This document shows, one piece after another, positions 1 through 64,000 of a stretch of DNA of 64,000 nucleotides. The DNA is taken from contig NZ_PIPR01000001.1 in NCBI RefSeq assembly GCF_003987355.1, positions 1,240,001 through 1,304,000 on the forward strand, in the 5' to 3' direction. Origin of the DNA: Pseudidiomarina aestuarii. GTDB taxonomy: Bacteria; Pseudomonadota; Gammaproteobacteria; Enterobacterales; Alteromonadaceae. Under the pieces are notes generated by a model. That model was not told the origin of the DNA and ran no database searches. It was given only the letters and a program-made list of their open reading frames with translations. Position 1 is the first letter of the stretch; every line of letters starts with the position of its first letter. Both the position numbers and the translations under genes were made by a program.

Positions 1-483
1 ACCTCTGGGTATTGGTGGGTTACAGAAACTCGAGCTAAAGCAACCATGTGTCGACGTCAGGTCATCACACTCGAACAACAGCTCGATGCGAACTATGCCA
101 CTAACCAAGTTCTAACCACCCGCGAACGTATGCTTGCTATTGGCGGTTTCGATGAAGCATTGGTATCCCTGCAAGACTGGGATTGTTTTACTCGTTTGAT
201 TAAAGCGTTCGGTCCTGGGTTACGAATTGCAGCTGCCACACAGAATATCTATGTGGACCATGGCGGTGAACGAATCTCTAATCCGACGAAGAGTCGCGCT
301 GGCTTTGCTCGCTTTTTGGAAAAGCATGAAGCCGAGATGACTACTCGTCATAAACTCAATCATGCATTTTGGCTCAAAGTTCGCATCGGCGAGCCGATGA
401 CGTTTATTGAATTAATGCGATCATTGCCTGCAGGTTACATTTTAAAGAAAGTACGTCATTATATGCGTTATCTAACTAAGTAA
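1..483 (+). CDS. Glycosyltransferase family 2, C-terminal part (5' end outside window)
   Basis: The frame is open from the first base of the window, so this is the 3' part of a longer gene; the ATG at 46 is internal. The visible 160 residues carry the GT-A style stretch GGFDEALVSLQDWDCFTRL, typical of the acceptor-binding half of family 2 glycosyltransferases, where the acidic residue of the QDWD segment usually serves as catalytic base. The product probably adds one sugar to a lipid-linked repeat unit at the cytoplasmic face of the inner membrane. It begins a same-strand run of polysaccharide genes, with the next start 20 bp downstream. The donor sugar cannot be read from the sequence. Confidence 0.75.
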   Translation, partial: TSGYWWVTETRAKATMCRRQVITLEQQLDANYATNQVLTTRERMLAIGGFDEALVSLQDWDCFTRLIKAFGPGLRIAAATQNIYVDHGGERISNPTKSRAGFARFLEKHEAEMTTRHKLNHAFWLKVRIGEPMTFIELMRSLPAGYILKKVRHYMRYLTK

Positions 484-503
484 ATCGACACGGCAAGGCT
501 GCT

Positions 504-1385
504 ATGCAAAACCAAGACTCTTCCTCAGACGCTTTTATTTCGTTTTCGTCAGACGCATTTCGCGCGACTTTGCACAAACTGCGTTGGTACTGGTTGATTG
601 TGCCCGCCGCTCTTGTTGCTCTTGCCATTGTTATTAACGTTGCGGGCGAGGATCGTTACGAGGCATATACTATTCTCGCACCGGCTGAGGAACGCTCAGG
701 GGGTCTGTCCGATATGTTGGGTGGACTCGGAAGTCTCGGCAGTTTAGCCGGCTTGCAATTGGGTGACCAAAAGTTAACGAACACCATGCTTGCCGTTGAG
801 CTGCTGAAGTCCCGTGAATTTTTGTATGGCTTGATCGAAAAATATGACTTACAAGCCGCCCTTGTTGCCGTCGATTACTGGAGCCAAGAGGACGGTCTAG
901 TCATTGATGAGCAGGACTTGGCAGAGTACCCAGAAATCTGGCGTGCTTACAATGAATTGATGAAGCATTTTACGGTGAACTATGATCGCGCACTGGGAAA
1001 AGTGACACTGACGTTCTCGCACCAATCACCTGAGTTTGCCTCGCAACTTCTCACCAATATGGTCTCTGAGATTAATAGCGTCATGCGCCAGCGTGAGACT
1101 CAACAGATACAACAACGCATTGATTATCTGCAACAGCAAGCCGTGCTATCCGAGATTGCTCAGGTTGAAGTTGCACTTTATAGCCTGCTGCAAGAGCAAT
1201 ACAAACAAATGATGTTAGTCGCAGTAAATGAAGATCATGTGTTTGAAACCATCGACCCGCCATTTAAACCGCATCAAGTAGCAGGACTGCCGCTGATTGC
1301 TTGGATTATTTTGATGGCGATGCTGGGCGTATTTATCATGTCGATCGTGACTATTTTAATGAGCTATCGGATTACACGTGACTGA
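504..1385 (+). CDS. Wzz-type polysaccharide chain-length determinant protein
   Basis: This 293-residue inner-membrane protein has the Wzz layout: a cytoplasmic N-terminus, a first membrane helix at about residues 29-47 (WYWLIVPAALVALAIVI), a periplasmic domain with a Gly/Leu-rich loop (LGGLGSLGSLAGL, about 72-86) and a coiled-coil stretch (RQRETQQIQQRIDYLQQQ, about 193-211), and a second helix at about 263-285. Wzz proteins set the modal length of Wzy-made polymers. No C-terminal tyrosine kinase domain is present. The gene overlaps the next by 8 bp, and that gene encodes another protein of the same topology, so the two may work as a hetero-oligomer. The start has a modest AAGG ribosome site. 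Confidence 0.8.
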   Translation: MQNQDSSSDAFISFSSDAFRATLHKLRWYWLIVPAALVALAIVINVAGEDRYEAYTILAPAEERSGGLSDMLGGLGSLGSLAGLQLGDQKLTNTMLAVELLKSREFLYGLIEKYDLQAALVAVDYWSQEDGLVIDEQDLAEYPEIWRAYNELMKHFTVNYDRALGKVTLTFSHQSPEFASQLLTNMVSEINSVMRQRETQQIQQRIDYLQQQAVLSEIAQVEVALYSLLQEQYKQMMLVAVNEDHVFETIDPPFKPHQVAGLPLIAWIILMAMLGVFIMSIVTILMSYRITRD

Positions 1386-2238
1386 CACGCGTAACGCTCC
1401 AATCGCTCTCTTCCAATATCTCAACTGGTTGCGTCGCAACTGGTTAATGGCAATTGTTTATGCAGTCTTTGTCGTTGGCATTGCGGTTTTCTACACCTTA
1501 CAAATACCTGGCTTACATCGCGCGACTGCTCATACACAATTTCAGCCCGAGGCAGCCGATGCGGGCACCTTCGATCAGCTGTCATCGATTGTATTGACCG
1601 GTACATCCGAGTCAAACTTTCCCCGAGTCAACGCTTTACAACACGACCTAGCTTTGGCTGAGTATGCCGACGGCGCTGAATTCAACCAACAAATTGTCGA
1701 GCATCTGCGCACAAATTACAGTGAGGCTCTTGAGCGCTATCGAGAGCAGATTGCTGCATACGGCGATAGCGAGGAAAATGCATTAGCCTACTTCGTCCGT
1801 TATCATTTTCGCATTTACCGGCTACAAAAAGACCATTTCTTCATCTTCCATTGGCATTTCTTCGATGCCGAAGAAAGTCAGCGAATGCTCAACAGTATTC
1901 TATCCTTGCTCGATGCTGAGATGACTAAACGTCGGGCGGCGCGTTATCAATTTGCCTTGCAACAATTACAGAACATGAACCTGAGCGCAGCACCGCAAGC
2001 CATGCAAGAACTCAAAGCCCAATTAACCGCGCTTTATCAAAGTAAACAAGCGGCCACTGAGAACGGTGATTTTCAGAGTTTATTCATTGTTTTGCCAACT
2101 GAAGTATCCGCGGGTTGGGTGTATCCCAGCCGCATCAAAGTCTTCCTAGCCACCGTAGCACCATGGCTGGTTCTTGGCGCCCTGCTTATCAATGGCCTGC
2201 TGTGGTATCGACGCTTCCGTACATCGAGGCTTGCATGA
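1378..2238 (+). CDS. Second Wzz-like bitopic membrane protein
   Basis: This 286-residue protein starts at a GTG inside the end of the preceding wzz-like gene, suggesting translational coupling. It has a membrane helix at about residues 22-43 (NWLMAIVYAVFVVGIAVFY), a long helical periplasmic region and a C-terminal helix at about 258-277 (VAPWLVLGALLINGLLWY), the topology of polysaccharide co-polymerases. Sequence signatures of Wzz are weaker than in its neighbour and I see no Pro/Gly-rich motif before the second helix. It is most likely a partner in chain-length control or export. It ends in an ATGA overlap with the next gene, so these genes form a tight operon. Confidence 0.6.
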   Translation: MTDTRNAPIALFQYLNWLRRNWLMAIVYAVFVVGIAVFYTLQIPGLHRATAHTQFQPEAADAGTFDQLSSIVLTGTSESNFPRVNALQHDLALAEYADGAEFNQQIVEHLRTNYSEALERYREQIAAYGDSEENALAYFVRYHFRIYRLQKDHFFIFHWHFFDAEESQRMLNSILSLLDAEMTKRRAARYQFALQQLQNMNLSAAPQAMQELKAQLTALYQSKQAATENGDFQSLFIVLPTEVSAGWVYPSRIKVFLATVAPWLVLGALLINGLLWYRRFRTSRLA

Positions 2239-3503
2239 TCCAGCTTACGCGTCAGCAACTGGCTTTCATTGCTATCGTCTTACTAACCTATGCGGCAGTT
2301 TGGGTGGATACTCTGTTTGGCATATTTAGTTTTCTTGGGCTTGGTGCGCTTAAAGTATCCCTCTTATACCGGCTAACCATAACCGTCATCATTTTGGTGA
2401 TGATGTTTGTTTATCAAAACATCCTAAGTTGGTACATGAAGTTCATGTTGCTGGGCTGGGCATTTCTACTTTGGGTACTCACGTGGCCAGCTGGGGATCT
2501 CGAACTAGTCACGCAAGTGAATCATATTCTGCGATTACTGTATCCATTTGGGCTAGGTCTTCTCACGTACAAGCTGCTATCGACTTTCCCGCAGTTCAGT
2601 CAACGAACACTAGCGGGCATTGGCCATTACGGCTGGGTTGTCGGTGTTTTTGTGGTATTTTCAGCCTTTACTGGCTTAGGCCTCGAAAGCTACGGTGAAC
2701 ACGCATTTGGAATCAAGTCTTTCTATTTTGCCGGCAATGATACTGGCCTAGCTGCGTTACTTGCATTGTGCTGCTTATTTTGTGTGCTTTACTATCAACC
2801 TTCCCCACTTCGCTTTGGCGCTATTTTATTCTGTCTCAGCGGTCTTATTTTGATGGGAACGAAAGCCGGTTGGGCTGGAGCATTGCTCGTATCATTTAGC
2901 TATTTAATCGTGTTTTTATTCTTCAAAAAGACGCAAGGATCCGTGGGTGTGATGCTGAAAGGAGCAACTGTGATCGGAATGGTTGCCGTCGTCGCATTCG
3001 CAGCCAGTATTATCGTTCCCAACTATGATCGTATTAGCTACCAAATTGAGCAATTTCAGGCGCTGGCGGCAGGTCAGAACCCTCGCGCTGAACTGATTCA
3101 AGCCGCCGATCGACATTTCACTGATTATCCAGATCAACTCGCGCTTATTGGCAATGGTGACCGTTTCGACGCAGGTGTTGGTGAGCGATACTTTGTGACC
3201 TTTAACAATACGCTCGGCACCACCACCAACAAATTGGTTGAGCAAGATTGGTATGACCTAAGAGGTCACTATGGCATGCCATTTGCTCTGTTTGTGACGC
3301 TCGGGCATGTGGCATTTTTATTGCTCGCTGGTTGGCAATGGATCACTCGCCCACGCGTCATCAGTTTTACTTTGTTGCTCGCACTCTCATTATTTATGGG
3401 GCACGCTATGTTGGCTGGCCATGCCTTTTTAAGTGGTCAATCTGGTGGGTTAGCTGGAGTCCTCTATGGGCTGCTCCTAGCACGAACGCGAAGGTCTGGC
3501 TGA
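2235..3503 (+). CDS. O-antigen polymerase/ligase-like multispanning membrane protein
   Basis: This 422-residue, very hydrophobic protein has about ten to twelve predicted membrane helices and one larger periplasmic loop at roughly residues 255-345 (about 3000-3270), the layout of Wzy polymerases and WaaL-type ligases. Such proteins share little sequence, so which of the two it is cannot be decided here; its place between chain-length genes and wecB favours Wzy. I chose the ATG at 2235 because it overlaps the previous stop (ATGA) and because the open sequence before it is the neighbour's C-terminus in another frame. Confidence 0.65.
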   Translation: MIQLTRQQLAFIAIVLLTYAAVWVDTLFGIFSFLGLGALKVSLLYRLTITVIILVMMFVYQNILSWYMKFMLLGWAFLLWVLTWPAGDLELVTQVNHILRLLYPFGLGLLTYKLLSTFPQFSQRTLAGIGHYGWVVGVFVVFSAFTGLGLESYGEHAFGIKSFYFAGNDTGLAALLALCCLFCVLYYQPSPLRFGAILFCLSGLILMGTKAGWAGALLVSFSYLIVFLFFKKTQGSVGVMLKGATVIGMVAVVAFAASIIVPNYDRISYQIEQFQALAAGQNPRAELIQAADRHFTDYPDQLALIGNGDRFDAGVGERYFVTFNNTLGTTTNKLVEQDWYDLRGHYGMPFALFVTLGHVAFLLLAGWQWITRPRVISFTLLLALSLFMGHAMLAGHAFLSGQSGGLAGVLYGLLLARTRRSG

Positions 3504-3571
3504 CATCCCCTAGAGCATCAGATAGAATACGCATTCACTTTTCGCACAACCTATAATCAGAAGAAGAGCTC

Positions 3572-4708
3572 ATGACAAAACGGATTTTAGTGGTGTTTGG
3601 TACCCGTCCAGAGGCCATCAAAATGGCGCCTTTGGTGCAGCAAATGCAAGCGGTCCAAACCGCCTATGATTGGGATGTGCGTCTGTGTGTGACCGCTCAA
3701 CACCGCGAAATGCTGGATCAGGTATTAGCGTTGTTTAATCTCACGCCTGATTTTGACTTAAATCTGATGCGTCCGAATCAGTCGCTGAGCGAATTGGCTG
3801 CGCGAGTGTTGACCGGCATTGATCCCGTCTTGTCTGAGTTTAAACCGGATGTGGTCTGTGTGCATGGCGATACCTTAACGACATTGACTGCTGGGCTTGC
3901 GGCCTACTTCCACCGTATTCCAGTAGCACATGTTGAAGCCGGCTTGCGCACCCACAATATCTATTCGCCGTGGCCTGAAGAAGGCAACCGCAAACTCGTC
4001 GGTGGCATTACCCGTTGGCATTTCGCACCGACTGCCCAAGCACAACAAAATTTGCTCGACGAACAAACTGCAGAAGCATCCATACACGTAACCGGAAATA
4101 CGGTCATAGATGCATTATTAACAGTCAGTAACCAGCTGCGTGATGATGCCGAACGCCGTGCGGCTTACGCACAGAAATTCGACTTTTTACAAAGCGACCA
4201 ACCTATGTTGTTGGTGACAGGGCACCGCCGTGAGAGCTTTGGTGGCGGCTTTGAGCGTATCTGCGCCGCGTTGGCAGAGCTGGCATCGGCTCGCCCTGAG
4301 TTACAGATTGTGTATCCGGTTCATTTAAATCCGAACGTGCAAGAGCCCGTGCAACGACTGTTGAAAAACAGCGCCAATGTACATCTGCTTGAGCCTCAGG
4401 ATTATGAGCCTTTTGTCTATTTGATGAACCAAGCAACGGTGATATTGACCGATAGTGGCGGCATTCAAGAGGAAGCTCCGTCACTGGGTAAACCCGTGTT
4501 GGTTATGCGCGACACGACCGAACGCCCCGAAGCGGTGACGGCAGGAACGGTGAAGCTAGTGGGTACCGACTCGGCATTAATTGTCAGCGAAGTGGGTCGC
4601 TTACTGGATGACCAAGCCTATTATGACACGATGAGCCATGCGCATAACCCTTATGGCGATGGCAAAGCGTGTGCGCGCATCATTGAGACGCTGCTGCAGG
4701 AGTTATAA
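3572..4708 (+). CDS. wecB: UDP-N-acetylglucosamine 2-epimerase (non-hydrolysing)
   Basis: WecB interconverts UDP-GlcNAc and UDP-ManNAc in the cytoplasm. The 378-residue length is normal for the family. Recognisable segments are the N-terminal [15 protein letters not shown], the VHGDTLTT and HVEAGLRT stretches (about residues 93-131), [12 protein letters not shown] (about 215) and the nucleotide-binding [19 protein letters not shown] near residue 292 followed by RDTTERPEA. It has a GAAGAAGAG ribosome site and lies 6 bp upstream of wecC, which uses its product, so the pair supplies UDP-N-acetylmannosaminuronic acid for the polysaccharide. Confidence 0.95.
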
Positions 4709-4714
4709 GCGTTT

Positions 4715-5965
4715 ATGAATTCGTACTCAAAGGTTTCCGTAATTGGGCTAGGCTATATTGGCTTACCCACTGCCGCGGTGTTTGCACGCCAAGGTATGCA
4801 AGTAGTCGGTGTTGATGTAAACCCCAAAGCGGTCGACACCATTAATCAAGGTCGTATTCACATTGTTGAACCGGGTTTGCAGAACGTGGTTCAGCGTGCG
4901 GTACAGGACAAACTGCTGCGTGCCGTGCTCACGCCAGAGCCGGCTGATGCCTTCGTGATTGCCGTCCCGACGCCGTTTAATGACGATTACACCGGTGATT
5001 TGACCTATATTCGTGCCGCCGCTGAAGCCTTGGCGCCAGTGCTAGCTGCGGGCAATTTAGTGATTCTCGAGTCGACCTCACCGGTTGGCACTACCGAGCA
5101 GTTAGAGAGCTGGTTGGCGGCAGCGCGCCCTGACCTAACCTTTCCATCGAGCGCGGGTGATCAAGCGGATGTGCAGCTAGCCTATTGTCCAGAGCGCGTG
5201 TTGCCCGGCAATGTGATGCATGAGCTCATTCAGAATGACCGCGTGGTCGGTGGCTTATCACCGCGTGCCAGTCAAATGGCCGCTGACTTATATAAAGTCT
5301 TTCTGAAAGGTGATTGTCTGCTGACTAACGCTCGCACAGCGGAGATGGCGAAGCTTACCGAGAACAGCTTTCGCGATGTAAATATCGCTTTTGCCAACGA
5401 ACTATCGTTGATATGCGACAAGCTCAACATCAATGTGTGGGAACTCATTCGCCTGGCGAACCACCATCCACGGGTCAACATTTTGCAGCCCGGCCCAGGT
5501 GTCGGTGGCCACTGTATTGCTGTTGATCCTTGGTTTATTGTCAGCTCTGCACCTGAGCAAGCACGCCTGATCCGCACCGCCCGTCAAGTCAACGACTACA
5601 AGCCGGAGTGGGTGTATGAGCGGGTGCAAGCCACCGTTGCAGCACTCGGCAATCCAGCCGATACCACGATTGCCTGTTTAGGCTTAGCCTTTAAGGCCAA
5701 CATTGATGACTTGCGCGAGAGTCCAGCACTTGCTATTGCGCGCCGTATCGCAGCTGAGCATGCCGGTACTACTTTAGTGGTCGAGCCAAATATCGAGCAA
5801 GATTTGAGTCCTGTTGCCAGCGCCGACTTAACGGATTTAGATGAGGCGCTCGCTCGCGCTCAAGTCATCGTATTGCTGGTGGACCACGAACCCTTTAAAG
5901 CAATCACCCGCGCGCAACTTGAAGGCAAGCAGTGGGTTGATACCCGCGGCTTGATTGACGGCTAA
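4715..5965 (+). CDS. wecC: UDP-N-acetyl-D-mannosamine dehydrogenase
   Basis: WecC oxidises UDP-ManNAc twice with NAD to UDP-ManNAcA. The 416-residue protein has the Rossmann start VIGLGYIGLPTAAVFARQG, a central dimerisation helix region (AEMAKLTENSFRDVNIAFAN, about 210-230) and the active-site motif GPGVGGHCIAVDPW with the catalytic cysteine at about residue 267. The C-terminal UDP-binding domain starts with the CLGLAFKANIDDLRESPA segment. It follows wecB directly. A uronic acid in this polymer fits the C5-epimerase-like gene further along the locus, although that family usually acts on glucuronate. Confidence 0.94.
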   Translation: MNSYSKVSVIGLGYIGLPTAAVFARQGMQVVGVDVNPKAVDTINQGRIHIVEPGLQNVVQRAVQDKLLRAVLTPEPADAFVIAVPTPFNDDYTGDLTYIRAAAEALAPVLAAGNLVILESTSPVGTTEQLESWLAAARPDLTFPSSAGDQADVQLAYCPERVLPGNVMHELIQNDRVVGGLSPRASQMAADLYKVFLKGDCLLTNARTAEMAKLTENSFRDVNIAFANELSLICDKLNINVWELIRLANHHPRVNILQPGPGVGGHCIAVDPWFIVSSAPEQARLIRTARQVNDYKPEWVYERVQATVAALGNPADTTIACLGLAFKANIDDLRESPALAIARRIAAEHAGTTLVVEPNIEQDLSPVASADLTDLDEALARAQVIVLLVDHEPFKAITRAQLEGKQWVDTRGLIDG

Positions 5966-5966
5966 G

Positions 5967-7010
5967 ATGCTCCATATTGTTGCGACTGCTGTGAAGCACG
6001 GCCGAGGCGGTATCAGTACCGCATTGGTCGGCTTCACTGAATCAGCGCAACTTCAAGCTCATGGCTTTCATGTTATCGAGTCGCACCGTGCTGGAAATAA
6101 ACTAAGAGCTTTTCTGCCAGCCGTTCGACAAATTCGGCAATCGGTTCACCCCGGCGATGATGTCTGGTTGCATTGCGGCCCGTGGTTTTCGTTATTACGC
6201 AAATACCTACTCGCCGTGGTTGCCCGCAGACGCGGTGCCAACGTGTACTTTCAATTTCATTCGCACACTTTACGAGATTATTTACAGAAAAGTTGGAGTC
6301 GTGTTCTCATCAAACTCATGACTCGAAAAGCAACAGGGGTCATCGTTCTCACGCCTTGGTGGCAGGATCTAGTCAATCAATACTTGGCAAATCATGTGCC
6401 TGTTTATGTGGTCCCTAATCCGCTCGAACCACAATGGCTTAAGCTGGCCGCAGCCCCCCAGCTCCCCAGCTCTTCTGGAGAGACCGTATCTATCCTGTCA
6501 ATGACACGCCTCGTCGCGGGGAAAGGCGTCGACCATGTTATTCGAGCGATGGTCTATTTACCCGAGCATTTTCATTTAAAGATCGCCGGGGAAGGTCCAG
6601 AACAAGCTAGCTTGCAAAAATTAGTGACTGAACTCGAACTTGCGCATCGTGTCGAGTTCTTGGGTTGGATTGATTACGAGCAAAAGGAAGCGGTGTTGCG
6701 CAGTTGCCAGCTATTTTGTTTGCCGTCACAATTCGATTCGTTTGGAATGGGCTTCATCGAAGCCATGGCAGCAGGATTACCCGTCATCGCATTGAATCAT
6801 GAAGCCACACCCGACGTTGTCAAACACAATGAGACCGGAATTCTTGTCGACGAATTAAGCCCCACGGCTCTGGCCGCGGCCATAACCGAGTGTTACGACC
6901 GCCGATTAGAGTTGGGTGGCACAGCCAAACAGTACGTGCGGACAACGTTCGATCCAAACGTCATTGTCACCCACTTCATCAACAACGTGTTGCGCGCAAC
7001 AGCGCGCTAG
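5967..7010 (+). CDS. Glycosyltransferase family 4 (GT-B fold)
   Basis: This 347-residue protein has an N-terminal acceptor domain starting MLHIVATAVKHGRGG and a C-terminal GT1/GT4-type donor domain with SMTRLVAGKGVDHVIRAM (about 175-192), IAGEGPE and the E-x7-E region GMGFIEAMAAGLPVIALNHE (about 257-277), which binds the nucleotide-sugar diphosphate. I prefer the ATG at 5967 over an in-frame TTG at 5955 inside the wecC end. The gene ends in a 4-bp tail-to-tail overlap with the pyruvyl transferase gene on the other strand. The transferred sugar is unknown; ManNAcA from the adjacent wecBC is possible. Confidence 0.85.
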   Translation: MLHIVATAVKHGRGGISTALVGFTESAQLQAHGFHVIESHRAGNKLRAFLPAVRQIRQSVHPGDDVWLHCGPWFSLLRKYLLAVVARRRGANVYFQFHSHTLRDYLQKSWSRVLIKLMTRKATGVIVLTPWWQDLVNQYLANHVPVYVVPNPLEPQWLKLAAAPQLPSSSGETVSILSMTRLVAGKGVDHVIRAMVYLPEHFHLKIAGEGPEQASLQKLVTELELAHRVEFLGWIDYEQKEAVLRSCQLFCLPSQFDSFGMGFIEAMAAGLPVIALNHEATPDVVKHNETGILVDELSPTALAAAITECYDRRLELGGTAKQYVRTTFDPNVIVTHFINNVLRATAR

Positions 7011-8155
7011 TCGTGGCCACTGACCAGAGCAAAGACCTCGTCCCACATGCGCTCAACAGCCTCTCGTTGCCATTCTCCAGCTGCTGAAATAACGCTGTGA
7101 AGCTCTTGGTATTGCTCCGCATCTTCCAGCAATAGTTGTAACGACTCAATCGCTTGGGTGACATCGGTGGTAACATCAAACAACTGATTCTGACAGTTAT
7201 AGTCACTCAACAACTCTTGGTATTTGTGACTCCAACCTGTCGCAATAACTGGCACTCCTTGTGAGAGAGCACTGACCAGACCATGATAGCGTGAGCTGAC
7301 TACTACCTTCGACTGGCCGATAATCCACTTAATCTTCAAGGCGTGCTGTGGGTCAAGTACGGGGATCTGTTGCGATAACTGTGCTTGAATTTGCGCTGTG
7401 AGTTTCCGGTCGGCATCGGCTTCATGAATCAGAATGAAGGGTTTGGCATTCTGTTGCAGCGCTGCCTCAATAGCCTTGACCATAAACGTAATGTAATTGT
7501 CCCCATCATCGCGCTTTTCGACCATTTTGCTATTCGGAATAAAGCAGATTTGATGTTGCTCGGCATCAAACGCTTCTGCCGGCATACCCTTGATCAAGTT
7601 CGTAAAATCTGGACAGCGCTTGATGTGCTTTTGTTCAGTGTGCGTCAATAATGCTTGGGTAAATTGAAACGAATGATCATCACGAGGGAATACTAGATCA
7701 GCGTGTTTGGCAATATGAGCAAAGGTCTTGCGTGTCTTTGGCTTTGTAAATGGCCCCAATGCTTGCGGCAACAACACCACCGGAACATTGCGCTTGTTAA
7801 ACGCCACTACTGTTGAACTGATGCGATCGCGAGCGACCGCTGGATTCCACTGATCACCATAAGAAAAGCCCGACGCATCCAGTACCAAATCTATTTCGGA
7901 TTCATTGATCAATCCAAACATAGTGCGAATTCGTGACGGCAACCAACTCATGGGCGCAACCAAGTTCAGTTGCTTGCGGATATAACGGGTCTTTTGCCAT
8001 AAGCCAAAATCAGCACGCCGTTGATACGGCCCATTCGGCTCGACGACAAAACGCGCATCGACACCGCGCTGACGAAATTGGTCGATAATTGCAAACAGCA
8101 TGAGCTCTGCGCCTTTATTGGCAAAGCTAATTCCTTTCACTTCAACAGTTAACAC
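7007..8155 (-). CDS. Polysaccharide pyruvyl transferase family protein
   Basis: Members of this family (CsaB, WcaK, GumL) put pyruvate ketals on sugars of surface polysaccharides. The protein starts VLTVEVKGISFANKGAELML, the usual family opening, and has SRYHGLVSALSQGVPVIATG at about residues 292-311, the conserved donor-site segment. I place the start at the GTG ending at 8155, which has an AGAAGGA site 8 bases upstream and matches the family N-terminus; an ATG at 8227 would add 24 residues with a weaker site. It is encoded opposite to the flanking genes. Pyruvylation would add negative charge to the polymer and, in other bacteria, provides the ligand for S-layer (SLH) attachment. Confidence 0.85.
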   Translation of the reverse strand: MLTVEVKGISFANKGAELMLFAIIDQFRQRGVDARFVVEPNGPYQRRADFGLWQKTRYIRKQLNLVAPMSWLPSRIRTMFGLINESEIDLVLDASGFSYGDQWNPAVARDRISSTVVAFNKRNVPVVLLPQALGPFTKPKTRKTFAHIAKHADLVFPRDDHSFQFTQALLTHTEQKHIKRCPDFTNLIKGMPAEAFDAEQHQICFIPNSKMVEKRDDGDNYITFMVKAIEAALQQNAKPFILIHEADADRKLTAQIQAQLSQQIPVLDPQHALKIKWIIGQSKVVVSSRYHGLVSALSQGVPVIATGWSHKYQELLSDYNCQNQLFDVTTDVTQAIESLQLLLEDAEQYQELHSVISAAGEWQREAVERMWDEVFALVSGHD

Positions 8156-8226
8156 GGGCGTATCCTTCTCACTTCCAGAGTTGCAGTTTATCAATTTATT
8201 GGCGGGAAAAGAAAAGGAAAAAGCCA

Positions 8227-8256
8227 TTGTGAGTTATTTTTTAAAAATGTTATATT
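8227..8256 (+). promoter_or_regulatory. Possible sigma70 promoter for the epimerase-like lipoprotein gene
   Basis: TTGTGA at 8227-8232 and TATATT at 8251-8256 are separated by 18 bp in the divergent intergenic region, with the lipoprotein start about 34 bp downstream. The match is reasonable but the region is AT-rich, so chance similarity is possible. Confidence 0.4.
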
Positions 8257-8289
8257 TTGCCTCTCTTTTAGTTGTAAATGGTCTTTATA

Positions 8290-10011
8290 ATGAAGTGTCT
8301 ATATTGGTTACCCGCTCTGTTTTTACTCGCTGCGTGTGGTGGCAGCGAGCCACAAACGCCTCCACCACCGCCGCCCGTTGCGCAGGGCTTTAGTATCGAT
8401 GCTCCAGAATCTGTGGTGTATGGTGCAACCTTTTCTATCAGTGTGACTTCAAAAACCGATTCAGCCGTCAGTATCAGCTCGATAGATACCGATGTTCCAC
8501 TCAAGCAACTGGAGTCTGAAGTCGACAATAGTTTTTCCTTTATCGCGCCAGCGCTCTCGTTAGCTCCGGAGTCATTTACGCTGACGTTGACAGACAGTCA
8601 AAGTAATACGGAAACGGTAACCATTGCGGTACAAGACGATACCGATACCAGCAAATTGGTTGATTTAAGTCGCCCGTACCCGTTTTCCAATTCCAATACA
8701 GAGAAGTTCGACCATTATCGTTATGACGAGGCTGGGATCCCCATGTTCTTCGACCATACGAATACGTGGGTCTACTTCCCAATTCAAATTTCGCAGGTCG
8801 CACAAACCTATTACGCGCGACTGCGTTCAGGCAACTATACCGCCGAGCAAGAATCACGCTTCATAGCCATGGCTGAGTGGTTGCGAGATCAATGTAAAAG
8901 CGTTGAGACCTATGCATTTTGCAGCTGGCAAGGTGAGTTTGATGTCCCAGCCTATCGCATGCCTGATAACTGGACATCCGCGATGGCACAGGGTCAAAGC
9001 ATCTCAGTGATGATTAGTGCTTATGCATGGACGAAGGATGAATCGTATTTAGACGTTGCCAAGGATGCGATTGTTGCTTTCTCTTATCCCATTGAAGAAA
9101 AAGGGGTTGTCGCTGATTATGATGGGGTGCCTTGGTACGAGGAGTACGGCTCTGAAACCGACCCCGCGCATGTACTCAATGGTTTCCTATTTTCACTGGC
9201 TGGACTTTATGACGCCTACGAGTTGATGGGAAGCGCAACAGCTAAAGCTCTTTTTGATCAAGGTGTTGAGTCGTTGGAACAGCGCATCGAACGCTTTGAT
9301 ATGGGCTTTGGCTCGTACTACGATGATTCGTTTTTAAACCAAATTGCAATTACCAAAGGGCAAGTTGGTGATCATTACCATGAGCTGCATATTCTACAAC
9401 TTGCCTGGGTTTATCAGCGTTCACAAAGTGACGTGATACTCGATGCTGTGAAGCGCTTTTTGCAATATGACACTGGCGGTTTGTACACGATGGGTCCCGT
9501 GTATGACATCTCGAAAAAGATTAATGACATCATTCCATCTCACACCATTGCGCCGTCAACGCATGGCAAAGACCTGCTATTTGATTCGAATTGGACTTGG
9601 AAGCGCTACTGGTCGTCGAACCGCTCAACTCAGCGACTCGATGTGCAGTTAAATAATCAAAATGCCGACAACGCCCCTATTGAAGTGGACGCCTTACGAT
9701 TGACCGGCGTGGTGGAGTCAGATATTCCTGCCAATATTGATGTGTACTCGTGTAGCGGCGAACAGCGAATTTTGATTCAAGCAGGTATCAACCAAGCTGA
9801 CAATCAGACCACTGGCTTTGATTATAACTTGGATGGCTATGACACCTTTACCTCAGTGCTGAGCTTTGACACACCATTGGAGCTTCCGTGCGACAATGTT
9901 GAGCTGGTCATGACCCCACAACGTGATGATGGTTTGATTCGTCTGCGCGAACTCAATATTCACATGCGTCAGCCAACCGTGCTCAACGCGATACTAGCGC
10001 TTTACGAGTAA
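8290..10011 (+). CDS. Lipoprotein with D-glucuronyl C5-epimerase-type C-terminal domain
   Basis: The product is a 573-residue predicted lipoprotein: the signal peptide ends in LFLLAAC (lipobox) and is followed by a Pro-rich linker (TPPPPPPVAQ) and a beta-rich domain of about 90 residues. The central part (about 120-420) has the VPWYEEYGSETDPAHVLNGF segment followed by SLAGLYDAYELMG, and GDHYHELHILQLAWVYQ. These match the C-terminal catalytic region of heparosan-glucuronate 5-epimerases, which invert C5 of uronates within the polymer. The last 150 residues look like a carbohydrate-binding or beta-sandwich module. Acting outside the cytoplasm after polymerisation fits its place in a uronate-polysaccharide locus. 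The ATG at 8278 is an alternative start. The gene overlaps the nitroreductase gene tail-to-tail by 18 bp. Confidence 0.7.
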   Translation: MKCLYWLPALFLLAACGGSEPQTPPPPPPVAQGFSIDAPESVVYGATFSISVTSKTDSAVSISSIDTDVPLKQLESEVDNSFSFIAPALSLAPESFTLTLTDSQSNTETVTIAVQDDTDTSKLVDLSRPYPFSNSNTEKFDHYRYDEAGIPMFFDHTNTWVYFPIQISQVAQTYYARLRSGNYTAEQESRFIAMAEWLRDQCKSVETYAFCSWQGEFDVPAYRMPDNWTSAMAQGQSISVMISAYAWTKDESYLDVAKDAIVAFSYPIEEKGVVADYDGVPWYEEYGSETDPAHVLNGFLFSLAGLYDAYELMGSATAKALFDQGVESLEQRIERFDMGFGSYYDDSFLNQIAITKGQVGDHYHELHILQLAWVYQRSQSDVILDAVKRFLQYDTGGLYTMGPVYDISKKINDIIPSHTIAPSTHGKDLLFDSNWTWKRYWSSNRSTQRLDVQLNNQNADNAPIEVDALRLTGVVESDIPANIDVYSCSGEQRILIQAGINQADNQTTGFDYNLDGYDTFTSVLSFDTPLELPCDNVELVMTPQRDDGLIRLRELNIHMRQPTVLNAILALYE

Positions 10012-11067
10012 CTCGTCGGTTTTCTTTGCGGAAAAGGGTATGCCGCCTTCTGGGTCGGCATACCCAACCGCCATCAGCATGATCGGCCGTTGATGTGCCG
10101 ACAGATCGAGCTCTTGCTCCATCAACTTCTCTCTAAATTCAATATCGGGCCAGTTGATCGGGCAAGTCGATAGACCCATTGTTTCCAAAGCAAGCATTAA
10201 CTGCATTGCGGCTAGCGAGCCGTCAATGTAGATGCAGTGCCGATCACGTTCTGTGGGATAGGCGTTTAAATCCCCCACCACCACTATCAACGATTGCAGA
10301 TTCTGATTAAAACCGACAGTGCCCCCCGCATAACCGGCAACTTTAGCGGCGCGCGCTGATTCATTAATAAAATGAAACTGATAAGGCTGCCTATTGCAAG
10401 CACTCGGCGCCAATGACGCCATATTGATGGCCTCGCGCACTAAGGCTTCAGGCACGGGTTTATCCAAATACCAGCGTACGCTGCGCCTGCGCACAAACAA
10501 TTGCTTCAGTTGTTCAGGCGAAATGTCCGGTTGTGGTAACTCAGCATGCGGATAAGGAATCGAACGGCGTTGCTGTGCATCCTGTGTCGGTTCCTGCAGC
10601 AAACCTTCAAAGTCAGCTCGTGCACGCGCAATAATTGGGGTGTCTGTCACCACTTCGAAGTAACTCGTCAGTACGTCCTGTGCCCACTTCAACTCATTCA
10701 GTTCTAACGAACCACTCGCAGCTGCTTGGCGAAAACAACTGACGGTTTCACCAATATAGGCTTCGGCAAAGCTGGCTCGCCGCGGACGCATGATCAATCC
10801 CTTTTCGAGTCGATGCGTATTGCGCCGCAATAATGCACAGGTTCGCTGAATATTTTTTAGTGACTTCCAATAAGCGATGCGCCCCTTCAGTACGGCCTGA
10901 TGCTCGCGCGCAAACTCGCGACTAAAGAACGTGTAAAATAATGACGAGGTAAACCGCGAGAAGGCAAATATCGACATCATGCGTCGATTTAGAGCCGCGT
11001 TAAACGCGTGAATTCTTCCCTTTAAAGTTGCAGGTAGCAGACGTCGAGCGACTGACCGAATACTCAT
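9994..11067 (-). CDS. Nitroreductase-family protein with long N-terminal extension
   Basis: Residues about 185-357 form an FMN-dependent nitroreductase fold: FVRRRSVRWYLDKPVP opens the domain, and ASLAPSACNRQPYQFHFI carries the usual flavin-contacting Ser/Asn/Arg set. About 185 residues before it are helical and basic with no motif I recognise (GRIHAFNAALNRRMMSIF and so on). Similar two-part proteins occur in capsule and O-antigen loci, where their role is not established; modification of a sugar or pyruvyl substituent is possible but speculative. It lies 65 bp downstream of the flippase gene on the same strand and is probably co-transcribed with it. Confidence 0.75.
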   Translation of the reverse strand: MSIRSVARRLLPATLKGRIHAFNAALNRRMMSIFAFSRFTSSLFYTFFSREFAREHQAVLKGRIAYWKSLKNIQRTCALLRRNTHRLEKGLIMRPRRASFAEAYIGETVSCFRQAAASGSLELNELKWAQDVLTSYFEVVTDTPIIARARADFEGLLQEPTQDAQQRRSIPYPHAELPQPDISPEQLKQLFVRRRSVRWYLDKPVPEALVREAINMASLAPSACNRQPYQFHFINESARAAKVAGYAGGTVGFNQNLQSLIVVVGDLNAYPTERDRHCIYIDGSLAAMQLMLALETMGLSTCPINWPDIEFREKLMEQELDLSAHQRPIMLMAVGYADPEGGIPFSAKKTDELLVKR

Positions 11068-11132
11068 GATGCGTTCATTTCCATAACTATTTTCCTAAGT
11101 GCAGCTATTGTCGCAGAAACCGTGCGTACAGA

Positions 11133-12449
11133 CTAGGTGCGGCGCTTGATTCGCTTCAGCAACGCCCAATGGCGATAGCCGAGGGTAAAAGGTAAATAAA
11201 GCGAGCGCGTCATCACAATCGCCAGCGGCCGCGTAGCGCCACTCACCCAGAAAGCAAGATAAGATGCTACTGCGTAGGACATTATGGTCGCTACGGCCGC
11301 GCCTAAGCCTTGATAGAGCGGAATTAACCATAGGTTAGCAAGTATATTTACCACCGCACCCAGGCCATGACTCACAAGCGAAAATGCCAATAACCGCTCT
11401 GCGATTAACCATTTGCTGGCCAATGCGCGCATGTAGATAAACAAGCTTGCCCAAATATGGATGGTGAGAATGGCAGCCGAAGCGCGGTATTCTTCACCAA
11501 ACAACCAAGGGATAATCGGCTCGGCCAGCAGGCTTACGACAATGGCCAGCGCCAAGGCTAAGCCAAATAAAGCATCACAGAGTTGTTGCAGGCGCGTGGC
11601 GTAAAGGGGGCTCTGCTCTTTTCTCAGTGTCAGTAACATGGCGAAGAATGATGTCGCGAGCGCGGTTGCAAAGAAGTACCAAACCTCTGACATCTTCACC
11701 GCAACGGCATATACACCAACTTCGCTCTTACTGACCATATGGCCGAGCATCACTTGGTCGACTTTAAGGTAAAGCACTGCAGCGACGCCCGATAGAATCA
11801 ACCAAAAGGATTGCTTGAGTAACTGTCCACCGTAGCGCCAGTCGATGGCCTTGAATTGGAAACCGCGCGCTTGGCTCTGATAGAGAAAAATATAGCCGAG
11901 GCCCCAGAAGAGGAACTCCGCAGCGTACACATAAGCCACCGAGAGTAAGTCAGCACTCACCCACGCCACGATAATTTTGATCACTCCGGCACAGGCGGTA
12001 ACTACGGTGCGCATCTTTACCACGTAGTGAGCACTAACTTTCGCTTGGAAGTAGTATTCAACCACTTGGAAGGCTTGCAGGATGCTGGTCGCGCCAATAA
12101 TAACAATGGCGATATGCTCTTCTGGCGTGACGGTGCTGGTGAACTGTAGCCAGGTTAATAAGGCGGCAAAGCCAAACAGCGCACCGAATAAACGAACCGC
12201 AGCCGTGGTCGCCATAATTCTTGGCTCATCTTCGTCTCGCTCAACCAATTCCCGGGTAATGATGGCGTTGAGGCCAAGAGCAGCGAGTGGAGTAACGAGT
12301 GTAACCAGCGCCAATACGTAGGCTAGCTCACCGTAGACTTGTACACCCAATTGACGTGCTAGCCACACCGTGACAAAAAGGTTGAGCCCCATGGTGACGA
12401 ACTTTTCGCTCACCAACCATGAGGAATTCTTCAGCGCTGCTTTTATCAT
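11133..12449 (-). CDS. Wzx-type oligosaccharide flippase (MOP superfamily)
   Basis: This 438-residue protein has about twelve predicted membrane helices and begins with SWLVSEKFVTMGLNLFVTVW and ARQLGVQVYGELAYVLALV, the classic start of the RfbX/Wzx polysaccharide flippases. These carry undecaprenyl-diphosphate-linked repeat units across the inner membrane. It lies only 12 bp downstream of the first S-layer-like paralogue and has no clear ribosome site of its own, so it may be translationally coupled to it, an unusual partner for a flippase. It completes a Wzx/Wzy/Wzz set for the locus. Confidence 0.88.
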   Translation of the reverse strand: MIKAALKNSSWLVSEKFVTMGLNLFVTVWLARQLGVQVYGELAYVLALVTLVTPLAALGLNAIITRELVERDEDEPRIMATTAAVRLFGALFGFAALLTWLQFTSTVTPEEHIAIVIIGATSILQAFQVVEYYFQAKVSAHYVVKMRTVVTACAGVIKIIVAWVSADLLSVAYVYAAEFLFWGLGYIFLYQSQARGFQFKAIDWRYGGQLLKQSFWLILSGVAAVLYLKVDQVMLGHMVSKSEVGVYAVAVKMSEVWYFFATALATSFFAMLLTLRKEQSPLYATRLQQLCDALFGLALALAIVVSLLAEPIIPWLFGEEYRASAAILTIHIWASLFIYMRALASKWLIAERLLAFSLVSHGLGAVVNILANLWLIPLYQGLGAAVATIMSYAVASYLAFWVSGATRPLAIVMTRSLYLPFTLGYRHWALLKRIKRRT

Positions 12450-12461
12450 TTAAAAATTCAG

Positions 12462-13883
12462 TTAGTACTTATTCCGATTCACAACCATCGAATCGTTTTG
12501 CACGAAACCACGGTCGCGAGCACTGTCATTGAACGACGAGAAGATCTGAACATTGTCGTTTAAATCGTTCACAACCACATTGAGCGCAAAGTGTTTTACC
12601 TCATCGCCACCTAATAACAATCCCCGTGCACGAATCGCCTCGAGAATGGAGCCGGTCAATTTTGTGATTCCGGTCGTTGCTGTCAACCCCATCAAGTCAT
12701 CATTGGAGAGGGTAACGCGCTGACCATCTGGGGTGTACACGTCAACCGAGACCTCGCTTGATTGGTCGCCAGTATTGGTAGCATAAATAATCTGCGAGTA
12801 TTGATTATTGCCTTCACGGCTGTAGGGCATGAATGGGATAAAGGTTTGTGACGCATTGAGTGTCCACGCCCCTGCATCGAATGGTGTCATTTCAGTCACA
12901 TTAAAGGTACCGCCCACCACAGAGTAATCTACATCGGCAGCGACCGTAAATTCTGAGGTTGGAATCACCACATCGCTACCTTGCGCCGCAGTTTCAATGG
13001 CAAGTGTTAAGGTATCAAGCGTGTCACAACTAAAGCGCAGACGATCAGCAGCGACCGCCACATTGGTGCAGTTTGCGGTACCACTGAGATCAGTCAGCGT
13101 GAATACGCCCGCCATCGGCTGAATATTTGCGATGTTGGGGCTGGTGTCTTTGACCCAACTAAAATCACCGAATAACTCGTAAGTCACTCCATCCACGTCA
13201 ACACCGATATCCAACGTCGGGTCACTCTCGATACGAAACTCTAGTACGTCACTGGTTACTCCACCTAAAAAGGTTTGGCGATCATTCTCAAAATCAACCT
13301 CTTGATCGAGTGGCTGAGTGACCGTGGCTATAAACTGGTCGGTTGCTTCAATGAGTACTTGCGAGTTTTGATCGGTGGTGAAGTTATCGAGTGGAAACCC
13401 GGCATTCGAACGTGCTGTATATATGACGTCGATGCCTTGCTGAGAACGCAGCGCCTCGAAATCAATAGCCCCAAAATTCAGAGTAATGCCGGTGGTGGTA
13501 TCACTCTCACCGCCGGTAATATTCGTTACTCGATAATAGATAATCGTCCGTCCATTGATCCGCTCTTGGGCAAGCAAGCCAACGGTCATCCCTTTCTTAC
13601 TATTCACACCGTCAGCGGCCAAGGTGAGAAATGTGGGTAACGAGGAGATATCGAGACTATCGGTACCAGAAAAACTAAAAATCATGACATCGTCTTCGGC
13701 ATATTCTGCACCGAGTGTCACAATCATATCGTTGGTGGTGATTTTGCCTGCCGGAGCTACCTGAAAGTACTCGCTGGAAACCTTCAATGGTACCGTTTGC
13801 GTTTCAATGTCAGCGGCATGCGCAAGAGAAATGCCGGTACCGACAAGAGCGGTACCCACAAGCGATTGAATTTTGCAGCTCAT
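12462..13883 (-). CDS. S-layer-like secreted protein, divergent paralogue 1
   Basis: This 473-residue protein has a signal peptide (MSCKIQSLVGTALVGTGISLAHA, cleavage likely before ADIE) and a beta-rich, Thr/Asp-rich body with two cysteine pairs or fewer. It shares the whole layout of the two downstream paralogues: VSSEYFQVAPAGKITTND near the mature N-terminus, VTLGAEYAEDDVMIFSFSG, and a C-terminal module with TFIPFMPYSREGNNQYSQII, TKLTGSILEAIRARGLL, HFALNVVVND and DRGFVQNDSMVVNR. It is clearly the most diverged copy and lacks the adapted codon use of paralogue 3. An AAGGA ribosome site lies 7 bases upstream of the ATG. No terminator separates it from the flippase gene. No enzyme motif is visible, and a structural surface role is inference. 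Confidence 0.7.
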   Translation of the reverse strand: MSCKIQSLVGTALVGTGISLAHAADIETQTVPLKVSSEYFQVAPAGKITTNDMIVTLGAEYAEDDVMIFSFSGTDSLDISSLPTFLTLAADGVNSKKGMTVGLLAQERINGRTIIYYRVTNITGGESDTTTGITLNFGAIDFEALRSQQGIDVIYTARSNAGFPLDNFTTDQNSQVLIEATDQFIATVTQPLDQEVDFENDRQTFLGGVTSDVLEFRIESDPTLDIGVDVDGVTYELFGDFSWVKDTSPNIANIQPMAGVFTLTDLSGTANCTNVAVAADRLRFSCDTLDTLTLAIETAAQGSDVVIPTSEFTVAADVDYSVVGGTFNVTEMTPFDAGAWTLNASQTFIPFMPYSREGNNQYSQIIYATNTGDQSSEVSVDVYTPDGQRVTLSNDDLMGLTATTGITKLTGSILEAIRARGLLLGGDEVKHFALNVVVNDLNDNVQIFSSFNDSARDRGFVQNDSMVVNRNKY

Positions 13884-13962
13884 CCCAGAATCCTTTTTAC
13901 ACTTTTGTTATATTTGAGCACTGCCGATAATTGTACATTAATTTCACAAGCTTGCGATAACA

Positions 13963-13990
13963 CTAAAAAAAACGCTCCCGAAGGAGCGTT
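13963..13990 (-). terminator. Rho-independent terminator of paralogue 2
   Basis: The perfect 8-bp stem AACGCTCC/GGAGCGTT with a 4-base loop at 13971-13990 is followed, reading the minus strand, by a run of eight T. It lies 47 bp past the paralogue 2 stop. The stem-loop is identical to the one after paralogue 3. Confidence 0.88.
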
Positions 13991-14036
13991 TGAACAATGA
14001 CAAACATTTTTTCTTTCTTTATCAACTGTCGGTCGA

Positions 14037-15449
14037 TTATGGGTTCTTCACGCGATTCACTACTACTGAATCGTTTTGGACCCAACCGCGGTCGCTGCCA
14101 TTTACGTTGTATGCAGAGTACACCGAAATGACGTCGTTCGCATCGTTTACGACAATGTTGAGCGCGAATTGCTTGGTAGCAGAACCACCAGTCAATAAGC
14201 CTTCAGCAGCCAATGCATCAACAATGGCGCCTGTCAGTTTGGTCACACCTGGTGCCGCCAGAATGCCACCCAAATCTGCGTTGGTGAAGTTTGTTACCGT
14301 GCCGTCAGCAGACGTTACGTCAATCGAGATTTCACCAGATTGTGAACCTGAGTTGGTCACATAGATAATCTGAGAAATGTTCGACATGTCATCACGGCTG
14401 TATGGCATATATGGAATGAAGGTTTCAGAACCATTCAGTGTCCACGCACCCGCAGCTACACGGTCAAGGTCTTTATCAGAAGCACTGGCGCCCACTGAGT
14501 ATTCGACGTTCGCGTCGATACCGAAAGTGGTTGCAGGCAATACTGCATCAGAACCTTGTGGAGCTGTGTCGATGTCTACAGTGATTTGGTCGAGCACATC
14601 ACAGCTAAAGCTCAGTGCTGTTGCGGTCACAGTCGGTGCTCCACAAACTGCTGCACCTGTTGGAGTAATCGTAAAGGTACCCGCGGTTGGCTGCACACCC
14701 GCAGTGTTGGCATCGGTATCTTGTACCCACGCGAAGTTACCAGCAATTGAGTAGTTGATGCCATCGACATCAGCAAATAAATCAAAGACCGCAGTTTCAG
14801 CAGAAGTAAACACTAATGAATCTGCTGTTGCTGGCCCAGTGAAGAACTCACGCTCAGCTTCCACATCTACTACTGCGTCAAGCGCGGTGTCGACCGTGAC
14901 TTCAAACTGATCTTCAATCGCGAATAACTCTTGCGTACGCAACGCGCCGCCACCGGTATCCAGCGCAAGGTTGGTATTGGTAACCGCTGAGAAGGTTACG
15001 CTAATACCGTTACCAGATTTAGTTGAATCAAAATCAAGAGCGCCGAAGTCGAGTGACACACCAGTGGTGGTATCTGAAGCACCACCTGTAATATCAGTCA
15101 CCCGATAATTAGCGCGCGTAGTTCCGGCTGTAACGCTGGTCGAAATAAGACCAACCGTAATACCCTTCAAAGGTGGAGCCGCGGCTACAGTAACAAATGG
15201 CGGCAGTGAGGCTACGTCGAGCGCATCGTTGCCACTGAAAGTAAGCGTAATTACGTCATTGACCGCGTACTCAGCACCGAGTTCGAGGACCACGTTATTT
15301 GATGTTAAAACTCCAGCAGGAGCGACTTCTAAGTATTCAGTTGAGACATTACGAGTAACGGTTCCAGTTGCAATGTCAGCTGCCATTGCACCAGCGCTCG
15401 TACCCATAATCGCCAGCGCGACCAGCGACTTTCTAAAAACGTTATTCAT
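14037..15449 (-). CDS. S-layer-like secreted protein, paralogue 2
   Basis: This 470-residue protein has a signal peptide (RKSLVALAIMGTSAGAMA before ADIATG). Its mature part begins VTRNVSTEYLEVAPAGVLTS and is beta-rich and acidic, with ELGAEYAVNDVITLTFSG, a repeated DLFADVDGINYSIAGNFAWV-type segment and the C-terminal module ETFIPYMPYSRDDMS, SQIIYVTNSGSQSGEISIDV, FALNIVVNDANDVISVYSAY and NGSDRGWVQNDSVVV. It has exactly the length of paralogue 3. The start at 15449 has a GGAG site 8 bases upstream; the ATG at 15482 adds residues not typical of a signal peptide. It has its own promoter and terminator, so it forms a single-gene unit. The C-terminal module resembles what I recall of the Slr4-type S-layer proteins of marine gammaproteobacteria, not verified. 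Confidence 0.75.
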   Translation of the reverse strand: MNNVFRKSLVALAIMGTSAGAMAADIATGTVTRNVSTEYLEVAPAGVLTSNNVVLELGAEYAVNDVITLTFSGNDALDVASLPPFVTVAAAPPLKGITVGLISTSVTAGTTRANYRVTDITGGASDTTTGVSLDFGALDFDSTKSGNGISVTFSAVTNTNLALDTGGGALRTQELFAIEDQFEVTVDTALDAVVDVEAEREFFTGPATADSLVFTSAETAVFDLFADVDGINYSIAGNFAWVQDTDANTAGVQPTAGTFTITPTGAAVCGAPTVTATALSFSCDVLDQITVDIDTAPQGSDAVLPATTFGIDANVEYSVGASASDKDLDRVAAGAWTLNGSETFIPYMPYSRDDMSNISQIIYVTNSGSQSGEISIDVTSADGTVTNFTNADLGGILAAPGVTKLTGAIVDALAAEGLLTGGSATKQFALNIVVNDANDVISVYSAYNVNGSDRGWVQNDSVVVNRVKNP

Positions 15450-15509
15450 GTTCTTCTCCGATTTCATGAAGTTGTTGGACATTGTTGTTGTTCACAAAAT
15501 GTTCAATTA

Positions 15510-15539
15510 AAAGTAGTCCTATTCTGCTCATAATGTCAA
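15510..15539 (-). promoter_or_regulatory. Predicted sigma70 promoter of paralogue 2
   Basis: On the minus strand a perfect TTGACA (-35, 15534-15539) and TACTTT (-10, 15510-15515) are spaced 18 bp apart, about 60 bp before the start codon. Confidence 0.65.
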
Positions 15540-15576
15540 CAAATTCGATGAAATAAGTGAAAACTTTTACATTAGG

Positions 15577-15604
15577 CAAAAAAAAACGCTCCCGAAGGAG
15601 CGTT
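15577..15604 (-). terminator. Rho-independent terminator of paralogue 3
   Basis: The stem-loop AACGCTCC-CGAA-GGAGCGTT at 15585-15604 is followed on the minus strand by a long T run. It lies 19 bp past the paralogue 3 stop, and TTTT on the other side could make it work in both directions. It separates paralogues 3 and 2 into different transcripts. Confidence 0.9.
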
Positions 15605-15623
15605 TTTGTGCCGTAAGGCAATC

Positions 15624-17036
15624 TTAGTTTTTAACGCGGTTAACAACTACTGAGTCGTTCTGTACCCAACCACGGTCAGAGCCGTTTACGTTGTATGCAG
15701 AGTAGACTGAGATTACGTCGTTAGCGTCGTTAACTACTACGTTCAGTGCGAACTGCTTAGTAGCAGAACCGCCAGTCAACAAGCCTTTGTCAAGCAATGC
15801 TGATTGGATTGCGCCAGTTAACTTAGTTACGCCTGGAGCTGCAAGAACACCGCCCAAGTCAGCGTTAGACAAGTTAGTAGTAGTACCGTCAGCAGAGATC
15901 ACGTCTACAGAGATTTCACCAGACTGTGTACCGTTGTTGGTCACGTAGATGATCTGAGAGATGTGGCTCATGTTGTCACGGCTGTAAGGCATGTATGGAA
16001 TGAAGGTTTCAGAACCATTCAGAGTCCACGCGCCAGCTGCTGCACGATCCAGATCTTTGTCTGAGTCAGTACCGCCAACGAACGAGTATTGTACGTTCGT
16101 GTCAACACCGAAGGTGCCAGCAGGAAGAACTACGTCTGAACCTTGTGGACCAGTGTCGATATCAACAGTGATCTGGTCAAGAACGTCACAGCTGAAGGTT
16201 AATGCAGTAGCTGTTACTACTGGAGCTGAACATACTGCAGCGCCAGTTGGAGTCACAGTGAAAGTACCAGCAGTTGCTTGGATACCAGCAGTGTTTGCGT
16301 CAGTATCTTTTACCCAGCTGAAGTTACCAGCTACTGAGTAGTCAACACCGTCAACGTCTGCAGCTAAGTCAAATACAGCAGTTTCAGCTGAAGTGAACAC
16401 TAAAGAGTCAGCAGTCAAAGCGCCAACGAAAGTTTCACGCTCGTCTTCTACGTCGATTACTTCGTCAAGAGCTGTATCGATAGTGATTTCGAACTGATCG
16501 TCAATTGCGAACAGGTCTTCGTTACGCAATGCGCCACCAGCTGTGTCTAAGTTCAGACCAGTGTTGGTAACAGCAGAGAATGCAACGTTGATACCGTTTG
16601 CAGCTTTAGTTGAATCGAAATCTAAAGTTCCGAAATCTAAAGTGATACCAGTAGTAGTGTCAGTAGCACCACCAGTAACGTCAGTTACACGGTAGTTAGC
16701 TTTAGTAGTGCCGCCTGCTACAGAAGTAGAAATCAGACCGACTGTGATACCTTTCTCTGGAGCTGCAGCAGCTACAGTTACGAAAGGAGGCAGTGAGTCA
16801 ACGTCTAATGCGTCGCCACCAGTGAAAGTCAAAGTGATTACGTCGTTAACCGCATATTCTGCGCCTAACTCAAGTACCACAGCGTTAGAAGTCAAAGTAC
16901 CCGCAGGTGCAACTTCTAAGTACTCAGTTGACACGTTACGAGTAACGGTTCCGGTTGCGAGGTCTGCAGCCATCGCACCAGTGCTGGCACTAGCGATAGC
17001 CAGAGCAACCAGCGATTTCTTAAACATGTTTGTCAT
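15624..17036 (-). CDS. S-layer-like secreted protein, paralogue 3 (probable major form)
   Basis: This 470-residue protein has a signal peptide (MTNMFKKSLVALAIASASTG then AMA before ADLATG). The mature protein is about 46 kDa, very acidic, rich in Thr/Asp/Val/Ala and predicted all-beta. It is largely identical to paralogue 2, including EYLEVAPAGTLTSNAVVLEL, FIPYMPYSRDNMSHISQI, SADGTTTNLSNADLGGVL and NGSDRGWVQNDSVVVNRVKN. Codon choice is restricted (GTA/GTT, GCA/GCT, AAC, GAC, TAC), unlike paralogues 1 and 2, which suggests a very abundant protein. Start 17036 has a TTGGAG site; a strong promoter and a leader of about 90 bases precede it. A type II secretion-like operon ends 303 bp upstream on the same strand, making this a plausible substrate. 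No catalytic motif is visible. Confidence 0.78.
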   Translation of the reverse strand: MTNMFKKSLVALAIASASTGAMAADLATGTVTRNVSTEYLEVAPAGTLTSNAVVLELGAEYAVNDVITLTFTGGDALDVDSLPPFVTVAAAAPEKGITVGLISTSVAGGTTKANYRVTDVTGGATDTTTGITLDFGTLDFDSTKAANGINVAFSAVTNTGLNLDTAGGALRNEDLFAIDDQFEITIDTALDEVIDVEDERETFVGALTADSLVFTSAETAVFDLAADVDGVDYSVAGNFSWVKDTDANTAGIQATAGTFTVTPTGAAVCSAPVVTATALTFSCDVLDQITVDIDTGPQGSDVVLPAGTFGVDTNVQYSFVGGTDSDKDLDRAAAGAWTLNGSETFIPYMPYSRDNMSHISQIIYVTNNGTQSGEISVDVISADGTTTNLSNADLGGVLAAPGVTKLTGAIQSALLDKGLLTGGSATKQFALNVVVNDANDVISVYSAYNVNGSDRGWVQNDSVVVNRVKN

Positions 17037-17132
17037 GTTCTTCTCCAATTTCATGAAATAGAGATTACAGGCCTCGTGCCTTTTTCTCTTTATTGTTTAG
17101 TTAACAAAACGACCGCAAAAACGGTCACAACG

Positions 17133-17161
17133 ATTATGTGTAATGCATAGAAATAAGTCAA
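17133..17161 (-). promoter_or_regulatory. Strong predicted sigma70 promoter and leader of paralogue 3
   Basis: On the minus strand TTGACT (17156-17161) and CATAAT (17133-17138) are spaced by the ideal 17 bp. The leader of about 90 bases has an early small hairpin, GACCG/CGGTC at 17111-17126, which could stabilise the 5' end of the mRNA. The rest of the 285-bp gap up to 17339 is AT-rich with no gene; I see no clear terminator for the secretin gene in it. Confidence 0.75.
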
Positions 17162-17339
17162 TGACCTATCTCAATGAATTACTGACATTTTAACAAGTAA
17201 TCGCATTTATATGTTTTTTAGCGCACCCAAACTGGTGTTTTCCACTAAGTTTAAGCGATACGTTATTCAACTTGTTGTTCCGCATTAACGATTCTGATCC
17301 CCGTATAATGTTCACAGTTTCGTAACGCTTGCCGCCACA

Positions 17340-19391
17340 TTAGTCTGAAAGTTTAATACTTGTCAAGCTATCCGCGATGGTTCGACGAATCTCTGACCAC
17401 TGGTCTACACTGTCGATTATTCGCGGAGTGATAAAGATTACCAGTTCCGTTTTCTCGGTGCTACGGTCTTTACCTTTGAATAACTCACCAATAAGCGGAA
17501 TGTCAGAGAAGCCTGGCACATTTGTGTTACCGTCTGATGACGATTCGGAGATTAACCCGCCGAGCAAGATAGTTTGTCCGCTTTGCGCAATGACTTCAGT
17601 CTTTATTGAACGTTCAAAAACACTCGGAGAGCCCTGTAAAGACGGGCCACTATCCGATTGGTTCGAAATATTTTGATCAATCTCCAGTATGACCAAACCC
17701 TGTGCATTGATAGTCGGAGTAACGGTAAGCGTCACACCAGTCTTTCTGTACACTACATTGGTGGTTTGGCTTTCAAAGTTTGGATTGGTAATGGTGGCGC
17801 CAACCGTCGGAATATCATTCCCGACATTAATCGATGCCGAGACACCATCGCGTACAACTAAAGTAGGATTCGACAACACGTTCACTAGACCCGTGCTTGC
17901 CGATAATCGTGCGATAGCTGACTTCAGACCGTCTGCCCAATCGAGCCGCAAACCGCCCATTTCAGTCACGCCCAAAGCACCTAGCGTCGACGCACCGACC
18001 TTACCGTCACGAATCGCAAATTCAAAACCTTGTGCGAACTCGTCAGTCATGGTGACTTCAGCAATAGTCGCATCCAGTAAGATTTGCTTGGGCATAATAT
18101 CCAGGCGCTTAACCACCGGCAGAATGGCCTGATAATCCGTTCCCGTCGAATAAAATACCAAGGTATTGGAACGCTCATCGACAGTCATTCGCACTTCTTC
18201 ATTTCCTGCCGAAATAGTACCACCCGAGCCTTCTGCACCGGTCCGATTCCCCGCTGTGCCTGACTGCGTATCGCGAGCTTGATTCCCGCCAGCACCGCCG
18301 GCGTTACCAGTCAGCAACGCAGCGACACTGCGACCGAGGTCCGATGCTCGTGCATACCGTGGGTGATACATGTAATAACGTTTGTCTGTTCCTTTGCTCG
18401 GCTCATCCAGTTTTTTAGTCCAGTACTGAGCGCGATTGAGCACTTCTTCATCGGAGGCAAAGAGAGCCACGGAGCCGGCTTGATCCATACCGACCATCAA
18501 CAACGCGACACCGGTCTGCGGATTTGTGCCTGCGGTGATTCCCTCGGCAGTCATCAATTCGGTTAATTGGTCAATATAGTCTTCAGCAGTAATGAAGGTT
18601 AGTTCTGCCAAGCCAATGAAGCGACCACGAGTTGACGGCGCATCCAATAAGCTCACCAAATCGATCACACGCAGAATTTCGTTGCGGCTGCCCTGCACAA
18701 ACAACGCGTTCTGTTCAAAGTCAGCGGTAATTCGGGCGCTCGTAAGCCCTTTTAACGTTCGCTCAAAACTGGTCTTGATGCCATACCGCACGGGAATGAC
18801 CTGCAGGATATTCTGGACCGTCTCAGGAACATCACGCACACGACGTCCCAAGCCAATGACTACATTGCCACGGGCATCGGCATCCGTTGGGTAGATATAA
18901 AAAGTTTCATCTCGATATGAAATGCTCATACCGTTATCGATCAACAATTGGCGCGTCAGACTAAATAGGCGGCGCGAGCTCACCGGTTCAGAAACATTCA
19001 TGGTCACTGGTTTGCTCACATCTGCGCCCGCTGCAATCACATAATTGCGTTGCAGAGATTCGCCAAATACCGACTGTACCAACGCACGCAATGGGAGTTC
19101 ATTGGCAGTCACTTGGTGGCTATCATTGGTTGGAAACTGCAGTGACGGGTCTTCATCGTTTGTGATTGTCGATGCATCTGAGCCCAGAGTATCCAGTCGT
19201 GAAAAACCCCGCTCAGCTAATTCATTAGCCTCTGTCGCTTGTTCATTTTCTTGATATTGCGGCGCATCTGAGCGCATCCGATCAGGATTCACCGGATATT
19301 CATCAGGCAATTGAGCACAGCTCGTGATGCCCGCTAAGGCTAACAAGAGCATTCCGCTTCGCAGCTTATTCATACGTATGATCACCTTCAT
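17340..19391 (-). CDS. Lipoprotein secretin of a T2SS-like system (GspD/MshL-type)
   Basis: This 683-residue protein forms the outer-membrane pore. It has a lipoprotein signal peptide (LLLALAGITSCAQ), so it is a liposecretin that may reach the outer membrane without a pilotin, as HxcQ does. Periplasmic N-domains cover about 80-330 (RALVQSVFGESLQRNYVIAA opens N0), interrupted by a Gly/Ala/Asn-rich linker near 365-395. The secretin core is at about 470-665: VNVLSNPTLVVRDGVSASIN, VGNDIPTVGATI, LTVTPTINAQGLVILEIDQ and QTILLGGLISE. The start overlaps the upstream stop (ATGA); an ATG at 19373 with an AAGGTGA site is an alternative. It is the last gene of the second secretion operon. Confidence 0.9.
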   Translation of the reverse strand: MKVIIRMNKLRSGMLLLALAGITSCAQLPDEYPVNPDRMRSDAPQYQENEQATEANELAERGFSRLDTLGSDASTITNDEDPSLQFPTNDSHQVTANELPLRALVQSVFGESLQRNYVIAAGADVSKPVTMNVSEPVSSRRLFSLTRQLLIDNGMSISYRDETFYIYPTDADARGNVVIGLGRRVRDVPETVQNILQVIPVRYGIKTSFERTLKGLTSARITADFEQNALFVQGSRNEILRVIDLVSLLDAPSTRGRFIGLAELTFITAEDYIDQLTELMTAEGITAGTNPQTGVALLMVGMDQAGSVALFASDEEVLNRAQYWTKKLDEPSKGTDKRYYMYHPRYARASDLGRSVAALLTGNAGGAGGNQARDTQSGTAGNRTGAEGSGGTISAGNEEVRMTVDERSNTLVFYSTGTDYQAILPVVKRLDIMPKQILLDATIAEVTMTDEFAQGFEFAIRDGKVGASTLGALGVTEMGGLRLDWADGLKSAIARLSASTGLVNVLSNPTLVVRDGVSASINVGNDIPTVGATITNPNFESQTTNVVYRKTGVTLTVTPTINAQGLVILEIDQNISNQSDSGPSLQGSPSVFERSIKTEVIAQSGQTILLGGLISESSSDGNTNVPGFSDIPLIGELFKGKDRSTEKTELVIFITPRIIDSVDQWSEIRRTIADSLTSIKLSD

Positions 19392-19906
19392 TCAAATACT
19401 TTTACGCGCACTACAGCGCCACCGCCTGTGTTTGGGGTGAATTCCACCCCATCCACCTGAACTGCACTAATCGTATAACCACTCAGTGTTTCGCCTTGGC
19501 GAAGTTCGACAAATTCGACGTCACGTCTTTCGCGGTCTTGTGTTTCAATCAGTGCGACGCGTTGTTGAGTTGTATTGGCGATGAGAATAGCACGAACACG
19601 TACCCGCTTCTCACCAATATTGGTACCACCGCTGAGCAGTTCTTGCTGGACAGTTTCGGTAGCTACTTCTGGGGAACTGGTCGCTGTGGTATTTAAACTC
19701 GCCAACCAGTCACGCACCCGAGGACTGACGGTGTGCTCTACCGGCGCAGGAGTAGTCTCCAGCATGGCAGCCTCACGCGTCAGTGCAGCGGTATCAACTG
19801 CAGGTTGCACGCGCTGTACAAAGTCCACCACACAAAACAATACAATGATAATGAGGATACCCAACACGCGGCGGTCGGTTATGCCAGCGAATGATTTACT
19901 GAGCAT
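19388..19906 (-). CDS. GspC/PilP-like inner-membrane connector protein
   Basis: This 172-residue bitopic protein has one N-terminal membrane helix at about residues 14-31 (VLGILIIIVLFCVVDFV), a Pro/Thr/Val-rich spacer and a small beta domain at about 100-172 (RVRAILIANTTQQRVALIE, GETLSGYTISAVQVDG). That is the homology-region architecture shared by GspC and PilP, which link the inner-membrane platform to the secretin N0 domain. Unlike the canonical GspC at 43298-44191 it has no PDZ domain. It overlaps both neighbours (4 and 11 bp), consistent with coupled translation. The assignment rests on topology and position more than on sequence motifs. Confidence 0.65.
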   Translation of the reverse strand: MLSKSFAGITDRRVLGILIIIVLFCVVDFVQRVQPAVDTAALTREAAMLETTPAPVEHTVSPRVRDWLASLNTTATSSPEVATETVQQELLSGGTNIGEKRVRVRAILIANTTQQRVALIETQDRERRDVEFVELRQGETLSGYTISAVQVDGVEFTPNTGGGAVVRVKVFE

Positions 19907-20456
19907 TGCGCCCCCCCGTGCGGCCAGCCACTTCGATGATTAACGTCAGCTCAGCCTGTTTGTTATTACCGGGATCACGATTCTGCGGACGCAAGCTAGC
20001 ATCGATAAAACGAATATAAGGAGCCTGTTGCGCCAGTTGTAATTGTCCCTCTGCGAGGCTTTTAAAGTTTCCACTGACATTCACACGCGCCTGCTGCACT
20101 TGCATACCATTCCCTGCAGCTTGCGGCTGTGCTAGCCAACTGAATAACGTGACCTGATTGCCCTGCTCGCGCAACAGCCGCTGAATTTGGTCCTGAACTT
20201 CCAAGCGGAACCCGGTGGCATTGCTAGCATTCGGAAACGCATTCGCAACACGTTTCGCCGCGGCCTCGAGCTTCTCTGCTTGCAAAGTTAACACGGGCAG
20301 TTGCTCAACCAGCGCTTCCGACCGAACCACCTGGCGTTGAATCAGCGTTAACTCATCACGTAGCTCAGCCTGATAGTTGACCAGCGGGAGCACGATAAAT
20401 TGGATAGCCGCGAGCACTCCGGCAATTAACAGCAAGCGCGCTTGGGATGCACTCAT
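19896..20456 (-). CDS. GspM/PilO-like inner-membrane platform protein
   Basis: This 186-residue protein has one membrane helix (LLLIAGVLAAIQFIVLPLVN, about 8-27), a coiled coil (ELRDELTLIQRQVVRSEALV, about 31-50) and a C-terminal alpha/beta ferredoxin-like domain (VNVSGNFKSLAEGQLQL and so on, about 115-185). This is the PilO/GspM architecture, in which the protein pairs with the PilN/GspL-type partner encoded just upstream. Family sequences diverge strongly, so this is by layout and gene order. It overlaps its upstream neighbour by 4 bp. Confidence 0.65.
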   Translation of the reverse strand: MSASQARLLLIAGVLAAIQFIVLPLVNYQAELRDELTLIQRQVVRSEALVEQLPVLTLQAEKLEAAAKRVANAFPNASNATGFRLEVQDQIQRLLREQGNQVTLFSWLAQPQAAGNGMQVQQARVNVSGNFKSLAEGQLQLAQQAPYIRFIDASLRPQNRDPGNNKQAELTLIIEVAGRTGGRNAQ

Positions 20457-21610
20457 GGCCGCGCCTCCTGCTCAACTGACTCGTTTACGCCAGCAGGCTG
20501 TAATTGAATTTCGATGGTGAAACGTTCAAGGCCATTGGGCTGCGATCGTACCGGCGCGGTGAAATCAGCGCTCTGTACATAGTCACGTTGCAACAACTCC
20601 GTCAGAACATTGGTCGCACCCACGCCCTCAGCTGCCAATGTGATACTGGAGTAATCTGTGACCGCTGAGTTCACTAATACATTGAGTGACTGGCTATCGG
20701 CGATGCTTTGCCAAAACTGGTCCACCGCCGCAATATTGCTTTGATGTCCAGCAAGTCCAGCCAATTGCTGTTGGGCCTGATTGACCGTAGCTTGCGCATT
20801 AAGCGCTGTATCCAGGTCCGCACCGATCGCTTCCAAATGACTGTGTGCCGACTCGGTCGCAATCACAAGATAAGCGGTCGAGAGCACGCCATACAAAATC
20901 ACCACAGCGCCAGCGCCAAACAATGTTGGTCGCCAAGGAAAATTGGCCGCGGAACCGGTCTGGGTGCTTTGACTTTGCCAGCTTTGCTGCCACGCGCTCA
21001 GCCCGACTTTCTGCAGACCGCGTAACAAGGCGAATCGCCACGCCTCAGCATCGAGCACTTGTTGTGGTGTTGTCGCAGCGCCACCCATGGCGAGTAACGC
21101 GCGGTCTGGTGTTGCCACCAATCCGGACGCCGGCAACGATTGCCAGTGTCCGCCTTTCTGTTTGAGTAAGAAATAGCTACTTCCGCTTTGTTGAATCTGA
21201 GTCAGTCCAGCTTCAATGCCTGCGGCTAACACCAGACTCTCTGGAAATGCAATCCACGCCTGCTGCACAGTTGCCAATACGGCTTCGTGCCAACGCACCG
21301 TCAAAACCTGGCGCTGGCCATTCTGTAACTTGCCAATATAGTGCTGAACCGGTTGCTCAGCGTCACGCAGTGCGAGCACGCGTTTCAGTTCCCGTTCAGA
21401 GCGAATCGAGAACTGTTCCCAGCGCTCTTGATAGCCATCACGCGCGACCACTAACACGGGCAGGCGACGCTGCGCATCCGCTGCGGTCACGGTCGTGTCG
21501 GTGAGCTTGCGCTGATTGCCACGGGCGTCTACCCACCACGCTAGTTTAGCGAGGTAGGTTTGCAGACCGGTCAAAGTGGGTGTCGATGGTGTTTTAGTTG
21601 TCGTTGTCAT
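20453..21610 (-). CDS. GspL/PilN-like inner-membrane protein
   Basis: This 385-residue protein has a cytoplasmic part of about 220 residues, one membrane helix at about 225-248 (TLFGAGAVVILYGVLSTAYL), a coiled-coil stretch (ALNAQATVNQAQQQLAGL) and a periplasmic domain of about 100 residues. GspL proteins have this plan, with an actin-like cytoplasmic domain that recruits the ATPase. Actin-like motifs are not obvious here, so the cytoplasmic half may have diverged. A GTG at 21622 would extend it by four residues; both starts lie inside the end of the GspK-like gene. Confidence 0.65.
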   Translation of the reverse strand: MTTTTKTPSTPTLTGLQTYLAKLAWWVDARGNQRKLTDTTVTAADAQRRLPVLVVARDGYQERWEQFSIRSERELKRVLALRDAEQPVQHYIGKLQNGQRQVLTVRWHEAVLATVQQAWIAFPESLVLAAGIEAGLTQIQQSGSSYFLLKQKGGHWQSLPASGLVATPDRALLAMGGAATTPQQVLDAEAWRFALLRGLQKVGLSAWQQSWQSQSTQTGSAANFPWRPTLFGAGAVVILYGVLSTAYLVIATESAHSHLEAIGADLDTALNAQATVNQAQQQLAGLAGHQSNIAAVDQFWQSIADSQSLNVLVNSAVTDYSSITLAAEGVGATNVLTELLQRDYVQSADFTAPVRSQPNGLERFTIEIQLQPAGVNESVEQEARP

Positions 21611-22499
21611 TCCATTCGTCACTGTAGCGCTCAGTATCTAAGCGTCGCTGTACGGTTCCATAATAGCGCGTTAATGGCGTTAAGCCATAGGTGTCATAAT
21701 TCATATCGCGTTGCGAGGTCAGTCCGCTCAGTGGATCGCTGATGGTGACGCGTTGTTCACTCCCCGGAAATAAACTGACAACCGCATCACCGAACTCGTT
21801 GGTTAAGTTTGAGTAGCGACTCTGATCATAAGTACCACTGGCACGCATTGCCGAGATACTAGCAGCTAGCCCAGAGCGGAGCAATACGGGCAACAAGGCA
21901 TCCGGCGCATGCGCATAATTGGGTATACCACCACGAGCGGTGAGTACATCACTCATAAGCTCGATATCAGCGCGCGTCCATTCGGGTATTTGCTGCAAAT
22001 CCCAAATGGTCTGCAAGTGTATGCCATTCTCGCGTTGCAAAAAGTTTTGTAGATTCGTTACCAACAATTGTGCTCTCGCGCTACTGATGCCTCGTATTTC
22101 AAGTACTTCAGCGAGTTCACTGCTGGGATTATTGATGCTAAGCAAACTGTCTAAGTTCTGCAGGCGTAACTCCACACTATCGCCCAAGGCGGCATAACTG
22201 GCTCGTTCAGGCAGCGGAATAGCGAGTGGATAGCCATAAAAGTTCAGCTTGGGAAGCACCCGTTGCTCATTCGTTTCATCGACCATACCCCAGTTACTCG
22301 TCAGTAATTGTTGGTCGATATAATTCTGTGCGGAATACAGCGCGAGACGCTGTTCAGTTTGTTCTTGCAGGCGCTGCGTTTGACTGACCGCACTATTTGA
22401 ATTGGCGACAATAATGAGCAATAAAATAGCCATGATGGCAACAATCAGCAGCACCTGAAACAGCGCCATGCCCCTTTGTTTGCTGCGACTAGACATCAT
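21594..22499 (-). CDS. GspK-like minor pseudopilin
   Basis: This 301-residue protein begins MMSSRSKQRGMALFQVLLIVAIMAI, a type III prepilin leader cut after Gly and followed by a hydrophobic helix. The +5 glutamate is missing, as is usual for GspK, the tip pseudopilin. The large soluble domain includes a helix-hairpin-helix-like stretch (VLEIRGISSARAQLLVTNL) and LQQIPEWTRADIELMSDVL, both GspK-like. Start 22499 has a GAGG site 7 bases upstream and overlaps the J-like gene by 11 bp. It should cap a trimeric I-J-K tip complex. Confidence 0.78.
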   Translation of the reverse strand: MMSSRSKQRGMALFQVLLIVAIMAILLLIIVANSNSAVSQTQRLQEQTEQRLALYSAQNYIDQQLLTSNWGMVDETNEQRVLPKLNFYGYPLAIPLPERASYAALGDSVELRLQNLDSLLSINNPSSELAEVLEIRGISSARAQLLVTNLQNFLQRENGIHLQTIWDLQQIPEWTRADIELMSDVLTARGGIPNYAHAPDALLPVLLRSGLAASISAMRASGTYDQSRYSNLTNEFGDAVVSLFPGSEQRVTISDPLSGLTSQRDMNYDTYGLTPLTRYYGTVQRRLDTERYSDEWNDNDN

Positions 22500-23196
22500 C
22501 GGTATACCTCGACAATTCGGCAACAGCACTATCCGGCAAGGTAATAAACCACACCACGCCAGCGGCGTTAATTTCAATGGCGAGCGGATGTAGACTACGT
22601 TGCATGCCATCATATTCGCCAAACCATTGCGGCTCTGCAATGGTGTCGGTCATACCCTCGGCGGAGATTGCCATGCTGCGTACTGCCAGATTCTCCCAGC
22701 CCTGATAACGAAACTGAATAGCGCTAGCGTTCTCCAGCAAAACCCGCCGGAAATTAAACGGGAGCGTTTGCGACGCACGCTCTAACGATTGACTGCCCAA
22801 TGGGGCCTCTTCATAGACTAAGCGAAAACCTTGTTCATTATTCCGTTCGCGAAAAATCCGAAATACAGCGCTACTATTCGGATCTTGTACACTGATGCTG
22901 GCCACACCAGTGAAACCGTCATCTCGTCCGAGAAAATAGAAGCCAGGAATATCGTCGTCGCTCAATACGACTTTGGGATAGACGGCTTGGGTGACCTTGT
23001 GTACCAATTGCCAAGTGCGATAATCCTCGCGCACTTCAGCGAACTTATTTTGGTTACGCTGCCAATTCTGCGTGAAGTATTGATACGCCAGCGCAGCACT
23101 GAGCATCACCAAACTGATCAGCACGAGGCTGATCAGAGTTTCGACGAGCGTAAACCCCTTTTGACGGTTTATTGAGGTACTGCGTTGGTGTCCCAT
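22489..23196 (-). CDS. GspJ-like minor pseudopilin
   Basis: This 235-residue protein has the prepilin peptidase site KGFTLVETLISLVLISLVML at about residues 13-32, with Gly at -1 and Glu at +5, then a beta-rich soluble domain. Its length and place between I- and K-like genes match GspJ. It overlaps the I-like gene by 28 bp and the K-like gene by 11 bp, indicating coupled translation of the tip proteins. Confidence 0.78.
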   Translation of the reverse strand: MGHQRSTSINRQKGFTLVETLISLVLISLVMLSAALAYQYFTQNWQRNQNKFAEVREDYRTWQLVHKVTQAVYPKVVLSDDDIPGFYFLGRDDGFTGVASISVQDPNSSAVFRIFRERNNEQGFRLVYEEAPLGSQSLERASQTLPFNFRRVLLENASAIQFRYQGWENLAVRSMAISAEGMTDTIAEPQWFGEYDGMQRSLHPLAIEINAAGVVWFITLPDSAVAELSRYTDDV

Positions 23197-23612
23197 ACCA
23201 GCTCCTCATAAATAAACTCACGTTGTGAACTGTCGAATCGCAACTGTACCAGCACTTCAAAGAGCTCATAGCGTGGTTGATACGGATTTGCATTGATGTC
23301 TTCGCCGGTAAGGCGCGCAGGCGGCGGTAAATCATTGACAGGTGTGGCGGACCACTGCACTTGCACGCCGTTCATCTGCAACTCGCCTGCGGTAACACGC
23401 TCCTCATTTTCAGCAACCGGCTGTTGCAATTGAAAGCGAATGGCTGATTGCAGCGTTTCCACCTGGGTTAAAATATGCGTTACTTCAGCCGCTTTGGCCG
23501 AACTCTGCTGACTATTCTGAAACGCTACCAGCCCAGTGGTCACCGCGGCAAACAGGATAGTCATCGCCATCAGCACTTCGATTAAACTGAAACCTTGCTG
23601 TTTAGTCGGCAT
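23169..23612 (-). CDS. GspI-like minor pseudopilin
   Basis: This 147-residue protein begins MPTKQQGFSLIEVLMAMTIL, a prepilin leader with Glu+5 and a hydrophobic N-terminal helix. The soluble domain of about 110 residues is beta-rich (MNGVQVQWSATPVND, VLVQLRFDSSQREFI), as in GspI. The start is inside the end of the H-like gene (11-bp overlap). GspI normally nucleates the tip complex with J and K, both encoded next. Confidence 0.75.
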   Translation of the reverse strand: MPTKQQGFSLIEVLMAMTILFAAVTTGLVAFQNSQQSSAKAAEVTHILTQVETLQSAIRFQLQQPVAENEERVTAGELQMNGVQVQWSATPVNDLPPPARLTGEDINANPYQPRYELFEVLVQLRFDSSQREFIYEELVWDTNAVPQ

Positions 23613-24012
23613 CAAAGGCCTCCTGAATAGCAGGTGGATTCAGTGGTTGGCGACGCGGTGAGTCAGCCTCAACCCAACGGACTTCATTGGGAGACCAATA
23701 GCCGTGACTATTTAGCGTAAGAACTTGATTGGGGAATCGCAGATGCTCAAATGTGCGCGCTTGCAGTACTTGTTCACCGGCTAGCACCCGCAGTGCTTGG
23801 CCTTGCAGTTCAACCACCACTTCTGCGTCCATGGTGAAGGCGTTGAATTCAATCGCATCCAGTTGCCGCAAAAACTTCTCGCGGTCTTCGGTCACTTGCA
23901 TACGTTCGTATTGGTTGATGCCAACCGGACCAATCAGGCTGAGTGCAACCCCGACGATGGCCAACACCACCAGTAATTCAATCAGCGTAAAACCGCGCCA
24001 GCGGGGGATCAT
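23602..24012 (-). CDS. GspH-like minor pseudopilin
   Basis: This 136-residue protein has a short leader and the prepilin site RGFTLIELLVVLAIVGVALS, Glu at +5. The rest is a small beta domain (VVVELQGQALRVLAGEQVL, VLTLNSHGYWSPNEV). It fits GspH by length and by position between the F- and I-like genes. The ATG overlaps the stop of the F-like gene (ATGA-type, 4 bp). Confidence 0.75.
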   Translation of the reverse strand: MIPRWRGFTLIELLVVLAIVGVALSLIGPVGINQYERMQVTEDREKFLRQLDAIEFNAFTMDAEVVVELQGQALRVLAGEQVLQARTFEHLRFPNQVLTLNSHGYWSPNEVRWVEADSPRRQPLNPPAIQEAFDAD

Positions 24013-25208
24013 ATGTTGACGTCTGTGACGGCAGAGATACTGAGCATCATGATCACCACGATGCTGCCGACCACAGCTCCCATAAATAGAATCATGGCGG
24101 GTTCAAGTAAACTGGTGAAGCGCGTGACCCAGTTATAGAAGGTGCGGCGAGAACGCTCGGCAATCTCACCAAATACGCGCGCTAGCTCGCCACTTTCTTC
24201 ACCAATAGTGAGTAACGCAGCGTAGAACTGCGGATAAAGCCGAGTTTCGCCGAGGCTCGCAGCTAATCCTTGGCCGCGATTGATGTTTTCGGTCGCACGC
24301 GCTACTTCTTCTCGCAGTGAGAGTGTACGAAGGGTCTTCTGCGCTAGCTTAAGACTGCGGTCAATTGCCACGCCGGAATCGAGCATAATATGCAGCGCTG
24401 AATTAAAACGAATGCGCTCTACCAGCAAATTTGCACCGCTGATAATGGGCAGCCGCTCGCGGCAGTACGTGCGCACTTTGATGACACTGGGATGCTCCTG
24501 TCCGCGCCAGGCAATAACGCCGACAATCACCAGACCCAAGAACAAATAAAGCTGGTAGTTGATAAAGAAATCACTGACAGCTAATAAGCCAAGGGTATAG
24601 CCCGGCAACCCTTCCTGATTCTGGAAAATAGCGGCTAAATTCGGCACCACAAAATTAAAGATAAATACGATGGCAAGTATACACACGGTCATGATCACAC
24701 CCGGATACACCAGCGCTTGTTTAATTTTGTCACCTAAGTCGATCTGATATTTCAGCTCGTCGGACAGCTTGGTGAAAATACTTCCCAGCTCACCGGTCTC
24801 TTCGGCAATTTGCACTAAACCTAAGTACAACGAATTAAACACTTTGAAGTGACTGAGGGCATCGGACAGCTTGTGTCCTTGCTTCAACTCGCCCAGAACT
24901 TTGCGGATCATATCGCGCAAAGCCGGCTTCTCGACATTATTGAGAAGAATTTCGAGGCCCTTATCGACCTTCAAACCTGAGTTCAACAGCAAGGCCAGCT
25001 CGGAGGTAAAAAACTCGACATCTTTGAGATTCAGTGAGCGCTCACCAAACAAGGTGGTCATGGCATCTTGTTGCAACGGCTTGATATCCGCCACCAGCAG
25101 TTGTTGAGCTTGCAGCTTTTGCTGAGCAGCGGGTTGGTCTATTGCCTCGATGGTGCCTTGTTGTTGCACCCCGGTTGCATTGTACGCGGTGTACTTAAAC
25201 TGAGGCAT
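24009..25208 (-). CDS. GspF-like inner-membrane platform protein
   Basis: This 399-residue polytopic protein is of the GspF/PilC family. It begins MPQFKYTAYNATGVQQQGTI, has two copies of the helical GspF domain (EFFTSELALLLNSGLKVDKG at about 66 and RIRFNSALHIMLDSGVAIDR at about 266) and membrane segments near 170-195, 215-235 and 370-395. GspF is the core membrane protein thought to be turned by the ATPase to assemble the pseudopilus. It starts at a TAATG overlap with the ATPase gene. It is a clear paralogue of the gspF at 38403-39650 but only distantly similar. Confidence 0.9.
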   Translation of the reverse strand: MPQFKYTAYNATGVQQQGTIEAIDQPAAQQKLQAQQLLVADIKPLQQDAMTTLFGERSLNLKDVEFFTSELALLLNSGLKVDKGLEILLNNVEKPALRDMIRKVLGELKQGHKLSDALSHFKVFNSLYLGLVQIAEETGELGSIFTKLSDELKYQIDLGDKIKQALVYPGVIMTVCILAIVFIFNFVVPNLAAIFQNQEGLPGYTLGLLAVSDFFINYQLYLFLGLVIVGVIAWRGQEHPSVIKVRTYCRERLPIISGANLLVERIRFNSALHIMLDSGVAIDRSLKLAQKTLRTLSLREEVARATENINRGQGLAASLGETRLYPQFYAALLTIGEESGELARVFGEIAERSRRTFYNWVTRFTSLLEPAMILFMGAVVGSIVVIMMLSISAVTDVNI

Positions 25209-26887
25209 TAGCCGGCCACCCGCACAACTTCTTGAATGGTAGTTTCACCGCGCATGGCTTTTAAAATGCCATCTTCGAGTAAGTTGCGGAATCCTTTTTG
25301 GCGATTGAGCGCGCGGGCTTTTTGCAGGAAATCACTGCTCCCGAGTAACTGTGTGAGGTCATCATCACAACGCATATACTCAATCAATGCGACTCGACCT
25401 TGGTAGCCAGTATGAGCGCACTTCTCACAGCCAACGGCTTGCATAAACTGTGGCTTTACGTCGAACCGATCAGCCAACCACTCCATCTTCAGCTTGTGAT
25501 AGTGTTCAGTCGCATCTGGATCGGCAGTTTTACAATGTGGACACAGTTTCCGAGCTAATCGCTGCGCCACAATCACTTTAATCGCGGCGGCGAGCAAGAA
25601 CTCTTCAACGCCTAAGTCTAATAATCGCGTGTAGGCACTGGCAGCGTCATTGGTGTGCAAGGTACTGAATACCAAGTGACCGGTCAGGGCTGACTGCAGC
25701 GCAATGGAGGCGGTTTCATTATCACGGATCTCACCCACCATGATGATATCAGGATCCTGCCGAACCACGCTACGCAGCGCGTTCGCGAAGGTAAAGCCAA
25801 TATCGCTTTGTACTTGCACCTGGTTGATGCCGTCGAGTTGATATTCAACCGGATCTTCAATGGTAATAATTTTGACGTCGGGGTCATTGCGGCGCGATAA
25901 AAACGAGTACAGGCTGGTGGTTTTACCGGAACCGGTCGGACCGGTCAGCAACACCACACCGGATGTAGCTTGAATGTCATGCAATAACGCTTGTTCAACA
26001 TCCGCTTCAATACCCAGAACTTTCACGTCATAGGATAAACTGTCTTGTAGTAAGAAACGCATCACCACGCTCTCACCCTCGCCCACCGGCAATGCGGATA
26101 CCCGCACATCGACATTCATGCCATCAATACGCAGCTCAATTTTGCCATCTTGCGGCCGACGTTTTTCTGCAATATCCATGTTCGAGAGCAGCTTCAAGCG
26201 CGTGACAATCGGCAGCACCATATGCATCGGGATAAAGTCAGCTTCATGCAGCACACCATCAATACGATAGCGCACGCGGCCTTTGCCCTTCCACGGTTCA
26301 ATATGCATATCCGACGCACGGCGGCGCAGCGCTTTGGCGATTAGCGCATTGAGTAAGTTCACAGTGGGCGCTTCTGAAGCAAGTTCGCGCAGGCGATCTT
26401 CCTCAAGCACGCTCAAGTTGCTACTGGCTTCACGTGGCGCTTGGCCTTGCTCATAACGATTTTGCAGCCGTCCGTATTGCTCGTCACTGGCTATCAATAG
26501 TTTGAGTTGCGGCTGCTGGTTAGCGACTAGTTCCAAAATAGCTGGAGTCGTCGGATTGGTGCAAATCACGGTCAGCGATTCACCAACGGCTACGGGGAGT
26601 AACTGATGCTGCCGCAGCGTCACGCGCAATGGCGTCGGTAACTGCTCTTGCAGCGCCTGCCAAGCCGCGTCATCGTCGAGCAACTGCTCAATGGTCTCAT
26701 CACTGACACGCTCAAGTTGGTAGACCTGACTGTAATAATCCGGCAGGAACTCCGAACTCAACGCACCCATGCGCACGAGAATTTGCTCCAACTGGCCACC
26801 ATTGCGGCTTTGGAACTGAACAGCCTTGTTCACATCGTCGGCATTGACTCGAAATTGTTCGACGAAGAGCGCGTTCACATCAGTCAT
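25208..26887 (-). CDS. GspE-like secretion ATPase
   Basis: This 559-residue cytoplasmic hexameric ATPase of the GspE/PilB family powers pseudopilus assembly. An N-terminal domain (about 1-150) is followed by the core with Walker A GPTGSGKTTSLYS (about 317), the Asp box IITIEDPVEYQ, Walker B PDIIMVGEIRDNETASIAL, a His box (LVFSTLHTNDA) and the zinc-binding cysteine pairs CPHC and CEKC (about 452-490). Start 26887 is 4 bp after the G-like stop; the more distant in-frame ATG would sit inside that gene. Presence of the zinc module argues for secretion or assembly rather than retraction. Confidence 0.92.
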   Translation of the reverse strand: MTDVNALFVEQFRVNADDVNKAVQFQSRNGGQLEQILVRMGALSSEFLPDYYSQVYQLERVSDETIEQLLDDDAAWQALQEQLPTPLRVTLRQHQLLPVAVGESLTVICTNPTTPAILELVANQQPQLKLLIASDEQYGRLQNRYEQGQAPREASSNLSVLEEDRLRELASEAPTVNLLNALIAKALRRRASDMHIEPWKGKGRVRYRIDGVLHEADFIPMHMVLPIVTRLKLLSNMDIAEKRRPQDGKIELRIDGMNVDVRVSALPVGEGESVVMRFLLQDSLSYDVKVLGIEADVEQALLHDIQATSGVVLLTGPTGSGKTTSLYSFLSRRNDPDVKIITIEDPVEYQLDGINQVQVQSDIGFTFANALRSVVRQDPDIIMVGEIRDNETASIALQSALTGHLVFSTLHTNDAASAYTRLLDLGVEEFLLAAAIKVIVAQRLARKLCPHCKTADPDATEHYHKLKMEWLADRFDVKPQFMQAVGCEKCAHTGYQGRVALIEYMRCDDDLTQLLGSSDFLQKARALNRQKGFRNLLEDGILKAMRGETTIQEVVRVAG

Positions 26888-26891
26888 AAGA

Positions 26892-27287
26892 TCACTTTCG
26901 TAAATAAATGTCGTCGTTACCCTCTTGGCCATCAGGACCAAGTGACTTCAGGGTATAAGGGCGATCTTCTTCACCGGGCATCTTGTACACATAGTCATTG
27001 CCCCATGGATCGACCGGAATATCTTCTGGAAAATAGGGACCCTGCCACCGCTCATTCTCGCTACTCAAAAGCAGCTCCAAGTTTGCGGGAAACGCGCCCA
27101 AATCCAAACGATACGTACTGATGGACGTTTCTAACATCCGCATTTGTGTTTGTGCGGTTTTAATCCGTGAATCGTCCACTTTGCCAAACATTTGGGGTGC
27201 CACCAAAGATGCTAACAAGCCCACAATCACCATCACAATCAGTAGCTCGATAAGCGTAAATCCTTTGCTGGCCTTCATCATTTTCAT
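26892..27287 (-). CDS. GspG-like major pseudopilin
   Basis: This 131-residue protein has the prepilin site KGFTLIELLIVMVIVGLLAS and the hallmark GspG C-terminal half: PVDPWGNDYVYKMPGEE and SLGPDGQEGNDDI, the latter forming the calcium site of major pseudopilins. It should be the main subunit of the periplasmic pseudopilus. It is the first gene of the machine and starts 30 bp downstream of the YjbH-like stop, with no terminator in between, so the secretion genes are probably read from the yjb-like promoter. Confidence 0.9.
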   Translation of the reverse strand: MKMMKASKGFTLIELLIVMVIVGLLASLVAPQMFGKVDDSRIKTAQTQMRMLETSISTYRLDLGAFPANLELLLSSENERWQGPYFPEDIPVDPWGNDYVYKMPGEEDRPYTLKSLGPDGQEGNDDIYLRK

Positions 27288-27317
27288 GCTGCTCTGTCCT
27301 TTCTTTCCATCTTTTAA

Positions 27318-29468
27318 TTAATCAGTGTAGTACGGGCTACGACGGTCGGTAGAATTAAACAATTGAATACTGCGCTGCAGCATTTGTCCACCATCACGTG
27401 TTAACGGTGTCCAGCCAATAGCCCCGCGGTTACGACTGTGTTGCAGCTGTAACAAGTCGATGGGGATACTAATGTAGAAACCTTTGGTAAAGCTACCCTC
27501 ACCGTAGTCTGCAGATGACACATTGGTTTTCGACGCAAAGGCGCCAACAATCATGCCGCTGCGGAACTTGTGCTCAAAGTTGATCTGCAACCCGCGATCA
27601 CCCGCCAAGAACTGCCCCGCTGCTACTTTAAACAACGAGTTTGGCATAAAGTTCGGTTGCCAGTAACCCGTCACATGGCCAGTAAAGACATCATAATCGA
27701 GAAAACCAGTATGACTTTCATAGTCACGCTGTTTCACCCAATTCATATCAACGCCAACGGCCCAGTTGGCATCCAGTTCACGGTACAGTAATTCGGTTCC
27801 AACGCCACCAAACATGCGCTCCATATAACCGGCGTAGTAGGCGGTGTAGAGATTATCGGCGGGTTGGTCCAGATGACTGATCTGCAAGCGCTCCATCCAG
27901 ATGTCGCTGAAAGTCACGTACTCGCGAATGTAAGTGCGTACCCGGGGTAACGGCGATTGGAAGCCATCTACGAGGAAATTAAACTCGTCAAAGTTGGTCA
28001 TCAAATTACCGCTGACGGTGCCGTGAATAAAAGTATTCGGGGCTATCCACCAGTCACTTGTAACATCAAGACCCAACTGGTACATGTAGAAATTCTCAGG
28101 ATTACCGAATGCCTGACGTAAGAATGGCTTCACACTGACGCGGGGCCAAGTAATTTGGATATCCCGTTCGTAGGCACCAGGGTTGTCGCGCTCGCTGAGT
28201 GGCGTATCTACCCGGGTGACGGCATCGGCAAACGTGGTGTTGATATCGCGTCGCTCAATCGCATCCAAAGCGGTTTTGACATCCACCACATCGGTTGCCA
28301 TCTGCATATCATCGATGCTTTCCACGATTTCGTATTGCGTAATCGACTCAGGCAGAGCCGATGTGAGCGTACGCGTAATATTTTCAATGGCAAACGAATT
28401 GTCACGATAATACGACTGATAACCATAGATGCGCGCAGTATCTTCGGTCTCACTCTCGGCATTGCGCTTAAAGAACTGCATTTCACGCACATTCAATCCG
28501 CCGTAGCGATTGATTTCGCGGGCTAGACGTTGGAGTTCTTTTTCATCGTTCAGCGCAGCGACAGGTTCAACTGCTTTGTCACTGCCGCGCATAGGCACAC
28601 TGCGGTCCACTTTGACTTGCCCAAGAGTCGTGAAATTGGTTCTGAGGGTAAAGCCAAACATCCACGTATTGCCGCGCTCATAACTCAGCTTTACTGCGAG
28701 ATTGTCCGATACTTGATATTCGGCACCATAATTCCAGCGTGACTCGGCTTGTAGATTGCCTAAGTAACGTTCATTGCTGTAATCATTGCCGTCATACTCT
28801 GCTTTTAAGGTGAGTCCGTCGACTGGTGTGTCGTATTGCACGCCGCCAAACAAAGCAGCGGGTCCACGAAACCATTTGTCGATTTCAAATTTACCGCCAC
28901 CGCCAAGGAACTCGTCGTCACGGGTACAAAAGCTATCCCGCAACTCACAAAATGGGTTCGAGATGTCGTCACCACTGCCGATATAGCCCCAACCGAGCCC
29001 TAAGCTAAAATCAAAGTCGCCGTAGCGTTTGCTCGCGACCAAGAATTCACTCGCAAAAACCCCGGTTCCCGCTAAGTCACGCCAGCCTAAACTCACTTGC
29101 GGTAAATAATAGCTTTCTTCGAGCAGCCTAATCTTAACGTCGAGACCTTTGTCTTTACCGGTTTGATCACCACTAAAGTTTGGATCGGCGCTATACAGAA
29201 TGGGACGGATATCCACATACCGGATATTCGCTTCTAACCAAGGCAATAACTGCATCGACACCGACATGCGGCGGTATTCTTCACTATCGTAATAGGTACC
29301 GGAGAACTCGCCGTAAGGCGCCATACGTGCGGTCGGCATTTGCAATAGCCCAACTCCACCATAGGCAGTTTGGGTGGTGGTCATTTCGTCGGCTTGAGCA
29401 CTACTCATGCCTAACAAAATGGCCGTCGCAAGCGCAGAACGCTGCCAGGTTAAAGACGTAAACTTCAT
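27318..29468 (-). CDS. YjbH/GfcD-family outer-membrane protein
   Basis: This 716-residue protein has a signal peptide (SALATAILLGMSSAQA before DEM). The opening GGVGLLQMPTARMAPYGEFS and YYDSEEYRRMSVSMQLLPWL is typical of the YjbH/GfcD family, which is predicted to fold into beta-barrels with many amphipathic strands and takes part in export of surface or matrix polysaccharide (group 4 capsule locus gfcABCDE; yjbEFGH in E. coli). The alternating aromatic strands and C-terminal strand region fit a barrel. The start at 29468 overlaps the previous stop (ATGA). It is the last of the four yjb-like genes and is followed directly by the second secretion operon. Confidence 0.85.
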   Translation of the reverse strand: MKFTSLTWQRSALATAILLGMSSAQADEMTTTQTAYGGVGLLQMPTARMAPYGEFSGTYYDSEEYRRMSVSMQLLPWLEANIRYVDIRPILYSADPNFSGDQTGKDKGLDVKIRLLEESYYLPQVSLGWRDLAGTGVFASEFLVASKRYGDFDFSLGLGWGYIGSGDDISNPFCELRDSFCTRDDEFLGGGGKFEIDKWFRGPAALFGGVQYDTPVDGLTLKAEYDGNDYSNERYLGNLQAESRWNYGAEYQVSDNLAVKLSYERGNTWMFGFTLRTNFTTLGQVKVDRSVPMRGSDKAVEPVAALNDEKELQRLAREINRYGGLNVREMQFFKRNAESETEDTARIYGYQSYYRDNSFAIENITRTLTSALPESITQYEIVESIDDMQMATDVVDVKTALDAIERRDINTTFADAVTRVDTPLSERDNPGAYERDIQITWPRVSVKPFLRQAFGNPENFYMYQLGLDVTSDWWIAPNTFIHGTVSGNLMTNFDEFNFLVDGFQSPLPRVRTYIREYVTFSDIWMERLQISHLDQPADNLYTAYYAGYMERMFGGVGTELLYRELDANWAVGVDMNWVKQRDYESHTGFLDYDVFTGHVTGYWQPNFMPNSLFKVAAGQFLAGDRGLQINFEHKFRSGMIVGAFASKTNVSSADYGEGSFTKGFYISIPIDLLQLQHSRNRGAIGWTPLTRDGGQMLQRSIQLFNSTDRRSPYYTD

Positions 29469-30310
29469 GAAGTAGGATTCCAATAGCGCACCAATGCGCG
29501 TAACCGTTCATTCATTCCCTGATAGCGGTCAATCAGCCAAGCTTGGGGAATTTCAATCAACATAATGGCTCCATACGGCGCCACTTGGTTAGTATTGTTG
29601 TAATAAGCAACTGGGATATCGGTAATTTGTCCGGTTAAGTCAATTAAGGCAACCGACGCCAACTGGGGATAGCGAGAAAAAGCTTGTTGCTGCTGCAACG
29701 CACTGCGCACGGATAATTTCGCGTCATACGGCTGAACTTGAACATTCCCAGATTGCGTAAGACCGACTACCCGCCATGGAATAGCGGTATTGGAGCTCGG
29801 TGGATAAAAGAATTGGTACTGACCGGCTGGTAGCAAAGGATTGTGCTTGATGGCACGAGACGTGTCCGCCACCGACGTATAGAAACTTGGACGTTCATAG
29901 GAATAGCCGGGCTGCATATCCGAGCGCTCTTCAACTAGCGTCACGCCGATAGTCTCTGCACCAACCAGCGGCCAGGTTCGCACTTGCGCTGCCAACTGCC
30001 GGATCGACTCCGCTACTTGATACTCGCCAAAATCGCGGTAATAGGCACTCATGCTCAGTAAGTCAGTGACCAGCTCTGACTGTTCTGTGCGAATTTGCTG
30101 TTGCTTAGTGGCACTCACGAGTCGTGTTGCTGGCCAATAGGTACCCGCTGGAATGTCGGCAACTTGATACACTTGGCTCATCCGCGGGCGCGCATCAAAC
30201 GCAAACGTTTGCTGCCCGACAGTGATAGTGACCAGAGCCTGGTCTTGTGCGTGCGATTGCGGTGCAATCACCACGAAGGTGGCAATCAGCAATGCCGATA
30301 AAAAGCGCAT
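29465..30310 (-). CDS. GfcC/YjbG-family periplasmic protein
   Basis: This 281-residue protein has a cleavable signal peptide (MRFLSALLIATFVVIAPQSHA before QDQ). VTITVGQQTFAFDARPRMSQ and the C-terminal segment ending LVRYWNPTS are family-like, and YPQLASVALIDLTGQITDIP is another recognisable stretch. GfcC proteins have a ubiquitin-like beta-grasp fold and act in the periplasm in capsule or matrix polysaccharide production; the precise role is not known. It overlaps its neighbours at both ends (TAATG and ATGA), so it belongs to one translationally linked unit with the YjbF- and YjbH-like genes. Confidence 0.8.
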   Translation of the reverse strand: MRFLSALLIATFVVIAPQSHAQDQALVTITVGQQTFAFDARPRMSQVYQVADIPAGTYWPATRLVSATKQQQIRTEQSELVTDLLSMSAYYRDFGEYQVAESIRQLAAQVRTWPLVGAETIGVTLVEERSDMQPGYSYERPSFYTSVADTSRAIKHNPLLPAGQYQFFYPPSSNTAIPWRVVGLTQSGNVQVQPYDAKLSVRSALQQQQAFSRYPQLASVALIDLTGQITDIPVAYYNNTNQVAPYGAIMLIEIPQAWLIDRYQGMNERLRALVRYWNPTS

Positions 30311-31038
30311 TAGTTTAAGTCCCCACTGTAGGGTTTTACCTCAGCCAACGACGCATAGCCATGCTGCTGAGAGAGCCATTGCTTGGATTTGACAGTACGG
30401 CCATTCGCTAACCAAAATGTATTGGTAAAGGTCTGCGGACCAAACAGGGTGTTCTCCGCATAGGTTCCACTCTCAGTCACTTCAATCACGTCGAGCTCAG
30501 TGCCATCCGGATGCGTGTAAGTTTGCGTTGTGTCGGCTACGGAGAAAGTACTTGAGATCGAGACCCGCTGAGCCTGCAAGGTGCCATGGCCAAAAAACTC
30601 TGCCTCACGCTGCCATTGCATCGGACAATCGGTCAGCGCTTGCTGTCCCTTCATTTTTTCCGTGAAACAGAGCAATGGATCCGCATGCGTATTGCTAATA
30701 TGACGAGGAAATGCGTTCAAACCACTCGAGGCCACTATACGCCCTTGCTGGGTCACGATGACTTCGCGAGCACCTGAGACCCAATTGCGTTGCGGCTGAA
30801 CATCACCACCACTGACCCGATTCAAGATAGCCGCGATTTGTGGTGAGCTTTCGGTTTTCAGATAGATGGTTGCAAACGTGAGGTCGTTGAGTGCACGTTC
30901 AGTGAACACAAAGTCTTCTGGTTCTGCAAAGGCTGTTTCAGCCATTTCCATAAAGTTGCTTACCCGCACACTACAGCCACTCAGGGCGAGCGCACTGGAC
31001 AGAAAGACCAGCGGGATAACTCGATTCAGCTTCAACAT
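30310..31038 (-). CDS. YjbF/GfcB-family lipoprotein
   Basis: This 242-residue lipoprotein has the signal LVFLSSALALSGC with the lipobox cysteine at about residue 22. The segment FTERALNDLTFATIYLKTES, followed by RNWVSGAREVIVTQQGRIVA and SGLNAFPRHI, is characteristic of YjbF/GfcB. Homologues are outer-membrane lipoproteins of group 4 capsule and Yjb exopolysaccharide systems. It follows the YjbE-like gene across a terminator-like hairpin, so it may be expressed at a lower level than YjbE. Confidence 0.85.
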   Translation of the reverse strand: MLKLNRVIPLVFLSSALALSGCSVRVSNFMEMAETAFAEPEDFVFTERALNDLTFATIYLKTESSPQIAAILNRVSGGDVQPQRNWVSGAREVIVTQQGRIVASSGLNAFPRHISNTHADPLLCFTEKMKGQQALTDCPMQWQREAEFFGHGTLQAQRVSISSTFSVADTTQTYTHPDGTELDVIEVTESGTYAENTLFGPQTFTNTFWLANGRTVKSKQWLSQQHGYASLAEVKPYSGDLN

Positions 31039-31051
31039 TTCTCACGCTCTT

Positions 31052-31084
31052 AAAAAAATACCGCAGTGCGCACCTGCGGTATTT
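31052..31084 (-). terminator. Hairpin between yjbE-like and yjbF-like genes (terminator or attenuator)
   Basis: The stem ATACCGCAG/CTGCGGTAT with a 7-base loop (31058-31082) is followed, on the minus strand, by seven T. It lies 25 bp after the YjbE-like stop and just before the YjbF-like gene. As no clear new promoter follows, partial read-through is likely, giving more yjbE than yjbFGH message. Confidence 0.75.
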
Positions 31085-31108
31085 CATATCTATAAAGTCT
31101 CTACCAAC

Positions 31109-31471
31109 TTAGTTTGAAACGGTTGTTGTGGTAACCGTAGTCGTTGTTGGTGGAGTAGTCACCGGAGGCTCAGTTACTGGTGGTTCAGTTACTGGAGGCT
31201 CAGTCACCGGCGGCGGAGGCGGCGGTGGTGGCGGTGGCGGTGGCGGTGGTGGTGGCGGTGGCGGTGGTGGAGGCGGCGGCTCAGAGTCGCTGCTATCCAA
31301 CAACGTGACACCCGCAGCAACCGCGATTGCTGACGCAATAACTACTTTCGGAGTTACTTCGCCAAAACCGTTGGCTGAATCAGGGGCGACATCACCACTA
31401 CCTTGCATAGCAATAGCGGCTGGCGTAAGCGCCACGCTAATTGCAACAGCTAAAGCAGTACGTTTTAACAT
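31109..31471 (-). CDS. YjbE-like small exported protein with 24-residue proline tract
   Basis: This 120-residue protein has a signal peptide (MLKRTALAVAISVALTPAAI-AMQ), a short YjbE/GfcA-like segment (GSGDVAPDSANGFGEVTPKV) and a hydrophobic helix (VIASAIAVAAGVTLLD). It then carries an uninterrupted run of 24 prolines and three VTEPP repeats ending in Thr/Val-rich TTTTVTTTTVSN. GfcA and YjbE have Thr/Ser/Pro-rich tails but not such a run. Translating it should depend on EF-P. Start 31471 has an AGAGGTG site at good spacing, while the ATG at 31477 is too close to it. As first gene of the yjb-like operon it is probably the most expressed. Confidence 0.72.
   Translation of the reverse strand: MLKRTALAVAISVALTPAAIAMQGSGDVAPDSANGFGEVTPKVVIASAIAVAAGVTLLDSSDSEPPPPPPPPPPPPPPPPPPPPPPPPVTEPPVTEPPVTEPPVTTPPTTTTVTTTTVSN
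31208..31279. repeat. Triplet microsatellite encoding 24 prolines
   Basis: A 72-bp stretch consists only of NGG triplets on the plus strand (CCN proline codons on the minus strand), mainly mixed CGG and TGG. Length changes by whole triplets would leave the frame intact. The mixed codons suggest expansion is not very recent, or that selection keeps the tract. Confidence 0.9.
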
Positions 31472-31493
31472 TTTCATACACCTCTATGTGTTT

Positions 31494-31505
31494 GATTGGC
31501 CAATC
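31494..31505. promoter_or_regulatory. 12-bp perfect palindrome upstream of the yjbE-like gene
   Basis: GATTGGCCAATC lies about 25 bp before the YjbE-like start, in the only promoter-sized gap (31472-31556) that could serve the yjb/secretion unit. It may be an operator; I cannot name the regulator, and no convincing -35/-10 pair stands out next to it. Confidence 0.3.
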
Positions 31506-31556
31506 GATAGTCGGACTCCTGTCCAACTATGATTGCTGCCAGATTAGCATGATGTT

Positions 31557-32384
31557 TTATTCTTGTGAAGCCACTTTGTGTAAATGAACATCCATTTGAG
31601 GATACGGAATTCCGATGTCATTTTGATCAAGCGCAAGCTTAATTTCTCGCATGAGATCCCAGTAAACGCCCCAATAATCTGTTCCTTTAACCCACGGCCG
31701 CACGATGAAATCAACGGATGAGTTGTTTAGGGCATGAACCTGAATATTTGGAGCTGGCTCTGGCAAAATACGTGACTCTTTCGCCAGTACTTGCTGGAAT
31801 ACTTCTTTACACTTGTGTAAGTCAGCGTCGTACGAAACACCAATCAGTAAATCGACACGGCGCGTATCTTCACGATTGTAGTTTGTGATGGGCTGCGTGG
31901 TAATTTGCGCATTAGGCACAAACACCACTTTATTGTCTGGCGTTTTCATGATGGTCTGGAAGATATTCACTTCTTCAACAGTACCGGATACGCCACCGGC
32001 ATCGACATACTCACCCGCGCGGAATGGGCGGAACATAATAATCAACACGCCAGACGCGATATTCGAGAGTGAACCTTGCAAGGACAAGCCAATGGCCAAG
32101 CCTGCAGCACCTAAAATAGCGATAAACGAGGTCGTTTGTACACCTACTTGGGACAGCGCCATCAGTAACGCGGCAATAAAGATGACGGTTTTGATAATGG
32201 CGGTGAGGAACGAGATAACGGCGCCGTCCATACCGCGTTTGTGCATTCCTTTAGCCATCAGCTTCGCCATACTGTTAGCGACGATTTTACCCACCACCAG
32301 AATGACAATACCGACAAGAATTTGTACAGCGTAACCAATTAACGTTGATTGGTTGTCGCTGATCCAAGTCATGATTTGGTCCAT
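31557..32384 (-). CDS. mscS: Small-conductance mechanosensitive channel
   Basis: MscS opens under membrane tension to release solutes during hypo-osmotic shock, relevant for a marine organism. The 275-residue protein has three membrane helices (about 18-40, 60-82, 85-110). The pore helix region GAAGLAIGLSLQGSLSNIAS and VLIIMFRPFRAGEYV closely match E. coli MscS, followed by the beta and alpha/beta vestibule domains (FVPNAQITTQPITNYNRED). It stands between the yjb/secretion cluster and gspN on the same strand with a 57-bp gap on the gspN side and no link in function to either. Confidence 0.93.
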   Translation of the reverse strand: MDQIMTWISDNQSTLIGYAVQILVGIVILVVGKIVANSMAKLMAKGMHKRGMDGAVISFLTAIIKTVIFIAALLMALSQVGVQTTSFIAILGAAGLAIGLSLQGSLSNIASGVLIIMFRPFRAGEYVDAGGVSGTVEEVNIFQTIMKTPDNKVVFVPNAQITTQPITNYNREDTRRVDLLIGVSYDADLHKCKEVFQQVLAKESRILPEPAPNIQVHALNNSSVDFIVRPWVKGTDYWGVYWDLMREIKLALDQNDIGIPYPQMDVHLHKVASQE

Positions 32385-32441
32385 AAAACCCTCTATTAAA
32401 TCAAGTTTATACTAATGATACGGTCATAAAGTGTAGCTGGT

Positions 32442-33230
32442 TTAGAATCGAAACCCAAATGCGTAGCGCCCGGCTGCATCAGGTTGCCCAATAAATGGCA
32501 GCACTTCTTGAATCTCTGCAGGCGTTTCGATAGTGGGTTGGAAGAACCCATCAATGCGGCCACGTGGAATTTGTCGTGAGCCTTCCACCAACGCCTCGAA
32601 ACTGAGACCTAAACGATTGGAGCTCGGCATCGTAACGGCAATTGCCTCGGCATCGGTGCATTGCAGTTGCATGGCAAAGTCACCTAAATCGAGCCATCGA
32701 TTCTCCAGTTGTACCTGCACTGCATTCCCATTAATGGTAGCGTCAAGAGCCGAGCACCACGTAGGCTGCTGCCAGTCGGCTATTTGGTAATCTTGAATGG
32801 ATAGGTTCCAACGACCGTCCGTTGGTACCAACATCGGCACATTCAGTGCCCGAGCACCCCGTAAAATGTCGCCGCTCAGGTTAGCACTAAAGGCTTGCAA
32901 CCCCGTGCTAGTGGCACTGAGTGAACCTTGTCCGAAAACTAAATTGGTTAATTGCGGCACGTTAAAGTCGACTGCGAGCGTGCCTGTGACCAGTGCCCAT
33001 GGACTCACCTGCCAACTCACTTGTTGCAGTTGTATTGGTGCTCCTGTTGGGAGGCGAGTTTCTACACTCGCTGCGCTTCCGCTCCATAACGAGCCCTGTA
33101 AGCCATGCAGGCTCACTTGCTCAGCGGCAGGTGTTTGCGCGAGCGTCCAGCCAATCAATCGCGCCGGCGCTAATACGACCAACGCAATCAAGTAGACGGG
33201 GATCAGCCACAGTAACCAAGTCCAACGCAT
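32442..33230 (-). CDS. gspN: Type II secretion protein N
   Basis: This 262-residue protein has one N-terminal membrane helix (WTWLLWLIPVYLIALVVLAP, about 3-22) and a beta-rich periplasmic domain with VSLHGLQGSLWSGSAASV and LQQVSWQVSPWALVTGTLAV, typical GspN segments. GspN is an optional component of type II secretion whose role is poorly defined. It is the last gene of the canonical gsp operon and overlaps gspM by one base (TAATG). Confidence 0.88.
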   Translation of the reverse strand: MRWTWLLWLIPVYLIALVVLAPARLIGWTLAQTPAAEQVSLHGLQGSLWSGSAASVETRLPTGAPIQLQQVSWQVSPWALVTGTLAVDFNVPQLTNLVFGQGSLSATSTGLQAFSANLSGDILRGARALNVPMLVPTDGRWNLSIQDYQIADWQQPTWCSALDATINGNAVQVQLENRWLDLGDFAMQLQCTDAEAIAVTMPSSNRLGLSFEALVEGSRQIPRGRIDGFFQPTIETPAEIQEVLPFIGQPDAAGRYAFGFRF

Positions 33231-33751
33231 TAGCCACGTACCTGAAGTTTACGGACGCGCACCAAACCAGGCGCACTGCCTTCGGCGACATCCAATGCTT
33301 CAATAACCATGCCACCTTGCCCTTGTAGGGCATTAAGCATTTGCACTAAGTTATTGAAAGGTGCTTCATCAATCACCACCAACAAGCCGCCTTGTCCCGG
33401 CTGCATGCGAGTGACGCTAATATTGCTTTGATCAGCCAAGCGAGTCACCCGTTGGGTCAAACTACCACTGGCTTGATTGGTGGTCATAGCAGCGCTGCCA
33501 CTGTCACGGGCAGCTTTCAGCAATCCGGCCTGCTCGCGGACTTTCGCAAGGACCTGCTGTTGCGCCTGTAATTGAAGTTCACGCTCTGCAATACCGTTGG
33601 CGACTGGCAGCCAAGCAATCACATACACAATGGCAATCAATGCGAGGCCACCCAAGATGCTCACTAGCGTGCGCTCACGGGTATTCATTTTCTGCCAATA
33701 GGGGTCAATCAGTGCTTTGGTCTGCTGGCTGAGTGAGTTAAATACTGTCAT
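33230..33751 (-). CDS. gspM: Type II secretion inner-membrane protein M
   Basis: This 173-residue protein has the GspM plan: a short cytoplasmic N-terminus (QTKALIDPYWQKMNTRERTL), one membrane helix (LVSILGGLALIAIVYVIAWL, about 29-48), a coiled coil and a C-terminal ferredoxin-like domain. PYW...RER before the helix is a recurrent GspM feature. It interacts with GspL, encoded 19 bp upstream, to form the inner-membrane platform. Confidence 0.92.
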   Translation of the reverse strand: MTVFNSLSQQTKALIDPYWQKMNTRERTLVSILGGLALIAIVYVIAWLPVANGIAERELQLQAQQQVLAKVREQAGLLKAARDSGSAAMTTNQASGSLTQRVTRLADQSNISVTRMQPGQGGLLVVIDEAPFNNLVQMLNALQGQGGMVIEALDVAEGSAPGLVRVRKLQVRG

Positions 33752-33770
33752 TTGTTGTTGCTCCTACCTG

Positions 33771-34991
33771 CTACCTGACGCGCACTGTTAATGTGCCACT
33801 CACACCGCTATCGTTATTACTGATAGAGCCCTGCTCCACGTCATACGCACCAGCTTGCTGTGCTGCGGTACGAAACGCTTCAAAACTATTAAAGCGCTCA
33901 GCACGCGCTTGCAACCGCAGTTCACCGCGCTCAAAGCGGAGTAATTCGAGTTGCATGTCACCTGCTGCTTGAAACGCCGGCTGCAAATCAGTCAGTACTT
34001 GCATCACATTGCCGCTCACTGCTGCCGTTCCCACTACGGCCTCAAGTTGGCGACGTAGTTGCACTTCGGCATTCACAATTGGACCTTCACCCGGCACGAC
34101 GTCACGATAAGTTTGTTCAATGGCGATACGCACTTGTTCTTGCTGCTGCCCGAGCTGAATGTAGGTTGCGACTTGCTGCACATACACCAATGCAATGAAT
34201 ACCGTAGCGGCAATAGCAAACGGGCGCCATGGTAAGTGAGTGCTTACCTTGCGACGTTTACGCGTGACCTTGTAGTCGTTCTGGCGCAAGTTGATGGCGT
34301 GCTTGTGCGCTGCGCTGTTAGCGCTGGCGACGATACTCAGCGGCACTTCAATGTCGGCTGCCTCTAACTTGTCACTGGTCACTTGTACTGGGCCAAAATG
34401 CACCATTTTGGTGCAATCCGCATCCACGAAAGTATCGAGGCCAAGACTGTCGAGCAGTTCTGCTTCGACTGCAAAACCCGACTGTTCACCATTGCGAATA
34501 ATAACGTCGTGGCCGAGCTGCAACGCATGCGCTGTATTGGCTGGCGGCGCTGGCAACAGGTAAAAATCAGGGTATAGCTGATCGGCTTCAATATCGGCAG
34601 CCTGCAACCACTCCAGCCAGTTTTGCATAGCCGTATCGGAAACCACGGCAACCGGCAGTGGTGCTTCGTTACCGGCAACTTTAAAATTGGCAGGCCAAGC
34701 AAAATGAAGCTTGTCGATATCAGTCGCGAACTCATCTTCGAGTGCGTTAGGAACAAGCTGTGCCCAGAGTCGCTGCGAACCAGCCGGTAGCGGTGCCTGC
34801 TTCATACTCACCGCTTGCCCTGCTACAAACACCGCTACGTCGCGACTGCGCGCACGCTCGGTCAATTGCGCTAAATCACTGGCCTGTGGCAGCGTACCGC
34901 TGGCAATTAATTCGCTGCTGGTGCTATTCCAAATCAGCCAATGCACGGGTTGCTCAGCGCTTGCGGGCAGCCGAATGTACAGCGTTTCCAT
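33771..34991 (-). CDS. gspL: Type II secretion inner-membrane protein L
   Basis: This 406-residue protein has a cytoplasmic actin-like domain (about 1-235; METLYIRLPASAEQPVHWLI at the start, LVPNALEDEFATDIDKLHFA near 80), a linker of Arg/Lys residues (YKVTRKRRKVSTHLPW), one membrane helix (about 256-276) and a periplasmic ferredoxin-like domain. GspL recruits the GspE ATPase to the membrane and pairs with GspM. It starts one base after the gspK stop. Confidence 0.93.
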   Translation of the reverse strand: METLYIRLPASAEQPVHWLIWNSTSSELIASGTLPQASDLAQLTERARSRDVAVFVAGQAVSMKQAPLPAGSQRLWAQLVPNALEDEFATDIDKLHFAWPANFKVAGNEAPLPVAVVSDTAMQNWLEWLQAADIEADQLYPDFYLLPAPPANTAHALQLGHDVIIRNGEQSGFAVEAELLDSLGLDTFVDADCTKMVHFGPVQVTSDKLEAADIEVPLSIVASANSAAHKHAINLRQNDYKVTRKRRKVSTHLPWRPFAIAATVFIALVYVQQVATYIQLGQQQEQVRIAIEQTYRDVVPGEGPIVNAEVQLRRQLEAVVGTAAVSGNVMQVLTDLQPAFQAAGDMQLELLRFERGELRLQARAERFNSFEAFRTAAQQAGAYDVEQGSISNNDSGVSGTLTVRVR

Positions 34992-34992
34992 G

Positions 34993-36057
34993 TTAATCTC
35001 CTATGCTTCGGTAAAGTACCCGTGTCTGCTCTTCACCAATGAGCAAGAACGAACGGCCACGCAAGGTTAGATCACCGAAGTTAATTTGTGCTGTGACTTC
35101 AAAATACTGACTTTTCACGGACAGATCGTCAAGCGCTCCGCCCAATTGACTGACAACCGTTGCGTCAGGGCGGACATTGCCACCAAACTCCGGTCGAATT
35201 TGATTCGATTCAGCGCGCGACATTGCACTGTCATTGCGCAGATTCTCGGTTGATTCATAGCCCTCTTCGGGCCGACTATTGAGGAAGCTCTGCGCATCAT
35301 CAACGGTCATCGCACCCAAAGTTGCGGCATACAACAATTCGGGCCGGTTCTCAGGTAGAGTGTTCGGATTCAAGGTCCATTTGGCATTGTTCGGCCACAT
35401 ACAAAGATACGGCTTCATGACTTGGTAGATTTGTGGTGTGACACCGCGAATCAAACGCAACTCCGAATACTCAGCCAAATAGGTATTGCCGGCGCGATAA
35501 GGAAACTCTCGTGATTCATAATCAGCGTCTTCAGCACCATAACTGCTGACCAAGTTCTGATCTTCATCAAGCCAATCCACGGTGCTGTCGACAATGGTAT
35601 CGATGGTGTATTGATCGCCATCTTCTAATACAGCCATCAGCAGCATGCGAAATTGCGTTTTACGGCGTTCGAGAAGACCTTGCTGGTCTTCAGGTAGGCG
35701 CAAACTATTCACGTTGAAGCAGCTGTGCTGATCTTTAATAACGCCTTGAATGTCACCCCCTTCAACGGGGTAGCGCTGACCGCTTGAACTTTGTAGTGCC
35801 CACTCTTGCTGCACGTGCGCGGTAAAATCATCTTCCACCAACTCGGTTTGCAGTAAGTCGCGCACTATGGTCTCTGCGCTCACCCAGTACCAGTGGCCTT
35901 GTTCAGCCTGCTGCAAGTTGGCAGTGCGGAGCACGCTGGTTTGTAAGCGCTCGCTTAAGCTCATGGCAACTACTGCCACTATCGCCACCACCAGCAGCAC
36001 GATGATTAACGCGACGCCTTGTTGTTGTGGTTTGCTTGCGCTCATGTGCTTACGCAT
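34993..36057 (-). CDS. gspK: Type II secretion minor pseudopilin K
   Basis: This 354-residue protein has the prepilin site QQQGVALIIVLLVVAIVAVV without Glu+5, as typical of GspK. The soluble domain contains the SAM-like helical insert (EDQQGLLERRKTQFRMLLMA) and FNVNSLRLPED, a calcium-site-like stretch near the start of the domain. It caps the pseudopilus tip with GspI and GspJ. The start overlaps gspJ (TAATG). MRKHMSAS offers a second ATG at 36045. Confidence 0.92.
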   Translation of the reverse strand: MRKHMSASKPQQQGVALIIVLLVVAIVAVVAMSLSERLQTSVLRTANLQQAEQGHWYWVSAETIVRDLLQTELVEDDFTAHVQQEWALQSSSGQRYPVEGGDIQGVIKDQHSCFNVNSLRLPEDQQGLLERRKTQFRMLLMAVLEDGDQYTIDTIVDSTVDWLDEDQNLVSSYGAEDADYESREFPYRAGNTYLAEYSELRLIRGVTPQIYQVMKPYLCMWPNNAKWTLNPNTLPENRPELLYAATLGAMTVDDAQSFLNSRPEEGYESTENLRNDSAMSRAESNQIRPEFGGNVRPDATVVSQLGGALDDLSVKSQYFEVTAQINFGDLTLRGRSFLLIGEEQTRVLYRSIGD

Positions 36058-36782
36058 TAGCCTTCTCCGCCATTCGGATTATCCGGCGTGTCCGGCTGCG
36101 GGTTATTCTCATCTGGGTTCTGCTCAATCGGCTCTGGCACTTGCTCGGTAAAATCACCACCATTGATGGTAAATACTCGTTGAATGCGGCCCCACCGCTC
36201 GGTAACCAATGTCAGTTCAATAGCCAAGGGGAGCTCATTGGCGAAGTCCCACTCTTCGAGCCATTCATCACTGCCCGCGGCACCAGCACCAGCATTATTA
36301 CGAGCTTCATCAGCAGGTGGGCGCCGATAAAACATGAGCTCCATAGACTCGACATCTTCGAAAATGATTCGTGACTTCGCATCCTCACTGGCGCTGACAT
36401 CGACATAGTAAAAGTTCTCACGAACCAAATTACCGTCGTTTAGCAAATAGGCAACTGGCTCGAGCTCACTGCGCGGCAGCATAGCGCCGGGGTTTAGCCA
36501 GCTATTGCGGACAAAAGCAAAGCGCTCATCATCGGCAAAAAAGAACCGGCCTGTAGCGTTTTTACGGGGCACCATAGAGCGAATATCACGCTCCAATGTG
36601 AGCATGGAATATTGCAGTTGTTGCAGGTCTTTAATGGCGGACTCGCTCTGCTCACTGGTGCGCATCATGCTATTGACAATACTCGAGGCAGCCACACCAA
36701 TAATGGCAAATATAGCCATGGTTACCAGCACTTCCACTAGAGTGAAGCCGCCGTTGCGTGGGGCGCTGCATGACCGTCTCAT
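36057..36782 (-). CDS. gspJ: Type II secretion minor pseudopilin J
   Basis: This 241-residue protein begins with the prepilin leader and NGGFTLVEVLVTMAIFAIIG. Central segments LQQLQYSMLTLERDIRSMVP and FVRNSWLNPGAMLPRSELEP are typical of GspJ. The C-terminal 25 residues are Pro/Glu/Asn-rich (PEPIEQNPDENNPQPDTPDN), a tail longer than usual and probably disordered. It overlaps gspI by 4 bp. Confidence 0.92.
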   Translation of the reverse strand: MRRSCSAPRNGGFTLVEVLVTMAIFAIIGVAASSIVNSMMRTSEQSESAIKDLQQLQYSMLTLERDIRSMVPRKNATGRFFFADDERFAFVRNSWLNPGAMLPRSELEPVAYLLNDGNLVRENFYYVDVSASEDAKSRIIFEDVESMELMFYRRPPADEARNNAGAGAAGSDEWLEEWDFANELPLAIELTLVTERWGRIQRVFTINGGDFTEQVPEPIEQNPDENNPQPDTPDNPNGGEG

Positions 36783-37159
36783 TGGCGTATCGGCCCTTGA
36801 TAAACACTGATCTGGTGCAATGGGCGTTGCTCAGGATCGTCAGCGGGTGCAACCCGCACGGTCACGTAATAAATACCTTCGTTGGGTGTGTCACTGACCT
36901 CAACGGTCCAATTAAACGATTGGTCGGCAATAATTTCGGTGCCATTGGAATTGTCGCGCGGCGGATACTCCAGTGACATCCGCGCCACTGCATTGCTGGC
37001 GGCATAACGCGCCAACGTTTTTTCCTGCATGTAACTGAGGTCATTGAGATGGCCACTCGAGGAGGAAATGCCGGCAATGGCAGCTAACGCGAAAATAGCC
37101 AGCGCCGCCATGACTTCAATCAACGTAAAACCTGTTTGATGGTTTGGCTTAGTAGTCAT
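36779..37159 (-). CDS. gspI: Type II secretion minor pseudopilin I
   Basis: This 126-residue protein starts MTTKPNHQTGFTLIEVMAAL with a normal prepilin site, and has KTLARYAASNAVARMSLEYP and WTVEVSDTPNEGIYYVTVRV, as in GspI. Start 37159 lies inside the end of gspH (11-bp overlap); an ATG at 37222 would add 21 residues that do not look like a leader. Confidence 0.9.
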   Translation of the reverse strand: MTTKPNHQTGFTLIEVMAALAIFALAAIAGISSSSGHLNDLSYMQEKTLARYAASNAVARMSLEYPPRDNSNGTEIIADQSFNWTVEVSDTPNEGIYYVTVRVAPADDPEQRPLHQISVYQGPIRQ

Positions 37160-37751
37160 TTTCGTACTCCTCCGCCAACACATCGAGATAATCCAAACGG
37201 CCATAGTCGAGTTGGAAACCATCGAGGCTATGGATGCCTAGTTCAGGCGCTTCAGGACGCTCTAAATCAGTAAATGTCAGACGAAAGATCGGTAACTCAC
37301 CACTGCCAAAAATAAATAATTGAGGGAACAACACCGGTCCTTCTGACTCTGTCGCTTCGGTATCCTCGTCGTTATCCTCAGGACTGAATAGCTCGATGAC
37401 TTCTTGGTCATCATCAATCATGCCAATGCCTTGGATATCGACGGTCAGCCGCGTGTCCGTGGGCAACAGCTGCTCGCGTAAGCCACGCTCATCAAGGGCT
37501 TCCCAGCGCAAGTTATCTTGATTCCAGCGAACAAAACGATAGCTCTCATCATCAAAATGAAAGCCTAAAATGGCATGCCGAACCAGTGCATACTCACGTG
37601 CATATTCCATACGGTAATAGAGTTCTTGCACGAATTCGGCATTGTCGTCATCACGGCGGTCGGGCACTACAAAGGTCACGGCGGTTGCGAGAATCGCAAT
37701 AATCGCCAGTGTGACCATCACCTCTATAAGCGTAAACCCGCGCTGACGCAT
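37149..37751 (-). CDS. gspH: Type II secretion minor pseudopilin H
   Basis: This 200-residue protein has the prepilin leader MRQRGFTLIEVMVTLAIIAI and the GspH segments FVQELYYRMEYAREYALVRH and GFHFDDESYRFVRWNQDNLR. An acidic loop (EDNDEDTEATESEGP) enlarges the domain. GspH joins the major pseudopilus to the tip complex. The 99-bp gap to gspG upstream is filled by a heptamer-armed repeat, an unusual break in this operon. Confidence 0.9.
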   Translation of the reverse strand: MRQRGFTLIEVMVTLAIIAILATAVTFVVPDRRDDDNAEFVQELYYRMEYAREYALVRHAILGFHFDDESYRFVRWNQDNLRWEALDERGLREQLLPTDTRLTVDIQGIGMIDDDQEVIELFSPEDNDEDTEATESEGPVLFPQLFIFGSGELPIFRLTFTDLERPEAPELGIHSLDGFQLDYGRLDYLDVLAEEYENDY

Positions 37752-37760
37752 GGAACTCCT

Positions 37761-37848
37761 TGTTGTTAGCTACTAGCGATTAGTTACTGGCTACTCGAAA
37801 ACAAAGATCTAGGCAGTTCTCATAGCTAGTAGCCATTAGCTAGTAACG
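37761..37848. repeat. Heptamer-armed inverted repeat, copy A
   Basis: Five left heptamers (TGTTGTT, AGCTACT, AGCGATT, AGTTACT, GGCTACT), a 25-bp centre at 37796-37820 with the AGATCT core, and four right heptamers (CATAGCT, AGTAGCC, ATTAGCT, AGTAACG) complementary in pattern to the left. It fills the gspH-gspG gap inside the secretion operon and ends 2 bp before the gspG stop codon. Confidence 0.9.
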
Positions 37849-37850
37849 CT

Positions 37851-38267
37851 CTAGTTTTCTAAGTTCCAGTTACCGATGTCGTCTTCGGTGCCTGCTTGAC
37901 CATCCGGACCCGCAGAGAAGATATCGATATCCCCATATTCGCCTGGATTCAGCATCATGTACTCTTCGCCGTATGGATCAGTCGGCAAACGTTGAATGTA
38001 ACCGCCGCGACGGTAGTTTCGTGGGGCTGGCTCATACTGTGGCTCTTCGATCAGCGCCTGCAACCCTTGCTCGGTAGTCGGATAGACGCCGTTATCGAGA
38101 CGGTATTGCGCCAACGCATTCTCTAGCGAGACAATATCGGTACGCGCTTTCTGCCGGTTGGCGGAATCACTCGCACCAATAACGTTAGGCACAATGAGTG
38201 CGGCTAACAATCCGAGTATGGCAATCACGACCATAATCTCGAGCAAACTAAATCCTTTCTGTTTCAT
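37851..38267 (-). CDS. gspG: Type II secretion major pseudopilin G
   Basis: This 138-residue protein has the prepilin leader MKQKGFSLLEIMVVIAILGL, the long N-terminal helix, RTDIVSLENALAQYRLDNGV, YPTTEQGLQALIEEP, LPTDPYGEEYMMLNPGEYGD and the calcium-site motif SAGPDGQAGTEDDIGNW, all hallmark GspG features. It forms the pseudopilus body. It is flanked on both sides by heptamer repeats (37761-37848 and 38285-38393), so its mRNA segment sits between two potential hairpins. Confidence 0.96.
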   Translation of the reverse strand: MKQKGFSLLEIMVVIAILGLLAALIVPNVIGASDSANRQKARTDIVSLENALAQYRLDNGVYPTTEQGLQALIEEPQYEPAPRNYRRGGYIQRLPTDPYGEEYMMLNPGEYGDIDIFSAGPDGQAGTEDDIGNWNLEN

Positions 38268-38284
38268 ATAACCCCCTTAAAAAT

Positions 38285-38393
38285 CGTTGTTCGTTGTTCG
38301 TTGTTCGTTGTTCGTAAATTGAAGCGAAGTATTCGATACTCTCAGCGCAAGTCTCGAACAACGAAAAGCGAAGCGTTCGAAAAACGAATAACG
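38285..38393. repeat. Heptamer-armed inverted repeat, copy B (variant type)
   Basis: Four perfect tandem CGTTGTT heptamers (38285-38312) and a right arm with AACAACG, AAAAGCG, AAAAACG and AATAACG, the complements of CGTTNTT-type heptamers. The 44-bp middle lacks the GATCT core and instead holds AGTAT-TCG-ATACT. It lies in the 135-bp gspG-gspF gap. Confidence 0.8.
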
Positions 38394-38402
38394 GTATTTG
38401 CT

Positions 38403-39650
38403 TTAGAGTCCCATGGCTTGGTTTAGTGCCAAGATGGGCTGAATAATCGCTAACACGATGAACAGGACAATCCCCGCCATAGTTACAATCAAGGCCGGTT
38501 CGAATATTTTCAGAGCCACATTCATCGTGTTTTCAAAGTCGCGATCTTGGTTGTCTGCGGCGCGGCCCAGCATTTGTTCTAGCTCACCACTTTTCTCACC
38601 CGCTGCAATCATATGCAGCATCATCGGCGGAAAGAGTTTGGTGTTCGCCAAAGCGTTACGCAATGACGAGCCTTCGCGCACGCGGTCGGACGCTTCTTCG
38701 ATGGCTTGTTGCATGGCGCGGTTGGTCAGTACCCGACCAGTAATTCTTAGGCCATCCAACAAAGGAACTGCCGACGCTGATAAGATACTCAGCGTACGAC
38801 TAAAGCGTGCCGTGTTCACTGCTTTGATAACGCGCCCGAATAAAGGTGTTTTCAGTACCCAAGCATCGTATTTATCGCGAAACGCAGGCTTTCTCAACGC
38901 TTGCGTGAATGCAATGCTGGCGATAATCAACGCCACCAAAATATAAGGTCCAAAAGTTTGTAGGAAACTACTGATAGCGAGCATCACCGTGGTGGTTGTG
39001 GGGAGAGTTTGATCCAGTGAGACAAACTGCTCAACGATGTTCGGTACCACCGACACCAATAAGAAAATCACGATGCAAATGGCGACGAATGTCAGCACCA
39101 TCGGATAAATCAGCGCTTGCGTCAGTTGGCTTTTCAAGCGATTCCGCTGTTCGGTGTAATCGGCAAGTCGATTCAAGACTTCGTCGAGGTGCCCTGAGCG
39201 CTCGCCCGCAGCCACCATTGATGTGAATAGCTTATCGAAGACATGTGGATATTCGCTCATCGCCTCGGCTAACGAATAGCCCTCGACGACTTTCGAGCGT
39301 ACTGCCATCAGTAAGTTGGTCAGTCGTGCCTTATCGGTCTGCTCCGCAACGGCCAATAACGCTTGCTCAATAGGTAACGCACCTTGCACAAGAGTTGCCA
39401 GTTGGCGAGTGATCAAAGCTAAATCAGCGGCTTTGATACGACGAATTCGCGCTCGCGCAAACCAACCCGCAACACCACCGGCAGTCGATTCACTCGTGGC
39501 TCGATTTTGTTGCTCAGCGACTTCAACCGATACTGGCAGCAAGCCCTGTTCACGCAAAAGTTGACGCACTTGGCGTTCGGTATCGCCTTCTAGAACACCA
39601 TTTTTTTTGCGCCCACTGGCATCCAGCGCTTGATACGCAAATGCACCCAT
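38403..39650 (-). CDS. gspF: Type II secretion inner-membrane protein F
   Basis: This 415-residue platform protein begins MGAFAYQALDASGRKKNGVL and EGDTERQVRQLLREQGLLPV, the standard GspF N-terminus, followed by two GspF helical domains (LALITRQLATLVQGALPIEQ at about 76, FSRTLSILSASAVPLLDGLR at about 278) and three membrane helices. MLHMIAAGEKSGELEQMLGR is a conserved segment. It contacts GspE and GspL at the base of the machine and lies 3 bp from gspE. Confidence 0.95.
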   Translation of the reverse strand: MGAFAYQALDASGRKKNGVLEGDTERQVRQLLREQGLLPVSVEVAEQQNRATSESTAGGVAGWFARARIRRIKAADLALITRQLATLVQGALPIEQALLAVAEQTDKARLTNLLMAVRSKVVEGYSLAEAMSEYPHVFDKLFTSMVAAGERSGHLDEVLNRLADYTEQRNRLKSQLTQALIYPMVLTFVAICIVIFLLVSVVPNIVEQFVSLDQTLPTTTTVMLAISSFLQTFGPYILVALIIASIAFTQALRKPAFRDKYDAWVLKTPLFGRVIKAVNTARFSRTLSILSASAVPLLDGLRITGRVLTNRAMQQAIEEASDRVREGSSLRNALANTKLFPPMMLHMIAAGEKSGELEQMLGRAADNQDRDFENTMNVALKIFEPALIVTMAGIVLFIVLAIIQPILALNQAMGL

Positions 39651-39653
39651 ACG

Positions 39654-41171
39654 TTATTCCTCACGCGTGACGCGCAAGACTTCCTCTAATGTGGTTAAAC
39701 CCAGTGCGACTTTGCTCAAACCGTCATCGCGAATACTCGGGGTATGCTTGCGCACGTACTTGTCGATGGCTTGCTCGCCATGACCGTTGTGGACCAGTTC
39801 ACGCACCTTCTCATCAACCACCAGTAATTCATGAATACCGGTCCGGCCGCGATAGCCGGTATGGTTGCACTTCTCGCAACCTTTGGCGCGATACAAGACC
39901 GCAGTTTTGCGCTCTTTCTTGCTGAAAAATTCGAGTTCGTCGTCACTGGGTTCATAGGTTTCTTTACACTCGTCGCACAGCGTACGCACGAGTCGTTGCG
40001 CTAGCACTGCAAGGAGCGAAGAGCTCAGCAGGAATGGTTCGACGCCCATGTCTTCCAGACGCGTAATCGCGCCAGCAGCGGTATTGGTGTGCAAAGTCGA
40101 CATCACGAGGTGACCGGTCAACGACGCTTGCACCGCAATTTGTGCGGTTTCGACATCACGGATCTCACCGACCATGACTACGTCGGGGTCTTGTCGCAAA
40201 ATAGCGCGCAAACCGCGGGCGAAGGTCATCTGGACTTTTGGATTGACCTGCATCTGCCCGATACCTTCAATGGCATACTCAATCGGGTCTTCAACGGTCA
40301 AAATGTTACGGTCTTTGGAATTGATATCGCTCAAGCCCGCGTACAAAGTGGTACTTTTACCAGAGCCCGTTGGGCCGGTAACCAAGATGATGCCGTGGGG
40401 CTTTTTGATGAGCTCTGCGAAAATTTTGCGGTTTGCCTCAGTCATGCCGAGCTGTGCCAAGTTCAAACGCGCGTTATTTTTATCGAGCAAACGCAATACT
40501 ACCCGTTCGCCATGATTCGATGGCATGGTCGATACCCGCACATCGACTGCACGACCGGCAATCAGCAAGCTAATACGACCATCCTGCGGCACCCGTTTCT
40601 CGGCGATATCTAACTGCGCCATTACTTTGATCCGCGACACTAGCAATGAACTGAGTTTGCGGTTGGGGCGAATGACTTCACGTAGCACGCCGTCGATACG
40701 GAAGCGCACTAATAAATCTTTTTCGAAGGTCTCTATATGAATATCTGACGCGCCTTCTTTAATCGCTTCCGACAACATGGCGTTGATCAATTTTATAATC
40801 GGCGCGTCATCTTCGCTTTCGAGCAAGTCTTCAGTTTGCGGAAGTTCGTCGGCCAACGAAAATAGGTTCGTCTCGTTACCGATGTCTTCCATCAACTGCT
40901 TAGCTTCCGAAGAATCGCGCTGATAGGCTTGCGTTAAAATCGCTTCAAAGGTGTCGTTGTCATGCTTTTGTACGCTGAACGATTGGCCGAGCACGCGGCG
41001 TACTTCAATTAATGCATCGCGATCAAAGTCGGCGCGAGTGTGAACAATATAGGTTGCCTCACCATCCGGCTCATTGCGATTTTCTTGTACCACCACACCG
41101 TGCCGTTTGGCGAATCCAAATGGCAAGCGTCGCGGCGCTATAACTGCTGCGACGTCAGCGATTTCACTCAT
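39654..41171 (-). CDS. gspE: Type II secretion ATPase E
   Basis: This 505-residue cytoplasmic ATPase has [13 protein letters not shown] near the start (the N1 GspL-binding region), Walker [16 protein letters not shown] (about 264), [20 protein letters not shown], Walker [21 protein letters not shown] and the zinc module CDEC...CEKC (about 398-435) with [12 protein letters not shown]. The start at 41171 overlaps the gspD stop (ATGAGTGA). It energises assembly of the canonical machine and is a distant paralogue of the ATPase at 25208-26887. Confidence 0.95.
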
Positions 41172-43269
41172 TGCCAGACCCTTCTTTCTGATCTTTGATG
41201 GCACCTTTCTCGCGCAGATATTCTTCATACCCTGGCGGTAATGCCAACGATGTATCAAACTCCGGCAGTAGAGGCCCTTTCGTGCGTGGCATAAGTTCAA
41301 TACCATCTTCTTGCGCTTTCAGTTGCTCGGCGCGAATAAAATTGTATTTACGACTACTCAGGCCAGTGGCGGTAGATGAGTCACGTATGATCGTAGGTTT
41401 TAAGAACACCATCAAATTACGCTTTTGGCGAGTAGTCGAGGTTGAGCTGAAAAGCTTGCCAAGAAACGGGATATCACCGAGTAGCGGAATCTTAGAGACA
41501 CTTTCCTGCACATCTTCATCGATGAGGCCACCGAGCACAATGGTGTCGCCGTCTTCGGCCATAACCACCGTTTTCAGTTCACGCTTGTTAATGGTGATAT
41601 CGACCGACGTTGCACCACTTAGACTCGATACTTCTTGCTCGATTACCATCTGCACCGCATTACCTTCATTGATTTGCGGCGTCACTTTCAACTTGATACC
41701 AATGTCTTCACGATTAACCGTTTGGAATGGGTTTTGGTTATCGCTACCAATCGTCGAGCCGGTGATAGTTGGAACCGACTGACCAACCAAGAATGAGGCT
41801 TCTTCATTATCCACGGTCATAATGCTTGGCGTGGCCAAAATATTGGAATTGGTGGTGGTGCTGACCGCTTGCAAAATAGCGCCCCAGTCATTTTTAATCA
41901 CCCCAATCATGGTGCCATTCACGTTGCCCAGTAACTGCGCCAGTAACTCGACATTACCTTGCTGTGCTGGCTCCTCGGTAACGAGTGGGTTGCCCGCATT
42001 ATCGACTTCACGCGTAACCCGACCCGGCTGTTCCCGCGCTAAGTACGCTGCTGCAGCCAACTGCCCAATCGGCACTTGATTGCCATTGTTGTATTGCACC
42101 AAACCCGCATCTTCCGAAATCCATTGCAAGCCAAAATCAACACCGTCACCTTCGAATATCTCAACAATGATGGCTTCGACATGAACTTGGGCGCGACGGA
42201 TGTCGAGTTGACGGATCACGTTTTCAAGATTCATCAACATATCGGGTTGCGCGGTAATCACCAGCGAGTTACTCGCCTCGTGCGCGGTGATACTAATATT
42301 GTTATTCGAACGACTACGGCGCTGCGGTGCACCCTGTGGCTGCCCCTGCCCGCCTTGCTGCTGTTCTGCAACCAAAGAATCTGACACACCCTGCAGTACA
42401 TCGACCAATTCTTCGGCTTTGGCATACTTCAAGTACACCACCCGCGTATTGCCTTCGGTTTGTAGATCTTTATCGAGCTGCTCAATCAATTTCACCACGC
42501 GCTCACGGGCTTGCGGCTCGCCGCTGACTACCACCGAGTTGGTGCGCTCATCGGCGACAATTTTCGGGATTAATAATGCTGGCGTACCATCCGCGGTTTT
42601 CTCAAACAGCGCAGAGGCGATGCGAACGACCTCTGATGCGGACGCGTACTGCAACTTCACGACGCGAACGTCTTGATTACCAGCGCGGTCAACACGCTCA
42701 ATAATTTCCACCAAACGTTGCACGGTCTCACTGCGGCCGGTCAACATAATCACGTTCGACGGGTCATACGAAACCACGTTGCCGCCGCCACTGGCGTCAT
42801 TCAGCAAGCGCAGTAACGGGGCTAATTCACGCACAGAAACATTTAGAACAGGAACAACGCGGGTGACTAAGGTATCACCACCAAGCGAGTTGTCATCGAC
42901 TACGGGGATGGCGCCATTGCGCGCATCTTTGTCACGCATAACTTTTATGACACCGGACTCCATTTGCACGGTGGCAAAACCGTAGACATCCAACACGTTC
43001 AAGAAAAACTGCCAATATTGATCTTCCGTCATCACGTCATAACTGCGCACATCAATTTTACCGCGCACATCAGGATCGATAATCATGGTTTTACCCAAGT
43101 TACGTCCCACTACCTGAATGAATTCAGTGATGTCCGTGTTCTTAAAGCTCGCGGCGTATTCGACCGGCTCTTCGGCTGCGCTGCGTTGTGCTTGGGCGTA
43201 GCTCACAGCTGAGCTAGCTGCAGCGGCGAGGCTCAATGCCAGCGCGATGGAGAGTGTGGAGTGACGCAT
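41164..43269 (-). CDS. gspD: Type II secretion secretin D
   Basis: This 701-residue outer-membrane secretin has a normal signal peptide ([20 protein letters not shown], then YAQAQR) and no lipobox. The N0 domain ([20 protein letters not shown]), N1-N3 repeats ([60 protein letters not shown]) and the secretin core at about 425-620 ([64 protein letters not shown]) are all present. Start 43269 has an AAAGGA site; the longer frame lacks one. The C-terminal 70 residues (S-domain region) may need a pilotin, not seen in the window. Confidence 0.96.
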
Positions 43270-43297
43270 GCGTATTCCTTTCATTCTGATTCTGCTT

Positions 43298-44191
43298 TTA
43301 TTGTTCTGTTGGCACACTGAGTTCAAGATCAATGTACTCGTTATTTCGTAATACCGTTACCGTTACCTGCTGCATGTTGCCCAATTCACTGGTCATGCGC
43401 ATGGCGGTGCTGGCATCGGTCAGGTTCTCACCATTAATGGCGACTGCGATGTCACCCGCTTGGAAACCTGCCTCATTAAAGAGTTCCGGTTGCGGCCCTG
43501 GATTGAGTCGAAAACCCGAAATGCCACCGGCCTCTTGTACCGGACTAAACCGAATATAATTCAAAATACCAGCACTACCTGCCTGGCGTACCTGCTGCAC
43601 TTGATCGCGACTGAGCTGCGTTGCGGCACGGCGATTAATCGGTGGACGGCTTTGCTCTGCTGTGCTTGCAGCGGCGCGTTCACGACTATTTTCCATAGTC
43701 AGCGATAACCCCTCACTCAGTTCGCCAATACCTTCGAGCTCTAAGGTTTCAAGACGCCCGTTGTTATCCAAAATAACGCGGTCGGCATAGATCTCATGCA
43801 CGGTCACTTGAGTGCCGGTGAGTTTCTCGCCCACTGCAAACACTTCTTGTGTACCGCGTTGCTCAATAATGGCTGCAGAACGCTCAGGTGTCGAGGCTGC
43901 GGATACACCCATTAAGCGCACATTCAACTGCGTTTTCGGCGCGTTGGTGGACGCCTGTTGAACCGTAGCAGCGCTACCAAATAAGTTGAGCCGGTTGATG
44001 CCGGCAACATCCACGCGAGCACGCGACTGCACTTGCGCTGGCGGCAACGGCCCGGCTTCAGGTGCAGCTGGGGGAGTCAAAAATTGCCAGGTTAGTTGGG
44101 CAACAAACAGTGCGGCGGCAATCGCGCAAATTGCGGTAAGCGTCCATAGTCCGCGAGCCCACCACACTGGGTTATCAAGTAGCTTCTGCAT
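43298..44191 (-). CDS. gspC: Type II secretion inner-membrane protein C
   Basis: This 297-residue protein has one membrane helix (LWTLTAICAIAAALFVAQLT, about 16-35), the homology-region domain (LNLFGSAA and LNVRLMGVSAASTPERSAAI, about 65-165) that binds the secretin N0 domain, and a C-terminal PDZ domain (GGISGFRLNPGPQPELFNEA, AGFQAGDIAVAINGENLTD; about 215-295) used in substrate selection. It is the first gene of the operon. The 136-bp divergent region to hslO should hold its promoter, but no clear consensus stands out. Confidence 0.94.
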   Translation of the reverse strand: MQKLLDNPVWWARGLWTLTAICAIAAALFVAQLTWQFLTPPAAPEAGPLPPAQVQSRARVDVAGINRLNLFGSAATVQQASTNAPKTQLNVRLMGVSAASTPERSAAIIEQRGTQEVFAVGEKLTGTQVTVHEIYADRVILDNNGRLETLELEGIGELSEGLSLTMENSRERAAASTAEQSRPPINRRAATQLSRDQVQQVRQAGSAGILNYIRFSPVQEAGGISGFRLNPGPQPELFNEAGFQAGDIAVAINGENLTDASTAMRMTSELGNMQQVTVTVLRNNEYIDLELSVPTEQ

Positions 44192-44327
44192 TTTCGTTAT
44201 AATTTTGTGACGTCGCTTTAAGAAAATTCATTCTAGCGACTCAAATTGCCGCTGAACAGATAAAATTTGAAGAATTTGGTATCATAACCACCTTCTTTTA
44301 CACAATCATGACTTCGAGACGTATTCC

Positions 44328-45176
44328 ATGACCAAAGCCAGCCATTATCCAATGGATCAATTGCATCGTTACACCTTTGTCGAGCAGGATGTTCGCGGCG
44401 AACTGGTGCAACTAAGCAGCAGTTACCAACGCATGCTGCAGGGCCATCAATACCCAGCTCCGGTGCAACGTTTACTAGGTGAGCTGATGGCGGCAACCGC
44501 ACTGTTGTGCGCAACGCTGAAATTCGAAGGCCATATCAACTTACAATTACAGGGCGATGGCCCGGTTAACTTTATCGCAGTTAACGGCTCACATCATCAA
44601 GATTTACGTGGTATTGCACGTCTACGTCAGGAAGTCGCTGACACTGATGCTGGGCTGACAGAGTTGCTTGGCAAAGCCTTATTGGTTATCACCTTAACAC
44701 CCGAGCGCGGTGAGCGCTATCAAGGCGTTGTCGATGCCAGCGGCGGTTCTATTGCCGAGGTTGTCCAAAACTATTTCCAGCAATCCGAACAACTGCAGAC
44801 TCGCTTGTGGCTGCACGCAGACGGTGAGCACGCTGCAGGCATGCTGCTACAAGTAATGCCAGCTAGCGGCCACGATCTGGCCGCGTTTGAGCATCTCGAA
44901 CACTTGACTGAGACCATGACGGCTGCAGAATTGTTCACCTTACCCGGTGAAGAAGTTTTATTGCGCTTATATCACCAAGAAAAAGTGGAGCTCTACCCGG
45001 CGCAGCAAGTGCGGTTTCACTGTGGCTGCTCACGTGAACGCACCATGACCGCTCTGGCTTCGGTACAACCCGAAGAACTGCGCGACATTCTGCGAGAAGA
45101 TGGTGCGGTGGTCATGACCTGCGAGTATTGTTTAACTGAATATCGCTTTACTGAAGCGGATTTGTTGGAATCGTAA
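44328..45176 (+). CDS. hslO: Redox-regulated chaperone Hsp33
   Basis: Hsp33 is a cytoplasmic holdase activated by oxidation together with heat or unfolding. The 282-residue protein has the core domain (DQLHRYTFVEQDVRGELVQL near the start; FIAVNGSHHQDLRGIARL) and the redox zinc module CGC...CEYC at about residues 232-268: FHCGCSRERT and VVMTCEYCLTEYRF, the family CxC...CxxC pattern. Its stop overlaps the hslR start (TAATG). The pair is separate in strand from the surrounding genes. Confidence 0.96.
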   Translation: MTKASHYPMDQLHRYTFVEQDVRGELVQLSSSYQRMLQGHQYPAPVQRLLGELMAATALLCATLKFEGHINLQLQGDGPVNFIAVNGSHHQDLRGIARLRQEVADTDAGLTELLGKALLVITLTPERGERYQGVVDASGGSIAEVVQNYFQQSEQLQTRLWLHADGEHAAGMLLQVMPASGHDLAAFEHLEHLTETMTAAELFTLPGEEVLLRLYHQEKVELYPAQQVRFHCGCSRERTMTALASVQPEELRDILREDGAVVMTCEYCLTEYRFTEADLLES

Positions 45177-45565
45177 TGAACACTCGTTCGGAACCGGTAC
45201 GCATCGACAAATGGCTGTGGGCAGCGCGTTTTTGCAAGACGCGCTCGGTGGCTCGGCAGTTGGTACAATCCGGGAAAGTACAAGTCGATGGGCAACGCTG
45301 CAAACCGTCCAAAACCGTTACCGTTGGGCAGACCGTGCGCTGCCCGCGCGGCCATGACATTTATGATGTGGTAATTCGCGCACTTAGCGAGCATCGACTC
45401 AGTGCACCATTGGCGCAAGAGCTCTACGAAGAAACCCCAGAATCCATTGCGCGGCGCGAAAAAGAAGCTGAATTACGACGCGTCAATGCGCTCTACAACC
45501 CGCACCCCGACCACAAGCCCGACAAGAAAGAGCGCCGCCAACTGATTAAGTTTAAGGCGCAGTAG
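45176..45565 (+). CDS. hslR: Heat shock protein 15, S4-domain ribosome-associated protein
   Basis: This 129-residue protein opens with an S4 RNA-binding domain (VRIDKWLWAARFCKTRSVAR, QLVQSGKVQVDGQRCKPSKT), then a basic C-terminal helix (KKERRQLIKFKAQ). Hsp15 binds 50S subunits carrying a stalled nascent chain and helps recycle them. Operon with hslO, as in E. coli. It ends 22 bp from the convergent der gene with no good terminator in between. Confidence 0.94.
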   Translation: MNTRSEPVRIDKWLWAARFCKTRSVARQLVQSGKVQVDGQRCKPSKTVTVGQTVRCPRGHDIYDVVIRALSEHRLSAPLAQELYEETPESIARREKEAELRRVNALYNPHPDHKPDKKERRQLIKFKAQ

Positions 45566-45587
45566 CTTTCAGATTTGCAGGCTCAGA

Positions 45588-47096
45588 TTATTTCTTCTTC
45601 TTAATGAACTTCATCAGGCGCTTGCGCTTACGCTCTTGGGTGCTGGTGAGCTTGTTTTTACGGCCAGCGTAGGGGTTCACCGATTCGCGGAACTCGACCT
45701 TGATGGGCGTACCCATAATGCCGAGGGTTTTGCGGAAATAGTTGGTCAGGTAGCGTTGGTAGGAGCCGGGTAAGCGTTCTACTTGGTTACCATGAATAAT
45801 AATGCGTGGTGGGTTATAACCACCGGCATGGGCATACTTGAGCTTGACGCGACGACCACTCACCAAAGGTGGTTGGTGTTCATCAACGGCCATTTCGAGA
45901 ATGCGAGTAAGTTTGGCGGTACTGACGCGCTGTGTCGCGCTGGCGAAAGCTTCTTGAACCGACTCGAACAAGTTACCGACGCCGCTACCATGCAACGCAG
46001 AAATAAAGTGCAGACGGGCGAAGTCGACAAAGCCTAAGCGGCGGTCGAGTTCGCGTTTAATTTCTTCGCGATGATCATGGCTGAGGCCATCCCATTTGTT
46101 CACCGCAATTACAATCGAACGACCGGCGTTTAGGGCAAAACCAATCAAGTTAAGATCTTGGTCAGACACCACTTCACGAGCATCAATCACCGCAATCACT
46201 ACGTTGGCATCTTCAATCGCCTGCAAGGTTTTGATGACCGAGAACTTTTCGATCGTTTCGTCAATTTTACCGCGACGCCGCACACCAGCAGTGTCGATTA
46301 ATATGTACTGGCGCTCATCACGTTCCATCGGAATATAGACCGAATCACGGGTGGTGCCTGGCATGTCATAGACCACCACGCGCTCTTCACCGAGAATACG
46401 GTTAATCAACGTTGATTTGCCCACATTTGGGCGCCCAACAATCGCGAGCTTCAATGGTAAAGTGGAATAATCAATTTCGTCGTGTGCGAGGTCTTGATTC
46501 GGATCGACATAAATCGTTTCGCCGGCTTCATCGACCACCACATTGCCATCTTCATCGACTAATGGCACCGGCTCTGCAAGTTCAACGCGAATATCTGGGT
46601 ATGTCTCGAGTAGAGGGGTGAAGGCTTTCTCGAGGAGTTGCTCAACGCCACGTCCATGCGCAGCAGCAATCCCATAAACATCACCGAGGCCCAGTTCGAA
46701 GAAATCAGCTTGTGCGGCATTGGCATCAATACCGTCAATTTTGTTGGCAACCACATAAGACTTCTTGCTCATTTTGCGCAAGTACTCAGCAATTGCATTG
46801 TCGGCTACGGTGATACCATCTCGGGCATCGACCATGAACAGCACAACATCTGCCTCATCAATAGCGCGCAGTGATTGCGATGCCATTTCGGCGTCGATAC
46901 CTTCTTCATCGCCATGCACACCAGCGGTGTCGATAACAATGAATTGGAAACCGTCGTAATTCGCCTGACCGTATTTACGGTCACGCGTGAGTCCAGGAAA
47001 GTCTGCTACCAGTGCGTCCCGCGTGCGGGTTAGCCGATTAAACAGGGTAGATTTGCCCACATTCGGGCGCCCGACCAGGGCCACAACAGGTAACAT
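45588..47096 (-). CDS. der: Ribosome-associated GTPase Der (EngA)
   Basis: This 502-residue protein has two GTPase domains in tandem. The first has [16 protein letters not shown] (about 8-23), [17 protein letters not shown] and NKIDG; the second has [16 protein letters not shown] near 221, [26 protein letters not shown] and NKWDG. A KH-like C-terminal domain follows, with [20 protein letters not shown] Lys/Arg-rich tail ends in KKKK. Der is needed for 50S subunit maturation. It sits 5 bp after bamB at the end of the conserved block. Confidence 0.97.
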
Positions 47097-47101
47097 AGCT
47101 T

Positions 47102-48286
47102 TTAAATTCCTACCGCGAGTAAACTACCGTCGCGTAATTGAACATAGAGAGTGTCACCACTCACAATCGGCGCCACATAGGCTTCGTCATCCATTTCTAA
47201 ACGCCCAATTAACTCACCGTTACTGGCATTTAAGAAATGCAGGTAGCCAAAGCGGTCACCCACTACGACAGTGTTTTTATAGCGCACTGGAGCGGTCAAC
47301 TCACGACCACTGAGGTCATTATTGCTCCACACTTCCACGCCACCTTGTGGATCCAGTGCATAGACACTGTCATCAACGTCTGTTAAGTACAAACGCCCGC
47401 CACCGATATCGATATTCTGGAACGACGAGTACTCGCGTTGCCAAATAACGCGACCTGAATTGAGTTCTACCGATGCCACTTGGCCATTATATGCAATTGC
47501 ATATACTGCCGAGCCATAAACAACGGGCTTCGAATCCACATCGATCAAACGTTGTAACTCGGTTGCACCTTTAGGAACAGCCAAGCGTGCTTCCCATGCT
47601 TGCTGACCATTTTCGAGGACAGCTACCGATAGTTTACCGGTCGCAGTACCGAATAGAGCGCCACCATTGGTAATGATAGGTGCTGAGGTTCCGCGTAACG
47701 TCAGTGCCGGAACTTCAGTACGCAAAGTCCATTGCTCTTCACCCGTGCGTTCATCCAGTCCGACAATATTTCCAGAGCCAGTCTGCACCACGACAAAACC
47801 GTCGCCCACAGCAGGATCTGCTAATACTTCACCTTTCACTTCGGTATGCCACAGAAGCTCGCCGTTGTCTGGGTTTAAAGCAATAACTTGACCATTTTCG
47901 GTGCCGAAGAAAATCCGATTGCCTCCTGAAGTGAGGCCGCCACTGATACGCAGAGGTTCTCCTGGGAATAACCAGCCTTCTTCTTCACCACCGAGCAACG
48001 TTCGTACATCAACACGCCAAGCCGGTTGGCCAGAGTTGCGTTCAAATGCTGCGACGACACCGCGCCGGTCAGCCGCAATAACTCGCTCGCCAACAACAAT
48101 TGGGTTTAGACGCGAGAAAAAGTCACCAACGCCGTCACCCACTTCTCGGGTCCACTGCACTTGTGGCGTCACAGTTGCGTTGATGGGTTGTAGCTCTTTA
48201 TAGGTGATTTCGTCATCACCAAAAATAGAACAACCACTGAGCACAGTAGCGGCTACTGCCACTGCGGTTAACTTCAAAAATTTCAT
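47102..48286 (-). CDS. bamB: Outer-membrane assembly lipoprotein BamB
   Basis: This 394-residue lipoprotein has the signal [14 protein letters not shown] with the lipobox cysteine at 19, then an eight-bladed beta-propeller built of PQQ-like repeats, for example [20 protein letters not shown]-like blades, [20 protein letters not shown], and [20 protein letters not shown]. BamB helps BamA insert barrel proteins into the outer membrane. It overlaps yfgM by 4 bp and lies beside der, the usual order in gammaproteobacteria. Confidence 0.96.
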
Positions 48287-48897
48287 GATTCCGCCGGGAT
48301 ACTTTTCAGTTTAATTTCAGCCAGTGGCGAATTGTAATCGACCACCGCTAGCGCGTCTTCATAGGCAGCTCGTGCTGCCGCAGCGTCGCCTTTGGCGAGC
48401 AATGCATCACCGCGTAACTCCGCTGCGATACCAGCAAAACCAGCAACCGATTCGATGCTTTGCAATGCAGTAATAGCAGTATCGTATTGATCTTGTGCAA
48501 TCAATACGCGTGCTTGGCGAACAGTTGCTACCGCATTCATTGCGCCTTGCGTATTATCACGGACCATTTGCAGTGCGCTGACCGCTGTTGCTAAGTCACC
48601 TGCGTTGACGGCTTGTTGCGCCAACTCCAGCGCAGCAAGATTACCGTAGCTAGTGCCTGCTTGCTCATTCACAAACTCTTGCGCACTTGCAATAGCGCTC
48701 TCATCTGCATTTTCCATTTGCACCAATACGTCACTGTAAGCTTCAGAGGCGGCCTCTTGCTTGGCAATGGTTTGCGCATCGTAATAGCGCCAGCCGTAGA
48801 ACAGGGCAAAACCGATCACCAATCCGGCGACGATTCCCTTGCCATGCTCGTTCCAAAAGTCCTTGATGCGTTCGACTTGTTGATCTTCGGTTTCCAT
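48283..48897 (-). CDS. yfgM: Ancillary SecYEG translocon subunit YfgM
   Basis: This 204-residue protein has a cytoplasmic start (ETEDQQVERIKDFWNEHGKG), one membrane helix (IVAGLVIGFALFYGWRYYDA, about 23-42) and a periplasmic TPR-like region (LAALELAQQAVNAGDLATAV, VRQARVLIAQDQYDTAITAL, GDALLAKGDAAAARAAYEDA). YfgM interacts with PpiD near the Sec translocon. Positioned between hisS and bamB as usual, but separated from hisS by a 157-bp gap filled with a heptamer repeat. Confidence 0.94.
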   Translation of the reverse strand: METEDQQVERIKDFWNEHGKGIVAGLVIGFALFYGWRYYDAQTIAKQEAASEAYSDVLVQMENADESAIASAQEFVNEQAGTSYGNLAALELAQQAVNAGDLATAVSALQMVRDNTQGAMNAVATVRQARVLIAQDQYDTAITALQSIESVAGFAGIAAELRGDALLAKGDAAAARAAYEDALAVVDYNSPLAEIKLKSIPAES

Positions 48898-48908
48898 GGG
48901 TAATACCT

Positions 48909-49045
48909 CGTTACTGGCTACTAGCTACTGGCTATTGGCTACTAGCTATTGGTTAATCGTTAATCGTTAATCGTTAATCGTTATTCGTTATTGGTTTTTC
49001 GTTATTCGTTTTTGCTAATAGCTAATATCTAGTAGCTATCAGCGT
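48909..49045. repeat. Heptamer-armed repeat, copy C (long hybrid array)
   Basis: Fifteen consecutive 7-bp units run without a phase break from 48909 to 49013: first GGCTACT-type (CGTTACT, GGCTACT, AGCTACT, GGCTATT, GGCTACT, AGCTATT), then GGTTAAT and three CGTTAAT, then CGTTATT/CGTTTTT-type units. A short right arm (AATAGCT, AATATCT, AGTAGCT, ATCAGCG) follows. The 25-bp GATCT centre is absent. It fills the yfgM-hisS gap. Confidence 0.9.
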
Positions 49046-49053
49046 TGTTTATC

Positions 49054-50325
49054 TCATTCCGTGCCCAGTTGTTGCAGCACATCACTTAGTGACGACGTTA
49101 CTGGGTAGTCGATTTCGCGCTCGCGTAAGTGTTTCAGCTGATAGCTTAACTTGTCATTGTCGTTCATCACCACCAGTGCGTAGGTGGCGTCGGATTTATC
49201 GGCTTTCGCTAGTTTCTTCTTCAGCGCTTGGCTGCCACTATGCACCTGAACGCGAAGTGTCGGCAGTGCGTCTCGAAGTTGTTCGGCAACGGTCAACACG
49301 TTTAGTTCCGCGTCATCGTTACCGGCAATTAAGTACAAATCGCTGCTCTGCGTGGCTGGAATTAGACCTTGTGTTTCCAAAAGTAAAACCAGACGTTCAA
49401 TACCCATGGCAAAGCCGACTGCTGGCGTTGGTTTACCGCCAAGCTGTTCCACTAAGCCATCGTAACGGCCGCCAGCACAAACGGTGCCTTGTGAGCCGAG
49501 TTCAGTGGTGACCCACTCAAACACAGTCCGATTGTAATAATCGAGACCACGGACCAGCTTCTCGTTCAATACGTACTCGATACCGGCTGCATCCAAACGC
49601 TGGCATAAACCATCAAAATGCACACGAGATTCGTCATCCCAGTACTCACTCAGTTTCGGTGCATCCACCAGGATAGCTTGGGTTTCTGGAGATTTGCTGT
49701 CGAGAACGCGCAGCACATTGGTATCGAGACGACGTTTCGAATCTTCATCCAATTGCGCTTCATGCGCACGTAAATAATCGCGCAGTGCCACTCGATAATT
49801 GGCGCGCGCTTCATTGGACGCAAGCGAGTTCAATTGTAACTGTACTTGGTCACGAATACCGAATGCTTGCCACAACCGCGCAGAGAGCAAAATCACCTCT
49901 GCATCAATATCCGGACCATCCATACCAAAGGCTTCGATGCCGAATTGATGGAACTGACGATAACGACCTTTTTGCGGGCGTTCATGGCGGAACATTGGGC
50001 CCATGTACCAAAGCCGTTGGGTTTGGTTATAGAGCAAACCGTGTTCATTCCCGGCGCGTACGCAGCTTGCGGTACCTTCCGGGCGCAGCGTCAGGCTGTC
50101 ACCATTGCGATCGTCGAAGGTGTACATCTCTTTTTCGACAATGTCAGTGACTTCACCGATGGAGCGCTTAAACAGGTCAGTACTTTCGACCACAGGCATG
50201 CGAATTTCTTGATAGGAGTAGGCGGCGGCGGTATTGCGAATCACGCCCTCAACGTACTGCCAAGCCGGAGTTTGGCTAGGCAGAATATCGTTCATTCCAC
50301 GAATTGCTTGAATAGTTTTTGCCAC
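49054..50325 (-). CDS. hisS: Histidyl-tRNA synthetase
   Basis: This 423-residue class II synthetase begins [20 protein letters not shown]. It has the motif 2 region [20 protein letters not shown] with [20 protein letters not shown], the histidine-binding segments [15 protein letters not shown] and CAGGRYDGL, motif 3 ([17 protein letters not shown]) and a C-terminal anticodon-binding domain (about 330-423). It charges tRNA-His in the cytoplasm. Gene order ispG-hisS-yfgM is conserved in gammaproteobacteria. Confidence 0.97.
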
Positions 50326-50393
50326 GACGTTGTTACTTTCTCGTCAGTTGTTCACAGTTGGGATCAATTTTAGGCGGGTAGTATACCGCAGGT

Positions 50394-51506
50394 TTAGCTT
50401 TGCTTCACAGGAATCTGCTCAGCTTCTAAGCGTTTCACCTTGGCGCGAATATGACGTTCAAGTTGATCCACGAGGTCATTGTTGTCGAGACGTTCTTTTT
50501 GCCGCTCGCCATCAATGTAAAAACCACTCTTGTTTTTGGCGCCAGCCAAGCCAACTTGCGAGATGAGTGCCTCACCAGGACCGTTGACGACACAACCAAT
50601 AATGGACACATCCATGGGAATGGTGACGTCTTCGAGACGTTGCTCTAGCGCGTTAACAGTACTGATCACATCAAACTCTTGGCGCGAACAACTCGGGCAG
50701 GCGATGAAATTGATGCCACGACTGCGAATACGTAGTGACTTCAGAATGTCGAAACCAACTTTGACTTCCTCAACGGGGTTCGCGGCCAGTGAAATGCGTA
50801 AGGTATCGCCAATGCCTTCGGCTAATAGCATACCCAAACCAATCGCTGATTTGACCGAACCGCTACGCAAGCCACCCGCTTCGGTAATACCGAGATGCAA
50901 AGGTTGCTCAATTTGCTTCGCCAATAACCGATAGGATTCGACGGCAAGAAAAACGTCTGATGCTTTCACACTGACTTTAAAATCTTGGAAATTCAGGCGG
51001 TCTAAAATATCTACATGACGCATCGCTGATTCGACTAATGCGGCTGGATTTGGCTCGCCGTACTTTTCTTGTAGATCTTTCTCGAGCGACCCACCATTAA
51101 CACCAATGCGGATCGGAATGCCTTTGTCACGCGCGGCATCGACCACGGCACGAATACGTTGTTCATTGCCGATGTTGCCTGGATTGATACGCAAACAGTC
51201 CACACCATACTCAGCGACCTTGAGTGCAATGCGGTAGTCAAAATGGATATCCGCAACCACTGGAATGGGGCTTTGTTGTTTGATGAACCGGAACGCTTCA
51301 GCGGCGTCCATGGTAGGCACCGATACACGAACAATGTCGGCGCCGGCATCAGCAATGGCTTGAATTTGTTTCACGGTAGCCGCTACGTCAGTCGTTTCTG
51401 TGTTCGTCATGGACTGCACAGCAATAGGTGCACCATCACCAATAGGCACATTGCCGACATAGATGCGGCGCGATTTACGACGTTGGATTGGACTTTCGTG
51501 CATCAT
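50394..51506 (-). CDS. ispG: 4-hydroxy-3-methylbut-2-enyl diphosphate synthase (flavodoxin)
   Basis: IspG makes HMBPP from MEcPP in the MEP isoprenoid pathway using a 4Fe-4S cluster. The 370-residue protein starts with the family stretch [20 protein letters not shown] and [13 protein letters not shown], has a TIM-barrel part ([42 protein letters not shown]), and the cluster ligands in [10 protein letters not shown] and [10 protein letters not shown] (cysteines near 270, 273 and 305). It needs the Fe-S assembly proteins encoded about 8 kb away. It lies between rodZ and hisS. Confidence 0.97.
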
Positions 51507-51525
51507 ACTCTACTACTATTGTGAA

Positions 51526-52602
51526 TTAGTTCAGCGTCATGGTGACCGAGCGATTGCGACGGTACTCGCTCAAATCAACGGATTCACCATTATACGTTAA
51601 TGTCACCGCTTCTGGCTTACACAAGATGATATCAAATGGCGCGGTGCCCGTTAATGGCATCTCGTACCCCATGACTTTTTCACCAATGGCAATGGTTTCA
51701 CCAGTAGCATCAATCACGCGGATCCAGCAGCGGTCGCTAAATACCATGGTCAGAGTGTCAGTATCTGCTGGTGATGTGGCTGCTGTGTCAATAGCGGGTT
51801 CATCTTCAGCCATTTCAGTGGCGTCGACGGCTGGCGTCGCCGCGGGTGCAATAATGGCGGTATCCATTGCAGTTTCTATTGCGGTATCCACAGTAGCCGG
51901 CTGCTCGTCTGCTTCAACCGCTGCGCCGCTATCGGGCTGCACTTCTTGCATCGACGCGGTGGAAAGGTCACTGGCTTGCACGTCACTTTCTAAAACGGGT
52001 TCGGCCTCACCGTCAGCAATAGTGCCCTGCTCTTCATCGACACTGGTCGCGGAACTTGCTGAGTTTGACGGACGATTACTCACGGCAATACGGCCATCCT
52101 CTTGCGATGCACGAAATTCTGATGAGCTAGGCGCGTCATCGCTGCCAAAAATGGTATCCCAGCTGAAATCACTCTGTTGTGCCCACCAAGCAACGGCTAA
52201 GCCGATGACGATGATGATCAACGCATAGCTGATCCACTTCAGTTGAAAATCACTGCGCTCGCGAACTTTACGCTTCGAAAAGCTCTGCAATTTGACGTTG
52301 TTGTTGGTTGGTACGTCAAAACCCATTTTCTCAAACGCTTCAAAAATCGGCGCTGGATCGGTTTCGAGCGCTTTCGACAACGAGCGCAAGTAACCGCGGA
52401 CAAAGGTCGGCGATGCCAACTTATCAAACGCATCGGTTTCCATATATTGCACAATAACCACACGTAAGCGCAGACTATCGGCCAATTGTTGTTGGCTCAG
52501 ACCACGCGCTTCACGCGCCTTACGCAGCAGGGTACCCGGCGAATCACCTTGATAAGCTTGCTGTTCGACTACTGGTTCAACTGGATCGTGCTCGTTGGTC
52601 AT
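51526..52602 (-). CDS. rodZ: Cytoskeleton protein RodZ
   Basis: RodZ links MreB to the cell-wall machinery and supports rod shape. The 358-residue protein has an N-terminal Cro/XRE helix-turn-helix domain (GTLLRKAREARGLSQQQLAD, about 23-95), a basic stretch, one membrane helix (WISYALIIIVIGLAVAWWAQ, about 124-143), a low-complexity Ala/Thr/Asp/Glu-rich spacer (about 170-275) and a periplasmic beta domain (DTLTMVFSDRCWIRVIDATG to the end). The spacer is rich in repeated DTA and VDTAIETAMDTA-like units. Operon with ispG and pilW. Confidence 0.93.
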   Translation of the reverse strand: MTNEHDPVEPVVEQQAYQGDSPGTLLRKAREARGLSQQQLADSLRLRVVIVQYMETDAFDKLASPTFVRGYLRSLSKALETDPAPIFEAFEKMGFDVPTNNNVKLQSFSKRKVRERSDFQLKWISYALIIIVIGLAVAWWAQQSDFSWDTIFGSDDAPSSSEFRASQEDGRIAVSNRPSNSASSATSVDEEQGTIADGEAEPVLESDVQASDLSTASMQEVQPDSGAAVEADEQPATVDTAIETAMDTAIIAPAATPAVDATEMAEDEPAIDTAATSPADTDTLTMVFSDRCWIRVIDATGETIAIGEKVMGYEMPLTGTAPFDIILCKPEAVTLTYNGESVDLSEYRRNRSVTMTLN

Positions 52603-52615
52603 AAAGTGGGTGCCA

Positions 52616-53386
52616 TTAATTCGTTAACTGCCGATATTGTTCGGCCTGTTGAGACTGCGGAAACCGCTCGAGCAATAAGTCGCCGAATTGACGTTGCTTA
52701 GCGGCATTCTGTGTATATTGCGCAAGTTGAACTTCCAACCACAGATATTGGGCGGAAAGTTGTGGTTGCTGAGCGCGCCGCTCAATCATTCGCAAGGCAT
52801 CGGCCGTGCGGCCTTGTTCCAATAACCAAGTCGCGTAGCGCTCTAAAATCTGATTGTTTCGTGAGCTGTGGTTCACAGCCAATTGATAATAGCGGTCTGC
52901 ATCCGCCAAGCGCCCTGCTTCTGCAGCACAGCGTGCCGCATTTTCATAGGTGCTCGCAACCCGCACATAGCGCGGCTGTTCAACCGCTTCACGAAAATAT
53001 TTATCCGCCTCGGCATACCGACCTTGCGTACAAAGTAAAGCGCCGAGATTGTTCATCGTATCACCATTATCAGGATCAAGCCGCATGGCTTGCTCATAAT
53101 ATTGCTCAGCCTGCGCAAACTCTTGTACTTGTTGATGGTAATAGGCGAGCCCGGTAAACACTTCGGGGTCATTCGGCTGATACTCGCGCGCCCGCTCAAG
53201 GTTGGCCTTTGCCTGCTGGAAGTTGCCAGAACGTAAATACTGCAAACCTAATGCAAGCCGTGTGCTGGCTGCTTCTTCGGCATTGAAGGTCTGGGCAGGT
53301 TGGTCTTTGCCGTCAACGGTACGTTTACTCACACAACCAGTGAGCGTAACCAGTGTAACGAGACTGATAATTATGACTGCACGCAT
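52616..53386 (-). CDS. pilW: Type IV pilus biogenesis/stability lipoprotein PilW (PilF)
   Basis: This 256-residue lipoprotein has the signal IIISLVTLVTLTGC and tandem TPR repeats: ALGLQYLRSGNFQQAKANLE, PEVFTGLAYYHQQVQEFAQA, MNNLGALLCTQGRYAEADKY and so on. PilF/PilW acts as the pilotin for the type IV pilus secretin PilQ. It is in its usual place between rlmN and rodZ. A T2SS secretin client has not been shown for this family, though this strain encodes two extra secretins. Confidence 0.92.
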   Translation of the reverse strand: MRAVIIISLVTLVTLTGCVSKRTVDGKDQPAQTFNAEEAASTRLALGLQYLRSGNFQQAKANLERAREYQPNDPEVFTGLAYYHQQVQEFAQAEQYYEQAMRLDPDNGDTMNNLGALLCTQGRYAEADKYFREAVEQPRYVRVASTYENAARCAAEAGRLADADRYYQLAVNHSSRNNQILERYATWLLEQGRTADALRMIERRAQQPQLSAQYLWLEVQLAQYTQNAAKQRQFGDLLLERFPQSQQAEQYRQLTN

Positions 53387-53453
53387 GCCAAGCCCTCGGT
53401 AAAAAAACTATGTTAACCCAAGCGCCGCGCAGGCGAAAGGGCACAACAACGCT

Positions 53454-54587
53454 TTACACGGCTTTGACAGAAATTTCGTTACCGCCGCGCTGCGCTTGCT
53501 GCTTTTTCAGGATCCGCTTGGTCCGGTCAATGACATCGCCCACAAGTTGCCCGCAGGCCGCGTCGATATCATCACCACGAGTTTTCCGAACCATGACGGT
53601 ATAACCGTGTTCTAGCAGAACTTTGGCAAAGCGGTCAATGCGTGAATTACTGGACCGACCGTAATCGGAACCGGGAAAAGGATTAAATGGAATGAGGTTA
53701 ATCTTCGCTGGGGTACCTTTCAGCACTTCCGCGAGTTCGTGAGCCAGCTCGGTCGAATCGTTCACATGATCCAACATCACATACTCAACCGTCACCGCTT
53801 TGTTGGCTTTTGAACCGTCAATATAACGACGGCTAGCAGCCAAGAATTCGGCAATGGGATACTTCTTGTTAATGGGCACAATTTCATCACGCAACGCGTT
53901 GTTCGGCGCATGCAATGAAATAGCCAATGCCACATCAATCTGTTCTTTGAGTTTATCGAGCGCCGGTACGACACCTGAAGTACTCAAGGTGACGCGACGC
54001 TTCGACAGACCAAAACCCCAATCATCTAACATCAACTCCATAGCTGGCACGACGTTGTTGAGATTGAGGAGCGGCTCGCCCATGCCCATCATGACCACAT
54101 TGGTCACGGCTTTGACATTGGTCTCGCCAAAGGCACCGAGCAACTTGCTCACGCGCCACACCTGACCAATGATTTCAGCGGTCCGGAGGTTGCGGTTAAA
54201 GCCTTGTTGTCCGGTGGAACAGAACGTGCACTCCAGTGCGCAACCTACCTGCGAGCTTACACACAACGTCGCTCGGTCAGTTTCAGGAATCCAGACGGTC
54301 TCGACATCCTGGCCATCGAACAAGGTCATGACGAACTTGATGGTGCCATCAGTCGATTGCTGTTGCGTCCGCACCTCAGGTGCACGAATTTCTGCAATTT
54401 GCTTCAGTTTTTCACGCAGCGCTTTGTTCAGATTGGTCATCTGATCAAAGTCATCGACACAAAAGTGATAAATCCACTTCATAACCTGATCGGCACGGAA
54501 AGGCTTCTCACCGAGTTCCTGAAAAAACTCACGTAAGCCGGCACGATTCAAATCGAGCAAATTCACTTTCTTATCAACAGCGTTCAT
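53454..54587 (-). CDS. rlmN: 23S rRNA/tRNA adenine-C2 methyltransferase (radical SAM)
   Basis: RlmN methylates A2503 of 23S rRNA and A37 of some tRNAs. The 377-residue protein has an N-terminal helical domain ([20 protein letters not shown]), the radical-SAM motif CX3CX2C in [20 protein letters not shown] (about 115-134), the SAM-binding [16 protein letters not shown], and the C-terminal cysteine in [10 protein letters not shown] (about 346) that forms the methyl-carrier pair with a loop cysteine. Upstream of pilW, downstream of ndk, as in relatives. Confidence 0.97.
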
Positions 54588-54610
54588 AAAAACCTTTTAA
54601 AAACCAAAAA

Positions 54611-54691
54611 CGTTATTTGCTATTTGCTACTGGCTACTAGAAAACACAGATCTAGGCTCTTCTAATAGCTAGTAGCTAGTAACTAATAGCT
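54611..54691. repeat. Heptamer-armed inverted repeat, copy D (archetype)
   Basis: The cleanest copy: four left heptamers (CGTTATT, TGCTATT, TGCTACT, GGCTACT), a 25-bp centre (54639-54663, AGAAAACAC-AGATCT then AGGCTCTTCT) and four right heptamers (AATAGCT, AGTAGCT, AGTAACT, AATAGCT). Total 28+25+28 bp. It fills the rlmN-ndk gap and ends 4 bp before the ndk stop. Confidence 0.95.
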
Positions 54692-54695
54692 TTGA

Positions 54696-55127
54696 TTAGC
54701 GGGTGCGCGAGCAGAGTTCTTCTTCAGTGAAGAAGTATGCAATTTCGCGAGCTGCAGATTCTACTGCGTCTGAGCCATGTACCGCGTTTTCATCGATAGA
54801 TACAGCATAGTCTGCGCGCAGAGTTCCTGCCAACGCGTCAGCTGGGTTAGTTGCGCCCATGATGTCACGATGACGACGCACAGCGTTGTCTGCTTCCAGA
54901 ACTTGTACCATGATTGGACCTGAAGTCATGAAATCAACCAATGCGCGGAAGAATGGACGCTCTTTGTGTTCTGCGTAGAAGCCTTCTGCTTGCTCGGTGC
55001 TCAAATGCATCATTTTTGCAGCAACGATGCGGAAGCCAGCTGTTTCAAAACGGTTGTAGATAGCGCCGATTACATTTTTGCCAACAGCATCTGGTTTGAT
55101 AATTGATAAAGTACGTTCTAAAGCCAT
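54696..55127 (-). CDS. ndk: Nucleoside diphosphate kinase
   Basis: This 143-residue enzyme balances NTP pools via a phosphohistidine. It begins [20 protein letters not shown] and has [34 protein letters not shown] and the active-site segment [20 protein letters not shown] with the catalytic His at about 117. The ATG at 55127 has a GGAGAAT site; an ATG at 55160 would add 11 residues. Codons look adapted, as for an abundant enzyme. Confidence 0.97.
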
Positions 55128-55238
55128 GAGATTCTCCGATAAGGATGTCAAATTTTTCAAATAGAAAATTGAGGTTAAAACAAGTCGCGCGGATTATACG
55201 TGAGTGCGGCTCGAGTTGAAAGCTCGAACCACGAACAG

Positions 55239-55312
55239 CGCTACTGGTTATTGGCTACTCGTTACTCGAACGGTGCCGATCTGTGTTTACGAATATCTAG
55301 TAACCAATAGCT
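55239..55312. repeat. Heptamer-armed inverted repeat, copy E
   Basis: Left arm CGCTACT, GGTTATT, GGCTACT, CGTTACT; a 25-bp centre (55267-55291) in the opposite orientation to copy D (GATCTGTGTTTACG half); right arm AATATCT, AGTAACC, AATAGCT. It lies in the 251-bp divergent region between ndk and msrA, which otherwise holds their promoters. Confidence 0.88.
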
Positions 55313-55378
55313 ATTGGCGCTGTTGTGGGTTTTGCGTTAGACTCGATGGCAATCTAGACGTCTATATATGAGGTGGTT

Positions 55379-55912
55379 ATGACGCAACAAATTACTTTAG
55401 GTGGTGGTTGTTTTTGGTGTATTGAAGGCGCTTTTAAGCAAGTGCGCGGGGTTTTGAAAGCGCAGTCTGGTTATGCGGGTGGTCAGCAAGCCGACCCAAC
55501 CTATGAGCAAGTGTGTACCGGTCAAACGGGGCACGCGGAAGTGGTGCAAATTACCTTCGATCCGCAAGCATTAACGGTACGTGAAATACTCGAAATTTTC
55601 TTTGCGCTGCATGACCCAACGCAGGTGAACCGTCAAGGCAATGATGTGGGGACACAGTATCGGACGTCGATTTTTTATCAGACTGATGAGCAGAAACAAT
55701 TGGCTGAGGAAATTATTGCAGAAATGGAGCGCGAGCAAACATGGGACGCGCCTATTGTAACGACGGTTGAGCCGCTTGAGAAATTTTGGCCCGCTGAGGA
55801 GTACCATGACAACTATGTCGAGCGTAATCCTCAGAACGCCTATTGCCAAGCGGTCGTGCATCCAAAACTGGCAAAGTTCAAGCGCACTTTCGTTGACAAA
55901 CTGGACGGCTAA
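55379..55912 (+). CDS. msrA: Peptide methionine sulfoxide reductase A
   Basis: MsrA reduces the S-epimer of methionine sulfoxide in proteins. The 177-residue protein begins MTQQITLGGGCFWCIEGAFK with the catalytic cysteine in GCFW (about residue 11), followed by SGYAGGQQADPTYEQVCTG, GHAEVVQITFDP, FALHDPTQVNRQGNDVGTQY and YHDNYVERNPQNAYCQAVV. ATG 55379 has a GAGG site 5 bases upstream; an in-frame GTG at 55373 is the alternative. It is encoded alone, between two minus-strand operons. Confidence 0.95.
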   Translation: MTQQITLGGGCFWCIEGAFKQVRGVLKAQSGYAGGQQADPTYEQVCTGQTGHAEVVQITFDPQALTVREILEIFFALHDPTQVNRQGNDVGTQYRTSIFYQTDEQKQLAEEIIAEMEREQTWDAPIVTTVEPLEKFWPAEEYHDNYVERNPQNAYCQAVVHPKLAKFKRTFVDKLDG

Positions 55913-55928
55913 GACAGCCGTCCTATTT
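55903..55928 (+). terminator. Terminator-like hairpin overlapping the msrA stop
   Basis: The perfect stem GGACGGCT/AGCCGTCC with a 5-base loop (55903-55923) includes the msrA stop codon, and is followed by TATTTGATT, a weak T tract. Termination is likely but not certain. Confidence 0.55.
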
Positions 55929-55941
55929 GATTGAAGTGCAG

Positions 55942-56280
55942 TTAGTGGTTTTCTTTAACCATATTGACGGTGTATTTGGGGATCTCAATCACGAGATCCT
56001 CACCACTTACTTTAGCCTGACAACTCAGGCGTGAATCCGGATCTAACCCCCAAGCTTTGTCCAGCATGTCATCTTCATTGTCATTAATTTCAGGTAATGA
56101 ATCCATGCCCTCTCGGACATAGACGTGACACGTGGTACACGCACACACTTTCTCACATGCATGCTCGATACCGATGCCATTACGCAAGGCCACATCAAGC
56201 ACGGTCTCGCCGTCGTTGGCATCGATTGCTGCACCCTCGGGGCAGAGCTCTTCATGGGGCAGAAACACTATCTTGGGCAT
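55942..56280 (-). CDS. fdx: ISC-type 2Fe-2S ferredoxin
   Basis: This 112-residue adrenodoxin-like ferredoxin supplies electrons for Fe-S cluster assembly. Ligand cysteines are in GIEHACEKVCACTTCHVYVR (C-x5-C-x2-C, about 42-51) and in LSCQAKV (about 88). The N-terminal MPKIVFLPHEELCPEGAAI is family-typical. It is the last isc gene here; iscX, which often follows, is not present before msrA on the other strand. A heptamer repeat separates it from hscA. Confidence 0.95.
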   Translation of the reverse strand: MPKIVFLPHEELCPEGAAIDANDGETVLDVALRNGIGIEHACEKVCACTTCHVYVREGMDSLPEINDNEDDMLDKAWGLDPDSRLSCQAKVSGEDLVIEIPKYTVNMVKENH

Positions 56281-56303
56281 AAGTACCTCACTTCCTTAAA
56301 ATA

Positions 56304-56391
56304 CGCTACTGGCTATTAGCTACTGGCTACTGGCTACTGGCTATTAGAAAACATAGATCTGAGCTCTTCTAGTAGCTAGTAACTAGTAGCC
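56304..56391. repeat. Heptamer-armed inverted repeat, copy F
   Basis: Six left heptamers (CGCTACT, GGCTATT, AGCTACT, GGCTACT, GGCTACT, GGCTATT), a 25-bp centre (56346-56370, AGAAAACAT-AGATCT then GAGCTCTTCT) and right AGTAGCT, AGTAACT, AGTAGCC. It sits between hscA and fdx inside the isc operon. Confidence 0.93.
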
Positions 56392-56409
56392 ACTCGCTCT
56401 TCACGCTTT

Positions 56410-58281
56410 TCACATGTCGTCGACTCGGGTGCCGGTAAGGGCTTTCCGGATCGATGCATCCATCCGTCGTGCTGCAAAGGCATCACTGGCGCGATCGACG
56501 GCGTCAATGGCCTTTTCAATCGCTTTGACGTCGGTGCCTTTGCGAGCTTGATCTAAATCTTGCATGCGCGCGTCTAAAAGTTCGCGTTCATCGACATCAA
56601 GTAAATCACCATCTGCGGCTAAAGCACTGCTGAGTGCCTCAAGAACGCGATCGGCCTCGACTTGTTGCTCACGCAGCATGCGCGCTTGCATATCCTGCTT
56701 GGCATTGGTCATTGATGCTTTAATCATCTCGCCAATATCGTCGTCCGCCAAGCCATAAGATGGCTTCACTTGGATTGACGCGCTAACACCACTGGATTTC
56801 TCCATGGCGGTGACACTCAACAGACCATCCGCATCCACTTGGAACGTGACGCGGATATGTGCTGCGCCAGCGGCCATTGGTGGGATATCCGTCAACACAA
56901 AACGTGCCAGCGACCGACAGTCATCCACCAACTCACGCTCGCCTTGGACCACGTGAATCATCATCGCTGTTTGGCCATCTTTGAACGTGGTAAATTCTTG
57001 TGCTTTGGCAACCGGAATCGTGGTATTTCGATCGATGACTTTTTCTACCAAACCACCCATGGTCTCTAGTCCCAGGGACAATGGAATGACGTCGAGCAAC
57101 AACATATCAGAATCTGGCTTATTACCGGCTAATATGTCGGCTTGAATGGCAGCGCCAATCGCAACCACCTCATCCGGATCAATCGACGTCAGTGGTTCGC
57201 GACCAAAATAAGCACCGACATCGGTACGCACTTTCGGCACCCGCGTCGAGCCACCAACCATCACCACTTCCAAAATTTCATCGGCGCTGACTTCAGCGTC
57301 TTTCAGCGCACGCCGACAGTTTTGTAGGGTTTTCTGAACCAGCGGCTCAATCCAACCGTCAAATTGCTCACGAGTGATAGTTAATTCGTAATGTTGCCCG
57401 GCAATTTCGACCTGCAGCAAGGTCTCATCAGCATCGGTGAGCGCTTCCTTGGCGGCTTTAGCCGCATTGATAAGCGTGCGCTCAGTCCGAGCGTCGACGT
57501 TGGCATCAAGTTGCCAAGCTTGCTTCAATTGCTGCACGATGAGTTGGTCAAAGTCGTCGCCACCCAGCGCGCTATCACCACCGGTTGCCAGCACTTCAAA
57601 TACACCGCCAGTTAACCGGAGAATCGAAATATCAAAGGTTCCACCACCGAGGTCATAGACCGCAATTAAGCCTTCTTGCCCGGTATCGAGACCATAAGCG
57701 ACAGCAGCAGCGGTAGGCTCATTGAGTAGCCGTAACACGTTGACTCCGGCCAATTGAGCCGCGTCTTTCGTGCTTTGCCGCTGTGCATCGTCAAAGTACG
57801 CCGGCACGGTAATTACCACGCCAGTGAGCTCGCCGCCGAGCGCTGCTTGAGCGCGCGCACTCAACGTCCGCAGAATGTCTGCTGACACTTCGACCGCGGT
57901 TTTCGCACCCGCTGAGGTATGAAATACCGGAACACCATTCTCGGTTTCACTGAGATGATAGGGGAGGTTTTGGAAATTCTTTTGTACATCAGCCACTGTG
58001 CGGCCAATGAAACGTTTGACAGAAACAATGGTATCTTCGCTGGCAATCGAAGCGTCTGCGTGCAATGCCAATGCGTCATAGCCAGTGAGTATGCGCTCAC
58101 TACCGTAATGCACAACCGATGGCAGGATACCGCGCTCCTGATCGTCACGCAGCACGGTTGCCTTACCACTGCGCACCGTCGCAACCAACGAATTGGTCGT
58201 ACCGAGATCAATACCCACGGCTAGGCGGTGTTGATGGGGGGCGGTGCTCTGTCCGGGTTCAGCTATCTGGAGTAAGGCCAT
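56410..58281 (-). CDS. hscA: Fe-S protein maturation chaperone HscA
   Basis: This 623-residue Hsp70 homologue helps move the nascent cluster from IscU to target proteins, with HscB as co-chaperone. The ATPase domain opens with [20 protein letters not shown] (about 22-41) and has [59 protein letters not shown] and [10 protein letters not shown]. The substrate domain starts after [20 protein letters not shown]. Heptamer repeats flank the gene on both sides (58298-58399 and 56304-56391), unusual within an isc operon. Confidence 0.97.
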
Positions 58282-58297
58282 ACTACCTCTTTGAGTT

Positions 58298-58399
58298 CGC
58301 TAATGGCGACTGGCTATTGGCTACTAGTTACTAGCTAATAGAAAACACAGATCTACGCTTTTCTAGTAACCAGTAACTAGTAGCTAATAGCTAGTAACA
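58298..58399. repeat. Heptamer-armed inverted repeat, copy G
   Basis: Six left heptamers (CGCTAAT, GGCGACT, GGCTATT, GGCTACT, AGTTACT, AGCTAAT), a 25-bp centre (58340-58364, AGAAAACAC-AGATCT then ACGCTTTTCT) and five right heptamers (AGTAACC, AGTAACT, AGTAGCT, AATAGCT, AGTAACA). It lies between hscB and hscA and ends 3 bp before the hscB stop. Confidence 0.95.
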
Positions 58400-58402
58400 T
58401 TC

Positions 58403-58894
58403 TTAAAAGTCTTTGGCATCGAGTTCGTAGTCGAGCTTGTGCATAAACTTCAGCTTTCGTACGACGTTCGCTGCCGCGTCATTATCTTCGCTTTCGAGTA
58501 AGGATTCGAGTTCAGTCTGCAGCTGCTTGATTTCATCGTCGAGCTCAGATTGAGCGCTGAGCACGTCTGTTGCCGAATTCAAGTCTTCGAGTCGTTCACG
58601 CCATTCCATTTGCGCCATCAAGAACTCAGGATCTTGCAGCGTCTGTTGTTCATGCTGCAAGTCAATACCGCGCAACTCAAGCATGTATTCAGCTCGAGAC
58701 AGCGGGCGGCGGAGAGTTTGATAGGCATCGTTGAGCTGCGAAGTGCGTTGTACCGCGAGTAATTTATCGCGTTGACTCGCATTGGCAAACCGATCAGGAT
58801 GCAGCGTTTGCTGCAGCTTTCGGTAGCGCTGTTGTAACTCCGCCGCATCGATAGCAAATGCGGCGGGTAGACCGAACAATTCAAAATGATTCAT
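58403..58894 (-). CDS. hscB: Fe-S cluster co-chaperone HscB
   Basis: This 163-residue J-protein delivers IscU to HscA and stimulates its ATPase. It starts MNHFELFGLPAAFAIDAAEL and has the J-domain HPD motif in QTLHPDRFANASQRDK (about 33-48). The C-terminal three-helix domain (EFLMAQMEWRERLEDLNSAT onward) binds IscU. The ATG at 58894 is preferred over an in-frame TTG at 58906. It lies 20 bp after iscA. Confidence 0.95.
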   Translation of the reverse strand: MNHFELFGLPAAFAIDAAELQQRYRKLQQTLHPDRFANASQRDKLLAVQRTSQLNDAYQTLRRPLSRAEYMLELRGIDLQHEQQTLQDPEFLMAQMEWRERLEDLNSATDVLSAQSELDDEIKQLQTELESLLESEDNDAAANVVRKLKFMHKLDYELDAKDF

Positions 58895-58914
58895 ACGCTT
58901 AAACAATCACCGTC

Positions 58915-59238
58915 TTAGACGTTAAAGCTCTCACCACAACCGCATTCGCCTTTGGCGTTTGGATTGTTAAATTCGAACCCTTCGTTCAAGCCTTCTTTCA
59001 CGAAATCCAATTCGGTTCCGTCAAGGTAGACTAGGCTTTTGCCATCAATGATGATTTTCACACCTTTGTCCTCGAAAACCGAGTCGGTGTCATCTACTGA
59101 ATCGACAAATTCCATGACATAGGCTAAGCCGGAGCAGCCTGTCGTTTTCACGCCAAGACGAATTCCAACGCCTTTGCCGCGAGATTCAAGGAACGCCCGC
59201 GCACGTTGCGCGGCCGCTTCAGTCATCGTGATGCCCAT
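58915..59238 (-). CDS. iscA: Fe-S cluster assembly protein IscA
   Basis: This 107-residue A-type carrier has the three conserved cysteines: one in [16 protein letters not shown] (about 35) and two in [11 protein letters not shown] (about 99-101). Its [20 protein letters not shown] start is typical. It carries or delivers 4Fe-4S clusters or iron. It lies 3 bp downstream of iscU in the isc operon. Confidence 0.97.
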
Positions 59239-59241
59239 CGC

Positions 59242-59625
59242 TTACCCTGCGTGTTTTTTCTTGTAATCCTCAATAGCCGCTTTGATTGCATCTTCGGCTA
59301 GAATCGAGCAGTGGATCTTCACTGGTGGCAACGCCAGCTCTTCCGCGATTTGCGTATTTTTGAGCTGAGCGGCTTCTTCCAGTGATTTGCCTTTTACCCA
59401 CTCAGTTACGAGTGAACTAGAGGCAATAGCTGAACCACACCCATAGGTCTTGAACTTGGCATCTTCAATAATGCCTTGGTCATTGACCTTGATTTGCAAC
59501 TTCATGACGTCACCACAAGCGGGTGCTCCAACCATACCGGTTGCGATACTTGGATCATTTTTGTCGAAACCGCCAACGTTGCGCGGATTTTCATAATGGT
59601 CGATAACTTTTTGACTGTAAGCCAT
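59242..59625 (-). CDS. iscU: Fe-S cluster scaffold protein IscU
   Basis: This 127-residue scaffold starts MAYSQKVIDHYENPRNVGGF and has the three cluster cysteines in GAPACGDVMKLQIKV (about 37), YGCGSAIASSSLVTEW (about 63) and KIHCSILAEDA (about 106), plus the LPPVK motif recognised by HscA. It accepts sulfur from IscS, encoded 27 bp upstream. Confidence 0.98.
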   Translation of the reverse strand: MAYSQKVIDHYENPRNVGGFDKNDPSIATGMVGAPACGDVMKLQIKVNDQGIIEDAKFKTYGCGSAIASSSLVTEWVKGKSLEEAAQLKNTQIAEELALPPVKIHCSILAEDAIKAAIEDYKKKHAG

Positions 59626-59652
59626 AATTTCTACCTCTCTTGGTGGCTGCTC

Positions 59653-60867
59653 TTAGTGAGCAACCCATTCGACGCTGTTCAAGTCCACACCATCTTTGTA
59701 CATTTCCCAAAGTGGTGACATGTCGCGCAGGCGACCGATTGATTTCTGAATCTGTTCAATCGCGTGATCCACTTCCTCTTCAGTCGTGAAGCGACCGAAA
59801 CTAAAGCGAATTGAGCTATGTGCTAACTCGTCGTTACGCCCTAACGCGCGGAGCACGTAGGATGGCTCTAAGCTTGCGGAGGTACAGGCTGAACCTGATG
59901 ATACCGCTAAGTCTTTCAATGCCATGATCAGCGACTCACCTTCGACAAAGTTAAAGCTGATGTTGAAGATGTGCGGTACGCCATGCTCTTGGTTACCGTT
60001 GATATAGACTTCTTCAATGTCTTTCACACCGTTCCAAAGACGCTCACGCAATGCACGGAAACGCTCGCCTTCAGCAGCCATTTCTTCTTTGGCAATACGA
60101 GCTGCTTCACCGAAGCCTACGATTTGATGCGTTGGTAACGTACCTGAACGCATACCACGCTCATGGCCACCACCGTGCATCTGCGCATTCAAACGCACCC
60201 GTGGCTTACGGCGTACATACAATGCACCGATACCTTTCGGACCGTACATTTTGTGCGCTGAGAAGCTCATCAAATCGACCGGCAGTTGCTCTAAATCGAT
60301 AGCGACTTTGCCGGCGCTTTGCGCAGCGTCGACATGGAAAATAGTTTTGTTAGCACGACACAAATTACCGATAGTCTCGATATCTTGAATCACGCCGATC
60401 TCATTGTTCACGTGCATCACGCTTACCACTACAGTGTCTTCACGCAGTGCTGCTTTGAAAGCATCAATATCAATCAAACCGTCTTCTTGCACGTCAAGGT
60501 ATGTGACTTCAAAACCTTCACGCTCTAACTGGCGGCAGGTATCCAATACGGCTTTGTGCTCAGTTTTCACCGTGATGATGTGCTTGCCTTTTTTCTGGTA
60601 AAACTCTGCAGCACCCTTGATACCCAAGTTGTCAGATTCAGTCGCGCCTGACGTGAACACGATTTCGCGTGGATCTGCATTGATGAGCTCAGCAATTTGG
60701 CTACGTGCAATGTCAATGGCTTCTTCAGCTTGCCAGCCAAAGCGGTGTGAGCGCGACGCTGGATTACCAAACTGACCATCTGGCGTTAAGAACTGCATCA
60801 TCTTTTCGGCAACACGCGGATCAACCGGTGTGGTTGCTGCGTAGTCAAAATAAATTGGTAATTTCAT
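59653..60867 (-). CDS. iscS: Cysteine desulfurase IscS
   Basis: This 404-residue PLP enzyme takes sulfur from cysteine for Fe-S clusters and thiolated tRNAs. It starts [20 protein letters not shown] and has [41 protein letters not shown], the PLP-lysine segment [20 protein letters not shown] (Lys about 206) and the mobile catalytic cysteine in [20 protein letters not shown] (about 328). The ATG at 60867 is 5 bp after the iscR stop; residues before it do not match the family. Confidence 0.98.
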
Positions 60868-60872
60868 TGGTA

Positions 60873-61364
60873 CTACCCCATCTGGCAATTGAGAGCGATT
60901 TGCTGCTCGCGTTTCTTTTGCTCGGCTGCCTGCAGGTTTTGACGCTGGGCAACTTGTGCGATGTCTTGCTTGGTGACAAGCTCTGCCAGCGTAATGCCGG
61001 CTAGGAAATCTTCGATTCGGTCACTCAGACCTTCCCACAATGAGTGGGTCAAGCAACGGCTACCACCCTGGCACCCGCCTTTACCTTGGCAACGTGTGGC
61101 ATCGATAGACTCATCGACAGCCTGAATCACTGCGCTGATTGAGATAGCATGCGCCTCTAACCCGAGACGATAACCACCGCCTGGACCGCGCACACTACTC
61201 ACCAGCCCTTGCTTACGCAAGCGAGCGAATAATTGTTCAAGATAACTCAGCGAAATACCCTGCCGTTCTGAGATATCGGCGAGCGGAACTGGGCCATCTT
61301 GGGTATGGAGCGCAACGTCGAGCATTGCAGTCACGGCGTAGCGTCCTTTCGAGGTTAATCGCAT
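60873..61364 (-). CDS. iscR: Fe-S cluster-binding transcriptional regulator IscR
   Basis: This 163-residue Rrf2-family regulator senses Fe-S status; with its 2Fe-2S cluster it represses its own operon. It begins [20 protein letters not shown] (winged helix), with [20 protein letters not shown] as recognition region, and cluster ligands in [17 protein letters not shown] (C-x5-C-x5-C-x2-H, about 92-107). The ATG at 61364 has an AGGAG site. It heads iscRSUA-hscBA-fdx, and a matching operator lies just upstream. Confidence 0.97.
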
Positions 61365-61391
61365 AGTGCGTTCTCCTAAAAATCTACGCAA

Positions 61392-61420
61392 ATTGTGACA
61401 TTCCCGACTGTTTTAGTCAA
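61392..61420 (-). promoter_or_regulatory. isc operon promoter
   Basis: On the minus strand TTGACT (61415-61420) and CACAAT (61392-61397) are spaced by 17 bp, placing the transcript start about 20 bp before the iscR ribosome site. The -35 box lies inside the IscR site. Confidence 0.75.
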
Positions 61421-61424
61421 GTAT
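61400..61424 (-). promoter_or_regulatory. IscR type 1 binding site
   Basis: The 25-bp segment reads on the minus strand ATACTTGACT-AAAA-CAGTCGGGAAT and matches the known type 1 consensus (ATASYYGACT, spacer, YAGTCRRSTAT) at nearly every position. It overlaps the -35 box, so holo-IscR binding should block transcription of the isc operon. Confidence 0.85.
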
Positions 61425-61442
61425 TATCAGAGGACGAGTAAG

Positions 61443-61620
61443 CGTTACTAGCTACTGGCTATTGGCTACTAGCAAGAGCGAAATGCTAAAACCAGAGAGC
61501 TACTGGCTACTGGCTACTGGCTACTGGCTACTGGCTACTGGCTACTGGCTACTAGAAAAGCTTAGATCTGTGTTTTCGAGTAACTAGTAACTAGTAACTA
61601 GTAACTAGTAACTATTAGCT
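61443..61620. repeat. Heptamer-armed inverted repeat, copy H (largest)
   Basis: A first block of four heptamers (CGTTACT, AGCTACT, GGCTATT, GGCTACT; 61443-61470), a 27-bp unrelated stretch, then AGCTACT plus seven perfect GGCTACT units (61498-61553), the 25-bp centre (61554-61578), five perfect AGTAACT units and ATTAGCT (61579-61620). The last heptamer contains the trmJ stop codon. It lies between iscR and trmJ. Confidence 0.95.
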
Positions 61621-62343
61621 TTTACCGCTTTTCACTCTTTTGTCGATTGAAGTCAGGATTCCTCGGAGGATATTGAGCTCCGCGACTTCCGGACGAGCGC
61701 GGGCGAACATGCGGCGCAGTTTCGCCATCACTTGGCCTGGGTGTTGTTTGATGATGAAGCCGGTGTCGAGCAATGTGCTTTCGAGATGCGTATAAAAGCG
61801 CTCAAGATCTTCTGCAAGCGGGTACTCGGTGGTTTCTGGTTTGGGTTGCTGTTCGGCTTCGAGATATTGCATGCGAATTTCGTAAGCCAAAGTTTGCACG
61901 GCCATGGCTAGATTCAGCGAGCTGTACTCGGGATTCGATGGAATGTGCACATGATGCGTACATTGCTGTAGCTCTTCGTTAGTCAGGCCGCTGCTTTCTC
62001 GACCAAACACCAACGCAACTGGGTACTGCGATACTTCTCTGAGGGTTTGCGCGGCTGCTTCACGTGGCCCAATCAACGGCCAGTCCAGGGTGCGGTTGCG
62101 TGCGCTCGTACCTATGACTAAGCCACAGTCGGCAATGGCTTCTGCCAAACTGCCGACAATGTTGGCGCGGTGTAAAACGTCGGTAGCACCGGCAGCCAAT
62201 GCTGACGCATGACTGTCCGGAGCCTGCACAGGATCAACCAAGGTCAGTTGCGACAGTCCCATGGTTTTCATGGCACGAGCAACCGAACCAATATTTCCGG
62301 TATGCGACGTATTCACCAATACGATACGAATGGAATCGAGCAT
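61615..62343 (-). CDS. trmJ: tRNA (cytidine/uridine-2'-O)-methyltransferase TrmJ
   Basis: TrmJ makes Cm32/Um32 in several tRNAs. The 242-residue SPOUT enzyme starts [38 protein letters not shown], and has the knot-forming segments [15 protein letters not shown] and [20 protein letters not shown], with [20 protein letters not shown] completing the SAM site. A helical C-terminal extension of about 70 residues is present as in E. coli. The last codons (AAA AGC TAA) run into a heptamer repeat. It lies upstream of iscR, its common neighbour. Confidence 0.96.
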
Positions 62344-62367
62344 GTCCGCGCCTCTCCTCTTGTCGCC

Positions 62368-63168
62368 TTACTTCATAGCTTTCGGTAAATGCGCACGCGC
62401 CTTACCGAGAATGCCTTGCACCACCTTGGGGTTGCCAGCAACGACGTTGCCGCTCGTCATGTAATCATGGCCGCCACCGAAGTCGGTAATCAAGCCACCC
62501 GCTTCACGCACCATGAGGGCGCCGGCAGCGATATCCCAACGTTCGAGTGAGAATTCCCAGAAGCCATCCATACGACCCGCAGCAACATAGGCTAAATCTA
62601 GTGCAGCGGAGCCATTACGGCGCATATCGGCAGCATCTTCAAACAATGCAGCGAATACATTCTGATAGGTTTCGAGTAAGTCTTTGCGCTTGAATGGGAA
62701 GCCTGTGGCGAGCAAAGCACCTTGCAGATCACGACGTGCTTTGACACGCAAACGTTTGCCATTCAATTGAACGCCAGCACCTTTGGTTGCGGTGAACAGC
62801 TCTTCACGTAACGGGTCATAAATCACCGCTACTTGGGTAACACCTTTGAATTGATAGGCAATGGAAATGGCAAAATGCGGGATACCGCGCAGGTAATTGG
62901 TCGTGCCATCCAGAGGATCAATAATCCACTGATGGTCAGCATCTTTACCGCCCGTCTCACCGCTTTCTTCAGCGAGAAACGTGTGGTCAGGAAACACTTT
63001 TTGAATCGAGCGAATAATCGCGCTTTCGGCTGCCTGGTCAATCTCGGAGACAAAATCGTTCTGCGATTTTGCTTGAACATTAATGTCGGCTTCGACACCA
63101 AAATTCTTCACTAAGATTTTTCCGGCCGCACGCGCAGCGCGCACCGCTATGTTTAACATCGGATGCAT
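62368..63168 (-). CDS. suhB: Inositol-1-monophosphatase family protein SuhB
   Basis: This 266-residue Mg-dependent phosphatase also acts in E. coli as a factor for rRNA antitermination with Nus proteins. It begins MHPMLNIAVRAARAAGKILV and has the metal-site motifs EESG (about 67), WIIDPLDGTTNYLRGIPHFA and ERWDIAAGALMVREAGGL. The start at 63168 gives the E. coli-like N-terminus. It lies next to trmJ, separated by 24 bp. Confidence 0.95.
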   Translation of the reverse strand: MHPMLNIAVRAARAAGKILVKNFGVEADINVQAKSQNDFVSEIDQAAESAIIRSIQKVFPDHTFLAEESGETGGKDADHQWIIDPLDGTTNYLRGIPHFAISIAYQFKGVTQVAVIYDPLREELFTATKGAGVQLNGKRLRVKARRDLQGALLATGFPFKRKDLLETYQNVFAALFEDAADMRRNGSAALDLAYVAAGRMDGFWEFSLERWDIAAGALMVREAGGLITDFGGGHDYMTSGNVVAGNPKVVQGILGKARAHLPKAMK

Positions 63169-63241
63169 ACCAAAGTACCTGTGCTGTAAAAGAACGAATT
63201 CGGGCGCGCATGATACTGCAAAACCTCTCAAATGCCAAGAG

Positions 63242-63322
63242 CGTTACTAGCTATTGGTTACTGGCTTCTAGAAGAGCCTAGATCTGTGTTTTCGAGTAGC
63301 TAGTAACCAATAGCGAATATCG
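63242..63322. repeat. Heptamer-armed inverted repeat, copy I
   Basis: Four left heptamers (CGTTACT, AGCTATT, GGTTACT, GGCTTCT), a 25-bp centre (63270-63294, AGAAGAGCCT-AGATCT then GTGTTTTCG) in reverse orientation to copy D, and right AGTAGCT, AGTAACC, AATAGCG, AATATCG. Same 81-bp size as copy D. It lies in the divergent region between suhB and the small gene. Confidence 0.93.
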
Positions 63323-63396
63323 TTCTTGCTTTTGTTTTTTTACCGTGTTATCTATTTGTTGCGCTAAAAACAACGATAACAGCCAAGGAGGATCCG

Positions 63397-63555
63397 ATGG
63401 ATCATTCAGAAGAGCTCGATAATGTTGAAAGTGGTAAATCAGGGAAAAGCGCAGGTAAGCGCTGCTGGCGTGAAATTGAAGCGTTGAAAGAAAAGCGTCG
63501 TTTGCAGGCCGAACTCGAAGAGTACGGTTATGCGGAAGAACTCGACGACTTTTAA
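63397..63555 (+). CDS. Small basic/acidic protein of the DUF3545 (PA3496-like) type
   Basis: This 52-residue protein has an excellent AAGGAGG ribosome site 7 bases before the ATG. It has a short acidic N-terminus, a Ser/Gly/Lys linker (SGKSGKSAGKR), the conserved-looking CWREIEALKEKRRLQAELEE helix and an acidic end (AEELDDF). The KR-x-WREIEALKEKxRL pattern resembles the DUF3545/PA3496 family of small gammaproteobacterial proteins of unknown function. No signal peptide or membrane segment. It is encoded alone between suhB and ung. Confidence 0.75.
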   Translation: MDHSEELDNVESGKSGKSAGKRCWREIEALKEKRRLQAELEEYGYAEELDDF

Positions 63556-63578
63556 ACGCTAAAAAGTCGCTATCGAAT

Positions 63579-64000
63579 TTAAGTAGCAGGTGGCAGGTGC
63601 CAATCAATTGCATTGGCGCCTAGCAGTCGGTTCGCCTCCGCGAAATGACCGCAAGTCAAAAAACCGCGATGAGCTGAAAGTGGGGATGGGTGTACACTCG
63701 TCAACACATGGTGACGTTGTCGGTCGATTATTTTCCCCTTCTTTTGCGCATGACTACCCCACAGTAAGAACACAATGCCCTCACAGTGCTCATTAATTTG
63801 CTGTATCACCGTATCCGTAAATCGTTCCCAACCCCAGTTGGCATGTGAGTTTGGCTGTCCTTGCTCAACCGTGAGTACGGTATTGAGAAGTAGCACGCCC
63901 TGCTCCGCCCAATGAGTCAAATTACCATGTTGTGGTGCGGTAAAATCAGCGAAATCATGACTTAGGGCTTTATAAATATTTTTCAATGAAGGCGGTGCGG
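63579..64000 (-). CDS. ung: Uracil-DNA glycosylase, C-terminal part (5' end outside window)
   Basis: The frame is open to the window edge; the first visible residues read [16 protein letters not shown], matching the middle of family 1 uracil-DNA glycosylases ([12 protein letters not shown]). Further segments are [20 protein letters not shown], the [10 protein letters not shown] stretch, [12 protein letters not shown] and the catalytic/minor-groove loop [17 protein letters not shown] with the conserved His. It removes uracil from DNA. About 140 residues are visible of an expected 220 or so. Confidence 0.95.

Follow-up and report, generated by a model that had tools for sequence, protein, structure and literature searches.

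Dispersed palindromes with tandem-heptamer arms in intergenic gaps of Pseudidiomarina aestuarii

Heptad palindromes in the window

The window, i.e. the whole 64,000-nucleotide stretch of contig NZ_PIPR01000001.1 analysed here, carries nine heptad elements beside genes that include ndk, hscA and hscB (Table 1); the names fdx, hscA, hscB, iscR, trmJ and suhB are labels given to Pfam domain matches. As reported in a preliminary description of this DNA, seven of the nine consist of facing heptamer arms around a centre (exactly 25 bp in 7/7), two are heptad arrays without this centre, and the centres occur in both orientations. Matches to the double heptamer GGCTACTGGCTACT with up to three mismatches numbered 51 in the window, compared to 3.05 expected and a maximum of 10 in 100 shuffles. 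The same description had called the arms rich in CTAG, a tetramer otherwise rare, and the counts agree: 31 of the 103 copies in the window lie inside the elements, which together span 808 bp, and the total is below the 250 expected from base composition.

The two arms of the element at 61498..61613 are unlike each other (GGCTACT in seven units versus AGTAACT in five), and a script counted seven right units, the last two extending into the next gene. The related array at 38284..38392 is similar to a second palindrome type (C) of sister species.

Table 1. Heptad elements and a related array in the window (positions counted from the first letter of the window)
Feature	Position	Strand	Arrangement	Neighbourhood
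Heptad palindrome	37761..37848	+	5 left units, centre 37796-37820 (25 bp), 4 right units	between T2SS pseudopilin-type genes
Related 7-bp array	38284..38392	.	TCGTTGT x4.6 and facing CGAACAACG/CGAATAACG-type units (by eye)	
Long heptad array	48909..49044	.	15 forward units, from GGCTACT to CGTTAAT type; 4 facing reverse units; without 25-bp centre	TPR-protein gene / histidyl-tRNA synthetase gene
Heptad palindrome 4+25+4	54611..54691	+	centre 54639-54663	rlmN/ndk gap
Heptad palindrome 4+25+4	55239..55319	-	diverged; centre 55267-55291, reversed	adjoins ndk
Heptad palindrome 6+25+4	56304..56398	+	centre 56346-56370	fdx/hscA gap
Heptad palindrome 6+25+5	58298..58399	+	centre 58340-58364; top model score, 91.7 bits	hscA/hscB gap
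Lone left arm	61443..61470	+	4 units, then spacer; without 25-bp centre	upstream of iscR-like gene
Heptad palindrome	61498..61613	-	8 left units, centre 61554-61578 (25 bp, reversed), 5 clean right units	
Heptad palindrome 4+25+4	63242..63322	-	centre 63270-63294, reversed	adjoins inositol-monophosphatase gene (suhB)

Copies across the genome and the genus

In the 2.64-Mb genome (G000), a covariance model gave 155 strand-wise matches at E ≤ 0.1, and merging the rows listed for them left at least 79 places. This number is a lower bound, as model scoring covered 150 of 1142 first-look candidates. Heptad-array matches amounted to 347 and 280 (overlapping) genome-wide, versus 4 for a reversed control. 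The dispersed family with heptad arms and a common centre, proposed from the window, thus extends genome-wide; its centre is common to the copies of this genome and no described family matched in the searches made, so that the check proposed for the family did not refute it.

The commonest copy follows a basic plan of 4 heptamers, 25 bp and 4 heptamers (81 bp), exactly four units being by far the most frequent arm length (79/126 arms). Arms had been described as varying in whole heptamers between 4 and 15 units; the heptad build holds, but the range genome-wide is 3 to 20. Similarly, the strict 25-bp centre of the window gives way genome-wide to a preference: among 64 good copies it measures 25 bp in 40, 24 bp in 8, 26 bp in 5 and another length in 11. 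In a motif-blind search for inverted repeats, the best period was 7 or 14 in 23 of 44 repeats, 20 of which showed a lag-7 identity of at least 0.69. The outermost unit starts with CG in 79/128 arms and is adjoined by a CTTTT-like flank, the outer flanks being T-rich on both sides in inverted orientation (T = 0.53-0.68 at flank positions 2-5). Inspection by eye showed similar centres between unrelated flanks, as well as a composite double element present twice in one gap, where flank homology was not recognisable.

Among the matches listed, no copy midpoint (0/79) falls within a called gene. The 79 places comprise 35 co-directional, 30 convergent and 9 divergent gaps and 5 region or contig ends, based on a simple codon-usage caller whose stops are firm and whose starts are not, so that some divergent calls may be wrong. 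A stop codon usually adjoins copies in co-directional or convergent gaps, and 22 of 31 copies in co-directional gaps are closer to the upstream stop than to the following start.

Model matches were obtained in 18 of 26 genomes of the genus, including G000, leaving 8/26 without a match. Sister species show the same plan with diverged heptamers, in a search that itself required the unit skeleton. The orthologous sites of 20 heptad elements in three close relatives provided 40 non-independent comparisons, which revealed a different palindrome in 27 cases, the same element in 9 and no palindrome by script in 4. This comparison of orthologous gaps, of the kind suggested earlier, uncovered swaps of the occupant (27/40) and no empty site (0/40). 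At the fdx-hscA site, the gap spans only 11-33 bp in 9/22 more distant relatives. At the hscA-hscB site, the orientation of the centre in G022 and G024 is opposite to that in G010 and G011 (by eye). REP copies nested within heptad or C-type palindromes were likewise seen by eye, as were, in other species, short gaps and half-elements without a partner arm.

Retained orthologous copies differ by steps of 7 or 14 bp in 3/6 pairs and by other lengths in 2/6 (24 bp; 22 and 11 bp). In these six pairs, substitutions affected 23/342 positions in the arms versus 43/445 outside (p 0.15), and no difference is claimed.

Possible roles: mobility, gene-end hairpins and protein binding

Overall, these elements probably constitute a short, non-coding and non-autonomous palindrome family, REP- or MITE-like in its behaviour and seen here only in one genus. 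In the best reading, its arms change by whole heptamers, and at gene-end slots it and other palindromes take over one another's sites. It would spread by copying into such intergenic slots or by replacing their contents; replication slippage could change arm length, and exchange between both arms could flip the centre. Purifying selection would keep copies out of genes and promoters, while the transcribed hairpin may be tolerated or mildly useful as a structure of the mRNA 3' end.

Several results count against parts of this reading. The non-autonomous mobile element named among the possible roles in the preliminary description is still the best-fitting idea, but sites in close relatives are swapped rather than empty, which argues against a classic mobile element, expected to leave some empty sites, although the short fdx-hscA gaps of 9/22 more distant relatives point the other way. 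With none available there for comparison (0/40), no target-site duplication could be demonstrated. G000 contains no match to the three transposase families searched, rve, DDE_Tnp_1 and Y1_Tnp (PF01797, RAYT), which counts against these as mobilisers and against a mobile family and does not bear out the RAYT link proposed earlier. Slippage is disfavoured because, among the three inner units of either arm, neighbours resemble each other no more than shuffled units do (z 0.6 both), and because of the non-heptad steps in 2/6 pairs. Finally, positions 2, 4, 5 and 7 are 95-99% fixed among 384 units in G000, whereas positions 1, 3 and 6 vary, mostly inside purine or pyrimidine classes. This near-invariance exceeds the prediction of plain neutral copy decay and thereby also speaks against the best explanation.

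The usual presence of a different palindrome in close relatives, with no empty site seen, suggests either small fast-turnover genomic parasites or interchangeable gene-end hairpins. If hairpins are what counts, gene ends would need a strong bidirectional stem for termination, pausing or exonuclease protection of the upstream mRNA, and any palindrome family would suffice. The heptad palindrome would then be the answer particular to this genus, and REPs or C-type palindromes could stand in for it. This account, which we hold to be possible but unlikely, fits the position of copies behind stops and in convergent gaps, the T-rich outer flank at both sides, and the observation that, in close relatives, most sites keep some palindrome even though its identity changes. 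It also fits the strong hairpins predicted when the RNA of six elements from the window is folded (-24.7 to -45.0 kcal/mol, z -2.5 to -6.9). However, a plain mRNA-hairpin role as proposed earlier finds no support in arm covariation, which is absent (Watson-Crick pairs at 971/1344 positions versus 991.7 in shuffles, z -1.9), or in strand bias, as mismatches on the transcript strand show no excess of G.U over A.C (66 versus 59, p 0.59). A terminator scan of 54000-64000 found 10 terminators, one of which (55305-55325) touches an element, versus 10.4 expected from shuffles. The half-elements and short gaps of other species, together with several window copies between apparently co-transcribed genes, e.g. 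hscB-hscA-fdx, also speak against a required hairpin. That the elements are instead Y1-transposase (RAYT)-driven REPs or REPINs of unusual shape is very improbable: they are intergenic palindromes, and sister species do possess GTAG-type REPs as well as Y1_Tnp genes (present in 19/26 genus genomes), but Y1_Tnp has no match in G000, nor in G022, G023 and G024, which also have many model matches, and the REP plan of a terminal GTAG with a short stem is lacking.

The constancy of the heptamer could alternatively reflect protein binding, with each xGxTAxT recognised by a DNA- (or RNA-) binding protein of modular or oligomerising type and the facing arrays acting as a looping or nucleoid site. The near-fixed and base-class-variable positions in G000, the recurrence of the skeleton with other letters in sister species (in the search that required it), and arms that vary independently, as expected for units read singly, are consistent with such arrays. 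Nevertheless, we consider them quite unlikely, since substitutions in the six orthologous pairs do not cluster at positions 1, 3 and 6 (12/146 versus 11/196, p 0.39, at low power), position 7 changes most (8/49), and the G000 pattern could come from scrambled old unit variants; moreover, copies are under-represented in divergent gaps, no candidate protein was identified, and 8/26 genomes are without a model match. Stop-codon arrays in the right arm (TAR) and Hfq-type ARN repeats both fail as reasons for the heptamer where the sister-species unit is AATATCT or ACTAACG. A further reading, possible but unlikely, is that gene-end slots of this genus are always held by palindromes, with heptad, C-type and REP elements interchangeable without an empty intermediate, either because a strong palindrome is selected there or because replacement is hairpin-targeted; the heptad arm would then be the iterated xGxTAxT site of the responsible factor.

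Bacteria often carry small palindromic repeats, whose spread and benefit to the host are unsettled. With its countable arm length, orientable centre, lack of matches to three transposase families and site swaps in close relatives, the heptad family opens two questions to direct test: how short palindromes move in a genome without a Y1 match, and whether the end of a gene requires a hairpin regardless of its sequence.

Comparison with known repeat systems

The preliminary description knew of no named family with this architecture, and none emerged from Rfam at gathering thresholds (0 matches in the window), from phages, plasmids and viral contigs, or from the literature searched, which contained no description of such a palindrome family. 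Below the Rfam thresholds (E<1, 54500-63500), microRNA precursors far under their cut-offs reflect hairpin shape only. Viral, phage or plasmid carriage was discarded, as was the centre as a widespread motif: its three matches in genome contigs, a collection in which near kin may be absent, all lack heptamer arms and are attributed to chance. In the literature searched, the exact string turned up nowhere but in work on coffee microsatellites.

Bacterial MITE-like repeats (ERIC/RU and similar) are short intergenic inverted-repeat elements without genes, and the heptameric STRR repeats of cyanobacteria are 7-bp intergenic tandem units that are not known to be palindromic or to share a centre. The heptad family has the tandem units in common with STRR and adds the palindrome and the common centre. 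It has facing terminal arms, no coding capacity and dispersed copies with midpoints in intergenic gaps, as MITEs do, but differs from MITE-like repeats in tandem-heptamer arms of varying unit number, and neither a target duplication nor, with three transposase families searched, a parent insertion sequence was found. Literature on MITE-like repeats includes PMC2759123.

REP, BIME and REPIN elements with their RAYT (PMC3116915, PMC3686654, PMC3733652) are likewise dispersed, intergenic, palindromic, non-autonomous and high in copy number, and GTAG REPs often touch stop codons (PMC3733652). In place of a terminal GTAG/GGAG beside a 20-40 nt palindrome, the heptad family has mostly CG ends, arms mostly of at least four heptamers (≥28 bp of 7-bp units) and a centre of near-fixed length, and its host genome has no PF01797 match. 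The TAACTGA heptamers of Beggiatoaceae, found in gammaproteobacteria as well, also form 7-bp intergenic tandem units (PMC4679880), and rotated to GATAACT they are, by our own comparison, one base off the right-arm type ARTARCY. According to that source (MacGregor 2015), they occur as 2-6 direct copies, in most cases immediately before a start codon and in one case inverted, whereas the heptad arrays face each other across a centre and in most cases follow a stop codon.

Architecture and genomic placement of the heptad elements

The arrays in the window consist of a 7-bp unit, mostly RGYTAYT, opposite complementary arrays, and tandem unit pairs with up to three mismatches occur 51 times compared with 3.05 in shuffles. 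The preliminary description had listed nine elements, seven of them with a centre of shared length, and this is confirmed: in seven the centre measures exactly 25 bp, and two arrays lack it. The arms are also, as had been claimed, rich in the otherwise rare CTAG, with 31 of the 103 window copies inside the 808 bp of elements and 72 outside, where base composition predicts 250 for the whole window.

Coordinates of arrays and neighbouring features (window, or contig starts)
Sequence	Position	Feature
Window	31148-31280	Tandem repeats, 15-bp and 6-bp (CGGTGG), within predicted reading frames near T2SS genes
Window	38284	Another 7-bp array, related type
Window	48909-49044	Heptad array without 25-bp centre
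Window	61392-61440	Conserved ATTCCCGACTnTTTTAGTCAAGTATT-like block upstream of iscR-like gene, shared at this gap by relatives throughout the genus; probable operator or promoter of that gene
Window	61443-61470	Heptad array without 25-bp centre
L105	314-383	Heptad palindrome at contig start
L106	147-216	Heptad palindrome at contig start
L107	147-216	Heptad palindrome at contig start

Across the P. aestuarii genome, the centre occurs six times as an exact pattern, and the four-unit pattern has 347 overlapping matches on one strand and 280 on the other, where the reversed control yields 4. The genome scan proposed earlier was carried out with a covariance model trained on 18 oriented elements. 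It returned 155 strand-wise matches at E ≤ 0.1, which were merged by hand into at least 79 places, a lower bound because scoring covered 150 of the 1142 first-look candidates and places were merged among the matches listed. At the 64 places with at least 50 bits, the centre measures 25 bp in 40, 24 bp in eight and 26 bp in five, so that the constant centre length holds for the centred elements of the window but not genome-wide. Exactly four units make up 79/126 arms (maximum 20), and 28/63 elements are of the 4+4 form. Since four-unit arms and the 25-bp centre predominate, the basic copy looks like 28 + 25 + 28 = 81 bp. Outermost units start with CG in 79/128 cases, and the bases outward of them are T-rich (0.53–0.68 at positions 2–5). 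By eye, a composite double element was found twice within one gap with flanks that do not match, which favours the copying of a unit with defined ends. The three contig starts in the table carry nearly identical palindromes with a 14-bp centre behind an apparent shared terminator, and are possibly rRNA operon ends.

Based on gene calls from a purpose-made simple caller, none of the 79 listed places has its midpoint inside a called gene. They fall into co-directional (35), convergent (30) and divergent (9) gaps or at region or contig ends (5), while the gaps of at least 80 bp in the same regions, chosen for holding elements, number 106, 33 and 68, respectively. In co-directional gaps, the upstream stop is nearer than the next start for 22/31 elements (p 0.025), and 22/31 overlap the stop or end within 11 bp of it. 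Relative to transcription, the centre points in the same direction in 13 cases and in the opposite direction in 22.

Folding and unit constraint

Folding of the transcripts, also suggested earlier, predicted strong hairpins, with energies between −24.7 and −45.0 kcal/mol, for six window elements; for five, none of 200 shuffles equals the native value, and for the sixth four do. A stem maintained base by base should show covariation at variable arm positions, but this is absent: 971 of 1344 positions are Watson-Crick compared with 991.7 for shuffled arms (sd 10.9), and transcript-strand mismatches do not differ between G.U (66) and A.C (59; p 0.59).

In 384 inner units, G occupies position 2 in 99.2% and T occupies position 7 in 97.1%, and T at position 4 and A at position 5 reach 95.1% each, whereas positions 1, 3 and 6 vary, mostly by transitions. 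All eight forms of RGYTAYT are present, GGTTATT just four times. The fixed positions could reflect recognition of the unit or scrambled old unit variants. Recognition is unproven, because in six orthologous pairs from sister species substitutions show no focus on positions 1, 3 and 6 (12/146 vs 11/196, p 0.39) and the arms do not evolve significantly more slowly than centre and flanks (23/342 vs 43/445, p 0.15). Adjacent inner units resemble each other no more than shuffled units do (z 0.6 for either arm), so local homogenisation is visible only in particular long arrays.

Exchange of palindromes at orthologous sites

Model matches (E ≤ 0.01, up to 150 candidates scored per genome) were found in 18/26 genus genomes including P. 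aestuarii; in 33 genomes of other genera, counts of the four-unit pattern were low and close to the reversed control. Sister species keep the 4+25+4 plan with different units, e.g. CGATATT AGCTATT GGATATT AGATATT. A motif-blind inverted-repeat search of 22 regions found 44 repeats, 23 with a best period of 7 or 14 (lag-7 identity ≥ 0.69 in 20 of these); the remaining 21 comprise, by eye, 12 GTAG REP pairs and nine GGTGCAGACC-type palindromes. Several sister species carry a third palindrome type, whose arms resemble GGGTGCAGACCC...GGTCTGCACCC with nearly no loop between them (stretches L070, L073, L089, L090, L091). GTAG-type REP pairs or tandem REP arrays occupy some gaps that hold heptad palindromes in P. 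aestuarii (L076, L078, L079, L088–L091), and some REPs are located inside another palindrome's arms.

The orthologous gaps around hscA in 22 genomes are variously filled by heptad palindromes, a second, C-type palindrome (CGTTATTCG ... GCTTCGCTGTTCG), REPs or half arms, and some contain next to nothing. At the hscA-hscB site, the centre orientation in G022 and G024 is opposite to that in G010 and G011. HscA itself has an in-frame insert of repeated peptide near residues 285–300 in G022 and G011 (L088/L089), indicated in G010 and G019 by split matches only; this insert resembles an intragenic repeat belonging to one clade.

The proposed comparison of orthologous gaps was run in a close trio (G011, G017, G019; 92–94% identity across hscA, iscS and suhB; 237–258 kb per genome), where it revealed mostly swapped sites and no short or empty ones (0/40). 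For 20 heptad elements, 40 comparisons could be mapped; they are not independent because one slot is countable from several species. The element was the same in nine, the site carried a non-homologous palindrome in 27 (16 C-type, eight REP, three unrelated heptad), and in four, with non-empty alleles of 78–208 bp, the script detected no palindrome. Starting from C-type palindromes, all six comparisons showed a different palindrome; starting from REPs, 26 comparisons comprised ten same, six different, two without palindrome, one short or empty and seven unmapped. In an earlier, noisier gap matrix, palindrome-free gaps stayed so in 83/93, 81/92 and 90/92 cases, and palindrome presence predicted presence in other species with same-class pairs excluded (p 1.5e-9, 3.2e-10, 1.2e-9). 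The most surprising finding is that unrelated palindromes replace one another at fixed gene-end slots among close relatives. REPs nested, by eye, within heptad or C-type palindromes suggest one possible route, in which a palindrome would insert into the centre of the resident one and the old arms would then be lost. The claim that arms vary in whole heptamers held in part: three of the six retained copies show length steps of 7 or 14 bp, two show differences of another size (24 bp; 22 and 11 bp), and in the sixth the arm length is unchanged.

Mobiliser and relation to known families

The possible link to a RAYT found no support, as Y1_Tnp, its transposase domain, had no match in P. aestuarii; neither had rve or DDE_Tnp_1, the other transposase families searched. 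G022, G023 and G024 also lack Y1_Tnp despite 82, 102 and 48 strand-wise model matches.

The suggested novelty stands against the resources searched: Rfam gave nothing at threshold and solely microRNA-like hairpins below it, phages, plasmids and viral contigs gave no match, and a far from exhaustive literature search, which does not imply absence from print, found no description of such a family. The heptad palindromes are a genuine and unusual family of palindromic repeats, here observed in a single genus. Among the work found, the nearest described repeats are TAACTGA direct repeats (PMC4679880), and the other nearest systems are REP/REPIN (PMC3733652, PMC3686654, PMC3116915). The family differs from REPs on both points tested; it behaves in a REP/MITE-like manner, yet is no REP family member as tested. 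According to PMC3686654, REP classes change next to orthologous RAYT genes, a turnover related in kind to the swaps at heptad sites.
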